Shown piece by piece: positions 1-64,000 of a stretch of DNA of 64,000 nucleotides (positions are counted from its first letter, which is position 1; every line of letters begins with the position of its first letter). The stretch covers positions 268,448 through 332,447 of the forward strand of contig NZ_WJXZ01000014.1 of the NCBI RefSeq assembly GCF_009668025.1, given 5' to 3'. The stretch comes from Larkinella terrae. GTDB lineage: Bacteria; Bacteroidota; Bacteroidia; Cytophagales; Spirosomataceae. A model generated the notes under the pieces. That model was not told the origin of the DNA. It saw only the letters and a program-made list of their open reading frames with translations, and did not search any database. The position numbers and the translations under genes are program-made.

Positions 1-59
1 TTTCCTTCTTCTAGCTTGTTTCTGTTTTTTCAGGCCCCTACCCCCACCCCCCCCGCGGT

Positions 60-1214
60 ATGGGACTGCGGCAGACGTTGATTGTGATCCAATTTGCGGC
101 TTCGGTAACCCTGATCATCGGAACGCTGACGGTTTACAAACAACTCCGCTACATGCAGCAGCAGGAGTTGGGTTTTAATAAGGAACAGACGCTGGTGGTG
201 CAGGCACCCAGCGTCACCGACGCCAGTTTCCCGACGCGCTCGGAAACGTTCAAGCAGCAGTTGATCAGCCAGAATCTGGCCGAAAGTGCAACGGGCTCGG
301 CCTACGTGCCGGGCATCGAAATTCTGTGGACCAACAGTTTCCGGCGCAAAGACCAGAACCGCGAGAATTTCAATACCATGTTCATCACGTCGATTGACAA
401 CGATTTTCTGGACAGTTACAAAATTGGCCTGGTCGCGGGTCGCAACTTCAACCGGAGTTTCGGCACCGATTCAATGGCGGTTTTGCTGAACGAAACGGCG
501 GTGAGTACGTTCGGGTTTAAATCGCCGGATGACGCCCTCAACAAAGAAATCGTGTCGGGCGACAACCCCCTGCACATTGTCGGTGTCGTAAAGGATTTCC
601 ACCAGCAGGGGCTGAAGATGGCCAAAGATCCGATGGTTTTTCTGTCACTCTATCGTCGGGCGGATCGGCTACGCAATCTGAGCTACTATTCATTGAAAGT
701 TCGGACAGGCGATTTACCCGCCACGATTGCGGCCGTCGAGCGGCAGTTTGAACAGTCGTTTCCCGGCAATCCGTTCGAATATTTCTTTCTGGACGATTTC
801 TTTAACCAGCAATACCAGTCGGATCAGCAATTTGGTACGGTTTTCGGCCTGTTTGCCGGACTCGCCATTTTCATTGCGTCGCTCGGTTTGCTGGGCCTGA
901 TTTCCTTTACCGTGGCCCGACGGACGCGCGAAATCGGCATTCGGAAAGTGCTGGGCGCTGATACCTCGACCATCGTGATGCTGCTGACGAAAGATTTTAT
1001 GAAACTCGTTTTGATTGCCATTGTGCTGGCCGCTCCGGTGGCGGGATACCTGATGAACGACTGGCTGGCCGGTTTTGCCTACCGCACGTCGATGGGTGCC
1101 GGAATTTTTGCGCTGGCTGGGGTGCTGGCCACGCTGATTGCCCTGATCACCATCAGTTTCCAAAGCATCAAAGCCGCGTTGATGAATCCGGTGAAGTCGC
1201 TGCGGAGTGAATAA
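60..1214 (+). CDS. FtsX/MacB-type ABC permease, C-terminal half (truncated at 5' side)
   Basis: The 384 residues match only the second half of the other permeases in this window: one membrane segment at about 7-27, a periplasmic MacB-like domain at about 35-255, then three membrane segments and the family tail ending NPVKSLRSE. The cytoplasmic motif RRTREIGIRKVLGA is near residue 287. Full-length paralogues have about 780-810 residues, so roughly 420 are missing. The missing half is not simply beyond the window edge in this frame, because an in-frame TAG lies at 12-14 and the 45 bases before the ATG are pyrimidine-rich with long C runs. Either the gene is broken here or the sequence at this point is faulty. 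It would act in the inner membrane with an ATPase that is not encoded nearby. Confidence 0.85.
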   Translation: MGLRQTLIVIQFAASVTLIIGTLTVYKQLRYMQQQELGFNKEQTLVVQAPSVTDASFPTRSETFKQQLISQNLAESATGSAYVPGIEILWTNSFRRKDQNRENFNTMFITSIDNDFLDSYKIGLVAGRNFNRSFGTDSMAVLLNETAVSTFGFKSPDDALNKEIVSGDNPLHIVGVVKDFHQQGLKMAKDPMVFLSLYRRADRLRNLSYYSLKVRTGDLPATIAAVERQFEQSFPGNPFEYFFLDDFFNQQYQSDQQFGTVFGLFAGLAIFIASLGLLGLISFTVARRTREIGIRKVLGADTSTIVMLLTKDFMKLVLIAIVLAAPVAGYLMNDWLAGFAYRTSMGAGIFALAGVLATLIALITISFQSIKAALMNPVKSLRSE

Positions 1215-1217
1215 TTA

Positions 1218-1315
1218 AATTCATTAACAATGAACAATTAATAATGAAAAATAGCCACTGGTATTCGGTCAGTCCCGCTCGCTTCATTCATTGTTAATTG
1301 TTCATTCTTCATTGT
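1218..1315. repeat. Intergenic palindrome, heptad family A
   Basis: An imperfect inverted repeat fills the gap between two permeases. The left arm at about 1221-1248 and right arm at about 1283-1315 pair over about 20 bp. The arms read as 7-nt units of the type ATGAACA/ATTAATA. Family A recurs at 43534, 49695 and 55176, always directly after a permease stop codon. It could serve as a terminator or an mRNA 3' stabiliser, but it has no clear U tract. Confidence 0.75.
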
Positions 1316-1321
1316 CAAAAC

Positions 1322-3754
1322 ATGCAAGGTAACTACTTCAAAACCACCCTGCGCCACCTTTGGCGGAACCGTTTATTTACCACCCTGAACGTGCTGGGGC
1401 TGGCCATCGGCATCAGCAGTTGCTGGGCCATTTACCGGATCGTGAACTACGAGTTCAGCTTCGATACCCAACAGCCGAACCGGAACCGGATTTACCGGGT
1501 GGTCAGTCACTTTAAATCGGATGGGGACGAACGAAAAAATGCCGGGGTGCCGATGCCGATGGCCGACGCCATCCAGGAGCAGGTGCCGGGGCTGGAGAAG
1601 GTGGTGCCGGTTTGGGACCAGTGGAAAGAAAGCGCGGTGATTCCGGGCGGAAAAGTCGGTTCGAACCGGTTTGAGGAACCGGAGAAAATCATCGCCACCA
1701 GTCCACAGTATTTCGACATGGTGCCGCACCGGTGGCTGGCCGGGAACGTGGCTACAGCTTTCGATGGCCCCAATAAAGTGGTGCTGACGCAAAGCCGGGC
1801 GGAGAAATATTTTCCGGGTGTTCCGGCGGCCAACGTGCTGGGCCGGACAATCATGTACGACGATACCGTTGCCGTCCGGGTTTCGGGCGTTGTGGCCGAC
1901 CTCGATTTTCCGAGCAGCTTCGACGCCCGGGAGTTTTTTCCGGTCAAGTACAGCCAGAATTCGAATCCGAATTGGGGCGGAGTCAGTTCTCAAACGAGGC
2001 TGTACGTCCAGCTTGTACCGAATGCGTCTCCTGAGAAGGTCTTGAAGCAAATCAATGCAATTTCGGCCAAAGCGGGTGCGGAAAGTATGGAAAAATATCA
2101 TTTCCAGCACTGGCATCAATTTATTCCGCTGGCTGAGGTTCATTTTTCAACGGATTACAGCGAAAACCTGCGCAAAGCCAATCCGAACGTGCTGTATGGC
2201 TTAATCGGCATTGCGGTTTTTCTGCTGCTGCTGGCCTGCATCAATTACATCAACCTGACGACGGCGCAGATGCCGCAGCGGGCCAAAGAAGTCGGGATTC
2301 GCAAAACGCTGGGCAGTTCGCGCTGGCATCTGATCCGGCAGTTTCTGGGCGAAACGCTGGTTATCACGGTGTTGGCGGTGGGGCTGTCGTTTTTCCTGTC
2401 GCGCTGGGCAATGGCTACTTTTCAGGAACTGATTCCGGAAGGGCTGGACCAATATACGGACTATGGGAAAATGGCGGTTTTTCTGCTGGTGCTGCTGCTG
2501 GGCGTTACCGGTTTTTCGGGACTGTATCCCGGCTGGCTGGTGACCCGCGTGAAGGCCGTGAGCATGATGCGCGGGCAGGTGACGACGGAAGTGGGAAAAG
2601 GTGGTTTGACGCTGCGCAAAAGCCTGATTGTCTTTCAGTTTGTGGTGGCGCAATTGTTCATTGTCGGCACGATGCTGGTTGGTCAGCAACTGCATTATCT
2701 GCTTAATAAAGACCTTGGATTCAACCGGGAAGCGGTTTTGGTTTTCAACGTACCCTGGAAACTGCAGAGCAAACCGACGTACCAGAACCGGCAGTTTACG
2801 TTGCAGCAGGAACTGGCGAAGCAGCCCGGTGTTACGACCGTTGCCCTCGGCAATCCGCCCCTGAACACCTCGTTCAACAGCAATAGTTTTCAGTACAAGC
2901 CGAAAAAAGGCGCGATCATCGAAAAGACGATGTTTATGAAGTATGTCGATACGACGCTGCTTTCGCTGTATAAAATACCGCTGCTGGCGGGCCGCAATTT
3001 AGCCGCATCCGATACTGTCCGCGAATACATCATCAACGAAACCGCCCTGCACGAATTCGGGATGAGGTCGCCCCAGGAAGCGGTTGGGAAATACATCCAG
3101 CAACTGGACGGTCGCCCGATTCAGATTGTCGGCGTCGTGAAAGATTTTCACACCGGATCATTTTACCAGAAAATAGAACCGCTGTTGCTGATGACGGCGA
3201 AAAAGCGCCTGACGACGTTCAGTGTGAAACTGGCCGCAGCGAATCCGGATCAGTGGCAGGCCACGATCAAACAGATGGAGCAAACCTGGAAGCAGTTTTA
3301 CCCGACCGAACCATTCACTTACAAATTCTTCGACAGCACGCTGGAGGAGATTTATACCCGCGAGCGGAACATGTCGCGGATCATCAACCTGGCGACGGCG
3401 GTGGCTGTAGTCATCAGTTGCCTCGGGCTGTTTGGTCTGTCGACCCTGATTGCGTTTCAGCGGGTTAAAGAAGTGGGCGTCCGCAAGGTGCTGGGTGCAA
3501 CGATCGTTAGTATTGTGGGCTTACTGACGCGGGATTTCCTGAAACTCGTGGTAATCGCCATCCTGATTGCTTCGCCGATTGCCTATTATTTCACCGACAA
3601 GTGGCTGCAGGCATTTGCGTACAAAGTCGATATCGAATGGTGGGTGTTTGCCGTCGGAGCGGTAATGGCCATCGGAATTGCCTTCGTAACCGTCAGTTTC
3701 CAAAGCATCAAAGCCGCTTTGACCAACCCGGTAAAAAGTCTTCGGAGTGAATAA
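1322..3754 (+). CDS. FtsX/MacB-type ABC permease, two fused units
   Basis: This 810-residue protein shows the architecture shared by all full-length permeases here. There is an N-terminal membrane helix (about 20-42), a periplasmic MacB-like domain, and three helices with a cytoplasmic RAKEVGIRK motif near 320. A second helix-periplasm-three-helix unit follows, with VKEVGVRKVLGA near 713, and the tail ends NPVKSLRSE. MacB and LolC-type subunits have one such unit and dimerise; here two are fused. The start at 1322 was chosen because MQGNYFKTTLRHLW aligns with the usual N-terminus; an ATG 24 bases upstream would only add residues encoded by the palindrome. The central motif KTLGSS...FLGET places it in the 'ET' subgroup with 29659, 49795 and 52799. 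The substrate is unknown, and the family exports lipids, peptides or macrolides. Confidence 0.93.
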   Translation: MQGNYFKTTLRHLWRNRLFTTLNVLGLAIGISSCWAIYRIVNYEFSFDTQQPNRNRIYRVVSHFKSDGDERKNAGVPMPMADAIQEQVPGLEKVVPVWDQWKESAVIPGGKVGSNRFEEPEKIIATSPQYFDMVPHRWLAGNVATAFDGPNKVVLTQSRAEKYFPGVPAANVLGRTIMYDDTVAVRVSGVVADLDFPSSFDAREFFPVKYSQNSNPNWGGVSSQTRLYVQLVPNASPEKVLKQINAISAKAGAESMEKYHFQHWHQFIPLAEVHFSTDYSENLRKANPNVLYGLIGIAVFLLLLACINYINLTTAQMPQRAKEVGIRKTLGSSRWHLIRQFLGETLVITVLAVGLSFFLSRWAMATFQELIPEGLDQYTDYGKMAVFLLVLLLGVTGFSGLYPGWLVTRVKAVSMMRGQVTTEVGKGGLTLRKSLIVFQFVVAQLFIVGTMLVGQQLHYLLNKDLGFNREAVLVFNVPWKLQSKPTYQNRQFTLQQELAKQPGVTTVALGNPPLNTSFNSNSFQYKPKKGAIIEKTMFMKYVDTTLLSLYKIPLLAGRNLAASDTVREYIINETALHEFGMRSPQEAVGKYIQQLDGRPIQIVGVVKDFHTGSFYQKIEPLLLMTAKKRLTTFSVKLAAANPDQWQATIKQMEQTWKQFYPTEPFTYKFFDSTLEEIYTRERNMSRIINLATAVAVVISCLGLFGLSTLIAFQRVKEVGVRKVLGATIVSIVGLLTRDFLKLVVIAILIASPIAYYFTDKWLQAFAYKVDIEWWVFAVGAVMAIGIAFVTVSFQSIKAALTNPVKSLRSE

Positions 3755-3778
3755 CTGAATACCCAATCTCATATAACC

Positions 3779-4075
3779 ATGGCAGCACATATCGCTATCC
3801 CAATTCCGACGATGCCCGGTAAGCAGGACATCGAAATTGAAGTCACGATCAACGGCCAGAAACAGGCTTTGCACTACCGGGTAGAGCTGTTTTACTGGGA
3901 AGATTGCAACATTCCGAGCATCGACCGCGTGGACTGCATCCGGCAGATGCTCGCGGGCTATGATCAGGACTGGACGCTCTACTACATCGGCTCGCCCACC
4001 GATCAATTCGTCCCGATCACGTTTGTAAAACGGGAAGATCTGATCAAACAGCGCAGGTTGCTGGTTGAGTCTTAA
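3779..4075 (+). CDS. Conserved hypothetical small soluble protein
   Basis: I do not recognise this 98-residue protein as a named family. It has no signal peptide or membrane segment, is fairly acidic, and carries several aromatic residues in the middle (ELFYWEDC, WTLYYIG). The ATG at 3779 lies 24 bases after the upstream permease stop, so it may be co-transcribed with it. The next feature downstream is a long palindrome. Codon use matches the neighbours, which supports a real gene. Confidence 0.7.
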   Translation: MAAHIAIPIPTMPGKQDIEIEVTINGQKQALHYRVELFYWEDCNIPSIDRVDCIRQMLAGYDQDWTLYYIGSPTDQFVPITFVKREDLIKQRRLLVES

Positions 4076-4077
4076 AG

Positions 4078-4176
4078 TTGTTTCGCGGAGATTAGCGGAG
4101 AAAAAGGGAGCTAAGCGGAGAGGAATAAAAACCTCTGCTTAACTCCCTTTTTCTCCGCTAATCTCCGCGAAACAGC
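4078..4176. repeat. Intergenic palindrome, decamer family B
   Basis: Two arms of about 43 bases (about 4078-4123 and 4132-4176) are almost perfect reverse complements around a short AT-rich loop. Each arm is itself a run of 10-nt units such as GCGGAGATTA. A second copy of the family, with the same outer sequence GTTTCGC, is at 19550-19647. It follows the stop codon at 4073-4075. Confidence 0.85.
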
Positions 4177-4282
4177 CCAAAACAACACTTTTACATTTCG
4201 TTTACAATGTTTTACCGGCCTTAATTGCCCGGTTTTTGAACACCCGATACATTTGGCCTATCACGATTTAACGAAAGCCAAT

Positions 4283-4783
4283 ATGTCACGAAAATTGATT
4301 TTCCTCGCCTTCTTTTGCTGCACGGCTTTGCTGCCGGCGCTCTACAGTAACTCCGCCCGATTGGTGGAAAACCGGGTTTCCGATTCATACGAAAACCGGA
4401 AGTCAACAGATGATAAAAAGACGAAAGCGTTTTCCGATAATCCTTTACTTTTAGATGGCATTCCGCTGGATTATTCCTTTTTCTCACTCACTAGCCGAGG
4501 CAAGTTAGCCATTGTTGCGGGTGATCCCTATTCGGCCGATGCCGTTAAAGTGCCCTTTCGGGCGTATCTGCGACGGGACGGAAAACCGCTCAACAAAGTC
4601 AAAGAAGGAACGGCCTGCGAAACGGATGAAGTGGAACTCGCCAATGTGCTGGCCTTTGCCCAGGCTGGCGATGAACTGGTGATTGAGCCGACGCGAAAAG
4701 AAGATGCTGTAGCCAGGCGCGTCATCCGGCTGAAGCTTTTCTGGTTTCTCAAATTGCCGTTCCAAAAGGGTGACGGTTGTTAA
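4283..4783 (+). CDS. Secreted hypothetical protein
   Basis: This 166-residue protein begins with a signal peptide (MSRKLIFLAFFCCTALLPAL). The start at 4283 is preferred over an in-frame ATG ten codons earlier because it puts the basic residues directly before the hydrophobic core. The mature part has a compact region at about 80-160 with a Cys (GTACETDEVEL) and the phrase AGDELVIEP. This loosely recalls the beta-rich periplasmic C-terminal domain of gliding proteins such as GldM; that resemblance is weak and I do not name the family. It lies about 300 bp upstream of a membrane-bound regulator, with no evidence of a shared operon. Confidence 0.65.
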   Translation: MSRKLIFLAFFCCTALLPALYSNSARLVENRVSDSYENRKSTDDKKTKAFSDNPLLLDGIPLDYSFFSLTSRGKLAIVAGDPYSADAVKVPFRAYLRRDGKPLNKVKEGTACETDEVELANVLAFAQAGDELVIEPTRKEDAVARRVIRLKLFWFLKLPFQKGDGC

Positions 4784-5084
4784 GGTGATGCCTGGGCGGT
4801 TTTTCGCAGAAAACGGAAAAGTGGATGCAAAACCGTCCAGGCACGGCCACGGATTGCGCGGGTGCGTGCGATTCGGTTCTTTATTTTGAGTATTTTAGTG
4901 AAAAAATACGATTGCAGCGTTTAACAAATGTCGTTGGCCGGAACATTGTTGCTTGTCAATCGAAAACCGGAGGTCGTTAAACGATTGAAAATCGAACTTA
5001 AAAAACGGGCAGCGATCCGTTCGTGCAAGATGAATCTGAAGAGGAATGAAGGACGTTGTTCGCAAGGAATAAAACTGAATTAAG
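4784..5084. other. Intergenic region of 301 bp
   Basis: No convincing gene is seen. A minus-strand reading frame overlaps the start of the next gene but has no family features. The stretch should carry the promoter of the gene at 5085; AT-rich sequence with TATTTT words lies near 4881-4905, but no -7 box fits well enough to mark. Confidence 0.5.
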
Positions 5085-5984
5085 ATGGGAAAAGTAACCC
5101 GGATCATCGCACTCAGTGTTGCACTGCTAACGGCCTTGCTGTTCGTGCAGTTTGTTCGTTCGACACCTACGTCGGCACAGACCGAAAAGAACCGGTTTGC
5201 GGAGAAAGTTAACCTCGCCCTTCGCCGGACAGCCCACCAGTTGCTGGCAGCCGCCGGAGATTCCACGTCGCAGATTCCGCCCGTTCAGCAAACCGATGCC
5301 ACTACTTTTCTGATTCGGTTAGACCATCCGTTCGACTACGGTAAATTGCCCGGCTTGTTGCAGCAATCCCTTCAGATTCATTCTATTAACGAGACCTACG
5401 ACGTTGCCGTTCTGAACTGTGCCAACGGTAAAATTCAATTGGGGTATTCGGTTTTAGATGTTCAGAAAAAGCAGAACGTTGCCTGCAGCGGTCGGGTACA
5501 AACCAATGGCTGTTACAATCTGCAAATCAGGTTTGCAACTCCTGAAGCCGCACCCCAAACCGCCATGAACTGGTGGATGCTGGCCATCGGAAGCGTGCTG
5601 ACAGCGCTGGTTTTTACGGTTTTCCGCCGGTCGTCTTCGAAGGAAGGGAACGCTTCATCGGATGCTGCACCGGTAGAAAACCCCAAGCTCCATTTCGGGA
5701 ACTCCAGTCTCGATATGGCCAATCTGAAGCTGTGGTCCAATGATCTGGAACACGACCTGACGTATCGGGAAGCGAAATTACTCCGTCTTTTTGCGGGTAG
5801 CCCCAACCAGTTGCTGGAGCGCGACTTTATCCTTAAATCGGTTTGGGAAGACGAAGGAATCATTGTGGGGCGCAGTGTGGACGTATTCGTGTCCCGGCTT
5901 CGCAAACTGCTTCAGGACGACCCGACAGTAAAAATTGCCGCCGTCCACGGCGTCGGCTATCGGCTGGAAATCCGACCTATTTGA
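5085..5984 (+). CDS. Membrane-anchored one-component winged-helix regulator
   Basis: The 299 residues split into a membrane helix (about 7-25), a periplasmic domain (about 26-160), a second helix (about 163-180), a short linker and a C-terminal OmpR-type winged helix (about 215-298). The winged helix includes LTYREAKLLRLF, GRSVDVFVSRLRKLL and HGVGYRLE. The periplasmic part resembles that of the histidine kinase at 14284: both have a segment around a conserved Asn-Cys (NCANGKIQLG here, NCESDRMLHG there) and similar flanks. The winged helix closely resembles the response regulator at 15550. The protein therefore looks like a sensor joined directly to a DNA-binding output with no kinase or receiver, acting from the inner membrane as CadC or ToxR do but with the order reversed. 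Its 3' end overlaps the convergent Uma2 gene by 8 bp. Confidence 0.85.
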   Translation: MGKVTRIIALSVALLTALLFVQFVRSTPTSAQTEKNRFAEKVNLALRRTAHQLLAAAGDSTSQIPPVQQTDATTFLIRLDHPFDYGKLPGLLQQSLQIHSINETYDVAVLNCANGKIQLGYSVLDVQKKQNVACSGRVQTNGCYNLQIRFATPEAAPQTAMNWWMLAIGSVLTALVFTVFRRSSSKEGNASSDAAPVENPKLHFGNSSLDMANLKLWSNDLEHDLTYREAKLLRLFAGSPNQLLERDFILKSVWEDEGIIVGRSVDVFVSRLRKLLQDDPTVKIAAVHGVGYRLEIRPI

Positions 5985-6453
5985 ATACGGTTTTCAGATC
6001 CAGTTCAATTCCCGTTACTGGATCGTTGAAAATGCTGTCTCGAAAATATTGGACCGAATCATTCGCTAAAAAAAGCTGAACGGTTTTCACCGACGGCATC
6101 ACGATCCAGGCCGACTGCACCCCCGACGGAAAATACACTTTCCGAATTTTGCTCGCCAAAACTTCATAGGCCTGCCGGGGTGACAGAATTTCGATTGTTG
6201 TAATCGGTGGTGTGGTCATTTTAATGATATCGTCATCCTCCCAATTGAATGTCAGCTTGGGATAAATGCAGATATCGGGAATGGCTGTACCATAAATTAA
6301 GTCAAGGTCAAGCTCGGTCAGGACATCAAAAGTCGACTCATATTGGTCCAGAATCAAGTGACTTAAGCGACCTTCTAAAATAGAGTGATTGCGACTGGGC
6401 ATGGGTTTCCCACGTAGAATTTCGGCTTCCGTTAATTCAATGACATCATCCAT
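5977..6453 (-). CDS. Uma2 family protein (DUF820, PD-(D/E)XK nuclease-like fold)
   Basis: This 158-residue protein has the Uma2 pattern: Asp in AIPDICIYP, Glu in TTIEILSP, a Lys in the helix after it (ASKIRKVYFPSG), and the strand SAWIVMPS. These match the active-site layout of PD-(D/E)XK nucleases. The biological role of Uma2 proteins is unknown, and they are abundant in Cyanobacteria and some Bacteroidota. The gene runs divergently from the permease at 6498, with 44 bp between start codons. A perfect TAnnTTTG box lies in that spacer. Three more Uma2 genes in the window hold similar positions. Confidence 0.88.
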   Translation of the reverse strand: MDDVIELTEAEILRGKPMPSRNHSILEGRLSHLILDQYESTFDVLTELDLDLIYGTAIPDICIYPKLTFNWEDDDIIKMTTPPITTIEILSPRQAYEVLASKIRKVYFPSGVQSAWIVMPSVKTVQLFLANDSVQYFRDSIFNDPVTGIELDLKTVFK

Positions 6454-6471
6454 AACACAGAGCGGTTTTTA

Positions 6472-6479
6472 CAAAAATA
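6472..6479 (-). promoter_or_regulatory. -7 box TATTTTTG of the Uma2 gene
   Basis: On the minus strand TATTTTTG matches the Bacteroidota -7 consensus TAnnTTTG exactly, 18 bases before the Uma2 ATG. It leaves a very short leader. The -33 element would fall inside the first codons of the divergent permease. Confidence 0.6.
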
Positions 6480-6497
6480 CGAAAAACAAACCAGTAA

Positions 6498-8918
6498 ATG
6501 CTCCAAAGTTACCTCAAAATCGCCTTCCGGACGCTGTGGCAAAACCGCCTGTATTCGGTCATTAACGTCGTCGGATTGTCCGTCGGAATCGCCTGTGTGT
6601 TGCTGGCCATTCTCTACATCAAAGACGAACAAAGCTTCGACCGGTTTCACGAGCGAAATCCGCACCTCTACCGAATAACCACCACCCTGACCGAAACCAA
6701 AGGCGGGCTGGCCGAGACAAACGGTGGCACGGGGCAGGTGCAGGGCCCAACGTTTAAAGCCCAGGTGCCGGAAGTCCAGGATTACGTTCGGGTGATGGGC
6801 GGTGACATTCAGAGCACGTTTGTTGCGAACCAGAAATCCTCCATTCTACAGCCTTTTTTTGTCGATTCTACTTTTTTCAACGTATTTTCTTTCAGGTTGT
6901 TAAGTGGTAATCCCGAAACCGCTTTGCGAGGTGCAGGGACGGTGGTGGTTACCGAACGAACCGCGCGAAAACTATTCAATAGCCTTGATGTGATCGGAAA
7001 AGTGTTGCTGGAAGACGGCCCGTCGGGCCGCCGATTGGGGGCTTCCATCATCACTGGCGTGGTACAGGACCCGCCCAAAAACTCGTCCCTGCAGTTCGAT
7101 CTGCTGTTTCCGTTCCGGTTTATGCAGGCTTCGTTCGATGATACGAGCTGGCTGAATTCGTACCTGAGCACGTTTGTCGTTTTACACCCCAGGGCCGATG
7201 TAGAAAAGGTTGTTAGGAAATTCGGCAAAGTATACGCCATTCACGCCCGCGATCAGGTGGCCGAAAACCGGAAAAACTACGGTTTTGATCCCGCCATCCA
7301 GTACGGTTTACAGCCCATGACCGACATTCATCTACAGCCTCTGTACCACCGCGAAAACAACCGCGAGGGCGGGGTTACCAACGGCAGTAACCCGGTTTTT
7401 TCGTACATTTTCCTTGGCATTTCAGCTTTCATTCTGCTGATGGCGACCATTAATTTCATCAATATCAGCCTTGCCAATTCGCTGAAACGGACGAAAGAAA
7501 TCGGCGTTCGGAAAGTGACCGGAAGCAGCCGGAAACTCATTATTGTACAATTTCTGGGCGAGTCGGCCATTCTGTGTTTCATCGCCTTCGGAATGGCGGT
7601 TTTGCTGGTGCAACTGGCGCTGCCGGTTTTTAATCAGCTGGCCACCAAAGCAATTGTATTCCGTCAAATCCTGGACGGTTGGTTGCTGCTTTATTTTATT
7701 GTTCTGTTGATTATCAATGTATTTTTGTCGGGATTTTATCCCGCTTTCGTCCTGGCTAAATTCAAGCCCACGGAAGTACTTTACAACAAACCACGCCTTT
7801 CGGGGCGCAACGGGTTTGGCCAAACGCTGGTAATGATTCAGTTCGCGCTATCGGTTTTTCTGGTCATTGCGACTACGGTTTTTTACTATCAGATGGATTA
7901 TGTAAGGACCAAAGATTTGGGTTATGATCCGTATCAGGTGATCGCAACCTACATTCCCTCCAGCAAAAACCTGAAAGGCGATCAGGCGTTTCTGCGGTCC
8001 GAACTGGCCAACGAGCCATCGATCCGGCAGGTTTCGTTTTACAGCGACCTCGGCGGGTCGTATGAGACGCGCGTGGCTGGCCGAAAAATCGAGAGCCGCT
8101 ACCAGTACATCGACGAAAATTACCTGTCGGTATTGGGTATCCATCTGAAAGCGAGACGCAATCTGTTGCCCAATCTTCATTCTGATAAATCGGATGCGGT
8201 TCTTGTCAATGAAGCTTTTGTCAAGGCCGCCGGTTTGGAGAAACCCATTGGAAAACAAATCCGTCTGCACGAGAATTTTAGTCAAAAACCGCTGACCATC
8301 GTTGGCGTAATGAAGGATTTTCATGCTCGTTCATTGCGGGAGCGGATTCCGCCAATGGCGTTGTTTATTCGCGAAGACGAGGCCAGTGGAATGCTCGTGA
8401 AAATTGACAAAAACCGGCAACAGGAAGCGATTACCAGCTTGAAAAAAGTATTCGGGAGAGCCTATTCCTCGATTGAGATGGACTATGCTTTTCTGGATGA
8501 GGTGAACGCCAAAGGCTACGAGCAGGAGCAGAAATGGCTGCGAATTGTGAGCTATGCCACCGGGCTGGCCCTGTTGATTTGCGTCATTGGCGTCTTTGGA
8601 CTGGCGAAGCTGGCAACCGGGCAGCGCACCAAAGAAATCGGGGTTCGGAAAGTGCTGGGCGCAACGGTACTGGACATTGTTACCCTGCTGTCGAAAGATT
8701 TTCTGAAACCGGTTCTGGCGGCCATTGCCCTGGCCTCGCCCGCTGCGGCCTGGGTGATGGGCAGCTGGCTGCAAAATTTTGTCTACCGGGTGGAGATTCA
8801 GTGGTGGATGTTTGCCGGAGCCGGTTTGCTGGCCATCGGAGTCACCCTGCTGACGGTGTCGCTCCAATCCGCCAAAACCGCTCTGCTGAACCCTGTGGAG
8901 AGCTTGAGGAGGGAGTGA
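6498..8918 (+). CDS. FtsX/MacB-type ABC permease, divergent tail
   Basis: This is an 806-residue two-unit permease with cytoplasmic motifs near residues 329 (KRTKEIGVRKVTG) and 708 (QRTKEIGVRKVLGA). It differs from its paralogues at the C-terminus: the usual SFQSIKAALMNPVKSL is replaced by SLQSAKTALLNPVESL and it ends RRE. It is the most divergent tail in the set, which may mean a different ATPase contact or an older split. Its first central motif has Thr instead of Ala (RTKEIG). It faces a Uma2 gene 44 bp upstream and is followed by a decamer palindrome. I see no clear promoter on its own strand in the spacer. Confidence 0.93.
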   Translation: MLQSYLKIAFRTLWQNRLYSVINVVGLSVGIACVLLAILYIKDEQSFDRFHERNPHLYRITTTLTETKGGLAETNGGTGQVQGPTFKAQVPEVQDYVRVMGGDIQSTFVANQKSSILQPFFVDSTFFNVFSFRLLSGNPETALRGAGTVVVTERTARKLFNSLDVIGKVLLEDGPSGRRLGASIITGVVQDPPKNSSLQFDLLFPFRFMQASFDDTSWLNSYLSTFVVLHPRADVEKVVRKFGKVYAIHARDQVAENRKNYGFDPAIQYGLQPMTDIHLQPLYHRENNREGGVTNGSNPVFSYIFLGISAFILLMATINFINISLANSLKRTKEIGVRKVTGSSRKLIIVQFLGESAILCFIAFGMAVLLVQLALPVFNQLATKAIVFRQILDGWLLLYFIVLLIINVFLSGFYPAFVLAKFKPTEVLYNKPRLSGRNGFGQTLVMIQFALSVFLVIATTVFYYQMDYVRTKDLGYDPYQVIATYIPSSKNLKGDQAFLRSELANEPSIRQVSFYSDLGGSYETRVAGRKIESRYQYIDENYLSVLGIHLKARRNLLPNLHSDKSDAVLVNEAFVKAAGLEKPIGKQIRLHENFSQKPLTIVGVMKDFHARSLRERIPPMALFIREDEASGMLVKIDKNRQQEAITSLKKVFGRAYSSIEMDYAFLDEVNAKGYEQEQKWLRIVSYATGLALLICVIGVFGLAKLATGQRTKEIGVRKVLGATVLDIVTLLSKDFLKPVLAAIALASPAAAWVMGSWLQNFVYRVEIQWWMFAGAGLLAIGVTLLTVSLQSAKTALLNPVESLRRE

Positions 8919-9016
8919 GTTATTACACAGGGCTAATCAGAGGAAATCAGGGTTAATCAGGGTTTTATTTTTCTCTGATAAACTCTGATTTCCCCTGATA
9001 AACCCTGTGTAACAAC
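8919..9016. repeat. Intergenic palindrome, decamer family D
   Basis: Arms at 8919-8962 and 8973-9016 pair over about 44 bp with few mismatches. Within each arm the unit AATCAGGGTT and its variants repeat with a period of exactly 10. The left arm starts one base after the permease TGA. No other copy of this exact family is in the window. Confidence 0.85.
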
Positions 9017-9020
9017 CCTT

Positions 9021-9126
9021 GTCCGCCAGCGAACGACCAAGCGTCCGCAAACGGACAAATGACTGGGGACGGTTGTGATAAATAGTTGATAGTCATTTAA
9101 TTGGGATTTGTGGTATATCGTTTGAG
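9021..9126 (+). promoter_or_regulatory. Sigma-54-type promoter with two upstream palindromic sites
   Basis: GTCCGCAAACGGAC at 9043-9056 is a perfect 5-4-5 palindrome, and a weaker copy GTCCGCCAGCGAAC lies at 9021-9034. TGGTATATCGTTTGAG at 9111-9126 fits the sigma-54 frame TGG-N8-TTG. The distance from the strong palindrome to the TGG is 54 bp, and the ATG is 44 bp downstream. The same layout occurs at 40965, 47232 and 63636. Confidence 0.65.
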
Positions 9127-9169
9127 CATAGAAAACCGTGCCTTTTCCGGACAGTGAACGACGAACTTT

Positions 9170-11578
9170 ATGCTGAGAAACTATCTGAAAATTGCTTTTC
9201 GCAATTTACTGAAACACAAGACATTCGGCTTTATCAATATCGTTGGTGTGGCCATCGGGCTCGCCTGCTTCCTGCTGATCGCGCTGTACGTGCGTGATGA
9301 GATCAGCTTCGATCGGTACAATGCCAAAGCCGACCGGACCTACCGGGTTTTGCGCACTTTTCTCAATTCCAACGACGGCACCGTCGAACTGAAATTAGGT
9401 ACGGTGGCGCCCCCCTTCGGGCCGCTGATCAAACAGGATTTTCCGCAGGCCGAAGAGGTGGTCCGAACCCTCGGCACCAATTCGCTGCTTAAATACGGTG
9501 AGCACACCTACAACGAAAACAAGGTGCTGTTTGCTGAAGAAAATATTTTTAAAGTGCTGGATTTCAAGGTGATCAGCGGTGATCCGGCCAAAGCGCTGGC
9601 CCGGCCTTTTTCCATCATGCTGTCGCGGCCGATGGCGGAGAAATATTTCGGGAAAGAATCGCCAATGGGAAAAAGCTTGAAGAGTAACAACCAGTTTGAA
9701 TTGATGGTAACGGGCGTTTTTGAACCGTTGCCGGCCCAGTCGCACATTCATCCGGATTTTCTGGTATCGTTCACTACGCTGAACGACAACCGGGTTTACG
9801 GGGCCGAGGGACTGCGGACCAACTGGGGCAACAATTCGTTTCTGACGTATGTGTTGCTGGCGCCCGGCACCGATCCGGCCAAATTGGTCAAGGCGTTTCC
9901 GGCGTTTCAAAACCGCCGGATCGAACCCAAGGCATCGACCTATTCCGTGCTGAATCTACAAAAACTGACCGATGTCCACCTGCGTTCCGACACGGATGAT
10001 GCGCTGGAAGCCGATGGTGATATTCGCTACGTGTACATGTTCTCGGCGATTGGCTTGTTCATTCTCCTGATTGCCTGCATCAATTACATGAACCTGGCAA
10101 CCGCCCGCTCGGCGGGTCGGGCGAAGGAGGTCGGGATGCGGAAGGTTGTTGGCGCGCACCGGGGGCAACTCGTGAGCCAGTTTCTGAGCGAATCCATTCT
10201 GCTGGTGGTTTTTGCGTTGAGCCTGGCGTTGATTCTGGTGGTTTTGTGCCTGCCATTTCTGAACGATTTTACCCAGAAACAATTGACGCTGGTCCAACTG
10301 AAGCATCCGGTTTTTCTGGGTATCGTGGCCGGTATCACCCTGTTGACAGGGCTGGTGTCGGGGAGTTACCCGGCTTTTTTCCTGACTTCATTTCAGCCGA
10401 TCAGTGTTTTAAAAGGAAAAATTGCGTCGGCCATGCGGACGGGGCGGTTCCGTCAGGCGCTGGTAGTCACCCAGTTTGCCATTGCGGTGGCGCTCATTAT
10501 CAGCACGATTGTGGTCTATAACCAGATGGATTTCATCCGGAATTATAAACTGGGTTATCAAAAAGATCAGATTGTTTTGCTGCGGACGGTAGACGATTCG
10601 ACGACCAATTCCGAAGCGCTGAAGCAGGAGTTAAAGAGCAACAGCGCCGTGCTGGAGGTCGGGCTGTCGTCGCGGATTCCGTCGGGACGGCTGCTGGATT
10701 CCTGGGATGCGTACGTGGCCAAGGGCGACAGTATGGCACCGAGCAAGGTGATTCTGAAGGCGTTATCGATCGACCATGACTTTATTCCGGCTTACTCGAT
10801 GAAAATGGCGGCCGGGCGAAACTTCTCCCGCGCTTACACCACGGACGATACGGCCGCGTTTATTATCAACGAAACCGCGGCCCGCATGCTGGGCTGGAAA
10901 AATCCCGAGCAGGCTATCGGGAAACCATTTGGCTACGGCCAACGGCGCGGTCAGGTTGTCGGCGTCACCAAAGATTTTCATTTTGAATCCCTGCGTCAGG
11001 CCATTCCGCCCATCGCCATGTTTATGCTGCCCGAGCGAAATGGCTGGATTTCGATTCGCGTGGCGGGTGGAACCGGTTTGCAAACCGCCCTGACGCACAT
11101 CGAATCCGTCTGGAAGCGCCGGTTTTCAAACCAGCCTTTTTCGTATGAGTTTCTGGATCAGCGGTTTGGACGACTTTATACCACCGAGCAAACGCAGCAG
11201 AAACTGTTCGGTATTTTCGCTGGTATTGCCATTCTGATTTCCTGCCTCGGCTTGTTCGGCCTATCGATGTTCATGGCCGAACAGCGCACCAAAGAAATCG
11301 GCATCCGCAAGGTGCTGGGCGCATCGACGCCCGGTCTGGTGGCGCTGCTCTCCAAGGACCTGCTGAAGCTGGTCCTGATTGCGCTTGTGCTGGCGTCGCC
11401 CGTAGCGTGGTGGGCCATGAGTCAATGGCTGGAAGGTTTCGTGTATCGAACCAGTATCAGCCCCTGGGTGTTTATTCTAACGGCGGTTATTGCCATCGCC
11501 ATCGCCTTCGCCACGGTTTCGTTCCAGAGCATCAAAGCCGCGCTGATGAATCCGGTGAAGAGTTTGAAGACGGAGTAA
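9170..11578 (+). CDS. FtsX/MacB-type ABC permease under a sigma-54-like promoter
   Basis: This 802-residue two-unit permease has motifs RAKEVGMRKVVGA near 316 and QRTKEIGIRKVLGA near 704, and the tail NPVKSLKTE. It belongs to the 'ES' subgroup (QFLSES after the central motif). The upstream region has two copies of the GTCCGNNNNCGGAC palindrome and a TGG-N8-TTG element, a control region shared with the permeases at 41084 and 47352 and with the PadR gene at 63748. It appears to be transcribed alone: the next gene, a signal peptidase, starts about 100 bp later. Confidence 0.93.
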   Translation: MLRNYLKIAFRNLLKHKTFGFINIVGVAIGLACFLLIALYVRDEISFDRYNAKADRTYRVLRTFLNSNDGTVELKLGTVAPPFGPLIKQDFPQAEEVVRTLGTNSLLKYGEHTYNENKVLFAEENIFKVLDFKVISGDPAKALARPFSIMLSRPMAEKYFGKESPMGKSLKSNNQFELMVTGVFEPLPAQSHIHPDFLVSFTTLNDNRVYGAEGLRTNWGNNSFLTYVLLAPGTDPAKLVKAFPAFQNRRIEPKASTYSVLNLQKLTDVHLRSDTDDALEADGDIRYVYMFSAIGLFILLIACINYMNLATARSAGRAKEVGMRKVVGAHRGQLVSQFLSESILLVVFALSLALILVVLCLPFLNDFTQKQLTLVQLKHPVFLGIVAGITLLTGLVSGSYPAFFLTSFQPISVLKGKIASAMRTGRFRQALVVTQFAIAVALIISTIVVYNQMDFIRNYKLGYQKDQIVLLRTVDDSTTNSEALKQELKSNSAVLEVGLSSRIPSGRLLDSWDAYVAKGDSMAPSKVILKALSIDHDFIPAYSMKMAAGRNFSRAYTTDDTAAFIINETAARMLGWKNPEQAIGKPFGYGQRRGQVVGVTKDFHFESLRQAIPPIAMFMLPERNGWISIRVAGGTGLQTALTHIESVWKRRFSNQPFSYEFLDQRFGRLYTTEQTQQKLFGIFAGIAILISCLGLFGLSMFMAEQRTKEIGIRKVLGASTPGLVALLSKDLLKLVLIALVLASPVAWWAMSQWLEGFVYRTSISPWVFILTAVIAIAIAFATVSFQSIKAALMNPVKSLKTE

Positions 11579-11591
11579 TCCCAGTTCAAGA
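11577..11591. repeat. Short copy of the nonamer motif AATCCCAGTTCAAGA
   Basis: This begins at the stop codon of the upstream permease. It is a partial copy of the motif found twice at 57695-57752 and, in diverged form, at 29541 and 60265. All four places flank permease genes. It is too short to interpret alone. Confidence 0.4.
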
Positions 11592-11677
11592 CGATTCAGA
11601 CCATTCCTGTAAAATTGATTCCCTTTAGCCCAGCGAAACGGTATTTTGCGTAGCTTAATTCGTAAATTCTGCTTCGT

Positions 11678-12847
11678 ATGCGCAAAATCTTACCTGGTTC
11701 GGTTACAAAGCCTTCCAAACCTAAAAAATCCTTCCTGCGGGAATGGTTCGATTCGATACTGTTTGCGGTGATTGCCGCGACCCTGATTCGGTTTCTGACC
11801 TTTGAAGCCTACGCCATTCCGACGCCGGCGATGGAAAATAGCCTGCTTGTGGGCGATTTTCTATTTGTGAGCAAACTGCATTACGGTTCCAGAACACCCC
11901 AGACGCCTTTGCAAATTCCGCTGACGCACCAGAAGATTTGGGGAACCGAAATTCCATCGTACAGCGACCTCATTCAACTGCCGTCGTTTCGGCTGCCCGG
12001 TTTTACGAGCGTGAAGAACGGCGATGTCGTCGTCTTCAATTTTCCACCGCCGAAAGCCGGAGAACCGGATTATCCGATGGATTTGCGGACCAACCTCATC
12101 AAACGCTGTATCGGCATTCCGGGCGATAAAATTGAAATCCGGCAGGAGCAGGTCTACGTCAACGGCAAGGCGTTTCCGACGCCGGTGCGGGCCGAAACCA
12201 ACTACTTCGTCAGGACTACGGAAGTGCTGAACGAGCGGTTTTTCCGGAAATACAACATCATCAACGACTTCAAATCCGCCGAAGGACCGTTCATCAACTG
12301 GCAACCCATCGAGGAATACAACGAAGCCAAAAAGGCTTCGGAACTGGTTGGTTACAGTGTGACGACCACGCCGGACGTGATTGCTAAATTCAAGGAATTG
12401 GATTGGGTGAAAGGCATCGAACGGATGACAGAACCGGCCGGACAACCCGCGCAGGGCATTTACGGTGGCTCAGCCTACGCCTGGAACCGCGACAATTTCG
12501 GTCCGCTGATGGTGCCGAAAAAGGGCCAGACCGTACCGATCAATCCGCAAACCATTGCGGTTTACGGCACGCTGATCAGCCGCCACGAAGACAATAAAAA
12601 GGTCGAAATAACGCCAACGAGCGTCAAAATCGACGGAAAGCCGATTACGTCGTACACCTTCAAGCAGGATTATTACTTCATGATGGGCGACAACCGCCAC
12701 AATTCCGACGACTCCCGCTACTGGGGTTTCGTGCCGGAAAACCACATTGTCGGCAAGGCGGTTTTTGTCTGGATGTCGCTCGACCCCGATCCGGCTACGG
12801 TTTGGGCCAAAATCCGCTGGAACCGGCTGTTTCGGGTGATTGAGTAA
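11678..12847 (+). CDS. Signal peptidase I homologue lacking the catalytic Ser
   Basis: The 389-residue protein has an N-terminal membrane helix (about 25-45) and the conserved boxes of S26A signal peptidase I. The box that normally reads P-S/T-x-Ser-Met has Ala at residue 51 (IPTPAMENSLLVGD, codon GCG at 11828-11830). The general-base Lys is present at 142 (LIKRCIGIPGD), and so is the late box GDNRHNSDDSRYWG. The family removes signal peptides at the outer face of the inner membrane with a Ser/Lys dyad, so as read this copy should not cleave substrates. The length, with an insertion between boxes, is usual for Bacteroidota. It could be a pseudoenzyme alongside a second lepB, or the codon could be a sequencing error (TCG to GCG is one base). 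Confidence 0.9.
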   Translation: MRKILPGSVTKPSKPKKSFLREWFDSILFAVIAATLIRFLTFEAYAIPTPAMENSLLVGDFLFVSKLHYGSRTPQTPLQIPLTHQKIWGTEIPSYSDLIQLPSFRLPGFTSVKNGDVVVFNFPPPKAGEPDYPMDLRTNLIKRCIGIPGDKIEIRQEQVYVNGKAFPTPVRAETNYFVRTTEVLNERFFRKYNIINDFKSAEGPFINWQPIEEYNEAKKASELVGYSVTTTPDVIAKFKELDWVKGIERMTEPAGQPAQGIYGGSAYAWNRDNFGPLMVPKKGQTVPINPQTIAVYGTLISRHEDNKKVEITPTSVKIDGKPITSYTFKQDYYFMMGDNRHNSDDSRYWGFVPENHIVGKAVFVWMSLDPDPATVWAKIRWNRLFRVIE

Positions 12848-12855
12848 AGGCGCGT

Positions 12856-12951
12856 CGGTAGTCAGTTGATTCGGAGGTAAACGTGTTACCGCTGATTGGT
12901 TTTTAGCGACTAATGCAGTAAAAACACAGCTAAGTACGTGGCTGACTACCG
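12856..12951. repeat. Inverted repeat ending at a start codon
   Basis: CGGTAGTCAG at 12856-12865 and its reverse complement CTGACTACCG at 12942-12951 enclose the 104-bp spacer before the gene at 12952. The right arm ends on the base before the ATG. As RNA it could fold over the translation start; as DNA it could be an operator. The purpose is unknown. Confidence 0.5.
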
Positions 12952-13458
12952 ATGATAACCCCTTTTTTCTACCGGGAACTGAGCCTGAATTCCGCGATCA
13001 GCCGGAAGCAGGCCGTTGAAGCCCTTGCTGAGGTGACCGACTCCAGTTCGTTCACCCTGCGGCTATTTGAGACCAGAACGGAATTATTTCAGGGAAAAAT
13101 AAGCGAAACCGGGTTTGAGATTTCCCGGATTATCCGGTATCGGAATTCGTTTCTACCACTTGTCAAAGGCCGTTTTGAATCGAATGGGATGGGTGGTTTA
13201 GATATCCGGATCGTGATGACATTGCCCCTGTTCGTACAGTTTTTTACCTGGTGTCTGCTGTTGGTTGCCGGTGGTTTTTTGCTGTACGTTGCCTATCAGC
13301 GAATCGCTACCGGCCACGTGCCCCCGGATTTGGTAAAACCCACGTTCCTTACCGTGGGCATTTATGTAGCCTTCAAGCTGGGATTTGAGTACGAAGTCTA
13401 CGAAGCGACCAGGCTGTTGAAAAATATCCTGAAGGCTGAGAAGACAGAAATAAAGTGA
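12952..13458 (+). CDS. Hypothetical membrane protein
   Basis: I do not recognise this 168-residue protein. The N-terminal 80 residues are soluble and mixed in charge. Two hydrophobic segments follow, at about 88-112 (FVQFFTWCLLLVAGGFLLYV) and about 128-145 (TFLTVGIYVAFKLGF), then a charged C-terminus (LKAEKTEIK). It stands alone between the signal peptidase homologue and a cluster of hairpins. The start codon is flanked by the right arm of an inverted repeat, which may influence translation. Confidence 0.65.
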   Translation: MITPFFYRELSLNSAISRKQAVEALAEVTDSSSFTLRLFETRTELFQGKISETGFEISRIIRYRNSFLPLVKGRFESNGMGGLDIRIVMTLPLFVQFFTWCLLLVAGGFLLYVAYQRIATGHVPPDLVKPTFLTVGIYVAFKLGFEYEVYEATRLLKNILKAEKTEIK

Positions 13459-13471
13459 TTGTGCTTTTTTC

Positions 13472-13610
13472 CGTCTCGTAGAGACGAAATGTTTGTAGAA
13501 CAATAGGCTTAATTTTCAATCGCCTGCCGTAGGCAACCGTTGCCTACCTACGGCAGGCGGCTTGATGAATATGAAATTACGGCTACAAACTTCAGATGCC
13601 TAATGGCATC
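13472..13610. repeat. Mosaic of three hairpins
   Basis: Three separate stem-loops lie in 140 bp: CGTCTC/GAGACG at 13472-13486, a 15-19 bp GC-rich stem at about 13521-13559 starting CGCCTGCCGTAGG, and GATGCC-TAAT-GGCATC at 13595-13610. No coding potential is seen. The order of the three hairpins suggests a composite repeat element rather than a single terminator. Confidence 0.65.
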
Positions 13611-13651
13611 GCAATGGAGTTCAATGTAGTGGTCCATCATTCATATTAAAT

Positions 13652-13694
13652 AAAAACCGGGTACGTAAACCTTCGTTATACGCACCCGGTTTTT
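13652..13694. terminator. Bidirectional intrinsic terminator
   Basis: AAAAACCGGGT at 13652-13662 pairs with ACCCGGTTTTT at 13684-13694. On the minus strand the stem ends in a T run followed by TATTT. It lies 32 bp after the DUF1573 stop codon and fits as its terminator. Confidence 0.75.
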
Positions 13695-13725
13695 GAGTTC
13701 GTATTTGTTGTTTCTGGTACTAAAA

Positions 13726-14106
13726 TCAGCGCACGACTTCGCCTTTGATGGTCAACACTTTCGTGCCACCTTCGGCATTGGATTCGACGGTAACGGTTTT
13801 GTTGAACGAACCGATCGAAGCGGCATTAAACGTGGCTTTGATCTTGCCGGATTTGCCGGGCATAATGGCTTCCTTCGGGAAATCGACGCCCGTGCAGCCG
13901 CACGAACCCTTCGCGTTGCTGATCACCAGCGGAACTCCGCCTTTGTTGGAAAAAGAAAACTCAGCGACAACGGGTTTTCCCTGCTGGATTTTACCGAAAT
14001 CGTGGTCGGTTTCTTCCCAGCTGAAAACCGCCAGCAGCGAATGAGCAATCAGGGCGCCGGCCGCGAGCAGCCACAGAAAAGAGGTAATCGTCAGGATTCG
14101 TTTCAT
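13726..14106 (-). CDS. DUF1573 domain protein, exported
   Basis: The 126-residue protein has a membrane or signal segment (about 5-28), then a DUF1573-type Ig-like domain: DHDFGKIQQGKPV, FSFSNKGGVPLVI, the Cys pair GSCGCTGVDFP, and a terminal KGEVVR. The family is common in Bacteroidota and is thought to be periplasmic or surface-exposed, with no defined reaction. An ATG 55 codons upstream is possible, but that extension looks like translated spacer, whereas MKRILTITSFLWLL is a normal export start. It is divergent from the histidine kinase at 14284 and ends at a clear terminator. Confidence 0.85.
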   Translation of the reverse strand: MKRILTITSFLWLLAAGALIAHSLLAVFSWEETDHDFGKIQQGKPVVAEFSFSNKGGVPLVISNAKGSCGCTGVDFPKEAIMPGKSGKIKATFNAASIGSFNKTVTVESNAEGGTKVLTIKGEVVR

Positions 14107-14283
14107 GGTGTTTTGTGTGTTAACGGGATTGATAAAAAGAACTTCACAAAGGTAAATTTCGCTGCAACGCCAGGCTGTTAACGGCTCGTCAATGGTTGTT
14201 AATGAGTTGTTAAGAAATTGGTTTTTAAGGGAAGAGAGCCGATTTTTGAGGTACGGTTTTAGTTGGATCAAAATTGAACACCT

Positions 14284-15525
14284 GTGTCCCGGCGCGTCAT
14301 CCGTAGTTTAGTTATCCTGTCGGTCATTTCGATTATCGGCATCGTTACCGTCCAGATTGTGTGGGTCCGCAAAGCGTACGCCCTGCGGGAGCGGCAATTC
14401 CGGCAAACGGCGTTTATTGCCCTGCAGGACGTGGCCGACCGCGTGGGTCAACTGAACCGGATTCCGCAAAGCTGCGATGCGGTTTCGCAACTGTCGCCCG
14501 ATTATTTCATCGTCAACACCGATTCGCCCATTGAGCCGGTGGTATTGGAACATTACATCCAGACGTCACTGCGCGAACACAACCTGATCACCGATTTTGA
14601 ATACGGTATTTACAACTGCGAAAGCGACCGCATGCTGCACGGCGCCTTTGTGGGCACCAACTCCGTCCGAAAACCGGTCCGCACCAGTCCGAATCTGCCG
14701 AAGCTGGCGGGCAATCCGTATTATTTTGGCATCCGGTTTCCGAGCCAAGCGGGGTTCATTGCCGGACACCTCGACGGCTGGATCTTGTCGTCGGCAGCGG
14801 TTTTGCTCGTGGTTCTGTTTTTTGGCTACACGCTGATTGTGGTGCTGCGGCAACGGCGACTGACGGAGGTGCAGCGGGATTTTATCAACAACATCACCCA
14901 CGAACTGCAAACGCCGGTGGCTACTCTGCGCATTGCCGCCGGGGTGCTGGGTTCCGACGCCATTCTCGACCAGCCCGAGCGCCATCGGCAATACGTCAAG
15001 GTGCTGGACGAAGAAAGCCAGCGGCTGCAAAAACAGATCAGCAACGTGCTGCAACTGTCGCGCTCGGAGCAGATGCGGTTTTGCCTGAATTACACCGATG
15101 TCGATTTGCACCAGTTGCTGACCGAGGCTGCGACCAATTTTCAGCCGCATGTTTCGCTGGAACTCCGGGCGGAAAAACCGCTCATCCGCGCCGACCGCTA
15201 TCACCTGGAAAACAGCATTAACAACCTGATCGACAATGCGATCAAATACACCCGAAACACGCCCCACATTCTGATTCAAACCCGCAACGAAGGCAACACG
15301 CTGATCTGGTCGGTGCAGGACAACGGCATTGGGATTGCGAAAGAACACCTCGACGTGGTTTTCAGCCAGTTTTACCGCGTGCCAACCGGCAACGTCCACA
15401 ATGTCAAAGGATTCGGATTGGGGTTGTACTACGTCCGGAAGGTGATCAAAGCCCACCGATGGCGCATTCAGTTGCACAGTGAATTGGGCGTTGGCAGCAT
15501 TTTTACCGTGAAGCTCCGAACCTGA
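14284..15525 (+). CDS. Sensor histidine kinase
   Basis: This 413-residue HisKA/HATPase_c kinase has helix 1 at about 8-27, a periplasmic domain at about 28-160, and helix 2 at about 163-187. The H-box phosphoacceptor is His206 (THELQTPVATL). The N box is NSINNLIDNAIKYT, the G1 box DNGIGI, and the G2 box GFGLGLYYV. There is no HAMP domain. The GTG at 14284 is taken as the start because an in-frame TGA lies 9 bases upstream and no ATG comes before the periplasmic domain. The response regulator at 15550 follows after 24 bases, so the two form one operon. The periplasmic domain resembles that of the regulator at 5085. Confidence 0.93.
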   Translation: MSRRVIRSLVILSVISIIGIVTVQIVWVRKAYALRERQFRQTAFIALQDVADRVGQLNRIPQSCDAVSQLSPDYFIVNTDSPIEPVVLEHYIQTSLREHNLITDFEYGIYNCESDRMLHGAFVGTNSVRKPVRTSPNLPKLAGNPYYFGIRFPSQAGFIAGHLDGWILSSAAVLLVVLFFGYTLIVVLRQRRLTEVQRDFINNITHELQTPVATLRIAAGVLGSDAILDQPERHRQYVKVLDEESQRLQKQISNVLQLSRSEQMRFCLNYTDVDLHQLLTEAATNFQPHVSLELRAEKPLIRADRYHLENSINNLIDNAIKYTRNTPHILIQTRNEGNTLIWSVQDNGIGIAKEHLDVVFSQFYRVPTGNVHNVKGFGLGLYYVRKVIKAHRWRIQLHSELGVGSIFTVKLRT

Positions 15526-15549
15526 TTTGGCTGACATTCTAAAACCGCT

Positions 15550-16233
15550 ATGAAAGGCTGCATTTTATACGTCGAGGATGATGTCAATCTGAGCTTTGTG
15601 ACGAAGGATAACCTGGAACTGGCTCACTTTCAGGTTGTTCATTGTACCAACGGGACCGACGCCTGGCAGGTATTTGGCCAACATCCGTTCGATCTGTGCA
15701 TTCTGGACGTCATGCTGCCCCAAACCGACGGTTTTGCGCTGGCCCGGCAAATCCGTCAGGTCGATCCCGACATTCCGATTCTGTTTCTGAGTGCATTAGC
15801 CGACAAGGAAAACCGCCTGCACGGACTGCGGCTCGGCGCGGATGATTACCTGACGAAACCGTTCAGCATCGAAGAATTGCTATTGAAAATGGCGGTTTTT
15901 CTGCGCCGGAGCAAAAGCCAGACCTTGGTTTCGGAACCGACCAGCCAGTGGATCGGATCCTATCAATTCAATTTTCAGAATCTTACGCTGCAAAAGGACG
16001 GTCATTTTCAGACACTCACCCACCGCGAAGCCGAAGTGCTGAACTACCTGATCGCGCGGCCGAACCTGCTGATCCGGCGCGACGAAATTCTGAAAACCAT
16101 CTGGGGTTCCAACGACTATTTCATGGGCCGCAGCCTCGACGTCTTTATTTCCCGGCTCCGCAAAAGGCTGAGCCAGGATGCGTCGATCAAAATCGAAAAT
16201 CTGCACGGAATCGGGTTCCGGTTGCTGCTGTAA
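15550..16233 (+). CDS. OmpR-family response regulator
   Basis: The 227-residue protein has a receiver domain at 1-120 with acidic residues D10 and D11, phosphoacceptor Asp53 (CILDVMLPQTDG) and the Lys in YLTKPFS near 103. A winged helix at about 130-227 includes LTHREAEVLNYL, GRSLDVFISRLRKRL and HGIGFRL. It is the partner of the kinase just upstream. The ligand and target genes are not evident. Its output domain is the closest match in the window to that of the membrane-bound regulator at 5085. Confidence 0.95.
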   Translation: MKGCILYVEDDVNLSFVTKDNLELAHFQVVHCTNGTDAWQVFGQHPFDLCILDVMLPQTDGFALARQIRQVDPDIPILFLSALADKENRLHGLRLGADDYLTKPFSIEELLLKMAVFLRRSKSQTLVSEPTSQWIGSYQFNFQNLTLQKDGHFQTLTHREAEVLNYLIARPNLLIRRDEILKTIWGSNDYFMGRSLDVFISRLRKRLSQDASIKIENLHGIGFRLLL

Positions 16234-16249
16234 GGTATACCTGGTTCAC

Positions 16250-16834
16250 GGTTCGGGGCGGTCAAACGCGATCAGCGCCGGAAACCGTATCCGTCGAACA
16301 GCTTCAGACCATCCCTGAAAACCGGTCGATACGCCGAAAGCCCATTCCAGGTTTTTGGCTGGACGGGGCTGGATGTATGCCGCCATAACCGCGCTGGTCC
16401 TGCTGAGTCCCGGGCTTTACCTTTGGCTTCCAGTCTGCAGCACTTGTTACCAGTTCGCTGGCGGTTTTGCCATTCACCAACCTGAGCGACGATGAACGGA
16501 GTTCGGTCTGCGAAGGCATCATGGACGAGGTTCATAGGTCGGTCTCGCAGATCAAAAACCTGAAGGTGATTTCGTGCTTGTCGTCGGATCAATACAAAGA
16601 CACCAAAAAAAGTATTAGGCAAATTGGCGACGAATTGCAGGTCGCCAACATCCTGAAAGACCGTGTTCTTAAAACCGGTAACCAGCTTTAGATGACGGTT
16701 TAACTCATTGGTAACCAGCACAATCGGCAGTATGGATCCGTACGTACCGCTCGGATCTCAGGGATATTTTTACCGTAACGGATCAGATCGTCCGGGATGT
16801 GGTTAACCCGTTGCAACTAATGCTCCAGACATGA
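16250..16834 (+). pseudogene. Decayed FlgO/TolB-like domain gene
   Basis: Pieces of one gene are spread over two reading frames. About 16250-16370 reads as a linker. A membrane segment follows in another frame (WMYAAITALVLLSPGLYLWL, from 16370). Then come SLAVLPFTNLSDDERSS and IRQIGDELQVANIL from about 16455. That frame has two in-frame stops (TAG 16689-16691, TAA 16701-16703). The match then continues in the other frame from 16733 as WIRTYRSDLRDIFTVTDQIV and ends at TGA 16832-16834. This order (membrane helix, AVLPF...NLS, GxELxVxxxL, W...Y...DIF...Q) is that of the FlgO-like/TolB-N domain found next to winged-helix or adenylate-cyclase domains. Stops plus frameshifts make it a pseudogene. 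Confidence 0.75.
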
Positions 16835-16941
16835 CTACGAAATTCACTGCCAATCGTTCCCGGCAGATTGAGTTCTGCGTAATTTTTGGTAAAGTTGTCG
16901 GAGAATGACTCACCTATATCCCACTGCTAACTGAAAACCAC

Positions 16942-17742
16942 ATGGAAACCGTTGTTGACTTGAGACTTGCGGTATTGATCGACGCCGATAATGTGCCGTA
17001 CGCCAATGTGCGGGGCATGCTGGAAGAAATTGCCAAATACGGAACGCCAACGTTTAAACGGATTTATGCCGACTGGACCAAACCGACGGTTGCCGGTTGG
17101 AAAACCGTGTTGCTCGAAAATGCCATCACGCCCATTCAGCAATACAGTTACACGACCGGCAAAAATGCGACGGATTCGGCCATGATCATCGATGCGATGG
17201 ACATTCTGTATACGGGCCGGGTTGACGGCTTTTGTATCGTTTCGAGCGACAGTGATTTTACGCGACTCGCCACCCGGCTGCGCGAAGCTGGGATGAAAGT
17301 ATTCGGAATTGGCGAAAAGAAAACACCAACGCCTTTTATATCAGCCTGTAACAAATTTATTTACCTGGAAATTCTGAAGAAAAACGAGGAAATTCCAACA
17401 CTCGTGCCAGCGGCTGTCAAAAACCGGTCGCGGAAAAAAACAGTGACCAAACCGGTTGAGGTTCCGGTAAAACCGACGAAAGAACCCGAAGCGATTGGCA
17501 AAGTCAATGCCGACGTGATCAAGATGATTACGGACAGCATCAACGATCTGGCGGACGAATTCGGCTGGGCGTTTCTGGGCGAACTCGGCAATTTATTGCC
17601 CAAAAAACAGGCCGATTTTGACCCCCGAAATTACGGTTTTAAAAAACTGGTTCCACTCCTGAAAAACATCGAACAATTAGAAATCGACGAGCGGGAAACC
17701 GGCAAAGGCAATTTCAAGCTGGTATACGTTCGGGTGAAATAA
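16942..17742 (+). CDS. NYN domain protein with C-terminal OST-HTH/LOTUS domain
   Basis: This 266-residue protein has a NYN (LabA/DUF88, PIN-like) nuclease fold at about 8-150. The acidic residues expected at the metal site are in LIDADNVPY (D14, D16), ATDSAMIIDAMD and SSDSDFTRLA. A low-complexity basic linker follows, then a LOTUS-type winged helix at about 192-264 (GWAFLGELGNLL, NYGFKKLVPLL). NYN-LOTUS proteins are predicted RNA-binding ribonucleases. The gene stands alone and ends at a perfect 13-bp hairpin terminator that overlaps its stop codon. Confidence 0.9.
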   Translation: METVVDLRLAVLIDADNVPYANVRGMLEEIAKYGTPTFKRIYADWTKPTVAGWKTVLLENAITPIQQYSYTTGKNATDSAMIIDAMDILYTGRVDGFCIVSSDSDFTRLATRLREAGMKVFGIGEKKTPTPFISACNKFIYLEILKKNEEIPTLVPAAVKNRSRKKTVTKPVEVPVKPTKEPEAIGKVNADVIKMITDSINDLADEFGWAFLGELGNLLPKKQADFDPRNYGFKKLVPLLKNIEQLEIDERETGKGNFKLVYVRVK

Positions 17743-17771
17743 AACCGGGGCGCTTTCTGCGCCCCGGTTTT
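17741..17771. terminator. Bidirectional intrinsic terminator
   Basis: AAAACCGGGGCGC at 17741-17753 and its exact complement at 17759-17771 form a 13-bp stem with a 5-nt loop. T runs flank it on both strands. It serves the convergent genes ending at 17742 and 17773. Confidence 0.9.
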
Positions 17772-17772
17772 A

Positions 17773-18039
17773 TCAATGTCCACCGCCGTATGCTGGCTTA
17801 TTGATTTGCGGTTTTCCGTCGCGGTTTCGGTTCGGATGCGTCTCGCGGACGTTGGCCGAAGTCTGATCCTCATCGCCGTCCAGGTATTTATCTTCGATAT
17901 CGGTCGGCGCAATGTCCTCAATTGCCTCGTCCGGTAGCTGGCTGCCGGGTCCGCTGGTTCCTCCTGCTGATTGGTTGCCCAAACCCGCCGGTCCGATTGC
18001 CTTTTTGGCTTCTATTTCCTCTTTGCTCTTCTCTGCCAT
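17773..18039 (-). CDS. Hypothetical disordered hydrophilic protein
   Basis: The 88 residues are rich in Gly, Pro, Asp, Glu and Lys, with no hydrophobic core, signal peptide or motif; the protein is probably intrinsically disordered. It starts MAEKSKEEIEAKKAIG. An upstream in-frame ATG at 18070-18072 would add 11 residues and cannot be ruled out. It ends two bases after the shared terminator. No function can be assigned. Confidence 0.6.
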   Translation of the reverse strand: MAEKSKEEIEAKKAIGPAGLGNQSAGGTSGPGSQLPDEAIEDIAPTDIEDKYLDGDEDQTSANVRETHPNRNRDGKPQINKPAYGGGH

Positions 18040-18231
18040 GATGTTGCTCTTTTCAGTGGAAAAAGGATTCATTTATCCCTTAGATAACCAGCCAGAACGG
18101 CGACTGTTTGGCCCTTTCAATCGGTTTTAGTGATTGGTCTTCCTAAATCGCAGGCACAACTAGGTGCCAAGTGCCTCTATTGGGAATTGCGGGCGTGGAC
18201 AGGGAATGTTTACTTATTGCTTCCTTGTTAC

Positions 18232-19536
18232 TCAATTCAATTTCTTCACCACCCATTCGCCGACTTTCAGCCCCTGGGCGCGGCCGTTGTCGATGGCGTC
18301 CATGAAGTGAATGCCGCCGTAAAACCGGGAGATTCCGGCTTCGATGGCGGCTTCGCGGAAGGATCGGAAGCTGCGGGCCTTCAGCCCGTAACGCTCTTCG
18401 ACCGTGTCGGTATACGCGAAGTTATCGCCGAAATAATGGGTCAGAATGACTTCCGAAACTGACGAAATCGTGGAGTGGCCGCTCAAATACTCCGGGAAGG
18501 GGGGCGTTTGCAGAAACGGCTTCCAAGACTGGTCGATGAGCTTGCGGATGGCGGTTTCGGGACGGACGCGGTCGCTGCGGTATTTTTCGTCCCAGCAACA
18601 GATAAAACCGTCGGTCAAACCAATCGCCACGGCGGTGTAAATTTTCATGGTTTCGGCGAAGCTTTTGCTGGCTTTTGCGCACGCAATACCGGTAATACCC
18701 AGCCAGTGCGCACCGGGCGAGATCTTTTTCAATCCCACCATCATGTGGCCGTTGTTCTCGAGAGCGAAGGGGTTACAGTCCCAGAAAGCCGCAATCTGGC
18801 GGTGATTGTCCGGCAGTTTGGTGCCGTCTTCCTTGTAATTCTGTTCGAGTAACTGATAAAAAGCCGACTTTTTGTCCGTGGAATAAGGTGTTGGCGGAGC
18901 AGGCTTGAACTGGGATGCGGAGTCGAGCGTAAACGGGCGGACGGTTTTGAAGTACGGTTCTACCGGCGCAAAATACCCCGGCGGAGTCGGGTACCAGGTG
19001 CCCGGTTTTCCGGAAGGCGTGTAGCGCGGGTAATTGCTGATTCGGTTGTATTTATCGGCTTTGGCGTACTTCAAAATCTGCTTGGAAATCTCCAGCGCAT
19101 AATGGGTCGAATTTTCGATCACGTCGTCGGAGAAACCCACCGTCCGGCAGGAATCCAGGATCTGTTTTTCAAGCGTTTCCAGCCGTTTCCCCGACGGCTG
19201 AATTTTCTGAGCGGTTTTCAGCATCGCCAGCACCGCACTGAGGTGGGTGGAAAAACCGCTGGCGGCCTGTGGTTTTTCGATCTCGGGGTAGTCGTTCAGA
19301 ACCCCGTGCATGCTCCGGCAGGATTTGTCGTTCTGGGACACCACTTCGTAACCGGCCAGACAGGCGTAGGTGAAAAATCGGGCGGCCAGGGGCGGGTTGG
19401 TCACGTCGTGAATCATGACCTCGGTCATTTCACTGATGACTTTGGTGATTTCCCGGTTGCCAAGATCCGGTGTTTTCTCCTGCCCGCAACTGGTTACAAC
19501 GAACAGGAGTAGAAGAGAGAGAAAGATTTTTTTCAT
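18232..19536 (-). CDS. Vanadium-dependent haloperoxidase/PAP2-type lipoprotein
   Basis: The 434 residues begin with a lipoprotein signal (LLLLFVVTSCGQ, lipobox Cys17). The vanadate/phosphate-binding motifs of the PAP2-haloperoxidase superfamily are complete: K318-x6-R325-P, S352-G-H354, and S403-R404-x5-H410-x3-D413. Such proteins use bound vanadate and H2O2 to oxidise halides, or act as acid phosphatases. The sequence cannot tell these apart, although the long N-terminal region is more like haloperoxidases. The protein would be anchored at the outer membrane or periplasm. It lies downstream of the UnbV lipoprotein gene on the same strand, separated by a family B palindrome. Confidence 0.88.
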   Translation of the reverse strand: MKKIFLSLLLLFVVTSCGQEKTPDLGNREITKVISEMTEVMIHDVTNPPLAARFFTYACLAGYEVVSQNDKSCRSMHGVLNDYPEIEKPQAASGFSTHLSAVLAMLKTAQKIQPSGKRLETLEKQILDSCRTVGFSDDVIENSTHYALEISKQILKYAKADKYNRISNYPRYTPSGKPGTWYPTPPGYFAPVEPYFKTVRPFTLDSASQFKPAPPTPYSTDKKSAFYQLLEQNYKEDGTKLPDNHRQIAAFWDCNPFALENNGHMMVGLKKISPGAHWLGITGIACAKASKSFAETMKIYTAVAIGLTDGFICCWDEKYRSDRVRPETAIRKLIDQSWKPFLQTPPFPEYLSGHSTISSVSEVILTHYFGDNFAYTDTVEERYGLKARSFRSFREAAIEAGISRFYGGIHFMDAIDNGRAQGLKVGEWVVKKLN

Positions 19537-19549
19537 TTCATTGGAAAGA

Positions 19550-19647
19550 GTTGTTTCGCAGAGTTGAGCGGAGAGAAAGGAGTTAAGCGGAGTTACAATA
19601 CTCTCTGCTTAACTCTATTTTTCTCCGCTCAACTCCGCGAAACAACT
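19550..19647. repeat. Intergenic palindrome, decamer family B (second copy)
   Basis: Arms at 19550-19592 and 19604-19647 share the vocabulary of the copy at 4078 (outer GTTTCGC, inner GCGGAG repeats) but differ at many bases, and each mismatch is largely compensated in the opposite arm. It lies between two tandem minus-strand genes. Confidence 0.85.
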
Positions 19648-19650
19648 AAC

Positions 19651-22600
19651 TCATTTATACCCATAAGCTTTGATTCCCTGCTGATTAATTCCGACCAGAA
19701 CCGTGTTTCCGACGGGCAAAAGACTCCGGACCGCGCCTTTAAGCTGAAAACCGGATTGCGACTGCGGCACGTACGTGAACCGACCTTTGCCATTGCCTTT
19801 CAGCAAAACGCCGTAGTTCGCGTCGTATTTCCCAAACCGCAACCGTGCCCGGTCGATGTTGCCGCAGACGAGCAAATCCTTGTGGCCGTCGTGGTCATAA
19901 TCAAAGGACGTCAGGGCAAAAACCGGTGAAACCTGCACTTCAATGGGCAAGGCTTTTTCCTGCCATTTCCCTTGTGGAGTGCTTTCAAAATAGCTGGTTT
20001 TAAGCTCATTGGCTTCCAGTCGATTCACATCTTTCAGCTCATCTTCGGTGAAAACAGTCTTCATCGTGGCGTCGGCATAGCTGCTGTAATCCGGAAAGCG
20101 CGGGCGCATGATGCTCATTTGATCCAGCAGTTCGTCGCGGGTAACATACGGGTAGCTCTTGCCCTGAATGTAAAAACACATGATCGGGTCAACCGAGCCG
20201 TTGTCGTCAAAATCCTTGTAAAACAGTTCGGCAGGCTCCTTGTCGCTGGCCTTGCACTGGGTATTAAGTCCCTGATTGCCAATCACAAGGTCCGGTTTGC
20301 CGTCGCCATTCAGGTCATCCACCAGCAGTTTATTCCACCAACCTCGGTATTCCTTCTCGAAATAAGTTTTGGTCTGATCGGTCCATTTGCCGTCGCTGGT
20401 CCCGAAAACCGTTACCGGCATCCAGTCACCGACAACCACCAGCTCCGGTTTTTTATCACCGTTGAGGTCGGTCCAGGCCGCATCGGTCACCATGCCGAGC
20501 CGTTGAAGCTGCGGGGCCAGATTGGCCGTCTGATCCGTAAAATGGCCTTTCCCGTCGTTAATCAGCAGAAAACTCGGCGGTGTTTCGGGATACCGACCCG
20601 GAATCACCCGCCCGCCAACGAACAGATCCGGTTTGCCGTCGCCATTGATGTCGGCCACGCGAACGCAGCTTTTACTGGTCCGCATCGCCGGTAAGGTTCC
20701 GGCGGTTTTCGAAAAGTGGCCTTTGCCATCGTTCAGGTAAAGCCGGTCCTGAAGTCGGACATCGTCGGGCAGAAAATCGGCGTAGCCACCACTGCAAACG
20801 TACAAATCCTTCAACCCGTCGCCGTTGGCGTCGAAGAAAACCGCATCCGCATCTTCACTGGCTTTGTCGGCTTCCAGGGCCGGTTGGGCGGTTGGTAAAA
20901 ATTGACCGTTGGCCTGTTGCAGAAAAACCGCTCCGGCCTGCCCACTTCCGCCCCCCACAAACACATCCTCCCGACCGTCGCCATTCACATCCGCTTTTAC
21001 CAGACAAGGCCCGGAAAACGACAACGGATTGACCAGCAGCGGCTGGCGTTTGAAATCGTTGAGATTGTTTCGCGAAGATTGGTAAGCAACCGGTGATTTG
21101 ATTTCGGAAAACACGGGAGGGGCAGCGGGCGTGGGGCGCGGGGTACCTTTGGCGGTTTTTTCTTTCAACACCAGCAGTTGATCGGCTTTGGGATTCGTCA
21201 GCAATTGCTGTTTGCCGGTGGGCCAAACCACCCGCAGCGAGTCGATCGTCGATTCTTTTCCCAGACCAAAGTGCAGGATAGTCGACACACTCGACTGGTA
21301 ACCCCGGGCGGGCATCTGTTCCAGAAACTGTTGTTTGCCGTTTTGGTACAGCGTTACTTTAGCACCCAATCCAAAACCGTTGGCGCCGAGTCCCTCCAGT
21401 TTGACGCGCAAATAGTGGTTTTGTAAGCGGGAACTGGCTTCGTTTCGGTAGATAAAAGCCGGTTTGTTGAGGTTATTGATCACCAGATCGAGGTCGCCAT
21501 CGTTGTCTAAATCGGCATAAACCGCCCCGTTGCTGTTAGAAGGCTGGTTCATGCCCCAGGATTTGCTCACGTCCGAAAACGTCAGATCGCCATTGTTTTT
21601 AAAGGCGTAATTGCTCACATCGGAGGCCGGTATTTTATAAACCAGTTCCAGAATGTTCTGCCGCTTGATATTATTCTGGTTGTTCTGGAGGTAATCGTTT
21701 TTGTACTTCATGAAATCCAGGTTGGTAAAATCCCGGACAAAACCGTTGGTGACATACAGATCTTTCCAGCCATCGTTGTCGAAATCCGCCAGCAAAGGCG
21801 CCCAACTCCAGTCGGTATTGGAAATTCCCGCCATCTGACCAATTTCGGAAAAGAGGGGCGTTTGGGCAGAGGGTGTTGGGTTACCGGTATTTAAAGCCCC
21901 CTGCCCTTTGCCCCCTGCCCTCTGCCCAAAGCCTTCGTTAATGTGCAGCATGTTCCGCATGTGCTGGTGGTAAAAACCGGAGCTCACGGAAAGATCATAT
22001 TTCTCGTAGTTGTCGGGCGACATGAGCAGCTTCTGCCGCCGGTTGTCTTCGGGCAACATGTCGAGCGTCATGATGTCGGGCCGGGAATCATTATTTACAT
22101 CGGCAACATCGTTTCCCATGGAGAAGTGGGAAACGTGGCCCATGCTGGTTTGTAGCTGATCCGTAAACGTCCCGTTGCGGTTATTCAGGTAAAGAAAATC
22201 GGGAACGTTATAGTCATTGGAAATATACAAATCAGGCCAGCCGTCGCCATTCAGGTCGGAAACACCCAAGCCCAGTCCGTAGCTCAATACGGAACTGCTT
22301 AAACCCGCTTTTTTGGTAACATCTTCGAACCGGTTTCCAACATTTCGTAACAATCGAACGCCGATTTCTGGGTTGTCCTGTTTCATTAGATTGGCCGTGG
22401 CATCCGGGTCGAGGATGGGCAGCAGTTGCGGGTTGTGGTTGAGCAGGAACAGGTCCAGATCGCCGTCGCGGTCGTAATCGAAAAAGGTACCCTGCGTGGT
22501 CTGACCCGGTTTATCGAGTCCCCATTTGGCGGTTTGCTCGGAAAAGTGCGGCACGCCCTGCGCATCGGGGCCGTCGTTGATGAATAATTGGGGAACCCGC

Positions 22601-23073
22601 TTCTGGGGCGGCAAACTTCCGGAGTACGAAACGAAGAGATCTAGTCGGCCGTCGCCGTTGACATCGGCCATCGAAACCCCCGTCCGCCAGGGGCCTTCGC
22701 GCCCGGCCACACCCGCCGTTGCGGTAATATCCTGGAACTTTAAATTTCCCTTGTTCAGGTACAACTGGTTGGGCACCATGTTGCCGCTGAAGTAAATATC
22801 TTCCAGTCCATCGTTGTTCAGATCGCCCACAGCCACTCCGCCACCGTTGTAGAAATATTCATACATCAACACATTGGTATTCAGCCCTTCGGTCAGGTTA
22901 TTGGCGAAACTGACTCCGGTTTGTTCGGGCGCCAGGGAGGTGAAAAGAGGGGGCGTATTGTCCGGAGCGGTTTTCTCACTTGAAGCAGAGGACGGTTTTT
23001 CCTGACAACTGCCTAGAAACCAGCAGGTCGCAGCGAGTAAGCAACTAAACTGAATACGTGAAAGGAACTTCAT
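19651..23073 (-). CDS. FG-GAP/VCBS repeat lipoprotein with ASPIC/UnbV domain
   Basis: The 1140-residue protein has a lipoprotein signal (CWFLGSCQ), then many FG-GAP/VCBS beta-propeller repeats with the calcium-binding pattern DxNxDGxxD (for example DLNNDGLEDIY, DVNGDGRLDLF). An ASPIC/UnbV domain at about 535-625 contains LEGLGANGFGLGAKV and VVWPTGKQQ. A second propeller follows. Such proteins are surface lipoproteins common near SusC/SusD genes and are thought to bind ligands or other proteins. The start at 23073 is chosen because MKFLSRIQFS begins a normal signal; an upstream ATG adds eight residues. At 21861-21930 a heptad palindrome is embedded in frame, producing a Gly/Gln-rich insert before LFSEIGQMAG. 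A single arm of the same kind encodes a Pro-rich stretch at 21117-21149. Confidence 0.93.
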   Translation of the reverse strand: MKFLSRIQFSCLLAATCWFLGSCQEKPSSASSEKTAPDNTPPLFTSLAPEQTGVSFANNLTEGLNTNVLMYEYFYNGGGVAVGDLNNDGLEDIYFSGNMVPNQLYLNKGNLKFQDITATAGVAGREGPWRTGVSMADVNGDGRLDLFVSYSGSLPPQKRVPQLFINDGPDAQGVPHFSEQTAKWGLDKPGQTTQGTFFDYDRDGDLDLFLLNHNPQLLPILDPDATANLMKQDNPEIGVRLLRNVGNRFEDVTKKAGLSSSVLSYGLGLGVSDLNGDGWPDLYISNDYNVPDFLYLNNRNGTFTDQLQTSMGHVSHFSMGNDVADVNNDSRPDIMTLDMLPEDNRRQKLLMSPDNYEKYDLSVSSGFYHQHMRNMLHINEGFGQRAGGKGQGALNTGNPTPSAQTPLFSEIGQMAGISNTDWSWAPLLADFDNDGWKDLYVTNGFVRDFTNLDFMKYKNDYLQNNQNNIKRQNILELVYKIPASDVSNYAFKNNGDLTFSDVSKSWGMNQPSNSNGAVYADLDNDGDLDLVINNLNKPAFIYRNEASSRLQNHYLRVKLEGLGANGFGLGAKVTLYQNGKQQFLEQMPARGYQSSVSTILHFGLGKESTIDSLRVVWPTGKQQLLTNPKADQLLVLKEKTAKGTPRPTPAAPPVFSEIKSPVAYQSSRNNLNDFKRQPLLVNPLSFSGPCLVKADVNGDGREDVFVGGGSGQAGAVFLQQANGQFLPTAQPALEADKASEDADAVFFDANGDGLKDLYVCSGGYADFLPDDVRLQDRLYLNDGKGHFSKTAGTLPAMRTSKSCVRVADINGDGKPDLFVGGRVIPGRYPETPPSFLLINDGKGHFTDQTANLAPQLQRLGMVTDAAWTDLNGDKKPELVVVGDWMPVTVFGTSDGKWTDQTKTYFEKEYRGWWNKLLVDDLNGDGKPDLVIGNQGLNTQCKASDKEPAELFYKDFDDNGSVDPIMCFYIQGKSYPYVTRDELLDQMSIMRPRFPDYSSYADATMKTVFTEDELKDVNRLEANELKTSYFESTPQGKWQEKALPIEVQVSPVFALTSFDYDHDGHKDLLVCGNIDRARLRFGKYDANYGVLLKGNGKGRFTYVPQSQSGFQLKGAVRSLLPVGNTVLVGINQQGIKAYGYK
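21117..21149. repeat. Single heptad arm (family C-like) inside the UnbV gene
   Basis: A GC-rich run of units such as GGGGCAG and GGGCGTG encodes the Pro-rich segment TPRPTPAAPP in the minus-strand protein. It resembles one arm of the family C palindromes, with no matching second arm nearby. Confidence 0.45.
21861..21930. repeat. Heptad palindrome (family C) inside a coding sequence
   Basis: TTTGGGCAGAGGG at 21861-21873 pairs with CCCTCTGCCCAAA at 21918-21930. The right arm continues as perfect 7-nt units (GCCCTTT GCCCCCT). The same words occur in the intergenic palindromes at 35535, 36247 and 46077. The reading frame is kept, and the insert encodes a Gly/Gln/Ala-rich loop between two propeller blades. 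Confidence 0.8.
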
Positions 23074-23108
23074 AAAAGAAACAGAAGGTAAGGGCACTCA
23101 AAGATAAT

Positions 23109-23816
23109 TTATTGCAATTCACTACAATAACGAAGTAGTTTTTTCAGATCGTCTTCCCGCTTGAAATCAATGGATTCCCGAACCAGATAGTCCGTCACCA
23201 GGGGGCGGTGTTTACCAAATACTTTTAACAGATTTGATTTCGTGGCGGAGAAAGACCGGTTATTTCGGTCAATCATAAAATAATCACGACCTTTTATCAG
23301 GACCAGATCACCTTTTCGTTCCAGCTGACTGACGGACATGTTCCCGGACGAATACGATTGATAGGTAGTAATGGCTCCCGTACCGTTCGATTGATCGTAG
23401 CCGCCCATCCGCTCGGTTCTCGCCATTTTTAATCCCTGTCGGGTCACCAGTTTGACGGTTGAATAATCCGCGATGATTTCCAGATAGCCTTTTTTTCGAT
23501 CATGCAGAAATACGTCGTCGCCAACACCGACCAGCCGGACAACGGGCTCATCGGCCAGCGCCAGCGTATCCCCGCGCGAGTCGATAAACTGCATTTCGCC
23601 CAGCAGGATATTGTAATTGAACCGGGCCGTTGCTACCGTTCCGTTCAGGTACATCACCTTGCCGGATCGGAACTGCTCATAGCGGTAGCGGGCGGTAAAC
23701 GGAACCGCTTTCTCTCCGCCAATTCCGCCTTTGACCCGGATCACTTCGGTCGACTGAGCCAGTATGGCACCCTGCGTCATCAACCCGATGCCTAGCGTAA
23801 ACAGGACCGTTTTCAT
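23109..23816 (-). CDS. Secreted hypothetical protein
   Basis: The 235-residue protein starts MKTVLFTLGIGLMTQGAILA, a signal peptide with likely cleavage after AILAQ. An in-frame ATG 19 codons upstream is less likely because it reads through the terminator. The mature part is beta-rich with many Arg and Tyr (FTARYRYEQFRSGKVMYLNG) and has no motif I can name. It lies between the SusD gene and the UnbV gene on the same strand, but a strong terminator separates it from SusD. Confidence 0.65.
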   Translation of the reverse strand: MKTVLFTLGIGLMTQGAILAQSTEVIRVKGGIGGEKAVPFTARYRYEQFRSGKVMYLNGTVATARFNYNILLGEMQFIDSRGDTLALADEPVVRLVGVGDDVFLHDRKKGYLEIIADYSTVKLVTRQGLKMARTERMGGYDQSNGTGAITTYQSYSSGNMSVSQLERKGDLVLIKGRDYFMIDRNNRSFSATKSNLLKVFGKHRPLVTDYLVRESIDFKREDDLKKLLRYCSELQ

Positions 23817-23838
23817 GGCCGACAAATCAATTATTACA

Positions 23839-23880
23839 AAAACTGGTGCCAGCGCCCGGAAAGGCACTGGCACCAGTTTT
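23839..23880. terminator. Intrinsic terminator after the SusC-SusD operon
   Basis: AAAACTGGTGCCAG at 23839-23852 pairs perfectly with CTGGCACCAGTTTT at 23867-23880. On the minus strand the stem runs into a T tract. It lies 22 bp after the SusD stop codon. Confidence 0.85.
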
Positions 23881-23902
23881 ATTCAAAATCATGCTTTTAA
23901 GC

Positions 23903-25750
23903 TTAATAACCGGGGTTCTGGATCAGCTTCTTGTTCCGGTTCATTTCATCCCGGTTGATCGGCAGGAAGTAAATTTTGTCAGCCCATTTCCGGTTTTCCT
24001 TACCCGTTCCCAAATCCTGCACACTGTACGTATAGTTGTAGTTGTCTTTGCTGTACTTATACGTTGTGACGGTTTTACCCGGTTTCAGTTTACCCGAAAC
24101 AATCATGATCTGGGCTTGTTTGCCGAACTCGACCGGTGCGGTCATCCAGCGACGGACATCGTAGAAACGTTGCTCTTCAAAAAGCATTTCGATGTTCCGC
24201 TCGTTCTGATAGCGGGTTACCAGCGCGGCACCGGTTTCCGTAATGGCAGGCATACCGACCCGGTAGCGGATCTTGTTCAACCAGGTTTTCGCATCGGCTT
24301 CCTGACCCAGGGCTAGCAAGGTTTCGACGTAGTTGAAGACCACTTCCGTAAACCGGATCTGGATCGACGGTACTTCCTGGCGGATACTCATATCGAGCAG
24401 GGTCGGATCGGGGTCCATGAATTTCCGGATTCCGTAACCCGTCCAGGTTCCGTTCCAGTTTTCGATCGAGCTGTTGCGGGTATCCAAACCAGAGTATTTG
24501 GTCGGAGCCGATGAGCTACCGACTTCATACTCACCCATCTGGATCTGACCGGCCGGGTCGATACCGGCTCCGTCCGGTGTACGCGGTTTCCACTGGGCAC
24601 CATCGTACAGAATCGAAGCATAGAAGCGCGGATCGCGGTTTTCGTACGGCGCGGCAGCGTGAGTCGGGTTTTTCCAGTCGAATTTCGTACCGTCCATCAT
24701 TTCGTAGCTATCCACCAGTTTCTGGGTAGGCTCGCTCGAGGTCCAGCCGTGGTAGCCATTCGGCATGTTGTTACGCGGGAACCAGGAACCACCATCGTCG
24801 AACGAAGCGCGGATGTAGTACTTCAGGAAAATACCGTCAGCTTCACCACCATTGCGCGACAGATACATGTTGATGTAGTTCTGTTGACCTTCTGCCAGGG
24901 GAACGGGAGCCGTCAGGTTCAGTTTGTAGCCGTACAGGTTCATGTCAATAACGGCTTTGGCCGCATCTCTCGCTTTCGTCCAGCGGGCAACCCGGTCGCC
25001 ACTCACATAACCCAGCAGCTCCGGATTGGAAGCGGCCGCAATGACCGTCGACTTGGTTTTCGCCGTCGGGATGTCGTGCAGATCGCTGGCGGCATACAAC
25101 AGCACGCGGGATTTCAGCGCCAGCGCGGCACCCTGCGTGGCACGACCGCTGGCCAGCGTTTTGCCTTTCAGCAAGATGGCGGCTGAGTCCAGGTCACTTA
25201 CAATGGCATTTACACATTCTTCGTAGGTATTCCGGGCAATGGTAAAATCCGGATTGTCCAGCGTATAGGGGGATTTGATGATCGGAATCCCGCCGTAGTA
25301 GCGCAGTAATTGATTATAGTAATACCCCCGAATAAAATACATTTCACCTTTCAGGCGATCCGCAATCGTGGCATTGTCGAACTTCGGTTTTGCCAGGTTG
25401 GCAATGGCGATGTTGGCCGCCCGAATCCGGGAGTAGAGTGCGCCCCATTCCGTCATCGGCGGAACAGTTCCGATGTTCGACGGGCTCACGTTGGCTTCGT
25501 TGACATCCTGCTTACCGAAGCTGTACAGGGCATTGTCAGTCTGGCAATCGAAGTTCATCTGGGCCAGAATACCGTCGCGGAGACCGTTGTAGACGTCCGT
25601 ACAAAACGCTTCTGCCAGGTTCTGATCCGACCAGACCGCTTCGCCCGATACCTTATCGAGCGGCTTGGTGTCCAGAAAGTCGCTATTACAAGCTACCAGC
25701 GTCGCTCCCAATAGCAGGGTAGACGACAGGTATTTTACTATATATTTCAT
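23903..25750 (-). CDS. SusD/RagB family outer-membrane lipoprotein
   Basis: The 615-residue protein has a lipoprotein signal (LLGATLVACNSDFLD) followed by the SusD start pattern FLDTKPLDKVS. It has the TPR-like helices (YFIRGYYYNQLLRYYGGIPI) and the C-terminal region with EVVFNYVETLLALG and RNIEMLFEEQRFYDVRRW. SusD proteins sit on the cell surface as lids over SusC channels and capture glycans or other nutrients. It starts 21 bases after the SusC stop, which gives one operon. No glycoside hydrolase is adjacent, so the substrate is unknown. Confidence 0.97.
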   Translation of the reverse strand: MKYIVKYLSSTLLLGATLVACNSDFLDTKPLDKVSGEAVWSDQNLAEAFCTDVYNGLRDGILAQMNFDCQTDNALYSFGKQDVNEANVSPSNIGTVPPMTEWGALYSRIRAANIAIANLAKPKFDNATIADRLKGEMYFIRGYYYNQLLRYYGGIPIIKSPYTLDNPDFTIARNTYEECVNAIVSDLDSAAILLKGKTLASGRATQGAALALKSRVLLYAASDLHDIPTAKTKSTVIAAASNPELLGYVSGDRVARWTKARDAAKAVIDMNLYGYKLNLTAPVPLAEGQQNYINMYLSRNGGEADGIFLKYYIRASFDDGGSWFPRNNMPNGYHGWTSSEPTQKLVDSYEMMDGTKFDWKNPTHAAAPYENRDPRFYASILYDGAQWKPRTPDGAGIDPAGQIQMGEYEVGSSSAPTKYSGLDTRNSSIENWNGTWTGYGIRKFMDPDPTLLDMSIRQEVPSIQIRFTEVVFNYVETLLALGQEADAKTWLNKIRYRVGMPAITETGAALVTRYQNERNIEMLFEEQRFYDVRRWMTAPVEFGKQAQIMIVSGKLKPGKTVTTYKYSKDNYNYTYSVQDLGTGKENRKWADKIYFLPINRDEMNRNKKLIQNPGY

Positions 25751-25771
25751 AATGTGTAGTAAGCTTTAATA

Positions 25772-28700
25772 TTAGAAACTAACTGATAAACCCGCGTTCA
25801 AAACCCGCGCCTGTGGATAGTACTGGGCGCTGCTGCTGGTTGATTCCGGATCGAACAGACCTTTCATGGCCGGAGCGTACGTGGCCAGGTTGAGTCCGTT
25901 TACATACACCCGGAGGTTGTTCAGACCAATTTTGCTCGACAGCAGGGCTGGCAACGTGTAACCGATTTCGACGTTTTTCAGACGGATATAATCCGTTTTC
26001 TTTAGCCAGTAGCTCGTACCGTTTGAGAAGTACTGATTACTCCGGTCAACGATCCGTGGGTCAACTGAACTGGGGTTATCGACTGTCCAGCGGTGATCGT
26101 AGCTCCATTTCAGGAAGTTACCAATGGTTCCCGATTCCGTTTGCAGGAAGATCTGACCACCCGTAGAAGCCTGAATCAGGATGCTGAAGTCGAACCCTTT
26201 GTACGACAGCGTACCGTTGATACCACCCTGGAACCGGGGCTGGTTGTTGCGGTCGGCCCGAACCCGGTCATCACCGTTGATTTTTCCATCGCCGTTGATA
26301 TCCTTCAGTTTCATGTCGCCGGGGCGCAGCAAGCTGGCACCCACACCGCTGTAATCCAGCGTGTTTTTGTCGATATCGGCCTGTGACGTGAAGATACCGT
26401 CATACTGGTACAGGAGCGTACCGTTCTGCTGGTTCGGGTCGTTGACGTTGCTCGGAATGGGTTTGCCGGTTGATTTCTGCCACTCGGGTGCACCCGGCGT
26501 TTCGTCCCAGAACGTGATCTGGTTTTTGGCATAACCGCCGTTTACGCTCACGCTGTATTTCACCTGACCCGCCTGACCGTTGTAACCCACGCGGAATTCA
26601 TACCCTTTGTTGCTCACTTTACCAATGTTGGTAGCGGGCAGGGTCATACCGGTGGTTTGCGGAATGGAAGCACTTTTGCGCCACAGGATGTTCGACCGGT
26701 TGTTTTTGAACACATCGAATTCGAAGAAAATCTTCCCATTCAGGGCCGATCCTTCCAGACCAAGGTCCGCATTTTTGGCAACTTCCCAGGTTAACGTCGT
26801 GTTCGGTACCCCGTTTTCATACAGCGTTTGCGAAACCTGTCCGCCCGTTACATACCCCCAGTTGGAGTTAACGGGGTCACCGTAAGCATACGTTGGCAGG
26901 TAATCGTATTCACGAAGTACGTCGTTGAAATAAACCTGGTCGTTACCCAACTGGCCGTAAGAAGCCCGCAGTTTGAGGGAGTTGATGACCGGAACGGCAT
27001 TCTTGAAGAAGTTTTCTTCCGAAATCCGCCAGCCCGCCGATACACCCGGGAAGAAACCCCAACGGCTTGCTTTCGGGAACATGTACGAACCATCGTACCG
27101 CCACAGGAATTCTGCCAGGTATTTTTCCTTGAAGTTATAGGCAGCCCGACCGAAGTAGCTCATCCGGGCCCGTTGCCAGGCGGCTGTGGTGTTGCTGTTC
27201 TTCTCGGCGCTACCACCGGCGAATAACTGGTCGATGGCCGTTGAGGCAAAATACTTCCGATAGCCGGAGAAACCGTTCGAGTTCGAGGCTTCTTTGGTTA
27301 TACCGGCCAGCAAGGTGATGCCGTGGTTACCCGCGAACATGTGATCGTAGGTCAGGATACCCGACAACAGGGAGTTGAACTGGTCGTTCGTATATTGGTT
27401 CAGCGTTGCCTGAGCCGGACCTTTGGCTACCCGCGTCAGGATCGGCTGTTTGTTGGCGTCGTAAGACGTGTAATCCCAGCTATACACGTACCAGGGTGTT
27501 TGCCAGGTTTTGCCTTGCTGAATGTATTTGTCCAAAGCCACGCTACCGCTGAATTTCAAACCCGGAATCCAGGGGTTGGTCACGTTAACGGTGGCATTGC
27601 TTTGCACGTAGTAGCGCGTATCGCGGTCATAACCGGTCGCGTTGGTCGTCACCAGAACCGGCTGCTGACCGTTTTCGATATCCGGAGCAGGTTGTCCGTT
27701 GGGCCAGAAAGCGGGTTTATTCGGATAACCGCGCATCAACATCCGGAAAATGGCACCGGCACCAACTGTTGGGAAAAACCGGTTTTCCTGACGGCCTACC
27801 ACACCCACAACCGTATTGATGTACTTGTTGACTTTGGCATCCAGGTTCAGACGGAAGTCATACTGCTTGTAACCGGTTGCGGAGTTTTTGTAATAACCAT
27901 CCTGATTCTGGTAGTTGGCCGACACCAGGTATTTTACGCTTTCGTTACCACCCATCAATTGCAGGGTATGTTTCACCTGCGGTGACCATTGTTTCAGGGC
28001 TGCACCAAACCAGTCGGTGTTGGGGTGTCCCCAGGGATCGGAGCCGTCGTTGAATTTCTTGATATCGTCGGGCGTAAAAGCAGCTTTGGCAATGGCACCG
28101 TTGTCCGGGCGGGTAAAGGTACCCGTGGTGTTGAAAGCGTCCGAAGCGCCTTTCCAGTACTGTGCCGGTAGGTTATACACGTTAATCTCATTATTCAGCT
28201 GAGCGTATTCGGCGGCCGTTGCCATTTTAGGAATGACAGTCGGCTGCGAAAAACCCTGGTTGAAACTGTACGACAATTCCGGCTTACCGGTTTTTCCGCG
28301 CTTGGTTGTTACCAGGATAACGCCGTTGGCAGCCCGTGAACCATAGATGGCCGCTGCCGCATCTTTCAAAACGGAGATACTTTCAATATCCGCCGGATTG
28401 ATCCGGTCAAACCCCCCGGCCCGGGCCGGCACCCCATCCACAACGATCAGCGCGTCGGTGTTTCCCAGGGTGTTAGATCCCCGAATCCGGATTTTGGAAC
28501 CATCATAACCCGGCTCACCACTGGAGTTGGTGGCGATAACGCCCGGCATCCGGCCCGCGATGGAGTTACTCATGTTCATGGCCGGTGATTTCACCAGATC
28601 CGTCCCTTTAACGGTTGCTACTGAACCGGTAATGGTTTCTTTCTTCTGCTCACCGTAACCCACGACAACGACTTCGTTCAGGGTACTGACGTCATCCGCC

Positions 28701-29008
28701 AGCTTGACATCAATGACCGAGCGACCGCCGATGGCGACTTCCTGGCTCACATAACCAATAAAAGAAAAGACCAGTGTTGCGGTTTTATTTGACACGTTGA
28801 GGGTGTACGTACCATCCGCAGCCGATGTTGTTCCCTGGGTCGTCCCTTTCACCACAATACTCACGCCGGGCAGCGCATCCCCCTGTCCACCCGTCACCTT
28901 CCCTTTGACGGTGTTTTGAGCAAACGCCCCGGTGGCCGCAACAATCATTAGATAAAGTACCAATAGATACCTATTTTTCGGAGGTACCAGATAAGTAGCC
29001 TTTTTCAT
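25772..29008 (-). CDS. SusC/RagA family TonB-linked outer-membrane transporter
   Basis: The 1078-residue protein has a signal peptide (about 1-30) and a carboxypeptidase-regulatory-like domain at about 33-110 (VKGKVTGGQGDALPGVSIVV). A TonB box region with EVVVVGYGEQKKETITGSV follows, then a plug domain at about 120-240 (IRIRGSNTLG, ALIVVDGVPARAG, DAAAAIYGSRAANGVILVTT). The rest is a beta barrel ending in a terminal Phe (VLNAGLSVSF), typical of BamA-assembled barrels. It imports substrate captured by the SusD partner encoded just downstream. Transcription probably begins at a TACCTTTG box about 250 bp upstream, giving a long structured leader. Confidence 0.97.
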   Translation of the reverse strand: MKKATYLVPPKNRYLLVLYLMIVAATGAFAQNTVKGKVTGGQGDALPGVSIVVKGTTQGTTSAADGTYTLNVSNKTATLVFSFIGYVSQEVAIGGRSVIDVKLADDVSTLNEVVVVGYGEQKKETITGSVATVKGTDLVKSPAMNMSNSIAGRMPGVIATNSSGEPGYDGSKIRIRGSNTLGNTDALIVVDGVPARAGGFDRINPADIESISVLKDAAAAIYGSRAANGVILVTTKRGKTGKPELSYSFNQGFSQPTVIPKMATAAEYAQLNNEINVYNLPAQYWKGASDAFNTTGTFTRPDNGAIAKAAFTPDDIKKFNDGSDPWGHPNTDWFGAALKQWSPQVKHTLQLMGGNESVKYLVSANYQNQDGYYKNSATGYKQYDFRLNLDAKVNKYINTVVGVVGRQENRFFPTVGAGAIFRMLMRGYPNKPAFWPNGQPAPDIENGQQPVLVTTNATGYDRDTRYYVQSNATVNVTNPWIPGLKFSGSVALDKYIQQGKTWQTPWYVYSWDYTSYDANKQPILTRVAKGPAQATLNQYTNDQFNSLLSGILTYDHMFAGNHGITLLAGITKEASNSNGFSGYRKYFASTAIDQLFAGGSAEKNSNTTAAWQRARMSYFGRAAYNFKEKYLAEFLWRYDGSYMFPKASRWGFFPGVSAGWRISEENFFKNAVPVINSLKLRASYGQLGNDQVYFNDVLREYDYLPTYAYGDPVNSNWGYVTGGQVSQTLYENGVPNTTLTWEVAKNADLGLEGSALNGKIFFEFDVFKNNRSNILWRKSASIPQTTGMTLPATNIGKVSNKGYEFRVGYNGQAGQVKYSVSVNGGYAKNQITFWDETPGAPEWQKSTGKPIPSNVNDPNQQNGTLLYQYDGIFTSQADIDKNTLDYSGVGASLLRPGDMKLKDINGDGKINGDDRVRADRNNQPRFQGGINGTLSYKGFDFSILIQASTGGQIFLQTESGTIGNFLKWSYDHRWTVDNPSSVDPRIVDRSNQYFSNGTSYWLKKTDYIRLKNVEIGYTLPALLSSKIGLNNLRVYVNGLNLATYAPAMKGLFDPESTSSSAQYYPQARVLNAGLSVSF

Positions 29009-29123
29009 ACATACTAGATGGTTTAAGATTAGTTTGGTAATAATTGGTTTGTACTAACTGAATTGGCAGGTACTCTCACACGGAATTAGTGTGGACGGCA
29101 AGGACATAATCGTCAATTAGACC

Positions 29124-29143
29124 CCGGTGTCTGGTAACACCGG
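29124..29143 (-). promoter_or_regulatory. Hairpin in the susC leader
   Basis: CCGGTGT-CTGGTA-ACACCGG forms a 7-bp stem about 116 nt before the susC ATG. A longer-range pair (29091-29096 with 29147-29152) encloses it. It could modulate translation or be a target for an sRNA; no riboswitch class is recognised. Confidence 0.4.
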
Positions 29144-29257
29144 AAAGTCCACTCAGCAAGTTGTGTAGGAACTGATTACTCTGGGGGGAAATTCAAATGA
29201 AAGGAGTAGTTGTTTTTCATGATTAATAGAGATGGTTTTGGGACAAATAGAATAATG

Positions 29258-29265
29258 CAAAGGTA
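29258..29265 (-). promoter_or_regulatory. -7 box TACCTTTG of susC
   Basis: An exact match to TAnnTTTG on the minus strand, preceded by GTTAAC-rich sequence at the -33 region. It predicts a start site near 29250. Confidence 0.55.
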
Positions 29266-29534
29266 AAATAGTTGTTAACGTATTCGATATTCATTAACCG
29301 AATTTTAACATCTTTTTGCCGGGATATCACTAAAGTCTGGTAAACTATACTGTCTTCAAAAGACAAACCGGAATAGTTCAAGAAATCATTTGTATCCAAA
29401 TAATAGCGTTAAGGTAAGAATAGAATATTAATTATAAAATATTGAAACAATAAAAGTCAAAAGTGAGTCAAAACCGGTTAAAAATTAGTCACTCGTCAGA
29501 CAAAATAGAGCCTGTTTCTGAATTAGGATTAGCC

Positions 29535-29565
29535 GTCTTGAATCTGTGGAATCTCGGTTCAAGAC
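29535..29565. repeat. Inverted repeat with nonamer motif AATCTGTGGAATC
   Basis: GTCTTGAA (29535-29542) pairs with TTCAAGAC (29558-29565). The loop reads as the 9-nt-spaced AATC motif also seen at 57695, 57729 and 60265. It lies about 55 bp upstream of a probable -7 box and could be an operator or a repeat remnant. Confidence 0.45.
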
Positions 29566-29618
29566 AGCCTCTTAACTTTTATTAACACCCACAAAAAACC
29601 GCCGAACCCCGATTGCGC

Positions 29619-29626
29619 TACCTTTA
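29619..29626 (+). promoter_or_regulatory. Probable -7 box TACCTTTA of the permease at 29659
   Basis: Seven of eight bases match TAnnTTTG. The upstream sequence CTTAACTTTT-A-TTAAC at 29571-29586 is shared with the region before the permease at 43691. Confidence 0.45.
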
Positions 29627-29658
29627 GGGCAACCAAAAATGGCTTGCCAACGGGGCGT

Positions 29659-32061
29659 ATGCTACAAAACTACTTCAAAATTGCCTGGCGAAATTTAACC
29701 TCCCAGCGGAGTTACACGCTGCTGAATATCCTCGGCCTTTCCATCGGCATGGCGGGCGGACTGCTGATTTTTCTGTTCGTCCGCTACCACCTGAGCACCG
29801 ACCGGCACCATTCCAAATTCGACCGGATTTTTCGGGTAGTGTTCGATCTTCACCTGGAGGATGGCTCCGTTGAATACTATCCCGAAGCACCGCTTCCAAT
29901 GGCGCAGGTCTTGCGGACCCAGTATCCGCAGGTCGAGCAGGCGGCTTTTCTGATCATGAACCGCGATCTGCTCGTCAGTTACCGGAAACCGGGCGACCCC
30001 GGCGTAACCCGATTTCAGGAACACACGGGCACGGGGATGACCGAACCGGCCTATTTCGATATCATGGATTACCGCTGGTTGCAGGGGAACCCGAAAACCG
30101 CCCTGCGTGATCCGAATACGGTGGTCCTGACTGAATCCTGGGCTAAAAAATATTTCGGCAATGCCGATCCGATGGGCCAAACGCTGAATCTGAATCACAC
30201 CGTTAACGTGAAAGTGACGGGGATTCTGGCCGATCCGCCCCGGACGACCGACGTGGATATGCAGGTATTTGTTTCGCTGGCGACCCTCAAAGCCCTGGAC
30301 CCGAAATACGACCAGACGAGCTGGGGGCAACTCAACAGTAACTACCGGCTTTTCTGCACCCTGAAAAATCCGGAAACCGTCAGCGCGCTGGAAGCCGCCA
30401 TGCCCGCATTGGTGAAGAAACAATTTGGCGAAAATGCCCGCTATTTTCAGTTTCATTTTCAACCCCTTCAGAATGTCCACTTCGACATTCGGCGCGTGGC
30501 GACGGGAGCCACGGCCATTCGTCCGTCGCTGCTCTGGTCGCTGGGGCTGGTGGGGGTTTTTCTGGTGCTGACGGCCTGCATCAATTTCGTCAATCTGGCG
30601 ACGGCGCAGGCGCTGCGACGCAGTAAGGAAGTCGGGATTCGCAAAACGCTGGGCAGTACGCGGGTGCAGTTAATCCGTCAATTTCTGCTCGAAACGACGC
30701 TGATTGTGCTGACGGCCACGGCTTTCGCGCTGTTGCTGGCGGTTTTGCTGTTGCCGCTCTTCAACCGCTGGGCTGGTATTTCGTTGGTGCTCCACCTCGA
30801 CAGCCTGGCGCTCGGTTTTATCGGCTTATTGATTGGTGTTGTGGTGTTGCTGGCGGGGGGCTATCCGGCTGCGGTTTTGTCGGGGTTCAGTCCGTGGGCG
30901 GCTCTGAAAGGCAAGATTCCCAGCCGGAAGTCGGGTAGTCACGTGGTTCGGCAGTCGCTGGTCGTGACACAGTTTGTAGTTTGTCAGGCTCTGATCATCG
31001 GTTCGCTGGTGGTTGCGACGCAGGTGCGTTACCTCCAAAACGCCGATCTGGGGATGGACAAAGAAAATGTGGTAATTGTGCCGCTGCCCAAATCGCAGAA
31101 ATCGTTGCGGGAAACGTTCAAAAATGAACTCCGGCAATTCCCCGAAATCAAGTCCGTGAGTGCCAACCACCGGCCGCCCTCAGCCCAGATCATGAACGGC
31201 GGCTCGTTCAAGTTCGAATCCGATGAATGGGCGAGTTTCCCGATTCGCGAACGACTTGCCGACACCGAATACCTGAAAACCTACGGACTCCAGCTCGTAG
31301 CCGGGCGCAATATTTCGGAGAGCGACACGATTCGGGAGTACCTGGTCAACGAAGCGTTTCTCCACAAAATGAACATTCGGGATCCGCAGAAAGTCCTGGG
31401 TCGCCGGATGCAATATTACCTCTCGTCGGAGTTGCGGCCGATTGTCGGCGTTGTCAGGGATTTCCACCTGCGCTCCCTGCGCGACGAGATTGCGCCCTGT
31501 TTCATTGCCAGTTACGCCGATCAGTACCGAAACCTGGGCATCCGGATTGCGGGAACGAATCCCTTGCAAACCGTTCAGCGCATTCGGAATGCGTGGGAGA
31601 AAGTGTTTCCGGACGAGGTCTTTGAATACGAGTTTCTGGACGATCAAATGGCCCGGTTTTACGAAACGGAACAATTGATGCTCCGCTTGGTCAACACGTT
31701 TGCTGGCATTGCCATTCTGATTTGCGGTCTGGGCCTATACGGTCTGGTGTCGCTGGTGGTCGTTCAGCGGACGAAAGAAATCGGGGTGCGGAAAGTGCTG
31801 GGCGCGTCGGTAAGCAGCATTGTGGCCCTGCTGTCGAAGGATTTTCTGAAAGTGGTGCTGATTGCGCTCGTAATCGCTTCGCCGATAGCCGGTTATGTAA
31901 TGAACCAATGGCTGCAGGATTTTGCCTACAAGATCAGTCTTACGTGGTGGATGTTTGCGCTGGCGGGTGGTTTAGCGGTGGTGGTTGCGCTGGTTACGGT
32001 TTCCTTCCAGAGCATCAAAGCCGCTTTAGCGAATCCGGTGAAGAGCCTGCGGACGGAGTAA
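29659..32061 (+). CDS. FtsX/MacB-type ABC permease ('ET' subgroup)
   Basis: This 800-residue two-unit permease has motifs RSKEVGIRKTLGS near 320 and QRTKEIGVRKVLGA near 703, and the tail NPVKSLRTE. The start at 29659 gives the family N-terminus MLQNYFKIAWRNL; an upstream TTG would add five residues. With KTLGSTR...FLLET it groups with the permeases at 1322, 49795 and 52799. It has its own probable sigma-A promoter, sharing a CTTAACTTTT upstream word with the permease at 43691. It is divergent from susC across 650 bp, and two Uma2 genes converge on its 3' end. Confidence 0.93.
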   Translation: MLQNYFKIAWRNLTSQRSYTLLNILGLSIGMAGGLLIFLFVRYHLSTDRHHSKFDRIFRVVFDLHLEDGSVEYYPEAPLPMAQVLRTQYPQVEQAAFLIMNRDLLVSYRKPGDPGVTRFQEHTGTGMTEPAYFDIMDYRWLQGNPKTALRDPNTVVLTESWAKKYFGNADPMGQTLNLNHTVNVKVTGILADPPRTTDVDMQVFVSLATLKALDPKYDQTSWGQLNSNYRLFCTLKNPETVSALEAAMPALVKKQFGENARYFQFHFQPLQNVHFDIRRVATGATAIRPSLLWSLGLVGVFLVLTACINFVNLATAQALRRSKEVGIRKTLGSTRVQLIRQFLLETTLIVLTATAFALLLAVLLLPLFNRWAGISLVLHLDSLALGFIGLLIGVVVLLAGGYPAAVLSGFSPWAALKGKIPSRKSGSHVVRQSLVVTQFVVCQALIIGSLVVATQVRYLQNADLGMDKENVVIVPLPKSQKSLRETFKNELRQFPEIKSVSANHRPPSAQIMNGGSFKFESDEWASFPIRERLADTEYLKTYGLQLVAGRNISESDTIREYLVNEAFLHKMNIRDPQKVLGRRMQYYLSSELRPIVGVVRDFHLRSLRDEIAPCFIASYADQYRNLGIRIAGTNPLQTVQRIRNAWEKVFPDEVFEYEFLDDQMARFYETEQLMLRLVNTFAGIAILICGLGLYGLVSLVVVQRTKEIGVRKVLGASVSSIVALLSKDFLKVVLIALVIASPIAGYVMNQWLQDFAYKISLTWWMFALAGGLAVVVALVTVSFQSIKAALANPVKSLRTE

Positions 32062-32112
32062 CGTACTCGCGGACTGAACGGGGCCGCCCGACGGTCCGTG
32101 GGGATACCTCAA

Positions 32113-32580
32113 CTATTCCTTAAAAATATCGGATAGGCCAAGTTGGATGTCAGTTTGTACATCGTGCAGGGTTCCATCCGTAAAAACTTCCTGCTGACCA
32201 GGCGTTAACACGGTTACCTGCCTGAACTGAGGAATAACAACCCAAACGGTACGAACTCCGGACGGGAAATAAATGTCCAGTGCTTTATCGGTCAGGTCAG
32301 TTAGCGCCTGTCGGGGTGATAGAATTTCGATCGCAATTAACGGCGGAGTCGTCAGACGAATAACGTCTCTGAGCCAGTTGGCTTTACCGAGTTGGCAAAT
32401 GGCAACATCCGGTTTTGCCCGGCCGTGGGAAAGCTCGAATTCTAATTCCGGCAGAATGTCATATTGTTCATCGTATTTCCCCAGGCTTTTAGTGAGCCGG
32501 TAAATAAGCTTGGCGTGGTTATAAGACATTACATCTTCCGTTTGGAACTCCTCGAATACATCAAATTGGGGTGTTTCCAT
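32113..32580 (-). CDS. Uma2 family protein (tandem copy 1)
   Basis: The 155-residue protein shows the nuclease-like pattern KPDVAICQ, IAIEILSPRQA, a Lys in TDKALDIYFPSG, and RTVWVVIPQ. The start METPQF at 32580 is preferred because the neighbouring Uma2 gene starts METPVA with the same upstream sequence; an ATG seven codons earlier would lie in the promoter. The bases from the first codons through the -7 box are nearly identical to those of the copy at 32664-33134 (compare 32574-32606 with 33128-33160), although the proteins otherwise differ. This points to tandem duplication with retained control. Confidence 0.87.
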   Translation of the reverse strand: METPQFDVFEEFQTEDVMSYNHAKLIYRLTKSLGKYDEQYDILPELEFELSHGRAKPDVAICQLGKANWLRDVIRLTTPPLIAIEILSPRQALTDLTDKALDIYFPSGVRTVWVVIPQFRQVTVLTPGQQEVFTDGTLHDVQTDIQLGLSDIFKE

Positions 32581-32598
32581 AGCGAATTGAGTTTTTAT

Positions 32599-32606
32599 CA
32601 AATATA
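32599..32606 (-). promoter_or_regulatory. -7 box TATATTTG of Uma2 copy 1
   Basis: Exact TAnnTTTG match 18 bases before the ATG. The same sequence stands before Uma2 copy 2 at the same distance. Confidence 0.65.
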
Positions 32607-32663
32607 GCGGAAATAGAGGAGGAAGGGAAAAGGGAATAAGAAGTCTTGGCTGGACGGTAGGTG

Positions 32664-33134
32664 TTACCCTTCGAAAATTTCGGCTAGACTCAGTTGAACA
32701 CCCGTGACGGGATCGACAACGTTGCCTTCCGTGAAGTTGGTGTGCTGACGATTGGGCTGGAAAATGGTGACGATCTGAAGGGACGGGGATACAATCCAGA
32801 CGGTTTTGACGCCCGCCGGAAAATGCTTCTTGTAAACCCGCTCGATCAGCGAATTCAGGCTTTGTTCGGGAGACAGAATTTCGATGGTTGTGATCGGGAC
32901 ATCCTGAACAACAACCTCATCGACAAGCCAGTTGGCCTGACGTTTGGGAAGCAGGCACAGATCGGGGCGGGTTTTGCCGGAAGCAAATTCGAAATCCAGT
33001 TCAGTCAGAATGCTGTACTGGGTGCGGTAGGCTAAACGCAGTAAAAAAGACAGATGACTTTGTAGTTCTGAATGATTGTAACTCGACATTTTTTCGTCTT
33101 CAAGTTCGGTGGATAGAGCAACGGGCGTTTCCAT
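32664..33134 (-). CDS. Uma2 family protein (tandem copy 2)
   Basis: The 156-residue protein has TRPDLCLLP, TTIEILSPEQS, a Lys in VYKKHFPAGVK, and TVWIVSPS in the order expected for Uma2. The start METPVA at 33134 is used; an upstream ATG lies across the divergent permease start and would include the promoter. It is 43 bp from the start codon of the permease at 33178, transcribed away from it. Between this gene and copy 1 there is only its TATATTTG promoter region for copy 1, so each copy seems to be separately transcribed. Confidence 0.87.
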   Translation of the reverse strand: METPVALSTELEDEKMSSYNHSELQSHLSFLLRLAYRTQYSILTELDFEFASGKTRPDLCLLPKRQANWLVDEVVVQDVPITTIEILSPEQSLNSLIERVYKKHFPAGVKTVWIVSPSLQIVTIFQPNRQHTNFTEGNVVDPVTGVQLSLAEIFEG

Positions 33135-33152
33135 AGCGGATTGAGTTTTTAT

Positions 33153-33160
33153 CAAATATA
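33153..33160 (-). promoter_or_regulatory. -7 box TATATTTG of Uma2 copy 2
   Basis: Exact TAnnTTTG match, 18 bases before the Uma2 ATG and 17 bases from the divergent permease ATG. Its -33 region must overlap the permease start. Confidence 0.65.
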
Positions 33161-33177
33161 ACAAAAATAGCAAGTTC

Positions 33178-35532
33178 ATGCTGAGCAACTACCTCAAAAT
33201 CGCCCTGCGCAACCTCTGGCGCAACAAATTCTATACCGGTTTGAATGTCGTTGGACTGGCCGTCGGGCTGGCAGCCTGCCTGTTGATGGCTCTGTATGTC
33301 AACCACGAGTTTTCGTACGACGGTTTTCATACCAAGGCCGACCGTATTGTACGCGTAACGACCGAGATGAAAACGCCCGAGTCGCCGTTGTCGATTGCGT
33401 CCAGTCCACTGCCGCTGGCGACGGTTTTGAAACAGGATTACCCGGAAGTCGAAACGGCGGTGCGGCTCCTGCCGGCATCGGCGATGGTGCGGCATCGGGA
33501 CAAGTTGCTGAAAGAACCGGACATCTATTTTGCGGATAAGGATGTGTTTACGGTTTTCACCTATTCGTTTCTGGCCGGAAATCCGGCTTCGGCGCTGGCC
33601 AACCCCAACAGCGCGGTCATTACGGAGCGGTTTGCCAAAAAGTATTTCGGAAAAACCGATGTGTTGGGAAAAACCGTTGAGCTCAATAAACAGCTTTACC
33701 AGATTACGGGCGTCGTGGCCGACCCACCCAGCAATACCGATTTACCCGTTACGGCCCTGTTGTCCAAAACGTTTACCGGTGCGCGGTCGTGGGTGGAAGA
33801 CGATTTTCCGTGCTACACCTATGTGCTGTTTCGGGAGGAACCCAATCTGGCGGTTTTTAGCAAAAAACTGGCGCAACTCGCCGAGAAATACGCCAATCCC
33901 GAACTGAAAAAAATGGGTGCGGAAGGCTATTCGCTCGTCTTACCAGTCGAGCGGCTGCAGGACGTCCATTACAGCACCGGCAAACTGGCTGACACCCCGA
34001 AGGGCAATAAACAGTACGGCTATCTGTTCGCATTTCTGGCCGTTTTTGTGCTGATCATCGCCCTCCTGAATTACATCAATCTGCTGACGGCCAGGGCCAC
34101 TGAACGGGCGAAAGAAGTCGGGATTCGGAAGGCCAACGGCGCCCGGCGCGGCCAGTTGATCCGGCAATTTTTGTTTGAGTCGTTGTTGCTGAGCGGTTTA
34201 TCAGTTGCAATCGCCGTAGTGCTGGTGTATTCGATGATACCTTTTTTCAACGAACTGTTACAAATCCGATTGTCAATCGTCTTCTCAGAAGCCGTATCAC
34301 TGAGCGGGTTTACGTGGTTGCTGGTGACGCTGGCGGGCGGTTTGTATCCGGCGTTTGTGTTGTCCAACTACCGCCCGGTCGAGGTCCTGAAAGGGCGCGT
34401 TGGCAGCTTCGGAAAAGGGGCCTGGCTGCGTCAGTCGGTTATTGTTTTTCAATTTATGCTGGCCGTGGGCATGATTACGGGTGTTCTGGTGATTCGCCGG
34501 CAAATGAACTTTATGCAACAGCACGATCTGGGTTTCCGAAAAGAAAGCATTCTGAGCGTCTATTTGCCGGAAGACTCGACGGCGCGGGCCGCAGCTGGGG
34601 CTTTTGCCGCCAGCCTGAAAAACCGCAGCGAAGTGGGCGAAGTGACGATCGGTTCCGGTTTGCAACCGTCGGGTTTACTGCCGATGGCTTCCACCACGAT
34701 TCGGACCAACGGCAAAAAGCGGGAAATCATGAGCAATTACCAGTTCATCGACGATCAGTTTCTGCCCCTGCTGAACATCAAACTCAAAACCGGTCGCAAC
34801 CTGTCGGCCAACATCAAATCCGACCTGAACGGCGGTTTCATCGTCAACGAAGCGTTTGTCAAAATGGCGGGGTGGAAAGATGGTATCGGGCAGACGATCG
34901 ACGGATTCAATCACAAGGGAAAAGTGGTGGGCGTGGTCAGGAATTTTCATTACCGCTCGCTGCACAATCTGGTCGAACCGCTGGTGCTGGTTTACAACAC
35001 TTTTCCCGCGAATAGCCTCATGCTAAAGGTGAAAGCGGAAGATTTGCCCGCCGTCAAAGCGGTTTGGGAACGCTATTACCCGCTCTATCCCTTCGATTAC
35101 GCCTTTTTGGAACAATCCTTTGAGAGCCAATACCGTAAAGATCGGACGTTGGCAACAATTTTTAATGGTTTCACGTCATTAACCATCCTGGTCTCTTGTT
35201 TAGGACTCTTCGGTTTTATTACCTTTACAACCGGGCAACGAACAAAAGAGATCGGCATACGCAAGATTTTAGGGGCCTCGGTCGTTAACGTGGTGTTATT
35301 GCTCTCCAAAGACTTTCTCAAGTTAGTTATAATTGCCTTTGTCATTGCTGCTCCGGTTGCCTGGTTTGCGCTGGATCGCTGGTTGCAGGATTTCGCATAC
35401 CGTGTCGGATTGGAAGGTTGGATTTTCGCCCTGGCAGGCAGTCTGGTGATCCTGATTGCGTTGCTGACGGTGTCGTTCCAGTCCATCAAAGCCGCCCTGG
35501 TGAATCCAGTAAAGAGTTTGAAAAATGAATAG
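33178..35532 (+). CDS. FtsX/MacB-type ABC permease with atypical codon patch
   Basis: This 784-residue two-unit permease has motifs RAKEVGIRKANGA near 310 and QRTKEIGIRKILGA near 686, and the tail NPVKSLKNE. It is among the shorter members, with a compact first periplasmic domain. At about 35130-35345 the codon use shifts: TTA leucines, ATA isoleucine and AGA-free A/T-rich synonymous choices appear where all paralogues use GC-rich codons, although the protein stays conserved. This looks like a patch copied from a different source. It starts 43 bp from a divergent Uma2 gene and is followed by a family C palindrome. Confidence 0.93.
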   Translation: MLSNYLKIALRNLWRNKFYTGLNVVGLAVGLAACLLMALYVNHEFSYDGFHTKADRIVRVTTEMKTPESPLSIASSPLPLATVLKQDYPEVETAVRLLPASAMVRHRDKLLKEPDIYFADKDVFTVFTYSFLAGNPASALANPNSAVITERFAKKYFGKTDVLGKTVELNKQLYQITGVVADPPSNTDLPVTALLSKTFTGARSWVEDDFPCYTYVLFREEPNLAVFSKKLAQLAEKYANPELKKMGAEGYSLVLPVERLQDVHYSTGKLADTPKGNKQYGYLFAFLAVFVLIIALLNYINLLTARATERAKEVGIRKANGARRGQLIRQFLFESLLLSGLSVAIAVVLVYSMIPFFNELLQIRLSIVFSEAVSLSGFTWLLVTLAGGLYPAFVLSNYRPVEVLKGRVGSFGKGAWLRQSVIVFQFMLAVGMITGVLVIRRQMNFMQQHDLGFRKESILSVYLPEDSTARAAAGAFAASLKNRSEVGEVTIGSGLQPSGLLPMASTTIRTNGKKREIMSNYQFIDDQFLPLLNIKLKTGRNLSANIKSDLNGGFIVNEAFVKMAGWKDGIGQTIDGFNHKGKVVGVVRNFHYRSLHNLVEPLVLVYNTFPANSLMLKVKAEDLPAVKAVWERYYPLYPFDYAFLEQSFESQYRKDRTLATIFNGFTSLTILVSCLGLFGFITFTTGQRTKEIGIRKILGASVVNVVLLLSKDFLKLVIIAFVIAAPVAWFALDRWLQDFAYRVGLEGWIFALAGSLVILIALLTVSFQSIKAALVNPVKSLKNE

Positions 35533-35534
35533 CA

Positions 35535-35607
35535 CGGGGCAGTGAGCGTTGGGCATAGGGTAAAAGCTCCTTTTTTTTACCCTACGCCCAACGCCCCATA
35601 CCCTCTG
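35535..35607. repeat. Intergenic palindrome, heptad family C
   Basis: The left arm at about 35535-35566 and right arm at about 35571-35607 pair over about 24-30 bp. Units of seven such as TGGGCAT AGGGTAA are visible. It starts two bases after the permease stop. Confidence 0.8.
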
Positions 35608-35637
35608 CAATACTTCCTACAAAACCAGTAAACACAC

Positions 35638-36243
35638 ATGAAAACAGCAATTACTCTTGCACTCTTAGGAATCAGTGTCGCGGCCATCGGGCAGGATCGC
35701 TCGACGATTAGCCGGAGCATTAACGACAACGGCAAAACGGTACGGATTAAAATCGACGTGGAACAACCCAGCCGTACGATTCACTACGACCAGGAATTTG
35801 ATGCGTCGGGCATGAGCAAGGAGGAAAAAGAATCGCTGATCAGCTCGATTCAGGATTCGCTCGGCGTACACATTGTTGTCAGTCCGCCCCGCGCGCCCAA
35901 ACCGCCCGTTGCGCCCCGTGGCGTTGTCAGAACCTCGCGCTACGAGTCGGGTGAGGTGGCCGTTGCTGCCAAAGGAACCGGTCATTCCGGCAACCGCTCG
36001 AAAAATGAAGACAGCAACCTGCCGAAAAACGTCATTGTAGCCCCGGACGGAACGCCGTATACCAAAACCGTCATTGAAGACGCCGAAAATAGCCGCGTCA
36101 AACTGAAGTACGAATACAAGCTCGACGGCGAAGAACACGTCTTCGAGCGGACGCTCAACGTACAGGGCAAAAGCGAATCCGAACGCCAGCAACTGATTGC
36201 CGAAACCGAGCGTGGGCTGGGCCTGTCGAACGCCCGGAAATAA
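35638..36243 (+). CDS. Secreted hypothetical protein
   Basis: The 201 residues begin with a signal peptide (MKTAITLALLGISVAAIGQ). The mature protein repeats a theme: a beta segment with VRIKIDVEQPSRTIHYDQEF at about 34-53, a Pro-rich middle (PPRAPKPPVAPRG), and a second similar segment at about 155-180 ending in a basic C-terminus (NARK). The two segments, SGMSKEEKESLISSI and QGKSESERQQLIAET, are alike and suggest an internal duplication. I cannot name the family. It lies between two family C palindromes. Confidence 0.65.
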   Translation: MKTAITLALLGISVAAIGQDRSTISRSINDNGKTVRIKIDVEQPSRTIHYDQEFDASGMSKEEKESLISSIQDSLGVHIVVSPPRAPKPPVAPRGVVRTSRYESGEVAVAAKGTGHSGNRSKNEDSNLPKNVIVAPDGTPYTKTVIEDAENSRVKLKYEYKLDGEEHVFERTLNVQGKSESERQQLIAETERGLGLSNARK

Positions 36244-36246
36244 TCC

Positions 36247-36326
36247 GGCAGCGGGCTTGGGGCGTTGGGCAGAGGGTAAAAATCAGAGACTTGTTCCCCT
36301 CTGCCCAACGCCCCATGCCCGCTGCC
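36247..36326. repeat. Intergenic palindrome, heptad family C
   Basis: Arms at about 36247-36279 and 36294-36326 are close complements over more than 30 bp. Units GGGCGTT GGGCAGA show the period of seven. It follows the gene ending at 36243 and precedes the thiamine operon promoter. Confidence 0.85.
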
Positions 36327-36372
36327 ATTTCACAAAAACAATAAATCTCTTCCTGCCGTAAATTTTAACGCG

Positions 36373-36380
36373 TACCTTAG
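36373..36380 (+). promoter_or_regulatory. Probable -7 box TACCTTAG of the thiamine operon
   Basis: Seven of eight bases match TAnnTTTG. A start site about 7 bases on would place the RNA 5' end just before the riboswitch. Confidence 0.5.
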
Positions 36381-36390
36381 CGACCTGAAT

Positions 36391-36468
36391 GGCTTTGGGG
36401 GTGTCCCGCGCGGACTGAGATTAGACCCTTCGAACCTGACACAGTTCATACTGTCGTAGGGAAAAGCT
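36391..36468 (+). promoter_or_regulatory. TPP riboswitch (THI element)
   Basis: The core is unmistakable: GGGGGTGTCC, GGACTGAGATTAGACCCTTC, GAACCTGACACAGTTCATAC and CGTAGGGAAAAGC in the right order. P1 forms between GCTTT (36392-36396) and AAAGC (36463-36467). The GAACCTGA loop and the CTGAGA bulge that hold the pyrimidine and pyrophosphate ends of TPP are intact. It precedes thiM by about 95 bases. In this class TPP binding lowers expression, through termination or by blocking translation; I see no strong T-rich terminator before the thiM start, so translational control is more likely. Confidence 0.95.
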
Positions 36469-36562
36469 GGAGAGAACGCTGCTTCTTTCTTTTTGATTTC
36501 CGTACCGGGAAACGCACCCACGCGTCCATTCTGCTTTTTGCTCACGTCAAAACCGGTACGTT

Positions 36563-37351
36563 GTGAATACCCTAGAAACTGATTTGAATGCCTTGCGGGC
36601 GTCGGCTCCGCTCGTGCACAACATCACGAATTACGTGGTGATGAATTTTTCAGCCAACGCCCTGCTGGCCGTCGGCGCGTCGCCGGTGATGGCGCACGCC
36701 GTTGAGGAAGTGGAAGAAATGGTTGGCATTGCTAGCGCCCTGGTCATCAACATCGGAACGCTTTCGGCGCCCTGGGTGCTGGCCATGAAACGGGCGATGA
36801 AAAAAGCCGCCGAGCTGGGAAAACCCATCGTGCTGGACCCCGTCGGTGCGGGCGCAACGAGTTACCGCAATACGGTTTTGGCCGAACTGCTGGAAACCGC
36901 TTCTCCTTCGTTAATTCGCGGAAATGCGTCGGAAATTCTGGCGCTGGCCGGTTTGGGCGGGCAGACCAAAGGCGTCGATAGCACGGCGTCGTCCATGAAC
37001 AGTCTGGAAGCGGCCCAATCCCTCAGCGAACGGTTTGGCAGTGTCGTCAGCGTCAGCGGGGCCGTTGATGTCATTGTGCAGAAAAACCGGCTGGCGTATA
37101 TCGAGAACGGACATCCGCTCATGACCAAAGTAACGGGCATGGGTTGTTCGGCTTCGGCCATTGCCGGTGCATTTTGCGCGGTTCAGCCGGACGTTTTTCA
37201 GGCGGCTGTTACGGCGGCAACCACGATGGGCGTTTGTGGCGAAATCGCTTTCAGCAAAGCAACCGCGCCCGGCAGTTTTCAAATCGCTTTCCTGGATACG
37301 CTGGCCGAATTGACTTCTGATAGGCTTACGGAATTGGCGCGGATTAGATAA
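36563..37351 (+). CDS. thiM: Hydroxyethylthiazole kinase
   Basis: The 262-residue protein phosphorylates the thiazole alcohol THZ to THZ-P in thiamine salvage. Family motifs are present: HNITNYVVMNFSANALLAVG (about 19-38), DPVGAGATSYR, GNASEILAL, and the ATP-site TGMGCSASAIAGAF near 195-208 with the conserved Cys. The start is a GTG at 36563, chosen because it matches the family N-terminus and no ATG is near. It is the first gene after the TPP riboswitch. A heptad palindrome separates it from thiE. Confidence 0.96.
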   Translation: MNTLETDLNALRASAPLVHNITNYVVMNFSANALLAVGASPVMAHAVEEVEEMVGIASALVINIGTLSAPWVLAMKRAMKKAAELGKPIVLDPVGAGATSYRNTVLAELLETASPSLIRGNASEILALAGLGGQTKGVDSTASSMNSLEAAQSLSERFGSVVSVSGAVDVIVQKNRLAYIENGHPLMTKVTGMGCSASAIAGAFCAVQPDVFQAAVTAATTMGVCGEIAFSKATAPGSFQIAFLDTLAELTSDRLTELARIR

Positions 37352-37355
37352 AAAT

Positions 37356-37449
37356 AGATAAAAGAGTAGAGACAAGAGAAGTGAGACTAGATCATTACTT
37401 TTAACGCATGCCCCTGTCTCTATTCTCTTGTCTAACCTCTCTTGTCTAC
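37356..37449. repeat. Intergenic palindrome, heptad family E, inside the thi operon
   Basis: The left arm at about 37356-37390 and right arm at about 37413-37449 pair imperfectly over about 30 bp. Units such as AGACAAG AGAAGTG repeat every seven bases. It lies between thiM and thiE, within what should be one transcript, so it may cause differential expression. Confidence 0.7.
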
Positions 37450-37454
37450 ACAAT

Positions 37455-38084
37455 ATGGACCTCTATTTAGTAACCGACGAAGCTGCGTGTTTGGGCCGGG
37501 ATTTGTTCTGGGTGGTTGAAGAAGCCGTGAAAGGCGGGGTGACGATGGTGCAACTGCGGGAAAAATCGCTCGCAACGCGGGCGTTTGTGGAACGCGCCAA
37601 CCGCCTGAAGGAACTGCTGAAACCGTATCAGGTTCCGCTGATCATCAACGACCGCGTCGACGTGGCGCTGGCGAGCGATGCCGATGGTGTTCACATCGGC
37701 CAGAGCGATATGCCCTACGAAACCGTTCGCGCACTGCTGCCGCCCGGAAAAATCATCGGTTTATCAGCCGAAACGCCGGAACACGTTCACGAAGCGGAAA
37801 AATGGGATTTGGCTTATCTGGCTTTAAGTCCTTTGTACGCAACGCCTTCCAAAACCGATCACGCCGAGCCCTGGGGATTGACCGGTTTGCAGTGGGTGCG
37901 CGCCAACAGCCGCCATCCGCTGGTGGTCATTGGTGGATTGAATTTGCAAAATACGACCGAAGCCATTGAACATGGAGCCAACGGAATTGCGGTTATTTCG
38001 GCGATTTGCAGCGCCGAATCGCCCCGAATGGCGGCTTCTCAACTGAAAAACCGAATACAGATCGGACAAACGAAAACCGTATGA
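37455..38084 (+). CDS. thiE: Thiamine phosphate synthase
   Basis: The 209-residue TIM barrel joins HMP-PP and THZ-P to thiamine phosphate. Seen are LYLVTDEA, VQLREKSLATR (pyrophosphate-binding Gln/Arg/Lys), INDRVDVALASDADGVHIGQ, GLSAETPEH, VVIGGLNLQN and the closing GIAVISAI. The start at 37455 aligns with the family; the upstream in-frame ATG would be encoded by the palindrome arm. The stop overlaps the thiD start as ATGA. Confidence 0.95.
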   Translation: MDLYLVTDEAACLGRDLFWVVEEAVKGGVTMVQLREKSLATRAFVERANRLKELLKPYQVPLIINDRVDVALASDADGVHIGQSDMPYETVRALLPPGKIIGLSAETPEHVHEAEKWDLAYLALSPLYATPSKTDHAEPWGLTGLQWVRANSRHPLVVIGGLNLQNTTEAIEHGANGIAVISAICSAESPRMAASQLKNRIQIGQTKTV

Positions 38085-38902
38085 AACGTTACCCAACCGT
38101 GTTAACCATCGCCGGGTCGGACAGTGGCGGAGGGGCTGGCATTCAGGCAGATTTGAAAACAATTGCGGCCCTGGGAGCTTACGGAACCTCGGCCATTACG
38201 GCGCTGACGGCCCAGAATACGCGGGGTGTTCGGGCGATTCATGCCGTTCCGGCCGGTTTTCTGCGCGAACAACTGGAAGCGGTTTTTGAAGATATTACCA
38301 TCGACGCCGTCAAAATCGGGATGATCAATACCGTCGAAGTGGTGGAGGTCATTGCCGACGCGCTGGACCGGTTTCGGCCCGCTTTCGTGGTTTTTGACCC
38401 GGTGATGGTGGCAACGAGCGGGGCCAAACTGATTCACGACGAAACGATCGACGTACTGAAAACCCGGCTTTTTCCGCGGGCCACGCTCATTACGCCCAAC
38501 CTCGACGAAGCCCGGATTCTGCTCCAAAAACCGATCGAATCCGTTGATCAGATGCGGGAAGCCGCCGAAGAACTGATTGCGCAGGGTTGTCCGGCGGTTT
38601 TGCTGAAAGGCGGTCACCTTGTGGCGGCCCGGCTGTATGATGTGCTGGCGGTGCGCGGAGAACCGGTGCAGGTGTTTGAGTCGGACTACATCGACAGCAA
38701 AAATGTTCACGGAACGGGCTGCACGCTTTCGTCGGCCATTGCGACGCATCTCGCGTTGAATTACCCGCTCAGTGAAGCCGTTGCGCTGGCGAAAAAATAC
38801 GTTTCTGAGGCTATTCAGGCCGGAAAAGACGTTACGACCGGCCACGGTTCCGGCCCCTTGAATCATTCCTATTCTCAAAAACCGATGGTAATCCGGTCAT
38901 GA
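38081..38902 (+). CDS. thiD: HMP/HMP-P kinase
   Basis: The 273-residue ribokinase-fold enzyme phosphorylates HMP and then HMP-P to give HMP-PP for ThiE. Motifs include TIAGSDSGGGAGIQADLKT near the start, LGAYGTSAIT, VFDPVMVATSGAKL, TPNLDEARIL, LLKGGH and the anion-hole NVHGTGCTLSSAIA near 235. The start is the ATGA overlap with thiE at 38081. Coupling by 4-bp overlaps on both sides indicates translational coupling of thiE-thiD-tenA. Confidence 0.96.
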   Translation: MKRYPTVLTIAGSDSGGGAGIQADLKTIAALGAYGTSAITALTAQNTRGVRAIHAVPAGFLREQLEAVFEDITIDAVKIGMINTVEVVEVIADALDRFRPAFVVFDPVMVATSGAKLIHDETIDVLKTRLFPRATLITPNLDEARILLQKPIESVDQMREAAEELIAQGCPAVLLKGGHLVAARLYDVLAVRGEPVQVFESDYIDSKNVHGTGCTLSSAIATHLALNYPLSEAVALAKKYVSEAIQAGKDVTTGHGSGPLNHSYSQKPMVIRS

Positions 38903-39549
38903 CATTCACCGAACATTTGTGGGAAACCGCCCTGCCGGTTTACGAAAAAATTCAGGCGCATTCGTTCAACCAGGAATTGAAAGCCGGGACTTTGCCGGTC
39001 GAAACCTTCAAGTTTTATATTTACCAGGATTCGCTGTACCTGGCGGATTTTGCGCGGGCGCTGGCCGTTGCGGGAACCCGCGCCGGAACGAGTGACGAGT
39101 TGCTGGCATTCCTGCAGTTTGCGCAAAACGCCATTTTAGTCGAGCGCGCTCTGCACGAAAGCTATTTTTCGGAGTACCGGATTGACTTCCGCAGCGGCAA
39201 GGCGCCGGGTTGTTTTGCGTATACAAATTATCTCCTGGCCGCCAGTTCTTACGAATCCTACGAGGTGGCCGTGGCCGCGTTGTTGCCCTGTTTCTGGATT
39301 TATAAAAAGGTCGGGGATTACATTTACGCCCACCAAACCGCCCCGAATCCATATCAGAACTGGATCGATGCCTATGCCGGGGAGGAATTTGCGGTCGCTG
39401 TGAATAAAATCTTGACCATCGTCGATCAGTTGGGCGAACGCGCATCCGAATCCGTCAAAAACCGCATGACCGAAGCCTATCTGACTTCCTCCCGGCTGGA
39501 ATATCTATTCTGGGACAGCGCCTACCGCCGGGAAACCTGGCCGGTTTAA
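38899..39549 (+). CDS. tenA: Aminopyrimidine aminohydrolase, thiaminase II family
   Basis: The 216-residue all-helical protein hydrolyses formylaminopyrimidine breakdown products of thiamine to HMP. The family residues are visible: Asp in YIYQDSLYLADF, the catalytic Cys in LLPCFWIYKKVG and the Glu in SSRLEYLFWD. It starts at an ATGA overlap with thiD. With thiM, thiE and thiD and no thiC, thiG or thiH nearby, the operon is for salvage of both thiamine halves. It ends 5 bp from a convergent peptidase gene. Confidence 0.95.
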   Translation: MTFTEHLWETALPVYEKIQAHSFNQELKAGTLPVETFKFYIYQDSLYLADFARALAVAGTRAGTSDELLAFLQFAQNAILVERALHESYFSEYRIDFRSGKAPGCFAYTNYLLAASSYESYEVAVAALLPCFWIYKKVGDYIYAHQTAPNPYQNWIDAYAGEEFAVAVNKILTIVDQLGERASESVKNRMTEAYLTSSRLEYLFWDSAYRRETWPV

Positions 39550-39554
39550 ACCGC

Positions 39555-40844
39555 TTATTTCGCAACGCCCGCTTCGGCCAGCAGCACCAGCAGCACATTT
39601 TGCAGCCCCAGAACGCCTTTGTCGTTCAGCCACCATTCGTTCAGGGCGTGAACGTTGCCGCCGACGCCCCCGCTGCCGATCGTGATGGCGGGAACGCCGA
39701 GTGAAATAGGCGTATTGGCGTTGGTCGAAGAAACTTCCAGTTTCGGAACCGCACCCAGGAAGGTCGAAACCGCTATCGCCCGTTGCACCAGCGGTACTGT
39801 CGGTTCGATTTTTCCGGACGGACGATCGCCGATTTTTTTGATGTCAACCGTCAAATCAGGGCCGCTGCGTTTCAGGCTGTTTTCTTCTTTCAACGCCCGC
39901 TGAACGGCGGTTTGCAGCAACTGATCGATGCCTTTGAGTCGTTCCGGACTCTCGGAGCGCATGTCAATTTCCATCCAGGACTCAAACGGAATGGCGTTCA
40001 CCGACGTTCCTCCGCCGATCACGCTGACGCTGTAAGTGGTTTTAATGCCCTGTCGCGTGAATTTGTCGGCGTCGTTCGTAAAGTAATAAATGGCTTTCCC
40101 GAGCGCGCTGTGCGGATTGACAATGCCAAACGCGCCGTAGGAATGGCCGCCCGGCCCTTTAAACGTAACCCGGTAGCGGTACGAGCCCAGGCCCCGGTGG
40201 ACGATTTCGCTGATACCGTCGCCGTCGACCGCGATGTAGGAACTAAATTTGGAACCGTTGGTTTTGAACAAATGCTTGACGCCCCGCAAATCGCCCAGAC
40301 CTTCTTCACCTACCGCGCCGACCAACCAGACGTCGGCATCGGTTTCGATCTTCGCTTTTTCCAGTCCTTTCAAAACCGTTAGAATGGCCACCAGTCCGCG
40401 GGTGTCGTCGCCAACGCCAGGGGCGTAGAGCGTGTCGCCTTTCTGCTTCACTTTCACGTCGGTCCCTTCCGGGAAAACCGTATCGAGATGCGCTTCCACC
40501 ACCACGGTTTTTTTGCCGGAGCGGCCTTTGCGTTTCGCGATCACGTTGCCGATTTCGTCGATCCAAACCGAATCCGCCCCGGCTTCTTTCAGCATCGCGG
40601 CATATTTTTTGGCTTTGGCGGTTTCTTTAAACGGCGGGGCCGGGGTTTCGGTGAGGGCAATCAGATCCTGTTTTGTCTGCGGTTCCAGCTCCTGAAACGT
40701 TTGAAAAACCGCCTTTACCGCCGGCCGATTCGCCAGCGCCTTGATCTCGTCGGTGTACCGTTTTTCCACGGCGACGGATTCCTGAGCGTACAGGAACGAT
40801 GTTGATATACAAAAGAAGAAGCAACTAAAAACCGCTGATCTCAT
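39555..40844 (-). CDS. Secreted M20-family metallopeptidase
   Basis: The 429-residue protein has a signal peptide (about 1-20, SFLYAQ). The di-zinc M20 pattern follows: EAHLDTVFPEG (His119, Asp121), GVGDDTRG (Asp146/147), the catalytic Glu pair VGEEGLGD (180/181), VDGDG (Asp207), and a late His in NVHALNEWW. A dimerisation domain lies at about 220-330 (FKGPGGHSYGAFG). It resembles peptidase T/ArgE-like aminopeptidases. It would act in the periplasm. Convergent with tenA, it has no shared terminator in the 5-bp gap. Confidence 0.92.
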   Translation of the reverse strand: MRSAVFSCFFFCISTSFLYAQESVAVEKRYTDEIKALANRPAVKAVFQTFQELEPQTKQDLIALTETPAPPFKETAKAKKYAAMLKEAGADSVWIDEIGNVIAKRKGRSGKKTVVVEAHLDTVFPEGTDVKVKQKGDTLYAPGVGDDTRGLVAILTVLKGLEKAKIETDADVWLVGAVGEEGLGDLRGVKHLFKTNGSKFSSYIAVDGDGISEIVHRGLGSYRYRVTFKGPGGHSYGAFGIVNPHSALGKAIYYFTNDADKFTRQGIKTTYSVSVIGGGTSVNAIPFESWMEIDMRSESPERLKGIDQLLQTAVQRALKEENSLKRSGPDLTVDIKKIGDRPSGKIEPTVPLVQRAIAVSTFLGAVPKLEVSSTNANTPISLGVPAITIGSGGVGGNVHALNEWWLNDKGVLGLQNVLLVLLAEAGVAK

Positions 40845-40940
40845 GGATTTGTGATGAAGAAAAACTTAAAAATAGGGATTAAAACGGAGAGTTTTGATAG
40901 GAACGGCGACCCAGCCGTGTTTCTGTCAAAATTTATAAAC

Positions 40941-41048
40941 TGTCCGAAAGTGAAAGATGAAACCGTCCATTTGCGGACAAATCAATAAATAACCTTTAAT
41001 TAAATAATTTGTAATCAATGAGTTAATCTTTTTGGTATACCATTTGGG
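40941..41048 (+). promoter_or_regulatory. Sigma-54-type promoter with upstream palindrome
   Basis: GTCCATTTGCGGAC at 40965-40978 matches the 5-4-5 palindrome at four of five pairs, with a weaker half site from 40941 (TGTCCGAAAG). TGGTATACCATTTGGG at 41033-41048 fits TGG-N8-TTG. The spacing to the palindrome is 54 bp, and the permease ATG is 36 bp downstream. Confidence 0.65.
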
Positions 41049-41083
41049 ATAATTTATATAATTGCCAATAGACCTAAACGACC

Positions 41084-43522
41084 ATGTACAAAAACTACCT
41101 CAAAATTGCGCTCCGCAACCTGTTGAAGAATAAGGTTTTTTCGGGCGTAAACATTGCCGGGCTGGCGCTCGGTATAGCTGCTTTTGTACTGATTCTGGAA
41201 TACATCAGTTTTGAAAACAGTGTCAACGGTTTTCATAAAAACCTGCCGACGCTGTACCGAATGTTGTGGCAGAACAAAACCGGCGACGTTTGGACGGACA
41301 TGCCTCCGGCGGTGGCGACGCTGATGAAGGAAAAATTTCCCGAGGTGACCGATTTCTGCCGGGTGGTCGATAGTTCCATTTCCGGCATCGTAACCTCCGC
41401 CACCGGGCAAAACCGCCAGTCGCCCCGGTCGTTTCGGGAGACGGAAATTGCGTACGCCGACGCCAGTTTTTTCAGCCTTTTCAGTTTCCCGATTCTGCAG
41501 GGCGATGCGGCCACGGCACTGACCCGTCCCAATACAGTGGCCGTTTCGGAGTCGTACGCCCGGAAATATTTTGGCAATGCGAAGGCCCTAGGTCAGGTGT
41601 TGACCTTCAACAACCAGTTTGGCGAAGCGCTTTACACCGTTACGGCGGTTTATGCCGATATGCCGCAAAACTCGGATTTGAAGTTTGGAATGGTGTTTTC
41701 GCTGCAAACATTTGCGAATCCGGCCAACCTCAACGGCAACGACTGGGCGCGGCTCGACAGCTTCGACGGCGCCTATCTGATCACCTATTTGCAGTTGCCC
41801 GAAGACGCGGATTACCGGAAACTGGAGGATAAATTCGATCAACTGAAAAAGAAAATCCGGCCTGAAGACGCCAACCGGATGGTGCTGCAACCCGCCAAAA
41901 ATATTCACCTGGGGGCGTCGCTGAGCGATCCGTACCCAACCACCGGCAACCTGGGGTTTGTCTATTTACTGGGCGGTATTGCGGTTTTGATTCTGGTCAT
42001 TGCCTGGTTCAATTACATCAATCTTTCGACCGCCGGAGCCTTGAAACGGGCGAAGGAAGTGGGCGTCCGGAAAGTAATCGGCGCGGGGCACCGGCAGTTG
42101 ATCGGGCAGTTTCTGGGCGAATCTTTTTTGCTGAACCTGCTCGGTTTCGGGCTGGCGCTGATGCTGGTAATGACGCTGCAGCCGGTATTCAACGAACTGA
42201 TTAAAAAAGAGTTGTCGCTGAATCTGCTGACGTCCAATGCGTTCTGGCTGGCCGGTTTAGGGCTGCTGCTTTTCGGCGCACTGGCATCAGGTGGGTATAC
42301 GGCCTTTGCCCTGACGTCGTTCCGGCCGCTTCAGACGTTGAAAGGGGCTTTTGGGACGAGTGCAAAGGGCGGTTCGCTGCGGAAAACGCTGGTGGTTTTT
42401 CAATTTAGCGTGTCGGTAGTGCTCATCATTTGCACGTTCGTGTTGTACCGCCAGTTGCGGTTTATGCAGAACCAGAATCTGGGCGTCAAGCTGGATCAGC
42501 GCGTGGTGATTCACGGGCCGGAAGTGGGGAAAGATTCGACGTTTAAAGCCCGGACGGCGGCTCTGGAACACGAACTGGACCAGTTGCCGTACATCAAAAG
42601 CTTTTGCAGTTCGGGCACCGTGCCGGGGAATTACTACAATTTTTCGACCAACGGTATTACCCGCCAGAATCCGGCTTTGGGCGACGATAAGAAAACGTAT
42701 TCGATGGGTTTCATCGACGCGAAATTTTTACCGACCTACGGAATTGCCCTGGCGGCAGGCCGAAATTTTACGACTACGGAATGCGAAGCGGGTTACGTAA
42801 AAAGCGGCAAACTGCTGGTCAACGAAAAGGGAGCGAAGTGGTTGGGTTTCAAGCCGGCGGCCGATGCAGTGGGCAAAATCATCAACTGGGGAAAACCGTT
42901 TGAAATTGTCGGCGTCGTGAACGATTACCACCACCAGTCGCTTCAGAAAGCGATTGATCCGATCATTTTCATGCCCCAGAATCACGGCAACTGGCTGACG
43001 ATCCAGCTTTCTACCGACCGTATTCAAACCAAAATAGCGGATCTGGAGCGGCTTTACAAAGCGAGTTACCCGGGCAATCCGTTCGAGTTCTTTTTCGTGG
43101 ATGAGAATTACAACAGGCAGTACCAGACGGAGCAGCAATACGGCCGAATTTTTATTACGGCTTCGCTGCTGGCGATTTTCATTGCGTGCCTGGGCTTGTT
43201 CGGACTGGCGACTTTCCTGACCGAGCAGCGGACAAAAGAAATCGGCGTCCGGAAGGTGCTGGGCGCGTCGGTGGGCAGCATCGTGTCGCTGCTTTCGAAA
43301 GATTTCATGAAGCTCGTTCTGCTGGCGTTTGTGATTGCTTCGCCCATTGCCTGGTACGCAACCCGCTACTGGTTGCAGAACTTCGAATACAAAATCGATC
43401 TGGAATGGTGGCTGTTCGGCCTGGCGGGCGGTCTGGCCGTCCTGATTGCGCTGGCGACCATTTCCTTCCAAAGCATTAAAGCCGCCCTGACGAATCCGGT
43501 TTCCTCGCTGCGCTCGGAATAG
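41084..43522 (+). CDS. FtsX/MacB-type ABC permease under a sigma-54-like promoter
   Basis: This 812-residue two-unit permease, the longest here, has motifs RAKEVGVRKVIGA near 321 and QRTKEIGVRKVLGA near 715, and the tail NPVSSLRSE. In the second periplasmic domain it has an insert around residue 565-580 with a Cys (TTECEAGYVKSGKL) not seen in its paralogues. Its control region is nearly identical in layout to that of the permease at 47352. A perfect 25-bp family A palindrome follows its stop codon, and the next permease has a separate promoter. Confidence 0.93.
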   Translation: MYKNYLKIALRNLLKNKVFSGVNIAGLALGIAAFVLILEYISFENSVNGFHKNLPTLYRMLWQNKTGDVWTDMPPAVATLMKEKFPEVTDFCRVVDSSISGIVTSATGQNRQSPRSFRETEIAYADASFFSLFSFPILQGDAATALTRPNTVAVSESYARKYFGNAKALGQVLTFNNQFGEALYTVTAVYADMPQNSDLKFGMVFSLQTFANPANLNGNDWARLDSFDGAYLITYLQLPEDADYRKLEDKFDQLKKKIRPEDANRMVLQPAKNIHLGASLSDPYPTTGNLGFVYLLGGIAVLILVIAWFNYINLSTAGALKRAKEVGVRKVIGAGHRQLIGQFLGESFLLNLLGFGLALMLVMTLQPVFNELIKKELSLNLLTSNAFWLAGLGLLLFGALASGGYTAFALTSFRPLQTLKGAFGTSAKGGSLRKTLVVFQFSVSVVLIICTFVLYRQLRFMQNQNLGVKLDQRVVIHGPEVGKDSTFKARTAALEHELDQLPYIKSFCSSGTVPGNYYNFSTNGITRQNPALGDDKKTYSMGFIDAKFLPTYGIALAAGRNFTTTECEAGYVKSGKLLVNEKGAKWLGFKPAADAVGKIINWGKPFEIVGVVNDYHHQSLQKAIDPIIFMPQNHGNWLTIQLSTDRIQTKIADLERLYKASYPGNPFEFFFVDENYNRQYQTEQQYGRIFITASLLAIFIACLGLFGLATFLTEQRTKEIGVRKVLGASVGSIVSLLSKDFMKLVLLAFVIASPIAWYATRYWLQNFEYKIDLEWWLFGLAGGLAVLIALATISFQSIKAALTNPVSSLRSE

Positions 43523-43533
43523 AAAGCAATTAA

Positions 43534-43612
43534 AAATGAACAATTAACAATGAATAATCAAAGGGTGCCATTCGGATTCACCTCTTCATTATTCATTGTT
43601 AATTGTTCATTT
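43534..43612. repeat. Intergenic palindrome, heptad family A
   Basis: The arms at 43534-43558 and 43588-43612 are perfect reverse complements over 25 bp, the cleanest copy of family A. Units AATGAAC and AATTAAC repeat every seven bases. Confidence 0.9.
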
Positions 43613-43659
43613 CAATCAAACTTAACTTTTTTTAACGTCCCCATCTTCCGGCTTGTCCG

Positions 43660-43667
43660 TACCTTGG
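43660..43667 (+). promoter_or_regulatory. Probable -7 box TACCTTGG of the permease at 43691
   Basis: Seven of eight bases match TAnnTTTG. CTTAACTTTT-TT-TTAAC at 43621-43636 is shared with the region before the permease at 29659. Confidence 0.45.
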
Positions 43668-43690
43668 CACCCGGATCATGATGGACGACC

Positions 43691-46069
43691 ATGCTGCAAA
43701 ATTACCTGAAAATTGCCTGGCGAAGCCTGCGGAAAAACCGGGGCTTCAGCTTTATCAACATTCTCGGGTTGGCCGTCGGAATGGCGGTGGCCATGCTGAT
43801 TGGCTTCTGGGTCTGGGACGAACTGACCTTCGACCGGTTTTATAAAAACGAAGCCAACCTGTACCGGGTGATGCTCAACCGGACGGCCAACGGCGAAACC
43901 ACGACCCAGCCTAACGGCCCCCTGCCGCTGGGCGATGCGCTCCGCAACGAAATCCCGGAAATCAGGCGCATAACCGAATCCCTCAATACCAATATGCGGG
44001 CCGAAGCCGGTCTGAAAGCCGGTGACAAAAAACTGATGCGCAAAGGGCAGAATGTGGGGAGTGAATTTTTCGGGATGTTCGATCTGCCGATGCTGTACGG
44101 CAACCCGACGACGGCGCTGAAGGACCTGAATTCCATCATTCTGACCGAGCAAACCGCCGAGGCTTTGTTTGGAAAAACCGATCCGCTGGGAAAAACCGTT
44201 CGGCTGAACGACGCCTTTGACCTGAACGTGACCGCTGTACTGAAAAAGTTACCGGGTAACACCGCCTGGGATTTCGATTTTATCGTGCCGTTCAGCCATC
44301 TGGAAGCCAATACACCCTGGATGCAGAGCAGCCGGACGAACTGGAACAATAACATCATCGAATACCTGGTCGAGCTGCACCCGAATGCCGACCGGGCCGC
44401 CGTCGATTCCAGGCTGAAAGGCATTCTCAAACGGCACAATCCGGAGTCGATTTTTGAAGCTTTTCTGCATCCGGTCGAACGCTGGCATTTATACGGCGAG
44501 TTTGAAAACGGCAAAAATACCGGCGGTTTTATTCGCTACGTGCGGCTTTTTGCGATGGTCGGCTTAGCGGTTTTGCTGATTGCCTGCATCAATTTCATGA
44601 ACCTGGCCACGGCGCGGTCCGAAAAACGGGCGAAGGAAGTGGGCGTCCGGAAGGCGGTGGGCTCGTTTCGATCGCAACTCATCGCGCAATTCCTGAGCGA
44701 GTCGATGCTGATTGCGGGTCTGGCACTCGTGCTGGCCTTGGCGCTGGTACTGGTTTTCCTGCCGGTGTTCAACGAATTTACCCAAAAACAACTGCGGTTT
44801 CCGTGGCTGCAAACCGGTTTCTGGCTGCTGGCGTTGGGTTTTACGATCATTACCGGCGCGTTGGCGGGCAGTTACCCGGCTTTTTATCTGTCGTCATTCA
44901 ACGCCGTGCGAGTTTTGAAAGGCAGCAATCGGGCGGGCAGGAATGCCAACTGGCCGCGTAAAGTATTGGTCGTGGCCCAGTTTACAGGTTGTATTGCCTT
45001 CATCATCAGTGCGATACTGGTTTACCAGCAAATTCAATATGCGAAAAACCGCCCGATGGGTTACAACCCTGACCGGTTATTGACGGTGGCGCTGACGAAC
45101 GATCTGAACCGGAATTACGACGCCGTTCGCAATGAACTGCTTCGGTCGGGTGCGGTCGAAAATGTAACCAAAGCCTCCAGTCCGGCAACGACGATTACGG
45201 GCGACACGAGGGTGGACTGGTCCGGAAAAGCGCCCGACGAAATCATGCGGCTCAACCTGATCGGCGCATCGCCGAATTACCTGCAAACGATGGGCATCAA
45301 GCTGAAAAGCGGCCGCAATTTTTACCCCAATAATTCCGATTCGTCGGCGGTCATTCTGAACGAAGCCGCCGTTCGGGCGATGCGGCTGAAAGAACCGCTG
45401 AACCAGGAAATGACGATGGTCTGGAATCCGGGCCGGAAACTGCACGTGATCGGGGTGGTCGAAAACTCGATCATCGAATCGCCGTATACGCCCGTCCATC
45501 CGCTGATGTTGCTGCCCAGCCAGCCTTTTGAAAGTTACCTGATTTTTCGGCTGGCAAAACACCTCAACACGGCGGAAGCGCTGGCGCGCATCGAACCGGT
45601 TTTTCAGAAACTCAACCCGGCTTATCCGTTTGATTATCAGTTCGTCAATGATGATTATAACCGGAAGTTCCGGCAGGAAGAACTGGTCGGAAAACTGGCG
45701 GGCGTTTTTGCGGTTCTGGCGATTTTCATTGCCTGTCTGGGCCTTTTCGGTCTGGCGGCTTCCCTCGCCGAACAGCGTACGAAAGAAGTCGGAATTCGCA
45801 AAGTGCTGGGGGCCAGTGTGGTGAGTTTGTGGGGGTTGCTTTCCCGCGAGTTTGTGGGGCTGGTGCTCATCGCCTGTCTGCTGGCGTCGCCCGTTGCCGC
45901 TTACGTCCTGAACAACTGGCTCAATCAGTTTGACTACCGCATCAGCCTGCCTCTCTGGGTGTTTGCCTTGTCGGGCGGTTTGGCTATTCTGATTGCGTTA
46001 CTAACGGTGAGTTTTCAAAGTATCAAAGCCGCACTCATGAACCCGGTGAAAAGCCTGCGTTCGGAGTGA
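43691..46069 (+). CDS. FtsX/MacB-type ABC permease
   Basis: This 792-residue two-unit permease has motifs RAKEVGVRKAVGS near 312 and QRTKEVGIRKVLGA near 695, and the tail NPVKSLRSE. The LLSKDFLKLV that follows the second motif in most paralogues is LLSREFVGLVLIA here. It belongs to the 'ES' subgroup (QFLSES). A sigma-A-like promoter lies just upstream, with no sigma-54 signature: TTGGCACCC at 43664 resembles a -24 element but has no -12 partner. It is followed by a family C palindrome and the PA14-OmpA gene. Confidence 0.93.
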   Translation: MLQNYLKIAWRSLRKNRGFSFINILGLAVGMAVAMLIGFWVWDELTFDRFYKNEANLYRVMLNRTANGETTTQPNGPLPLGDALRNEIPEIRRITESLNTNMRAEAGLKAGDKKLMRKGQNVGSEFFGMFDLPMLYGNPTTALKDLNSIILTEQTAEALFGKTDPLGKTVRLNDAFDLNVTAVLKKLPGNTAWDFDFIVPFSHLEANTPWMQSSRTNWNNNIIEYLVELHPNADRAAVDSRLKGILKRHNPESIFEAFLHPVERWHLYGEFENGKNTGGFIRYVRLFAMVGLAVLLIACINFMNLATARSEKRAKEVGVRKAVGSFRSQLIAQFLSESMLIAGLALVLALALVLVFLPVFNEFTQKQLRFPWLQTGFWLLALGFTIITGALAGSYPAFYLSSFNAVRVLKGSNRAGRNANWPRKVLVVAQFTGCIAFIISAILVYQQIQYAKNRPMGYNPDRLLTVALTNDLNRNYDAVRNELLRSGAVENVTKASSPATTITGDTRVDWSGKAPDEIMRLNLIGASPNYLQTMGIKLKSGRNFYPNNSDSSAVILNEAAVRAMRLKEPLNQEMTMVWNPGRKLHVIGVVENSIIESPYTPVHPLMLLPSQPFESYLIFRLAKHLNTAEALARIEPVFQKLNPAYPFDYQFVNDDYNRKFRQEELVGKLAGVFAVLAIFIACLGLFGLAASLAEQRTKEVGIRKVLGASVVSLWGLLSREFVGLVLIACLLASPVAAYVLNNWLNQFDYRISLPLWVFALSGGLAILIALLTVSFQSIKAALMNPVKSLRSE

Positions 46070-46076
46070 AAAGAAT

Positions 46077-46185
46077 AGGGCATGGGGCAGAGGGGTTTGG
46101 GCCAGGGGTCGTTTCCAGTTCAGCCGATTTCCCTTCTCTCCATGTCCTTTAAACCCTTTGCCCCAACCCCTCTGCCCCATGCCCT
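46077..46185. repeat. Intergenic palindrome, heptad family C
   Basis: The left arm at 46077-46107 and right arm at 46154-46185 pair over about 30 bp around a 46-base loop. Units GGGGCAG AGGGGTT show the period of seven. The right arm ends just before a -7 box. Confidence 0.85.
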
Positions 46186-46193
46186 AAAATTCG

Positions 46194-46201
46194 TATCTTT
46201 A
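46194..46201 (+). promoter_or_regulatory. Probable -7 box TATCTTTA of the PA14-OmpA gene
   Basis: Seven of eight bases match TAnnTTTG. The implied start site near 46208 rules out upstream ATGs and supports translation from 46229. Confidence 0.5.
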
Positions 46202-46228
46202 ATGATCCGGAACTCAACTGCAAAAGCT

Positions 46229-47200
46229 ATGGATGCGCGGGGTTTGATTTGGTGTGTACTGGGGCTGGCCGTCTGGCAAAACGCAGCCGGGCAGTCGAAG
46301 GTGGGGGTTGCCAACGGACTGAAAGGGGAGTATTTTGTTGGGACTAATTACGAACGCAACGTATTTACCCGAATCGACCCGGAAGTCAATTTTGACTGGG
46401 AATACGGAACTACGCCGGGCCCCGGCATCGGGCATTCGTATTATTCGATCCGCTGGACCGGGAAATTGTACGCGCCGAAAACCGGTAGTTATAAATTTAT
46501 GGCGACCGTCGACGATGGCATCCGGCTTTGGGTGAACGGCAAAAAAGTCATTGAAGTCTGGGAACTGAATGATAACAAGACGTTCCGGGGTGAAATCCGG
46601 CTGGTTGCGGGACGGTATTATGACCTGCGGGTCGATTTCTTCAACGCCCAGCACGGCGGAAGTATTAGCCTGTACTGGATACCGCCCAACCAGACCGGCC
46701 TGACGAACCTGACCCGCGACTTTTTGTTCCGAACGGCACCGCCTAAAACCGTGGCTTCCACGGGTGGTAAAAAACCGCTGCCGGTTTTGCCCAAAAAGCC
46801 AAAGGCCACGGCAGTTGCCACCGTTCCGAAAACGCCGGACTGTTTTGAGCGCCTGAAAACCGGTGATAAACTGGTACTCAATCAGGTTTTTTTCGTGCAA
46901 AGTGAATACCGTCTCCTGCCGGAATCGTACACGGAACTGGATAAACTGGTTCAGGCTTTGAGTCGAAATCCCGCGCTGCGAATTGAAATCAGCGGGCATA
47001 CCGACAACGTAGGTGATCCGCGGCTGAATCTGGCGTTGTCCGAAAACCGGGCCAGTGTCATTTCGACGTACCTAATCCGCAACGGAATTGATAGTCAACG
47101 AATTGAAGCCAAAGGCTACGGCGGAACCCGGCCCATCGCCGACAACGCTACGGAAACAGGCCGGTCGAAAAACCGCCGGGTCGAGTTTGTGGTGAGATGA
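46229..47200 (+). CDS. PA14 domain-OmpA family cell-envelope protein
   Basis: The 323-residue protein has a signal peptide (MDARGLIWCVLGLAVWQNAAGQ). A PA14 domain follows at about 28-160 (GLKGEYFVG, SYYSIRWTGKLYAPKTGSYKF, VDDGIRLWVNGKKVIE, ISLYWIPP). After a Pro/Lys-rich linker comes an OmpA C-terminal domain at about 205-322 with EISGHTDNVGDP, NLALSENRASVISTYL and GRSKNRRVEFVV. PA14 binds carbohydrate, and the OmpA domain holds peptidoglycan through its Asp and Arg. The protein may link the wall to a surface glycan. The start at 46229 fits the promoter at 46194. Confidence 0.92.
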   Translation: MDARGLIWCVLGLAVWQNAAGQSKVGVANGLKGEYFVGTNYERNVFTRIDPEVNFDWEYGTTPGPGIGHSYYSIRWTGKLYAPKTGSYKFMATVDDGIRLWVNGKKVIEVWELNDNKTFRGEIRLVAGRYYDLRVDFFNAQHGGSISLYWIPPNQTGLTNLTRDFLFRTAPPKTVASTGGKKPLPVLPKKPKATAVATVPKTPDCFERLKTGDKLVLNQVFFVQSEYRLLPESYTELDKLVQALSRNPALRIEISGHTDNVGDPRLNLALSENRASVISTYLIRNGIDSQRIEAKGYGGTRPIADNATETGRSKNRRVEFVVR

Positions 47201-47209
47201 ACGCCCTCT

Positions 47210-47316
47210 GTCCGCAAATGGCCGGAAAATCGTCCGTTTACGGACATTTTATTTGATCAATAAGAGTGTAAGATATTGACAGCTAGTAAGTTGTTTTTTC
47301 TGGTATACCGTTTGGG
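47210..47316 (+). promoter_or_regulatory. Sigma-54-type promoter with upstream palindromes
   Basis: GTCCGTTTACGGAC at 47232-47245 is a perfect 5-4-5 palindrome, with a degenerate site from 47210. TGGTATACCGTTTGGG at 47301-47316 fits TGG-N8-TTG. The spacing is 55 bp, and the ATG is 36 bp downstream, as at 41084. Confidence 0.68.
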
Positions 47317-47351
47317 AGAGAAAGGAAACGATCGACTTTTCTTCTTAACCC

Positions 47352-49700
47352 ATGCTACAAAATTACATCAAGATTGCCTGGCGGAGCCTCCTCAAAAACC
47401 GGCTTTATTCGTTTATCAATATTTTCGGCCTGGCGCTGGGCATGTCGTGCAGCCTGCTGGTCGGGCTGTGGGTAAACGACGAACTGAGCTATGACCGGTT
47501 TTTACCGCATCTCGATGATATCTACTATGTGCGGACGAACAGTGTCAGTGAAGGTAAAACGTATACCGGTACGCTGACGCCGGGTCCGGTGGCTGGCGTC
47601 CTGAAACGCGATGTGCCGGAAATTCAGTACGCAACCAAAGTGCAGTTTCCGGAGGAAAAGCTCATCAAGGTGGGTGAAAAATCGACGAAAGAAAAAGGCT
47701 TTTTCGCAACGAAAGACTTCTTTCTGGTGTTCGATTTTCCGGCCATTGCGGGCAGCCCGCTGATGGCGCACGCCAAACCGGATCAGATTATCGTTACCCG
47801 CAAAATAGCCGAAAAATTCTTCGGAACGACCAATGCCGTGGGCAAGCGGCTGCATTTCGACAACACGACGTATTACACCGTAGGAGCGGTTCTGGAAGAC
47901 ATTCCTCGTAATTCGAGCCTGCGGTTCGACTGGCTCATCAATTACGATGTGCAGGAGCAGGACTGGAAAAAAACCTGGGGAAATTTTTCGTTTCTGACCT
48001 ACGTGCGGCTGGACGGAAAGGCGACACAGGCCAGGGCCGAAGCCAACATGAAACCGATTTTCCGGCGAAATACGGACTGGAAAGAAGCCCCGACGCTGGT
48101 TCTCCAGCCCATGAAGGAAGTGTATCTATACGCTGAATACGAAGACGGAAAAGCGGTGGGCGGGCGCATCGAATACGTCCGGATTTTTGCGTTGGTGTCC
48201 GTATTTATTCTCTTGATTGCCTGCGTAAACTTCATGAACCTGGCGACGGCCCGTTCGGCCGGGCGGGCGAAGGAAGTGGGCGTGCGGAAGGTGGTTGGGG
48301 CGCTGCGGTCGTCACTGATCGGGCAGTTCATCAGCGAGTCGGTACTGACGAGTTTGCTGGCGGTTTTGCTTTCATTGGCGTTCGTGCTGCTGGTTTTGCC
48401 CACATTCAATGCGGTTTTTGCCAAACAACTTACCCTGAACCTCGCAAATCCGGTGCTGTGGGCGGGCATGCTGGCGTTGGTGCTGATCACCGGTTTTGTA
48501 TCGGGTAGTTACCCGGCTCTGTTTCTCTCTTCGCTCCAGCCGATCCGGATTCTGAAAGGGACCCTGAAATTTGGCGTCGGGGCGGCTTTGTTTCGCCGGG
48601 CACTGGTCATTTTTCAGTTTACGCTGTCCATTTTCCTGATCATCGGCATGCTGGCCGTGGAATACCAGATGGACTATATCCGTACCATTAACCTCGGGCT
48701 CGATCGCGAAAACGTCCTGTACGTACCGCTCGAAAACGAAACGTACAAACGGATGGAAGTCTTCCGGCAGGAACTGATCCGGACGCCCTCCATTGCGTCG
48801 GCTTCGGCGAGTATGAGCCTGCCCATGAACATCGAAGCCACCTCCGGGGATTTGACCTGGCCGGGTAAAAAGCCCGATCAGGGCTCCAACGTATCGACTA
48901 TGTCGGTGGGTTACGATTTCCTGAAAACCATGAACATCAGGCTGGTCGACGGACGCGATTTTTCGAGCGACCGTAAAGCCGATTCGGCCTCGTACATCAT
49001 CAACGAAGCGGCCGCTAAAATGATGGGCATGAAGAATCCGGTGGGCAAACAGGTCGGTTTCTGGATGGGCAAAGGACCGATCATTGGCGTCATGAAAGAT
49101 TTCCACCTGCAATCGCTGCACAGCCCGATTACGCCCCTGGTGCTGACGTTGATACCGGTGAACACGAGCTACCTGCTGGTGCGTCCCGAAAAAGGCAAAA
49201 CCGCCGAAGCCATCGCCGAACTGGAACGGGCAACGAAGGATTTCAACCCCGATTATCCCTTTGAATACCATTTTCTCGACGATGCCTACGAGCGGATGTA
49301 CCGCAGTGAGCAACAGGTCAATACGCTGATCAACTACTTCGGGACGCTGGCGATTCTGATTTCGTGCCTGGGCCTTTTTGCGCTGGCGGCCTTCACGGCG
49401 GAGCAGCGCAAAAAAGAAATTGGCGTCCGGAAAGTGCTGGGCGCGTCGGTGGGTAGTCTGGTTGCGTTGACCTCGAAAGACTTCCTGAAACTGGTGGTGG
49501 TGGCAATGGCGCTGGCGTCTCCATTGGCGTGGTGGGCGGTTTCGAAATGGCTCGAGACATTCCAGTACAGCGTCCAGTTATCCTGGTGGCTCTTCGTCAC
49601 GGCGGGCGTGCTCGCCTGTTTGATTGCCTTTTTAACGGTCAGTTATCAGTCGGTCAAAGCCGCATTAACGAATCCGGTGACCTCACTTCGTTCGGAATGA
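47352..49700 (+). CDS. FtsX/MacB-type ABC permease under a sigma-54-like promoter
   Basis: This 782-residue two-unit permease, the shortest full-length member, has motifs RAKEVGVRKVVGA near 304 and QRKKEIGVRKVLGA near 684, and the tail NPVTSLRSE. It is closest in motif detail to the permease at 57764 (the same VVGA...SSL start of the QF segment). The last 25 bases around its stop codon are identical to those of the permease at 52799. It is probably the first gene of a two-permease transcript with 49795, interrupted by a family A palindrome. Confidence 0.93.
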   Translation: MLQNYIKIAWRSLLKNRLYSFINIFGLALGMSCSLLVGLWVNDELSYDRFLPHLDDIYYVRTNSVSEGKTYTGTLTPGPVAGVLKRDVPEIQYATKVQFPEEKLIKVGEKSTKEKGFFATKDFFLVFDFPAIAGSPLMAHAKPDQIIVTRKIAEKFFGTTNAVGKRLHFDNTTYYTVGAVLEDIPRNSSLRFDWLINYDVQEQDWKKTWGNFSFLTYVRLDGKATQARAEANMKPIFRRNTDWKEAPTLVLQPMKEVYLYAEYEDGKAVGGRIEYVRIFALVSVFILLIACVNFMNLATARSAGRAKEVGVRKVVGALRSSLIGQFISESVLTSLLAVLLSLAFVLLVLPTFNAVFAKQLTLNLANPVLWAGMLALVLITGFVSGSYPALFLSSLQPIRILKGTLKFGVGAALFRRALVIFQFTLSIFLIIGMLAVEYQMDYIRTINLGLDRENVLYVPLENETYKRMEVFRQELIRTPSIASASASMSLPMNIEATSGDLTWPGKKPDQGSNVSTMSVGYDFLKTMNIRLVDGRDFSSDRKADSASYIINEAAAKMMGMKNPVGKQVGFWMGKGPIIGVMKDFHLQSLHSPITPLVLTLIPVNTSYLLVRPEKGKTAEAIAELERATKDFNPDYPFEYHFLDDAYERMYRSEQQVNTLINYFGTLAILISCLGLFALAAFTAEQRKKEIGVRKVLGASVGSLVALTSKDFLKLVVVAMALASPLAWWAVSKWLETFQYSVQLSWWLFVTAGVLACLIAFLTVSYQSVKAALTNPVTSLRSE

Positions 49701-49783
49701 ACAATGAATAATTAATATCGGGCAATTAATCCTTGACTGTCAGCAGGTTAGCCTGTTCATTGTTCATTATTAATTGTTCATTC
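49695..49783. repeat. Intergenic palindrome, heptad family A
   Basis: The left arm from 49695 includes the permease stop codon, and the right arm lies at about 49754-49783. Pairing is imperfect but the AATGAAC/AATTAAT units are clear. Confidence 0.75.
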
Positions 49784-49794
49784 TTACAACAACA

Positions 49795-52212
49795 ATGCTA
49801 AAAAACTATCTTCTCACCGCCTTCCGCGCCTTTCGGCGCAACTGGAATTATTCCGTTATCAACGTTATTGGACTGACACTCAGTCTGGCTTGCTGTCTGC
49901 TGTTGTTCGTGGTGATTCGCTACGAACTGAGTTTTGATCGACACCACGCCAACGCCGACCGGACCTACCGACTGGTGCGGCACTTCACCAAACCGCAGGA
50001 CGGTTTTAACGTGGGAATACCGCTGCCGGTGCTGGCGGCCATGCGCAATGATTTCCCGGAATTAAAGCACCAGGTAACGTTTATCCACGACGTTCGAAGC
50101 CCGCTGATTGCCGCCGAAGACGTTCGGGCGAAGGGAACGATGCGCCGGTTTCAGGAAGCAAACGGAGTCGCTGCTTTTGCCGAACCGGAATATTTCCGTC
50201 TGTTCGATTACCAGTGGATCAGCGGCAGTCCAGCTACTGCCCTGAATCGTCCCGGCGCGGTAGTGCTGTCGGAGGAACTGGCGCACAAGTATTTCGGCGA
50301 AGCCGATCCAATGGGCAAGAAGTTGAAGATCAATAACAAACTGGATGTGCTGGTGGCAGGCGTCGTAAAAAATCCGCCGGCGACCAGCAGCATTCCGTTT
50401 CAGATGCTGGTGTCTTTTGCCTCGTTGAAACAATACGGTGCCAACACCAATTGGGACGATTGGGGCTCCTCCTACAGCGGGGCGCAGCTTTACCTGATGT
50501 TGCCCGAAAATACCTCGGCGGAGGCTATGGAACGCAAACTGGTTCCTTTTCTCCATAAATATGTCAAAGGAGAAGATGCCAAAAACCAGCTTTACGAACT
50601 GGACCCGCTGACAGAAATTCACTACAGCACCGAATTGAGTAACTACAGCGAACGGACGATTGGCAAGGAGATGATCTGGGCAATGGCCCTGATTGGTCTG
50701 TTTTTGCTGATCACGGCCTGCGTTAACTTCGTCAATCTGGCAACGGCGCAGGCCATCCGGCGGTCGAAAGAAGTGGGCGTGCGGAAAGTGCTGGGAAGTT
50801 CGCGCTTGCAACTGGTGCGGCAGTTTCTGGGCGAAACCGGTTTTCTAACCGGCGTGGCGGTTTTACTGGCCCTGCTGATTGCCAACTTCTCGCTGTCGTC
50901 CGTTGCCGAACTGCTGAATATCAAATTACAGCAGACCCTGTTTTCTGACCCGATGGTGCTCGGGTTTTTAGTATTGCTGGCGGTTTTTACAACAGTTCTG
51001 GCGGGTTTCTATCCGGCGCTGGTGTTGTCGGGTTATCAGCCGGTTCTGGCGTTGAAAGGCAAAATGAAAGGATCGGGGAGTGGCCAACTGGCGCTGCGCC
51101 GGAGTCTGATCGTGCTTCAGTTTACGATTTCGCAGACGCTGATCATTGGTACGGTGATCGTCTACAACCAGATGGATTATTTCCGGAATGCCGATCTCGG
51201 TTTCCGCAAAGAGGCCATTGTGATGGTGCCGATTCCGGAGAAAAATCCGGGTCAGCTGGAATCGCTAAGGGCCAAACTAACGGGTTTGCCCGGCATTGGG
51301 TCGATGAGCTTCGGGATTTCGTCGCCCTCGGCCCGGGGCAACTGGTGGACCGGTTTTCGCTACGAAAACCGCGAAAAATACGAGGATTACAGCGTTGTCA
51401 TGCGGCCAGCGGATACATCCTACGTTCGGACATTCGGCCTGAAACTGATTGCCGGAAGGGTCAATTTACCAGCTGATACCATGCGGGAAGCCGTTGTCAA
51501 TGAGAAATTCCTGACGAAACTGGGCCTGAAAAAACCGGATCAAATTCTGGGTAAACTAATTGAAGTAAACGATCGGCGAATTCCGGTGGTGGGTATTGTC
51601 AAAAACTTTAACACCAATTCGCTGCATCAGGATACCGAACCGTGCATCATCACAACGCACCGGGATGCTTACGGAAATCTGGGCATTCAGGTGACGGGCA
51701 ATTCGGCGCAGGTGAGCGAGACGATGGCGAAAGTGGGGGCGGCCTGGTCGGAAACATTCCCGGAATTCCTGTTCAAATACGATTACCTCGACAAAACCAT
51801 TGCCAATTTCTACGCGGCCGAAGAACGGCAGTATGCGCTGTTTCGCCTGCTGGCCGGTATCGCTATTTTTATCGGTTGCCTGGGTTTATACGGCGTGGTG
51901 GCTTTCATGGCCGAATCGCGGACGAAGGAAATCGGTATCCGGAAGGCCCTGGGCGCATCGACCTCGCACATCTTCGGCTTGTTTTCGCTCCAGTTTCTGA
52001 AGCTGGTTTTTGTGGCCTTGTTGCTTGCTGCGCCCATTGCCTGGTATTTTACCGACAAGTGGCTGCAGGATTTTGCGTATAAGGTTGATATTCAGTGGTG
52101 GATGTTTGCCTTAGCGGGCGTGATGGCGGGTGCCATTGCCTTAGTGACAGTCAGTTTCCAAAGCATCAAAGCCGCTTTGATGAATCCGGTGAAGAGTTTA
52201 AGAACGGAGTGA
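49795..52212 (+). CDS. FtsX/MacB-type ABC permease ('ET' subgroup)
   Basis: This 805-residue two-unit permease has motifs RSKEVGVRKVLGS near 322 and SRTKEIGIRKALGA near 707, and the tail NPVKSLRTE. In the second motif it has Ser-Arg in place of Gln-Arg and Ala-Leu in place of Val-Leu, and the segment that usually reads LLSKDFLKLV is LFSLQFLKLV. The start at 49795 gives MLKNYLLTAFRAF; the seven residues before it in frame are encoded by the palindrome. A perfect nonamer palindrome follows the stop. Confidence 0.93.
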   Translation: MLKNYLLTAFRAFRRNWNYSVINVIGLTLSLACCLLLFVVIRYELSFDRHHANADRTYRLVRHFTKPQDGFNVGIPLPVLAAMRNDFPELKHQVTFIHDVRSPLIAAEDVRAKGTMRRFQEANGVAAFAEPEYFRLFDYQWISGSPATALNRPGAVVLSEELAHKYFGEADPMGKKLKINNKLDVLVAGVVKNPPATSSIPFQMLVSFASLKQYGANTNWDDWGSSYSGAQLYLMLPENTSAEAMERKLVPFLHKYVKGEDAKNQLYELDPLTEIHYSTELSNYSERTIGKEMIWAMALIGLFLLITACVNFVNLATAQAIRRSKEVGVRKVLGSSRLQLVRQFLGETGFLTGVAVLLALLIANFSLSSVAELLNIKLQQTLFSDPMVLGFLVLLAVFTTVLAGFYPALVLSGYQPVLALKGKMKGSGSGQLALRRSLIVLQFTISQTLIIGTVIVYNQMDYFRNADLGFRKEAIVMVPIPEKNPGQLESLRAKLTGLPGIGSMSFGISSPSARGNWWTGFRYENREKYEDYSVVMRPADTSYVRTFGLKLIAGRVNLPADTMREAVVNEKFLTKLGLKKPDQILGKLIEVNDRRIPVVGIVKNFNTNSLHQDTEPCIITTHRDAYGNLGIQVTGNSAQVSETMAKVGAAWSETFPEFLFKYDYLDKTIANFYAAEERQYALFRLLAGIAIFIGCLGLYGVVAFMAESRTKEIGIRKALGASTSHIFGLFSLQFLKLVFVALLLAAPIAWYFTDKWLQDFAYKVDIQWWMFALAGVMAGAIALVTVSFQSIKAALMNPVKSLRTE

Positions 52213-52301
52213 GATAGGAACACTGATTGAACGGATGCAACGGATTAGAAGAGATAAAATCAGTTTTAATCCGTTACATCCGTTCAATCAGTGTTCCTAT
52301 C
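52212..52301. repeat. Intergenic palindrome, nonamer family F
   Basis: Arms at about 52212-52249 and 52265-52301 pair over about 36 bp with two mismatches. Units ATTGAACGG and ATGCAACGG repeat every nine bases. It separates a permease and a convergent Uma2 gene and abuts both stop codons. Confidence 0.88.
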
Positions 52302-52303
52302 AA

Positions 52304-52750
52304 TCAATTCAAAAATGAATTCAAATCGAGTTGAAGGATTTCGGAGAAGGAAGAGTTTTCGATCAAACCGCCATCGCCTTTGCGGTAACGAAACCACTCA
52401 GCGGTTTTGTAATTGTAAACAAAGCCTTCGAGGATGCCGTAGAGATCCTCATCGATTAGTTTGATAATTTTAGTGAGGTCGCGTTTCTGTCCACTGGTTT
52501 GACATATCTCGATAATGATGCGGGTTTGTTCCTTTTCATACTCGTAAAGCAACACATCAGGAACCGGAGTCGCGTATCCCTCAGTGAGCATCATTTCAGG
52601 CAGTGGCTCGAACGGTATCTTTCCTGTTTTATAGAGCGGATAAAGACCTGCCGTAAGTTGTGCAATGGTTCGCTGATGAATAAATGGTGCGTTGACACCC
52701 ATTTCATCCTCATGTACCATTGAAGTTAATGGGAATTTATTGGTGTACAT
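52304..52750 (-). CDS. Uma2-like protein (DUF820), divergent member
   Basis: The 148-residue protein keeps the order VPDVLLYEYE (Asp), RIIIEICQTSG (Glu), DLTKIIKLID (Lys) of the PD-(D/E)XK fold but differs from the other three Uma2 proteins here. EILSP is replaced by EICQT, and the late strand reads EGFVYNYKTAEWFRY. It may be a separate branch. It is divergent from the permease at 52799 with 48 bp between start codons, and its spacer holds a perfect -7 box. Confidence 0.78.
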   Translation of the reverse strand: MYTNKFPLTSMVHEDEMGVNAPFIHQRTIAQLTAGLYPLYKTGKIPFEPLPEMMLTEGYATPVPDVLLYEYEKEQTRIIIEICQTSGQKRDLTKIIKLIDEDLYGILEGFVYNYKTAEWFRYRKGDGGLIENSSFSEILQLDLNSFLN

Positions 52751-52778
52751 GGTCGGGCTTTAGAATGATTTGATTAAA

Positions 52779-52786
52779 CAAACATA
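52779..52786 (-). promoter_or_regulatory. -7 box TATGTTTG of the Uma2-like gene
   Basis: Exact TAnnTTTG match on the minus strand, 28 bases before the ATG and 12 bases from the divergent permease ATG. Confidence 0.6.
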
Positions 52787-52798
52787 CCCAAAAACCGT

Positions 52799-55180
52799 AT
52801 GCTTCGCAATTACCTCAAAACTACCTGGCGCAGCCTGATTCGCAACCGGAATTATGCACTGATCAACCTCATCGGTCTGACGTTGGGGCTGGGCGTGGCC
52901 ATTGTGTTGTTCTGGATTGTGCGGTTTGAATACAGCTTCGACCGATATCACGCGAAAGCCGACCGGCTTTACCGGCTCATTGCGAAGGATAAGTTCGGCG
53001 AGATGGGGACCTCGATTCCGCAGGGCGTGATCAAGGCGCTCAACGAACGGGTGCCGGGGGTCGAGAACGCGGCCAATGCCTACGGTTACGGTTCGGACGG
53101 GCTGCGGGTGGGGCAAACGGTTTTCAACCTCAAACACGTTTTTTTCGTACCACCGCAGTTTCTGGAAATGATCGACGTGGAGTGGGTACAGGGTTCGGCG
53201 CAGCAATCACTGAGTCGGCCGTTTCAGGTCGTACTGGACGAGCCCACGGCCCGGCGGTTTTTCAAGAATGCGGACCCCATTGGCAAAACCATCCGGTATA
53301 ATAACCAGTTTGATCTGGTCGTGTCGGGCATTATTCGCAAAGCGCCGGTCAACTCGGAGTTTCAGTTGCAGCTTTTGACGTCCCGCGAGACGCTGAAACG
53401 CATCCAAAACGAATACAGCAACGAGGAATACTGGGGCGGTGGCGATTCGATGCACCACGGCTACGTCGTGCTGAAACCGGGCGTTTCGCCCTCCGCCATC
53501 GAGGCCGCGTTGAAAAAGCTGGCCCTGCAACACCAGAACGAGTCTGCGATAGTTGCGTATGAGCTGCTGCCGATCACGGAAGTGCATCGCAACACGGAAA
53601 CCGATCCTGATCCGTTCAATTACGTCATTCCGCAGTGGATGCTGAACACCTTAATGGCCATTGGTTTATTTCTGATCGTGATTGCCTGCATCAATTTTAT
53701 CAATCTGGCCACGGTGCAGGCTGTTCAGCGGAGCCGCGAAATTGCGGTTCGTAAAGTGCTGGGCAGCAGTCGGAAACAGTTGATGTACCGGTTTTTCGGG
53801 GAAACGGCTTTTCTGGTTTTTGCCGCCATCGGTCTGGGTGCTTTGCTGGCTACGCAGTTGATTCAGAATGCCGACCAGTTGCTGAACACCCAGGTGGCGC
53901 AGTCACAGGTTTGGGACGGCGGTGCGGTTGCGTTTCTGTTGATGCTGGGATTTCTGGTAACTTTTCTGGCGGGATTATATCCGGCGTTGGTGCTTTCGGG
54001 TTTTCAACCGGTGAAGGTCTTGCGGGGGCGGTTTTCCTTAGCCCGGTCCAACGGTTTTTCGCTGCGATCATCGCTGGTCGTTACCCAGTTTGTTATCGCC
54101 CAGGTGCTGGTCATCTGTACGTTGATTGGCACCCGGCAAATCCGGTATTTCTACGAGACCGACCTGGGCTTCGACAGAAAAGCCATTGTTACGGTCAAAA
54201 TGCCGGATCGGGGCAATGCGGTTTTGCGGGAACGGTTTCGGCGGCAATTGCTCGATCACCCGGAAGTGAAAGATGTGGCTTTTGCCCTGACCACGCCCTC
54301 AAGTGCCCACAACTGGTGGTGGCGAACGATTCATCACCACAACCTGCCCAATGGCGAGCAGACTTTCCGCATGCAATATGTGGACACAAACTACTTCCAT
54401 TTTTTCAAAATTCCGCTGATTGCCGGTCGGTCGTGGACGCGGGCGGACACGAATACTGTCGCGATTATCAACGAAAAAGCCGCCCGCGATCTGGGCTTCA
54501 GGAATCCGGAAAAAGCCATTGGCGAACGGCTCAATCTGGAAGGTAACCAGCCGTTTACCGTCATGGGCGTCGTGAAAGATTACCATTCGCAAAGCCTGCG
54601 GTCGACCATTGTACCGCACGTCTTCCTCTATGCCGACTGGAATTTCCAGCTGGCCAGCATCCGAATCGATCCGAGGCAGCAACCGAAGGCCCTGCAACAC
54701 ATTGAACAGTACTGGAAAGCGATTTTTCCCAACTACTATTTTGAAGCCAGCTTTCTGGATCAGGATTTGAAGGCTTTCTACGACGACGAACAAAAAATGA
54801 CTAACTTCTTGACACTCTTTGCCATCGTGGGCATTTTGATCGGTTGCCTGGGCCTGTTCGGCCTGGTGTCGTTCGTCGTCACGCAGCGGACGAAGGAAAT
54901 TGGCGTTCGGAAGGTGCTGGGGGCGACGATTGTCAGTATTGTATCCCTGTTGTCGAAAGATTTCCTGAAACTGGTTGGGGTCGCTTTTGCCATTGCGACG
55001 CCCATTGGCTGGTACGCCATGAGCCGGTTTTTGGAGGAATACACGTACCGGATTGACATTGACTGGTGGGTATTTGCGCTGGCCGGGAGCCTGGCCGGAG
55101 CCATTGCCTTACTGACGGTTTCAGTCCAATCAATAAAGGCAGCTTTGACGAATCCGATTACCTCACTTCGTTCGGAATGA
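52799..55180 (+). CDS. FtsX/MacB-type ABC permease ('ET' subgroup)
   Basis: This 793-residue two-unit permease has motifs RSREIAVRKVLGS near 310 and QRTKEIGVRKVLGA near 696, and the tail NPITSLRSE. The first motif is the most altered of the set (SREIAVRK instead of AKEVGVRK) and is followed by YRFFGET. The 3' end, including the stop codon and 8 bases beyond, is identical over 25 bases to that of the permease at 47352, although the proteins are not close relatives. The Uma2-like gene starts 48 bp upstream on the other strand. Confidence 0.93.
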   Translation: MLRNYLKTTWRSLIRNRNYALINLIGLTLGLGVAIVLFWIVRFEYSFDRYHAKADRLYRLIAKDKFGEMGTSIPQGVIKALNERVPGVENAANAYGYGSDGLRVGQTVFNLKHVFFVPPQFLEMIDVEWVQGSAQQSLSRPFQVVLDEPTARRFFKNADPIGKTIRYNNQFDLVVSGIIRKAPVNSEFQLQLLTSRETLKRIQNEYSNEEYWGGGDSMHHGYVVLKPGVSPSAIEAALKKLALQHQNESAIVAYELLPITEVHRNTETDPDPFNYVIPQWMLNTLMAIGLFLIVIACINFINLATVQAVQRSREIAVRKVLGSSRKQLMYRFFGETAFLVFAAIGLGALLATQLIQNADQLLNTQVAQSQVWDGGAVAFLLMLGFLVTFLAGLYPALVLSGFQPVKVLRGRFSLARSNGFSLRSSLVVTQFVIAQVLVICTLIGTRQIRYFYETDLGFDRKAIVTVKMPDRGNAVLRERFRRQLLDHPEVKDVAFALTTPSSAHNWWWRTIHHHNLPNGEQTFRMQYVDTNYFHFFKIPLIAGRSWTRADTNTVAIINEKAARDLGFRNPEKAIGERLNLEGNQPFTVMGVVKDYHSQSLRSTIVPHVFLYADWNFQLASIRIDPRQQPKALQHIEQYWKAIFPNYYFEASFLDQDLKAFYDDEQKMTNFLTLFAIVGILIGCLGLFGLVSFVVTQRTKEIGVRKVLGATIVSIVSLLSKDFLKLVGVAFAIATPIGWYAMSRFLEEYTYRIDIDWWVFALAGSLAGAIALLTVSVQSIKAALTNPITSLRSE

Positions 55181-55254
55181 ACAATTAACAATGAATAATG
55201 AACGATAAATACTGGACTATTACTCTGTTCATTATTCATTGTTAATTATTCATT
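55176..55254. repeat. Intergenic palindrome, heptad family A
   Basis: Arms at 55176-55203 and 55227-55254 pair over 28 bp with one mismatch. The left arm includes the permease stop codon. Confidence 0.88.
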
Positions 55255-55263
55255 TAAAAAAAC

Positions 55264-57672
55264 ATGCTACAGAACTATCTCAAAATCGCCTGGCGGAATT
55301 TGTGGAAAAACAAGGTTTTTTCAGCCATTAATATCGTTGGTCTGGCCATTGGAATGGCCGCTTGTATCATGATCATGCTGTTCGTGAATTACGAGCGCAG
55401 CTTCGACGGTATTCACCAGAAAAACATCTACCGACTCGACGAGGTCCAGAAATTTCCGGGTATGGTGGCACCGCAAAACGTGGCGTTGTCCATGTTCCCG
55501 ATGGGGCCAACATTGGTGAAGGAATATCCGGAGATTCGCAATTTCGTTCGCGTTCGACCCAGCAAAAAAGTGGCGCTGACGTATCAGCAAAAAAAGATCG
55601 TTGTGCCCCAAATCCTGTGGGCGGATTCTTCTTTTCTGCAACTGTTTGATTATAAGTTGATCAAGGGCGATAAACAAGCAATTTTAAAAACGCCGAACAG
55701 CATTGTACTGACGGAAGAAACCGCTGCTAATTTCTTCGGTAAAGAAAATCCGATGGGAAAAACGCTGGTTCGGTATGATTCGGATACGATCAGTTTTAAA
55801 GTAACCGGTATCATCGAAAATGCGCCCAAAAATTCCCATTTGCAGTTCGACGGGTTGGTCTCGTTCAACACATTTGTTAAAGCCGACGCCATGAATAACT
55901 GGGGCGGAAACTGGCTGGTTACGTACCTGGAATTAGCGGACAATACGAACATTGCGGCCCTGGAGAAAAAATTCCCGGCCTTTCTCAAAAGCCATATGAA
56001 CGGCGAGGGCTGGAAATTCTACGAGTTGTTCCTGCAGCCGCTGCGTGACGTACACGATAATTCGACGGCGATCACGCACGATTACATCAATTATCAGAAA
56101 TTCGATCAAAGCTATACGTATATCTTTTCGGTCATTGCGCTCATTGTATTGCTGATTGCCTGCGTCAATTTCATGAATTTGTCCACCGCCAAATCGTCGG
56201 GTCGGGCGAAAGAGGTGGGTATTCGAAAAGCCACCGGGGCCGAACGACCGCAACTGGCGGCTCAGTTTATCGGCGAATCCATTCTGTTGTCGTTCATCGC
56301 CTTAATTTTTGCGCTTTTGCTGGTTAAATTATTCCTTCCGTACGTGGTTGAATTGAGCCAGCGGGAACTGGATCTGGCGTTATTCGGAAATCCGTTGCTG
56401 CTCCTTTTATTCGGTGGCTTTGCGGTTTTAATCGGCCTGGTTTCCGGTATTTATCCGGCCTTTTTTCTTTCCGCGTACCAGCCCACCAAAGTGTTGAAAG
56501 GAACGCTGGAAACCGGTCGAAACAAAGGGCGATTCCGGAATATGCTGGTGATTGGGCAATTTACCGGAGCGGTTTTCCTGATCATTGCCACCGCCTTTGT
56601 GGTGAAACAATTGCGCTTTATGCAGGACCGCGACCCTGGTTTTACCCGCGAGCAGGTAATGGTTTTGCCGCTGAATTCAACGACCAATCCAAAATACGAT
56701 GCAATCAAGCAGGAACTGTTGTCCAATTCGCTGATCACTGCCGTAACGGCTTCGCAACAACGGCTGGGGAATAACCTGCACCAGACCGGTGTTAAGTTTC
56801 ACGGCGACGGGCCGGTTCGCGAAATGGCAACCTCACAGGTCATCGTCGATCCCGACTACCTGACGCTGTATAAAATTCCGATTATTGCCGGTCGAAACTT
56901 TTTAAAAGACAGCAAAACCGACAACGCGAAAGCCTACATCATCAACGAAACCCTGGCTAAAGAACTGCTGAAAGAGCAGCCCAAAGCCACGATGCAATCG
57001 CTGATCGGGCGCAATTTCGGCTTCGGCGGCATGGATTCGTTAGGTCGGATTGTTGGTGTGGCGAAAGATTTTAATTTTAACTCGCTTCACCATAAAATCG
57101 AGACACTTTGCATTTTCGATCAGAAGGACTGGGGCTTTGACGAAATCTCGATTCGGATCAGCGGCAAAAACAACCCGGCCGCCATCGCATTCGTAAAATC
57201 CGTCTGGGCAAAACTGGCACCCGATCAGCCGTTTGACTACACTTTTCTGGATGAACACTTTGCCGAACTGTACCGCGCCGATGAACAGGTGAGCGAAATT
57301 GTCGGCATTCTGGCGTCTCTGGCCATTATCATTTCCTGTCTGGGGCTGTTTGGACTGGCCTCGTTTTCGGCCGAACGGCGCATCAAGGAAATCGGGATTC
57401 GGAAAGTCATGGGCGCTTCCGTGACGGGCATCATCGCGCTGCTCTCGAAAGACTTCTTGAAACTGGTGTTAATCGCCATCCTGATTGCGGCTCCGATTGC
57501 CTGGTATGCGATCAATAAATGGTTGCAGGACTTCGCTTACCGGATTTCCATCGATTGGTGGGTGTTTGTGCTGGCGGGCGCGCTGGCTATTCTCATCGCC
57601 CTGCTAACGGTTTCGTTCCAGTCGATCAAAGCGGCTTTAATGAATCCGGTGAAGAGTTTGAAAACAGAATAA
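55264..57672 (+). CDS. FtsX/MacB-type ABC permease
   Basis: This 802-residue two-unit permease has motifs RAKEVGIRKATGA near 313 and RRIKEIGIRKVMGA near 704, and the tail NPVKSLKTE. In the second motif Arg-Ile and Val-Met replace the usual Gln-Arg-Thr and Val-Leu. It belongs to the 'ES' subgroup (QFIGES). It lies between two other permeases on the same strand, with a family A palindrome before it and a pair of nonamer direct repeats after it. No separate promoter is visible in the 83-bp gap upstream. Confidence 0.93.
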   Translation: MLQNYLKIAWRNLWKNKVFSAINIVGLAIGMAACIMIMLFVNYERSFDGIHQKNIYRLDEVQKFPGMVAPQNVALSMFPMGPTLVKEYPEIRNFVRVRPSKKVALTYQQKKIVVPQILWADSSFLQLFDYKLIKGDKQAILKTPNSIVLTEETAANFFGKENPMGKTLVRYDSDTISFKVTGIIENAPKNSHLQFDGLVSFNTFVKADAMNNWGGNWLVTYLELADNTNIAALEKKFPAFLKSHMNGEGWKFYELFLQPLRDVHDNSTAITHDYINYQKFDQSYTYIFSVIALIVLLIACVNFMNLSTAKSSGRAKEVGIRKATGAERPQLAAQFIGESILLSFIALIFALLLVKLFLPYVVELSQRELDLALFGNPLLLLLFGGFAVLIGLVSGIYPAFFLSAYQPTKVLKGTLETGRNKGRFRNMLVIGQFTGAVFLIIATAFVVKQLRFMQDRDPGFTREQVMVLPLNSTTNPKYDAIKQELLSNSLITAVTASQQRLGNNLHQTGVKFHGDGPVREMATSQVIVDPDYLTLYKIPIIAGRNFLKDSKTDNAKAYIINETLAKELLKEQPKATMQSLIGRNFGFGGMDSLGRIVGVAKDFNFNSLHHKIETLCIFDQKDWGFDEISIRISGKNNPAAIAFVKSVWAKLAPDQPFDYTFLDEHFAELYRADEQVSEIVGILASLAIIISCLGLFGLASFSAERRIKEIGIRKVMGASVTGIIALLSKDFLKLVLIAILIAAPIAWYAINKWLQDFAYRISIDWWVFVLAGALAILIALLTVSFQSIKAALMNPVKSLKTE

Positions 57673-57694
57673 AAAAACCATTCTGGCCCGTTTT

Positions 57695-57752
57695 AATCTG
57701 CGGAATCCCAGTTCAGAATAATCCTTTGAATCTGTGTAATCCCAGTTCAGAA
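57695..57752. repeat. Pair of 24-nt direct repeats, nonamer family H
   Basis: Copies at 57695-57718 and 57729-57752 both read as AATCTG-x-G-x-AATCCCAGTTC plus AGAA, with two differences. The spacing of AATC words is nine. Unlike the other elements here the copies are direct, not inverted. Related words occur at 11577, 29541 and 60265. Confidence 0.75.
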
Positions 57753-57763
57753 ATCGTACAGCT

Positions 57764-60127
57764 ATGCTAACGAACTACCTCAAAATTGCCTGGCGTAATC
57801 TCAAACGCAACAAAACATTTTCGCTGATCAACATCCTGGGGCTGGCCCTCGGCATGGCCTGCAGCCTGATCATTTTGCTGTGGGTGCAGGACGAACTTGC
57901 GATGGACCGGTTTCACGCGAACGACAGCCGGATTTACCGGGTCATGGAAAATCAGGCCTGGGCCGGGCAGGACGTCGGTTCGACATCTTCGACGCCCGGA
58001 ATTCTGGCCGAAAACCTGAAAAAGGACTTTCAGGAAGTGGAAAAAGCCGCCATGATGACCTGGGAGCAGAATATCCTGCTGACCGTGGGCAATACGTTTG
58101 GGAAAGAAAAGGGGCGGTTTGCCAGCGGAGATTTCCTGAGCATCTTTTCGTTTCCGCTCAAGCAGGGCGACGCCCGAACCGCGCTGGCCCGGCCGGACGC
58201 CATTGTGATTTCCGAAAAACTGGCCCGGAAATACTTTCCCCACCAGGACGCGCTCGGAAAGGTGATTCGCGTCGACAATACCGACGACATGATGGTGACA
58301 GGCGTCATGGGCGAAATCCCGGAAAACAGCTCCCTGAAGTTTGACTACCTGATGTCGTGGGAGCGGTTTGTCAAATACAATAACTGGGTGAAAGAGTGGG
58401 GCAACAACGGGCCGCGGACGTTCGTGTTGCTGAGCAAAAATGCCGATTCGGAGAAGGTATCGGCCAAAATAAAGGATTATATCAAGCAAAAAACCAACAA
58501 GCAAACCAACAACATTGAGCTGTTTCTGCAAAAAAGCAGCGATGCGTACCTGCATTCCAATTTCAAAAACGGAAAGCTCAACGGCGGCCGGATCGAATAC
58601 GTTCAGTTGTTTATCATCGTTGCGGTTTTTATTCTGATCATTGCCTGCATCAATTTCATGAACCTGGCCACGGCGCGGTCGGTAAAACGGGCCAAGGAAG
58701 TGGGTGTCCGGAAAGTAGTGGGGGCGGAACGCTCCTCGCTGATGGGGCAGTTTGTGGGCGAATCGATGCTGATTTCGTTGCTGGCCCTGTTGGTGGCGGT
58801 TTTGGTGGTGGTGATGACGCTGCCGGTTTTTAACGAACTCACGGAAAAACACCTGGCATTCCGATTCGATGATCCATTTTTCTGGCTGGTTTTGCTGGGG
58901 CTGACGCTGGTAACCGGCTTGGTTTCGGGGAGTTATCCGGCCCTGTTCCTGTCGTCGCTGAAACCGGTTGTGGTGCTGAAAGGCGTTCTGAAATTCAAAC
59001 CAAGTGCGACGTTTTTCCGCAAAGGGCTGGTGGTTTTTCAGTTTTCGCTCTCCATCATTCTGATTGTGGGAATGATCATCATTTACCGGCAGATTCAATA
59101 CATCCAGACCAAAAACCTGGGTTTCGACAAAGAGAACCTGCTGTATATGCCGCTGGAAGGCGATTTGAAAAAGAACTATCAGACGTTTCGCCGGGAATTG
59201 CTGACGCAGCCGGGCATCAAGGAGGTATCGGCCTCGTGGTCGGACCCGCTGGAGGTGGGCAGCTCGACCATAGGCGTCGGCTGGCGGGGCAAAGACACGA
59301 CCCAGCGGATTCTGTTCAACCAGACCGCCGTGCATTACGGCTACCTCAAGGCGATGGATATCAAGCTGAAAGAAGGGCGGGATTTTTCGCCGGATTTTAG
59401 TACGGATACTACGAATTACATCATCAACGAAGAATCGGCGCGGAAAATCGGCTACAAAAACCCGATCGGGCAGGAATTGACGTTTTGGGGACGAAAGGGC
59501 ATTATTGTCGGGGTCGTGAAAAATTACCACATTAATTCACTGCACGTGGCCATCGAACCGCTCATTCTGCACATGCAGCGGAAGGAATTTGACGGCGTGG
59601 TGCTGGTTCGCGCCGAAAAGGGCCGAACCCGGGAAGCAATGGCGAATCTGGAACGAACGTTCCATAAGTTCAATCCCCGGTATCCGTTCGAGTACAAATT
59701 CACGGATCAGGAGTTTGGCAATAATTACAAGAGCGAGAACATCGTGAGCAAACTGGCGAATTACTTCGCGTTTCTGGCCATTTTTATCTCCTGCCTGGGG
59801 CTGTTTGGCCTGGCGGCCTTTACCGCCGAACAGCGTACGAAGGAGATTGGCATCCGCAAAGTGTTGGGAGCCAGCATCACCAACATCGTGCTTATGCTTT
59901 CGAAGGACTTTTTGCTGCTGGTATTACTGTCGTCGCTGGTGGCCCTTCCGGTGGCCTGGTGGGCGATGAGCAGCTGGCTGGAAAAATACAAAAACCGCAT
60001 CGACATCGAGTGGTGGATGTTTGCGGCCGCCGTTGTCGCTTCGCTCGCCATTGCGCTCTTCACCATCAGTTTCCAGAGCATTAAAGCCGCCCTGATGAAT
60101 CCGGTGAAGAGTTTGAAGACGGAATAA
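57764..60127 (+). CDS. FtsX/MacB-type ABC permease
   Basis: This 787-residue two-unit permease has motifs RAKEVGVRKVVGA near 308 and QRTKEIGIRKVLGA near 689, and the tail NPVKSLKTE. It shares the VVGA...SSLMGQF segment with the permease at 47352 and is likely its closest relative in the window. After the second motif it has LMLSKDFLLLVLL rather than LLSKDFLKLV. It is the last of the eight permeases in the right half and is followed by a nonamer palindrome and a metabolic gene. Confidence 0.93.
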   Translation: MLTNYLKIAWRNLKRNKTFSLINILGLALGMACSLIILLWVQDELAMDRFHANDSRIYRVMENQAWAGQDVGSTSSTPGILAENLKKDFQEVEKAAMMTWEQNILLTVGNTFGKEKGRFASGDFLSIFSFPLKQGDARTALARPDAIVISEKLARKYFPHQDALGKVIRVDNTDDMMVTGVMGEIPENSSLKFDYLMSWERFVKYNNWVKEWGNNGPRTFVLLSKNADSEKVSAKIKDYIKQKTNKQTNNIELFLQKSSDAYLHSNFKNGKLNGGRIEYVQLFIIVAVFILIIACINFMNLATARSVKRAKEVGVRKVVGAERSSLMGQFVGESMLISLLALLVAVLVVVMTLPVFNELTEKHLAFRFDDPFFWLVLLGLTLVTGLVSGSYPALFLSSLKPVVVLKGVLKFKPSATFFRKGLVVFQFSLSIILIVGMIIIYRQIQYIQTKNLGFDKENLLYMPLEGDLKKNYQTFRRELLTQPGIKEVSASWSDPLEVGSSTIGVGWRGKDTTQRILFNQTAVHYGYLKAMDIKLKEGRDFSPDFSTDTTNYIINEESARKIGYKNPIGQELTFWGRKGIIVGVVKNYHINSLHVAIEPLILHMQRKEFDGVVLVRAEKGRTREAMANLERTFHKFNPRYPFEYKFTDQEFGNNYKSENIVSKLANYFAFLAIFISCLGLFGLAAFTAEQRTKEIGIRKVLGASITNIVLMLSKDFLLLVLLSSLVALPVAWWAMSSWLEKYKNRIDIEWWMFAAAVVASLAIALFTISFQSIKAALMNPVKSLKTE

Positions 60128-60129
60128 AG

Positions 60130-60232
60130 ACTATGATTACGCTGATTTCAGTGATTGATCTGATGGGCTGGCGCGGAAAATCGCCTAATCCGTTTCTATC
60201 AGGCAAATCATTGGAATCAGCGTAATCATCGT
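60130..60232. repeat. Intergenic palindrome, nonamer family G
   Basis: Arms at 60130-60156 and 60206-60232 pair over 27 bp with few mismatches. The left arm continues as TGATTTCAG TGATTGATC units with a period of nine. It follows the permease stop by two bases. Confidence 0.82.
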
Positions 60233-60264
60233 TACAGTATTTTTATCTCCTTTTACTCCTTTCA

Positions 60265-60303
60265 TCTGCGGAATCCTGGCCGCGTCGGCGGTCCGATCAA
60301 GAC
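60265..60303. repeat. Diverged nonamer element before the mannonate dehydratase
   Basis: CATCTGCGGAATCCTGG followed by GATCAAGACAGT resembles the motif at 29541-29566 (AATCTGTGGAATC, then TTCAAGACA). It ends at the next gene's start codon. Confidence 0.4.
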
Positions 60304-60306
60304 AGT

Positions 60307-61422
60307 ATGGAAAACTCCCGCAGATCCTTCCTCAAAAAAAGCACTTCGCTCGCTGCCCTGACGGCGGGCGGAATTCCAGTTGCACAGGCTGCAACGTCTT
60401 CGCAAAACCGCACGCAGTCGCTCGTTCGGGACGCCGGAATGCAGTTATGCGAAGCGTATTTCAGCGGGATGAACGAGCAGAAAATCGGATTGACGAAGCA
60501 GATGGACGTCCTCGGGGCCGTGGGCGGCATTAGCCCCGCGATGGTTGGTCTGAAGGACGTCAAACCCTGGGAATACAAAGCGGTTTTGGCGGTCAAGGAG
60601 GCCTGGGATAAGGTGGGGCTCAACCTGCGCGTCATTGAAGGGCCACCGGCTTTGGGCGAAAAAACCAAGCTGGGGCTGGCGGGTCGGGATGAGGAAATCG
60701 CGAATTTTATCACGCTGATGAAAAACCTGACGCAGGTCGGGATCGATACCATTTGCTACAACTGGATGCCGGTTATTGGCTGGTACCGAACGCAGAACGA
60801 CCGTCCGGGCCGTGGTGGGGCGCTGGTGACGGCTTTTGATGCCGAAGCGATCAAGAATTTACCGTTGACGCAATACGGCGAAGTGTCGAAGGAAACCCTC
60901 TGGAAAAATCTGGCGTATTTCCTGAAAGCCGTGGTGCCGGAAGCGGAGAAAGTCGGGATGAAACTGGCGATGCACCCGGACGATCCGCAGGTGGACAGCA
61001 TTCGGGGTATTTCGCGCATTATGAACACCGTCGATTCCTTCAGGAAATTGCTGGATCTGTATCCCAGTCCGAGCAACGGGATTACGATGTGCCAGGGAAA
61101 TTTTGCGCTGATGGGCGACGATATTCCAACACTCATCGACTATTTCGGGAAACGCAAAAAAATCCACTTCGTGCATTTTCGCAACGTCCGGGGCGGCAAA
61201 TTTTCCTTCGAAGAAACCTTTCATGACGAGGGGATCATCGACATGTACGAGGCCATGAAAGCCTATTACACCATCGGTTTTAAAGGCCCCATCCGCCCCG
61301 ATCACGTGCCGACCATGTTCGGCGACAGCAACCAGAACCCCGGTTACAGCACCATCGGAACGTTGTATGCCCTGGGTTATATGCGGGGGCTGATGGAAGC
61401 GGTAAGCAAGCGAAAAACGTAA
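60307..61422 (+). CDS. uxuA: Mannonate dehydratase with Tat signal
   Basis: The 371-residue protein dehydrates D-mannonate to 2-keto-3-deoxy-D-gluconate in hexuronate breakdown. The metal ligands are visible: Cys in TMCQGNFALMG, His in VHFRNVRGG, and Asp in IRPDHVPTMFG. The TIM-barrel layout matches UxuA, which usually has about 350-400 residues. The N-terminus has a twin-arginine signal (NSRRSFLKKSTSLAALTAGG, then VAQA), so this copy seems to be exported folded; classical UxuA is cytoplasmic. No uronate isomerase or kinase is nearby. Confidence 0.93.
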   Translation: MENSRRSFLKKSTSLAALTAGGIPVAQAATSSQNRTQSLVRDAGMQLCEAYFSGMNEQKIGLTKQMDVLGAVGGISPAMVGLKDVKPWEYKAVLAVKEAWDKVGLNLRVIEGPPALGEKTKLGLAGRDEEIANFITLMKNLTQVGIDTICYNWMPVIGWYRTQNDRPGRGGALVTAFDAEAIKNLPLTQYGEVSKETLWKNLAYFLKAVVPEAEKVGMKLAMHPDDPQVDSIRGISRIMNTVDSFRKLLDLYPSPSNGITMCQGNFALMGDDIPTLIDYFGKRKKIHFVHFRNVRGGKFSFEETFHDEGIIDMYEAMKAYYTIGFKGPIRPDHVPTMFGDSNQNPGYSTIGTLYALGYMRGLMEAVSKRKT

Positions 61423-61524
61423 TTACGCAACGGCTCCGATAATACAGGCTACTCCAATAATTGCCATTACAATTAATACAGACCACAAGGTACGCTCATT
61501 CACGGTAGAGTTGTTATTATGCAT
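61423..61524 (-). CDS. Possible 33-residue single-pass membrane protein
   Basis: The frame encodes a polar N-terminus (MHNNNSTVNERTLWS) and one hydrophobic helix (VLIVMAIIGVACIIGAVA), then TAA. The stop lies next to the convergent uxuA stop. A -7-like box TAGCTTTA lies 20 bases before the ATG. The clean split into polar and hydrophobic halves, the lack of any other explanation for the stretch and the promoter argue for a real small membrane protein. Family unknown. Confidence 0.5.
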   Translation of the reverse strand: MHNNNSTVNERTLWSVLIVMAIIGVACIIGAVA

Positions 61525-61806
61525 AAACTAAAGGATTAAAAGAGTAAAGCTACGGTGGTATATAGTCTACAAAAATAACATTGTTTTATATTAAAATGAT
61601 TGATTTTTAGATAATTAACTACTATTTAATAGACATTAAATCAGATTAAAAATGATTAAAAATTAATGTGTTAGCTGGCCCGGAAAGCGGAAAACCCTGA
61701 GTGGAAAGAATAAATTACCGACCTTGCCGGGTTTGTCGGAAGGGTGAAAAATCCAATTTATTAGCAGTGCGAAAGGTAAAATGAATGGTCGGGCCCGGCA
61801 ACCGTT
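61525..61806. other. AT-rich intergenic region of 282 bp
   Basis: No gene is seen. The part at 61560-61670 is markedly AT-rich. A -7-like box for the small ORF lies at 61545-61552 on the minus strand. No repeat of the palindromic families was found. Confidence 0.5.
61545..61552 (-). promoter_or_regulatory. Probable -7 box TAGCTTTA of the small membrane ORF
   Basis: Seven of eight bases match TAnnTTTG on the minus strand, with TTTTG 17 bases further upstream as a possible -33 element. Confidence 0.4.
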
Positions 61807-62283
61807 TCACCACCCGCTATCTTTCCGGCAAATCAGAAAGGTGCCGATTTCGGCAACCAGGAGGTTGAAATGCGTGGCATCCAGACTGGGGATTTCGTAG
61901 GCCAGAAAGATCTCGTCGGACAGGAGAAAAGCCGCCCAGAGAGCAATGGTTACGGTCAACGCGCGGTACACGGCGGCTTTCTGCCCCGGAGTTTGTTGAA
62001 CGACGGTCCCGAAAGCCCGCCAGAGCAAAACCGCCCCAATCGCCTGCCAACCGATAACCCCCGCGAAGAAAATGCCTGCCAGCCACGACGGCGGGTGGTA
62101 AATGCCGACCACCGAACGCACCATCTCGTAATTCCCCGAAACAAAAATCCAGTTGGCTGGCAGCCAGCCCAGCACCTTGAGCGCATCGCCGGTATTGCTG
62201 CACAGGACAATCGAGAAATAACCCGCCCAGAAAAAGAGTAAAACCGCCTGAATCCGACGGCCTGGAAGACTTTCCTTATCCAT
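61807..62283 (-). CDS. Hypothetical four-helix membrane protein
   Basis: The 158-residue protein has hydrophobic segments at about 11-30, 66-88, 107-122 and 138-152, with short loops and no catalytic motif. A patch reading GNYEMVRSVVGIYHPPSW lies between helices 1 and 2. I do not recognise the family. The stop of the gene lies 282 bp from the small ORF, and its start is 10 bp from the stop of the upstream hydrolase on the same strand, so the two are probably co-transcribed. Confidence 0.7.
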   Translation of the reverse strand: MDKESLPGRRIQAVLLFFWAGYFSIVLCSNTGDALKVLGWLPANWIFVSGNYEMVRSVVGIYHPPSWLAGIFFAGVIGWQAIGAVLLWRAFGTVVQQTPGQKAAVYRALTVTIALWAAFLLSDEIFLAYEIPSLDATHFNLLVAEIGTFLICRKDSGW

Positions 62284-62293
62284 TGTTAATTCT

Positions 62294-63529
62294 TCATTTA
62301 ATCAGAAAAGGACTGGAGACCGACACATTCCGGTGGTCTTTCAGGTAGAAAAAACCGTATTTGAATCCTTCTTTCGGCATCGGACTGGTGGCGGTTTGGG
62401 TGATCGGATCGATCATTGCCTTCTGTTTCGACCAGTTTCGCTGCTCGTTTAGCGAGGTGGTGTCAGCGGAATAATGAAATTCGGCGTTCAGAAGCGAAAC
62501 CGGTGACTGATACGAAAAACGGAGCGTGGAATCCTGAACCGTAATCGGTCCGACCTGCACCAGCGGAACGTTCCCGTTCAGGATGCTTTCAAAGAAATAC
62601 CGGATTTCGTGCGGAACCCAGCCCGCTTCGTGACCGTGCGCCATGTTCGGAATCAGGCATATTGTCCGTTGGTTCGGAGCAATCAGGCTGTAGGTTTTGT
62701 GGTAAGGAACGACGTTGTAAAACCGGTCTTTGTTGCCGTTTACGAACAGAAACTGCGGTTTGGCAAACGGCAGATAAACCGACGGATCAAAATACTTCAT
62801 CCATCTTCGGTGGCTGCCCGCCGAAAGCTTCTCGATCGGAACTTTGAAAATATCGGATTCGTCGTAAAACGCGCAGCCATACACCGGCGCAGCCGCCTTA
62901 AACCGGTTGTCGAGACTGGCAACGAGGCAGGTCAGGTAACCACCCCAGCTAATGCCGGTTACCGCAGTTTTGGTCGCATCGACTTCGGGGAAACTCAGTA
63001 GGAGGGAGTGCGCCAGAATAGCCGCTGAAACCGCCTGATAGGTCCACATATCCCGGAGATCGGCTTTTTCCAGCTTCGAGAATTTATCGACATCGCCCTG
63101 ATTGGGTCCGGCCTGAGCGAGCGGTTTTCCGGTGGCATCTTTCCCGGCCAGGTCCATCGCAATGGCGGCATAGCCGTCGGCGGCCCATTTTTCCACCCAT
63201 TCCCTGAACGCTTTTCCGCCCCCGCCGTGGATCAGCACCACGCCCGGAAACGTCCGTTTGCTGGCCGGTTTTCCGCGGATCAGGTCGGGGTTGGAATAAT
63301 ACGCAAAAACCTGCGTTGGCTTTCCTTCGTAATCGACGCCTTTGTACAGCAGCGGACGCACGGTTCCGGTTTGGCTGAGCCACTCGACGGCCGGGGCTTT
63401 GCTCAGGGCGTTCAGATCCCACAGCAACGAATCGACTTTGACGACGCTGGCGTCGATGCGGGGAACGGTTTTCTTTTGGGCAAAACCCGCCGTTAGACCG
63501 AGCAGGAGAACGAAAAGCAAAGGTTTCAT
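62294..63529 (-). CDS. Secreted alpha/beta hydrolase, acetylxylan-esterase/dienelactone-hydrolase-like
   Basis: The 411-residue protein has a signal peptide (MKPLLFVLLLGLTAGFAQ); the upstream in-frame ATG would add 14 residues and is less likely. It then shows an alpha/beta-hydrolase core: the oxyanion loop VLIHGGGGKAF, YAAIAMDLAG, the nucleophile elbow GISWGGY and a late MAHGHEAGW with a candidate catalytic His. A C-terminal beta domain of about 80 residues follows. Similar proteins remove acetyl or other ester groups from polysaccharides. The substrate is not evident. Confidence 0.85.
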   Translation of the reverse strand: MKPLLFVLLLGLTAGFAQKKTVPRIDASVVKVDSLLWDLNALSKAPAVEWLSQTGTVRPLLYKGVDYEGKPTQVFAYYSNPDLIRGKPASKRTFPGVVLIHGGGGKAFREWVEKWAADGYAAIAMDLAGKDATGKPLAQAGPNQGDVDKFSKLEKADLRDMWTYQAVSAAILAHSLLLSFPEVDATKTAVTGISWGGYLTCLVASLDNRFKAAAPVYGCAFYDESDIFKVPIEKLSAGSHRRWMKYFDPSVYLPFAKPQFLFVNGNKDRFYNVVPYHKTYSLIAPNQRTICLIPNMAHGHEAGWVPHEIRYFFESILNGNVPLVQVGPITVQDSTLRFSYQSPVSLLNAEFHYSADTTSLNEQRNWSKQKAMIDPITQTATSPMPKEGFKYGFFYLKDHRNVSVSSPFLIK

Positions 63530-63614
63530 CAGGAAAAGCAGGGGACGGTTTAGGAATGGGCGAAAATACACAAATCCCGGCGGGTTTTACGGGAAAGCCC
63601 ATGAAAATCATCCT

Positions 63615-63720
63615 GTTCACAAGCGGACAGCAACTGTCCGATTCCGTACAGTGCCTTTTCGGAAAAACAGCTAAAATGGCTGTTAAAAGCCGGTTTTTCC
63701 AAGTTGGCAAGGCATTTGAT
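63615..63720 (+). promoter_or_regulatory. Sigma-54-type promoter with two upstream palindromic sites
   Basis: GTCCGATTCCGTAC at 63636-63649 matches the 5-4-5 palindrome at four of five pairs, and a weaker site GTTCACAAGCGGAC is at 63615-63628. TGGCAAGGCATTTGAT at 63705-63720 fits TGG-N8-TTG, with the consensus-like TGGCA. The spacing is 55 bp, and the PadR ATG is 28 bp downstream. Confidence 0.68.
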
Positions 63721-63747
63721 CAGCAAAAATAGAACTAATTGATAGCG

Positions 63748-64000
63748 ATGAAACGAGGCTATTTAGGCGAGTTTGAAGAAATCGTACTGCTGACGGTAGC
63801 CGTCATGGAGGGAGGAGCGTATGGGGTTGCCGTCACGCACGAGATCGCGGAACAAACCGGGCGGTCGGTGCGGCTGAATCAGGTCCACGCGGCTCTCGAA
63901 CGGCTGGAAGACAAAGGCATGCTGAAATCGGAGATGGGCGAGCCCACCGCCGAGCGGGGTGGTCGCCGGAAACGGCTGTTCACGACCACGGCCTATGGTC
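63748..64000 (+). CDS. PadR family transcriptional regulator (cut by window end)
   Basis: The first 84 residues are seen: MKRGYLGEFEEIVLLTVAV, then the winged helix with GAYGVAVTHEIAEQTGR, QVHAALERLEDKGML and the wing ERGGRRKRLF. This is the PadR DNA-binding domain; the dimerising C-terminus lies beyond the window. Its promoter has the same palindrome and sigma-54-like layout as three permeases, so it is probably part of the same regulon. PadR genes often stand before FtsX-type permeases in related bacteria, so another permease may follow. Confidence 0.88.
   Translation, partial: MKRGYLGEFEEIVLLTVAVMEGGAYGVAVTHEIAEQTGRSVRLNQVHAALERLEDKGMLKSEMGEPTAERGGRRKRLFTTTAYG

Follow-up and report, generated by a model that had tools for sequence, protein, structure and literature searches.

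Long inverted repeats, more than half of whose tested arms are built of short tandem units, lie directly behind stop codons in Larkinella terrae and its sister species. Comparison of orthologous junctions reveals that their arms change together, that spacers are inverted and that unit types are swapped. We consider it rather probable that these loci are hairpin slots at the 3' ends of genes, filled by rapidly evolving palindromes. Where long stems show paired changes, a selected RNA structure is customarily considered proven; in the present case, paired changes lacking a G-U bias, along with flipped spacers, point to one arm having been copied from its partner.

Palindromes at the gene junctions of the window

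The window (the whole stretch of DNA analysed, 64 kb) had been predicted to carry long inverted repeats at gene junctions. Of the 14 coordinates named, 13 proved to be such repeats, with arms of 20-42 nt. Periodicity was tested in arms of 20 nt or more, each against dinucleotide shuffles of itself (p<=0.05); all coordinates are given without strand. The A type (7-nt unit AATKAAY) occurs at 1223..1312, a few nucleotides past the stop at 1214 (core arm 1229; lag 7, p 0.022), at 43534..43612, behind a MacB_PCD/FtsX permease gene (34-nt arms; lag 7, p 0.007), at 49695..49783, where it overlaps the stop codon (49700) of a MacB_PCD/FtsX gene and has an arm of <20 nt, outside the periodicity test, and at 55176..55254, overlapping the stop codon at 55180 (lag 7, p 0.002). 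C-type palindromes (7-nt units, e.g. GGGCATA) lie at 35517..35623 (core arms 35546-35565 and 35575-35594; lag 7, p 0.020), 36247..36326 (lag 7, p 0.022) and 46076..46186 (34-nt arms; lag 7, p 0.095). The second of these is a strong hairpin with a stop codon (36243) on one side and a TPP riboswitch (36387-36479) on the other. The E type (AGACAAG-like) is found at 37355..37448; this copy is not significant by itself (tested arm 37370, p 0.11), and in its nine-member family lag 7 is best, with a mean z of 2.5.

Units of 10 nt make up the B type (NNNNGCGGAG-like), at 4079..4174 (42-nt arms, complementarity 95%; lag 10, p 0.002) and at 19549..19647, 4 nt from the stop (19651) of a minus-strand ORF, and the D type, at 8919..9016, which abuts the stop at 8918 (lag 10, p 0.002). 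The first B-type palindrome belongs to a set of copies, each about 97 bp long, at 40 or more places; the arm of the second had been shortened by mismatches when tested, and in this truncated form gave p 0.27. Nine-nucleotide units are found in the F type (AACGGATTG-like) at 52213..52301, abutting the stop at 52212 (lag 9, p 0.037), and in the G type (TGATTWCGC-like) at 60130..60232 (lag 9, p 0.002). The predicted periods were thus recovered in nine of the 12 arms tested, those at 46076, 19549 and 37370 being the ones that fell short. Eight of the palindromes were folded, and the predicted RNA structures are very stable (z -8.0 to -16.5). In an Rfam search the TPP riboswitch alone reached the gathering score in the window; the palindromes matched no family.

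At the remaining coordinate a C-like, short and interrupted repeat (21861..21945) is present. Neither a standard nor a looser extension search recovered a long repeat there, and the place is no junction, because it lies inside a 1148-aa FG-GAP/ASPIC_UnbV ORF (19651-23097, minus strand). The lengths of orthologues of this ORF, taken by themselves, hint that the repeat is an in-frame insertion.

Periodicity of the arms

A census covered 864 kb of the same genome, made up of the window and 40 stretches of 20 kb (three adjoining the window, the rest forming a grid). It yielded 124 inverted repeats, whereas the sequence shuffled once by dinucleotides gave 4. Arms were periodic at p<=0.05 in 52 of 95 cases, with best lags of 7 (36 arms), 9 (7), 10 (5) and 8 (4), and none at 5, 6, 11 or 12. 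Tandem 7-nt units in intergenic DNA make up 36 of the 52; the units are degenerate, and periods of 8, 9 and 10 occur besides. When a plain score cut-off was used instead, one lag-5 arm (own genome) and one lag-11 arm (sister genomes) were added. Periodicity was detected in 19 of 285 non-palindromic intergenic controls, 10 of the 19 at lag 7. After own and sister genomes had been collapsed into 48 families, 17 representatives remained periodic, compared with a mean of 4.5 and a maximum of 9 in 200 shuffles; lag 10 was not raised in the family average (t -0.7). By arms and by families alike, autocorrelation exceeds that of shuffled sequence, as had been predicted. Nine periodic arms came from beyond the genus, with lag 11 and lag 12 once each; runs of N account for one of the 30 repeats from other genera and for one of the 25 in a second set of loci. 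The idea that periodicity distinguishes these palindromes from ordinary terminators or REP elements applies only in part, since 43 of the 95 arms, including most of the CCCCTAAAGGGG type, are not significantly periodic. Slippage alone leaves the near-absence of lags 5, 6, 11 and 12 unexplained.

Heptamer repeats are known from cyanobacteria under the name STRR, and Mazel in 1990 and Elhai in 2008 reportedly wrote on cyanobacterial repeats. In Xanthomonas, intergenic arrays of the heptamer GGGAATC come close to the present loci, in that two nearby repeat sites, in 70 cases in one genome and 75 in a second, converge and so form palindromes whose arms have a 7-nt period (PMC4692102). They differ in having a single unit sequence and were studied as G-quadruplex repeats; in the available text of that article, which also mentions heptamer repeats of the cyanobacterium Calothrix, a multi-type class, types of 8-10 nt, co-change of arms and spacer inversion were not found (PMC4692102). 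The available text of PMC4679880 describes TAACTGA repeats from Beggiatoaceae, Cyanobacteria and five Bacteroidetes. These and the cyanobacterial heptamers are likewise tandem 7-nt units, intergenic and patchy over phyla, but they are direct repeats; those of the Guaymas Beggiatoaceae mostly lie just ahead of start codons, with one inverted set reported. Five A-type array strings were not found in the literature searched. The Larkinella loci also bring into sharper focus why intergenic tandem units of bacteria so often measure 7 nt.

Position behind stop codons

Genes were called by codon usage, with a caller of our own. Periodic palindromes at co-directional junctions begin at a median of 5 nt from the stop codon, 35 of 40 within 20 nt, which bears out the original prediction that they start within a few bases of a stop; 38 of the 40 are closer to that stop than to the next start. 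At co-directional junctions of the own genome inverted repeats number 1.32 per kb, at convergent ones 2.27 and at divergent ones 0.11; over nine genomes the values are 0.92, 2.13 and 0.28, respectively.

Intrinsic (Rho-independent) terminators have their hairpin near behind a stop codon. The palindromes share this position, and hairpins of both kinds are found at the same orthologous sites, but the palindromes differ from such terminators in their stems of 20-45 bp, in the lack of a G-U bias (see below) and in mostly lacking a T-tract: of 43 periodic palindromes at co-directional junctions, 9 are followed by at least 5 T within 8 nt. At orthologous junctions that lack a long repeat, folding has a mean z of -2.63 (n=34) if the other species has a periodic palindrome, versus -1.12 (n=181) if it has none (Mann-Whitney p 3e-4), a comparison in which the junctions are not independent and decayed palindromes may contribute in part. 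Because palindrome-free orthologues still fold unusually well at the site, the palindrome sites look like terminator slots. At one of them (set B junction 13) the palindrome is closely followed by a conserved T-tailed hairpin and is therefore not the sole terminator candidate there. T-tailed hairpins were found at 1 of 78 gene 3' ends with a periodic palindrome and at 15 of 427 without, numbers too small to compare.

Paired changes in the arms

Arm evolution was followed in a trio of genomes (G002, G003 and G006) with median protein identities of 96.9-97.6%. Over 50 directed comparisons and 1,373 pairs, double changes kept the pairing in 63 cases, against 3.1 expected under independence, and broke it in 3; single changes numbered 95, and 23 comparisons contained one paired change or more. 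As these figures include both directions and three-way sets, there are fewer events than counts; 18 comparisons were left out for gaps and 5 for divergence, as were 58 reference pairs that were already mismatched. In an automatic loop screen, which includes unlike hairpins, paired and single arm changes stood at 23:17 in the trio and 22:10 in the other genomes.

Sense-strand mismatches in 202 co-directional repeats of the own and sister genomes, periodic or not, comprise 118 G-T versus 134 A-C. Restricted to periodic repeats, the two counts are 29 each in the own genome and 7 against 12 in the sisters. Short T-tailed hairpins (n=33) gave 10 to 2, in a control that is small and in which picking hairpins by their T-tail could of itself enrich T at the base of the stem. 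These counts bear on the possibility that the hairpins are RNA terminators or 3' stabilisers maintained by selection on RNA base pairs, their periodicity being incidental. Such selection agrees with the location past stops and the scarcity at divergent junctions, with the very stable predicted folds and with the occupation of terminator slots. It does not account for the missing G-U excess, which the short T-tailed hairpins do have, for the small number of T-tracts, for the inverted spacers or for the significant periodicity. Selection on single RNA pairs was rejected on the G-T/A-C balance with the T-tailed hairpin control, and the explanation as a whole appears improbable to us.

Since the paired changes lack a G-U bias and spacers are inverted, the arms appear to be matched at the DNA level, and fold-back template switching would most simply explain this, rather than selection on RNA pairs. 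Homogenisation without RNA-pair intermediates is apparent from the ratio of 63 to 3 and is weak within the B type. Selection for pairing in cruciform DNA would also yield paired changes without G-U bias, but no inverted spacers. Homogenisation of arms and inversion of the spacer have been described for switching between the arms of inverted repeats, in the available text of PMC8604942. Both patterns are found in Larkinella; the published cases differ in that switching was demonstrated in short repeats of yeast genes and proposed for the stems of RNA genes, and neither a genome-wide class of bacterial 3'-end palindromes nor unit-periodic arms were found in the available text of these articles (PMC8604942, PMC8794818).

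Spacer inversion and turnover at orthologous junctions

Loops were compared 26 times at 17 junctions, hand-picked and some of them chosen on suspected inversion; five were inverted (at four junctions), 12 had the same orientation and nine were unclear. One inversion, at gene 65, is weak (24 against 20). An automatic screen flagged inversion in 7 of 24 alignable pairs (out of 133 palindrome pairs and 1,239 junction pairs), and in 5 pairs at 3 junctions once unlike hairpins (set A gene 6, set B gene 74) had been dropped. Spacer inversion of the kind expected from template switching is thus present at 4 of the 17 picked junctions, one weakly, and at 3 in the unselected screen.

Changes by whole units were seen as single cases, with steps of 7, 8 or 14 nt. 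At set B gene 60 one arm is short of one 7-nt unit, and at set B gene 92 the arms are larger by 28 and 19 nt. The indel spectrum within palindromes contained no 7-nt enrichment; it is noisy and dominated by alignments of non-homologous inserts. The suggested common origin by slipped or template-switched copying thus fares unevenly: switching is well supported as the source of palindromy by the paired changes without G-U bias and the inverted spacers, while slippage as the source of periodicity is seen in those single cases and does not show in the indel spectrum.

Elsewhere the same orthologous junction may carry a different unit type, a short G+C-rich hairpin or a scar. The families, originally described as unrelated, are therefore not all so: heptamer types have a loop motif in common or stand in for one another at a single orthologous junction, whereas the B type, with its 10-nt unit, has a consensus of its own and is dispersed as a discrete element. 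A continuum of heptamer types by shared 9-mers was also considered (76 of 188 arms linked), yet shuffled arms cluster too (16-34), and it is not relied upon. Turnover of this kind further bears on the suggestion, made at the outset, of a protein that reads both palindromy and periodicity. In one version, a sequence-specific protein would recognise the 7- to 10-nt units in duplex or cruciform DNA, as at a structural or partitioning site, with arm pairing resulting from dimer binding. The near-restriction of lags to 7-10 and the recurrence of A-type units in distant phyla would fit such a protein; the wide variety of unit sequences and their replacement by others at orthologous sites, together with an A-type copy number ranging from 0 to >100 within the genus, make it very unlikely indeed.

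The reading that we favour, of 3'-end slots filled by rapidly evolving palindromes, may be put as follows. Its starting point is the presence of long inverted repeats, periodic ones above all, directly past stops, and their rarity at divergent, promoter-only junctions. The nascent strand would fold back or switch template, so that one arm is recopied from the other and complementarity is kept at the DNA level; the same recopying would flip the spacer. If fold-back pairing slips by one unit, tandem units of 7-10 nt could arise and persist, and slips adding or removing units would spread variants over both arms, the unit type drifting or being swapped in place. Some types, at least the 10-nt B, have also spread as complete copies of ~97 bp. 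The palindrome sites would be transcript ends, where the hairpin probably has a use, either in termination or as a barrier at the 3' end; stems of 20-45 bp are far beyond need, and single base pairs would therefore be unselected and the sequence free to churn. If this is true, the loci are a natural test-bed for bacterial template switching, with many sites per sequenced relative, and a warning to covariation-based RNA discovery. A wider proposal, which we put forward tentatively and hold to be doubtful, is that bacteria continually make 3'-end hairpins by fold-back replication where transcripts end. Short hairpins would grow into long palindromes and gain a 7-10-nt period by one-unit slips, the unit being defined by the polymerase or by the hairpin; the types would be successive products of this one process, arising separately in Bacteroidota, Planctomycetes and Cyanobacteria, and it would be mutation, not conservation, that keeps terminators supplied.

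Dispersed copies and possible mobile elements

The B type was found in at least 40 places (40 of 76 candidates scored), mostly over nearly the whole 97 bp including the loop, at 74-88% identity; these are full-length copies with a common consensus, as in a MITE. Arm identity is 0.878 within a copy versus 0.850 between copies, and the own partner is the best match in 2 of 19 copies. Homogenisation is weak in this type because arms match their own partner hardly better than they match other copies. The corresponding comparison for the other types was biased by the detection method and was discarded. Types other than B share units, and rarely whole loops. For the G element, 40 of 43 candidates were scored and none was a further full-length copy at E 0.001; G-type arms also occur in L016 and L033.

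Such dispersal raises the possibility that each type is a REP- or MITE-like, non-autonomous family moved by a transposase, found behind stops since other insertions are harmful, and then left to neutral decay. The copies of the B type argue for it, as does a CCCCTAAAGGGG element that one species carries at set B junction 50 and eight others lack there. The A type is patchy in the genus, with 129 matches in the own genome, 68 in G008 and 0-3 in seven others. Larkinella rosea KCTC 52004 is among the carriers of the type. Y1 transposase genes are present in all nine genomes (1-7 matches each), and the loop motif GCGTCAGC occurs in 11 of 300 loops, orthologues included, versus at most 3-5 in shuffled loops. 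On the other side, the GTAG/CGTC tag is missing (6 of 272 palindrome ends, 0.02 versus a background of 0.07), and none of the window's types was found beside Y1 genes at 12 loci out of the 28 matches listed. Three heptamer-palindrome-free sites that were inspected keep arm-like scars, more like a deletion than an empty target. Where target-site duplications were looked for by eye, short orthologous sites carried arm scars, and one candidate 5-nt repeat fits a deletion equally well. The lack of a second full-length G copy among the candidates scored speaks against mobility, and neutral decay does not yield paired arm changes and flipped spacers. We therefore rate this explanation as possible and no better than a minority view. 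One transposon family, the alternative raised at the outset, does not fit, because unit, period and copy number are not the same from type to type. REPs driven by a RAYT were rejected, the tag being missing and the window's types being absent from the 12 Y1 loci.

In the available text of PMC3733652, REP elements and their RAYTs resemble the present class as multi-copy, intergenic palindromes that are patchy among strains; the Larkinella palindromes differ in being without the GTAG/CGTC tag, in being longer and in having arms that are periodic and change together. Parts of the present class have precedents, in the Xanthomonas heptamer pairs, in REP and MITE elements and in template switching. 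No precedent is found for the combination, titles and the beginnings of abstracts disclosing no palindrome class that unites these features. The BrickBuilt MITE of Porphyromonas gingivalis, as presented in the available text of PMC4596501, is also from the Bacteroidota, intergenic and a combination of tandem with inverted repeats; its body consists of 23-nt units with small inverted-repeat ends, whereas in Larkinella the arms themselves are the repeats.

Periodic palindromes in the window and the surrounding genome

The window (C6:268448-332447) belongs to a 7.85-Mb genome whose host is a member of the Bacteroidota, probably Larkinella-like; among the genomes compared, G008 is its closest relative. 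The original prediction placed 14 palindromes at gene junctions, with arms built from units of 7 nt (types A, C and E), 10 nt (B and D) or 9 nt (F and G). Thirteen were recovered there as inverted repeats with arms of 20-42 nt, and 9 of the 12 window arms tested showed the predicted lag, the other 3 failing to do so. The exception to the placement, at 21861-21945, is a weaker, interrupted C-like repeat which, by repeat and domain search, lies inside a 1148-aa FG-GAP/ASPIC_UnbV ORF. The aligned span in the G008 and G003 orthologues is about 21 and 54 nt shorter, respectively, than the matching part of this ORF, a hint that the repeat may be an in-frame insertion.

We sampled 864 kb of the same genome, made up of the window and 40 further 20-kb stretches, of which three adjoin the window. 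This sample held 124 inverted repeats with arms of at least 18 nt, and a single dinucleotide-shuffled copy held 4; in E. coli K-12, two stretches totalling 100 kb yielded 1. The predicted autocorrelation extended beyond the window: when the 95 arms of at least 20 nt were compared with shuffles of their own sequence, 52 matched themselves at a fixed lag at p<=0.05, and 36 of them also passed p<=0.01. Best lags for the 52 were 7 (36 arms), 9 (7), 10 (5) and 8 (4); lags 5, 6, 11 and 12 were never the best. Control segments, intergenic and non-palindromic, were periodic in 19 of 285 cases, 10 of these at lag 7. A plain score cut-off, used on a somewhat larger set, was passed by 69 of 136 repeats from this genome and 66 of 164 from sister species, all at lags 7-10 save one outlier from each source, at lags 5 and 11. 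The periodicity is not due to one abundant family, since 17 of 48 families drawn from own and sister genomes (arms of at least 22 nt) were periodic by their representative, and 200 shuffles gave 4.5 on average and never more than 9. Averaged by family, self-match was in excess at lags 7 (t 2.4) and 8 (t 2.3), more weakly at 9 (t 1.8), not at 10 (t -0.7), and depleted at 6 (t -3.8). A large minority of long repeats lack significant periodicity, chiefly the CCCCTAAAGGGG family (30 arms).

The CCCCTAAAGGGG palindromes form a separate, mostly non-periodic family, accounting for 30 of 188 sampled arms from this genome and its sisters (for example in the stretches L019, L043, L044 and L046); at gene 6 of set B, one of two sets of orthologous junctions (A and B), G006 carries one such palindrome nested inside another. 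Among co-directional periodic palindromes, the 5' arm was rich in purines in 35 of 41 from the own genome and in 14 of 15 from sisters; this holds for both strands because a palindrome reads alike on both.

Position at gene ends

At junctions of up to 900 bp, palindrome density in the own genome was 2.27 per kb for convergent, 1.32 for co-directional and 0.11 for divergent gene pairs; across nine genomes the values were 2.13, 0.92 and 0.28. The expectation that each would start close to a stop codon was borne out, periodic palindromes beginning a median of 5 nt past the upstream stop, which was nearer than the next start for 38 of 40. At convergent junctions the flank distance was 20 nt or less in 29 of 34 cases, so that the palindrome often takes up almost all of the space between the genes.

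Dispersal of the types

Type B is a dispersed element. With 40 of 76 candidates scored, it was located at no fewer than 40 places, counting the query, and most matches cover nearly all of its ~97 bp at 74-88% identity. It has a TGTTTCGCGGAG-like outer end and four 10-nt units per arm. The central inverted repeat was present in 19 of the copies collected, namely the 20 best-ranked and two in the window; arms matched at 0.878 within a copy versus 0.850 between copies. For type G, a second full-length copy was absent among the candidates scored, and G-type arms were also present in stretches L016 and L033. An A-type 21-mer, with one mismatch, had 129 matches in the own genome, 68 in G008 and 0 to 27 in 57 other relatives. 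A stricter A-type palindrome pattern, run against a collection covering 84,980 species, hit 40 stretches, which belong to various Bacteroidota, to Planctomycetaceae, to a cyanobacterium and to a Patescibacteria bin; this spread may stem from transfer or from repeated origin. Outside Larkinella it lay within 30 nt of a neighbouring ORF 3' end in 25 of 28 stretches, as judged by simple longest-ORF calls; related strains contributed some loci more than once.

Periodic palindromes also occur in other genera, where the types differ (loci L226, L218, L112, L121 and L136), that of L226 being 10-nt and CGCAGATT-like and that of L112 9-nt and ACACGGATT-like. ORFs of similar size also run through the window; the four tested (6498-8918, 41084-43522, 47352-49700 and 57764-60127) all encode MacB_PCD/FtsX permeases, others are of ~780-812 aa, and L013 belongs to the same observation. 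A-type matches recur every ~2.7 kb in a stretch adjoining the window, as if permease gene and palindrome had been duplicated together.

Turnover and paired arm changes

Comparison with eight relatives of the same genus showed that orthologous junctions turn over fast; where one species has a palindrome, a relative may have a different unit type, a scar, or a hairpin that is short and G+C-rich. Across four species, set A gene 4 shows heptamers in three different arrangements as well as a CCCCTAAAGGGG element. At the junction of G004 gene 67, the own genome has an A-type palindrome, and G004 and G001 each have a short hairpin rich in G+C. At set B junction 10 the arms are of the AGACAAG type in three species, and G007 has a G+C-rich hairpin followed by a T-rich tail. 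Loops, the segments between arms, can be retained: at set B gene 52 the motif GGCTGACGC persists in both orientations between arms of two heptamer types, and it recurs with three arm types. GCGTCAGC occurred in 11 of 300 loops, orthologues included, and in at most 3-5 shuffled loops. Heptamer palindromes also carried a CTCCGGCGACCCGGT-like, G+C-rich insertion of 15-16 nt at set B gene 5 and at set B gene 40, each in a different species (G006 and G002), and one of the two was reversed.

Arm changes were scored in the trio G002, G003 and G006 (median protein identity 96.9-97.6%). Among 1,373 base pairs in 50 directed comparisons, 1,212 were unchanged and 95 altered on one arm; double changes kept pairing in 63 and lost it in 3, against about 3 pair-keeping doubles expected under independent change. 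Both directions and three-way sets were counted separately, so true events are fewer than 63, but this should not be the source of the 63 to 3 ratio. Such paired change has traditionally been taken as a sign of selection on RNA pairing, which should favour G-U mismatches. The mismatches argue against it, since sense-strand counts over 202 co-directional repeats, periodic or not, showed no such preference (118 G-T, 134 A-C). For periodic repeats alone the G-T to A-C counts were 29 to 29 (own) and 7 to 12 (sisters); a small control sample, 33 short T-tailed hairpins in the same loci, leaned in the direction expected for RNA pairing, with 10 to 2.

Template switching would produce both paired arm change and spacer inversion. 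Loops were compared 26 times at 17 hand-picked junctions, some chosen on suspicion of inversion: 5 were inverted, 12 had the same orientation and 9 were unclear. The inverted loops lie at four junctions (set A genes 12, 40, 28 and 65, the last being weak, 24 vs 20). A screen without prior selection picked out 7 of the 24 pairs that could be aligned; setting aside two pairs of unlike hairpins left 5 pairs at three junctions (set A 12 and 40, set B 52). Polymerase template switching between inverted-repeat arms is reported to homogenise arms and invert spacers (PMC8604942), both of which are seen here, and has also been put forward as a way in which RNA stems arise and are maintained (PMC8794818). 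It is the probable cause of the changes described here.

Slippage would account for the 7-10-nt period. There are single clean cases of such steps: at set B gene 60 one arm has lost a 7-nt unit, at set B gene 92 the arms have grown by 28 and 19 nt, and set A genes 28, 26 and 71 show steps of 7, 14 and 8 nt, respectively. As the whole indel spectrum has no excess at 7 nt, we infer slippage as the source rather than observe it.

The nearest precedent for this anatomy is the Xanthomonas GGGAATC heptamer, whose convergent pairs number 70-75 in each genome (PMC4692102). A many-type class with these dynamics was not described in the parts of the literature covered by our search.

Possible function

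Palindromes tend to co-occur: orthologues of palindrome junctions carried a periodic palindrome in 52 of 141 cases, and orthologues of reference junctions without a long repeat in 66 of 571. Folding was compared over the first 80 nt past the stop at orthologous junctions that themselves lack any long repeat. Where the partner species had a periodic palindrome, folding was stronger, with a mean z of -2.63 and 47% below -2.5 (n=34), versus -1.12 and 22% (n=181) where it had none (p 3e-4). This suggests that palindromes fill sites that keep a 3' hairpin anyway, with decayed palindromes a possible contributor to the folding result. We favour a functional slot whose sequence content would be free. 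Termination is the probable use; against a classical terminator stand the T-rich tail in only 9 of 43 palindromes and, at one junction, a conserved T-tailed hairpin beside the palindrome. In the window, the strong hairpin of a C-type palindrome (36247-36326) lies between a stop at 36243 and a TPP riboswitch just downstream (36387-36479; Rfam RF00059, 68.9 bits), a position that would fit a transcript end.
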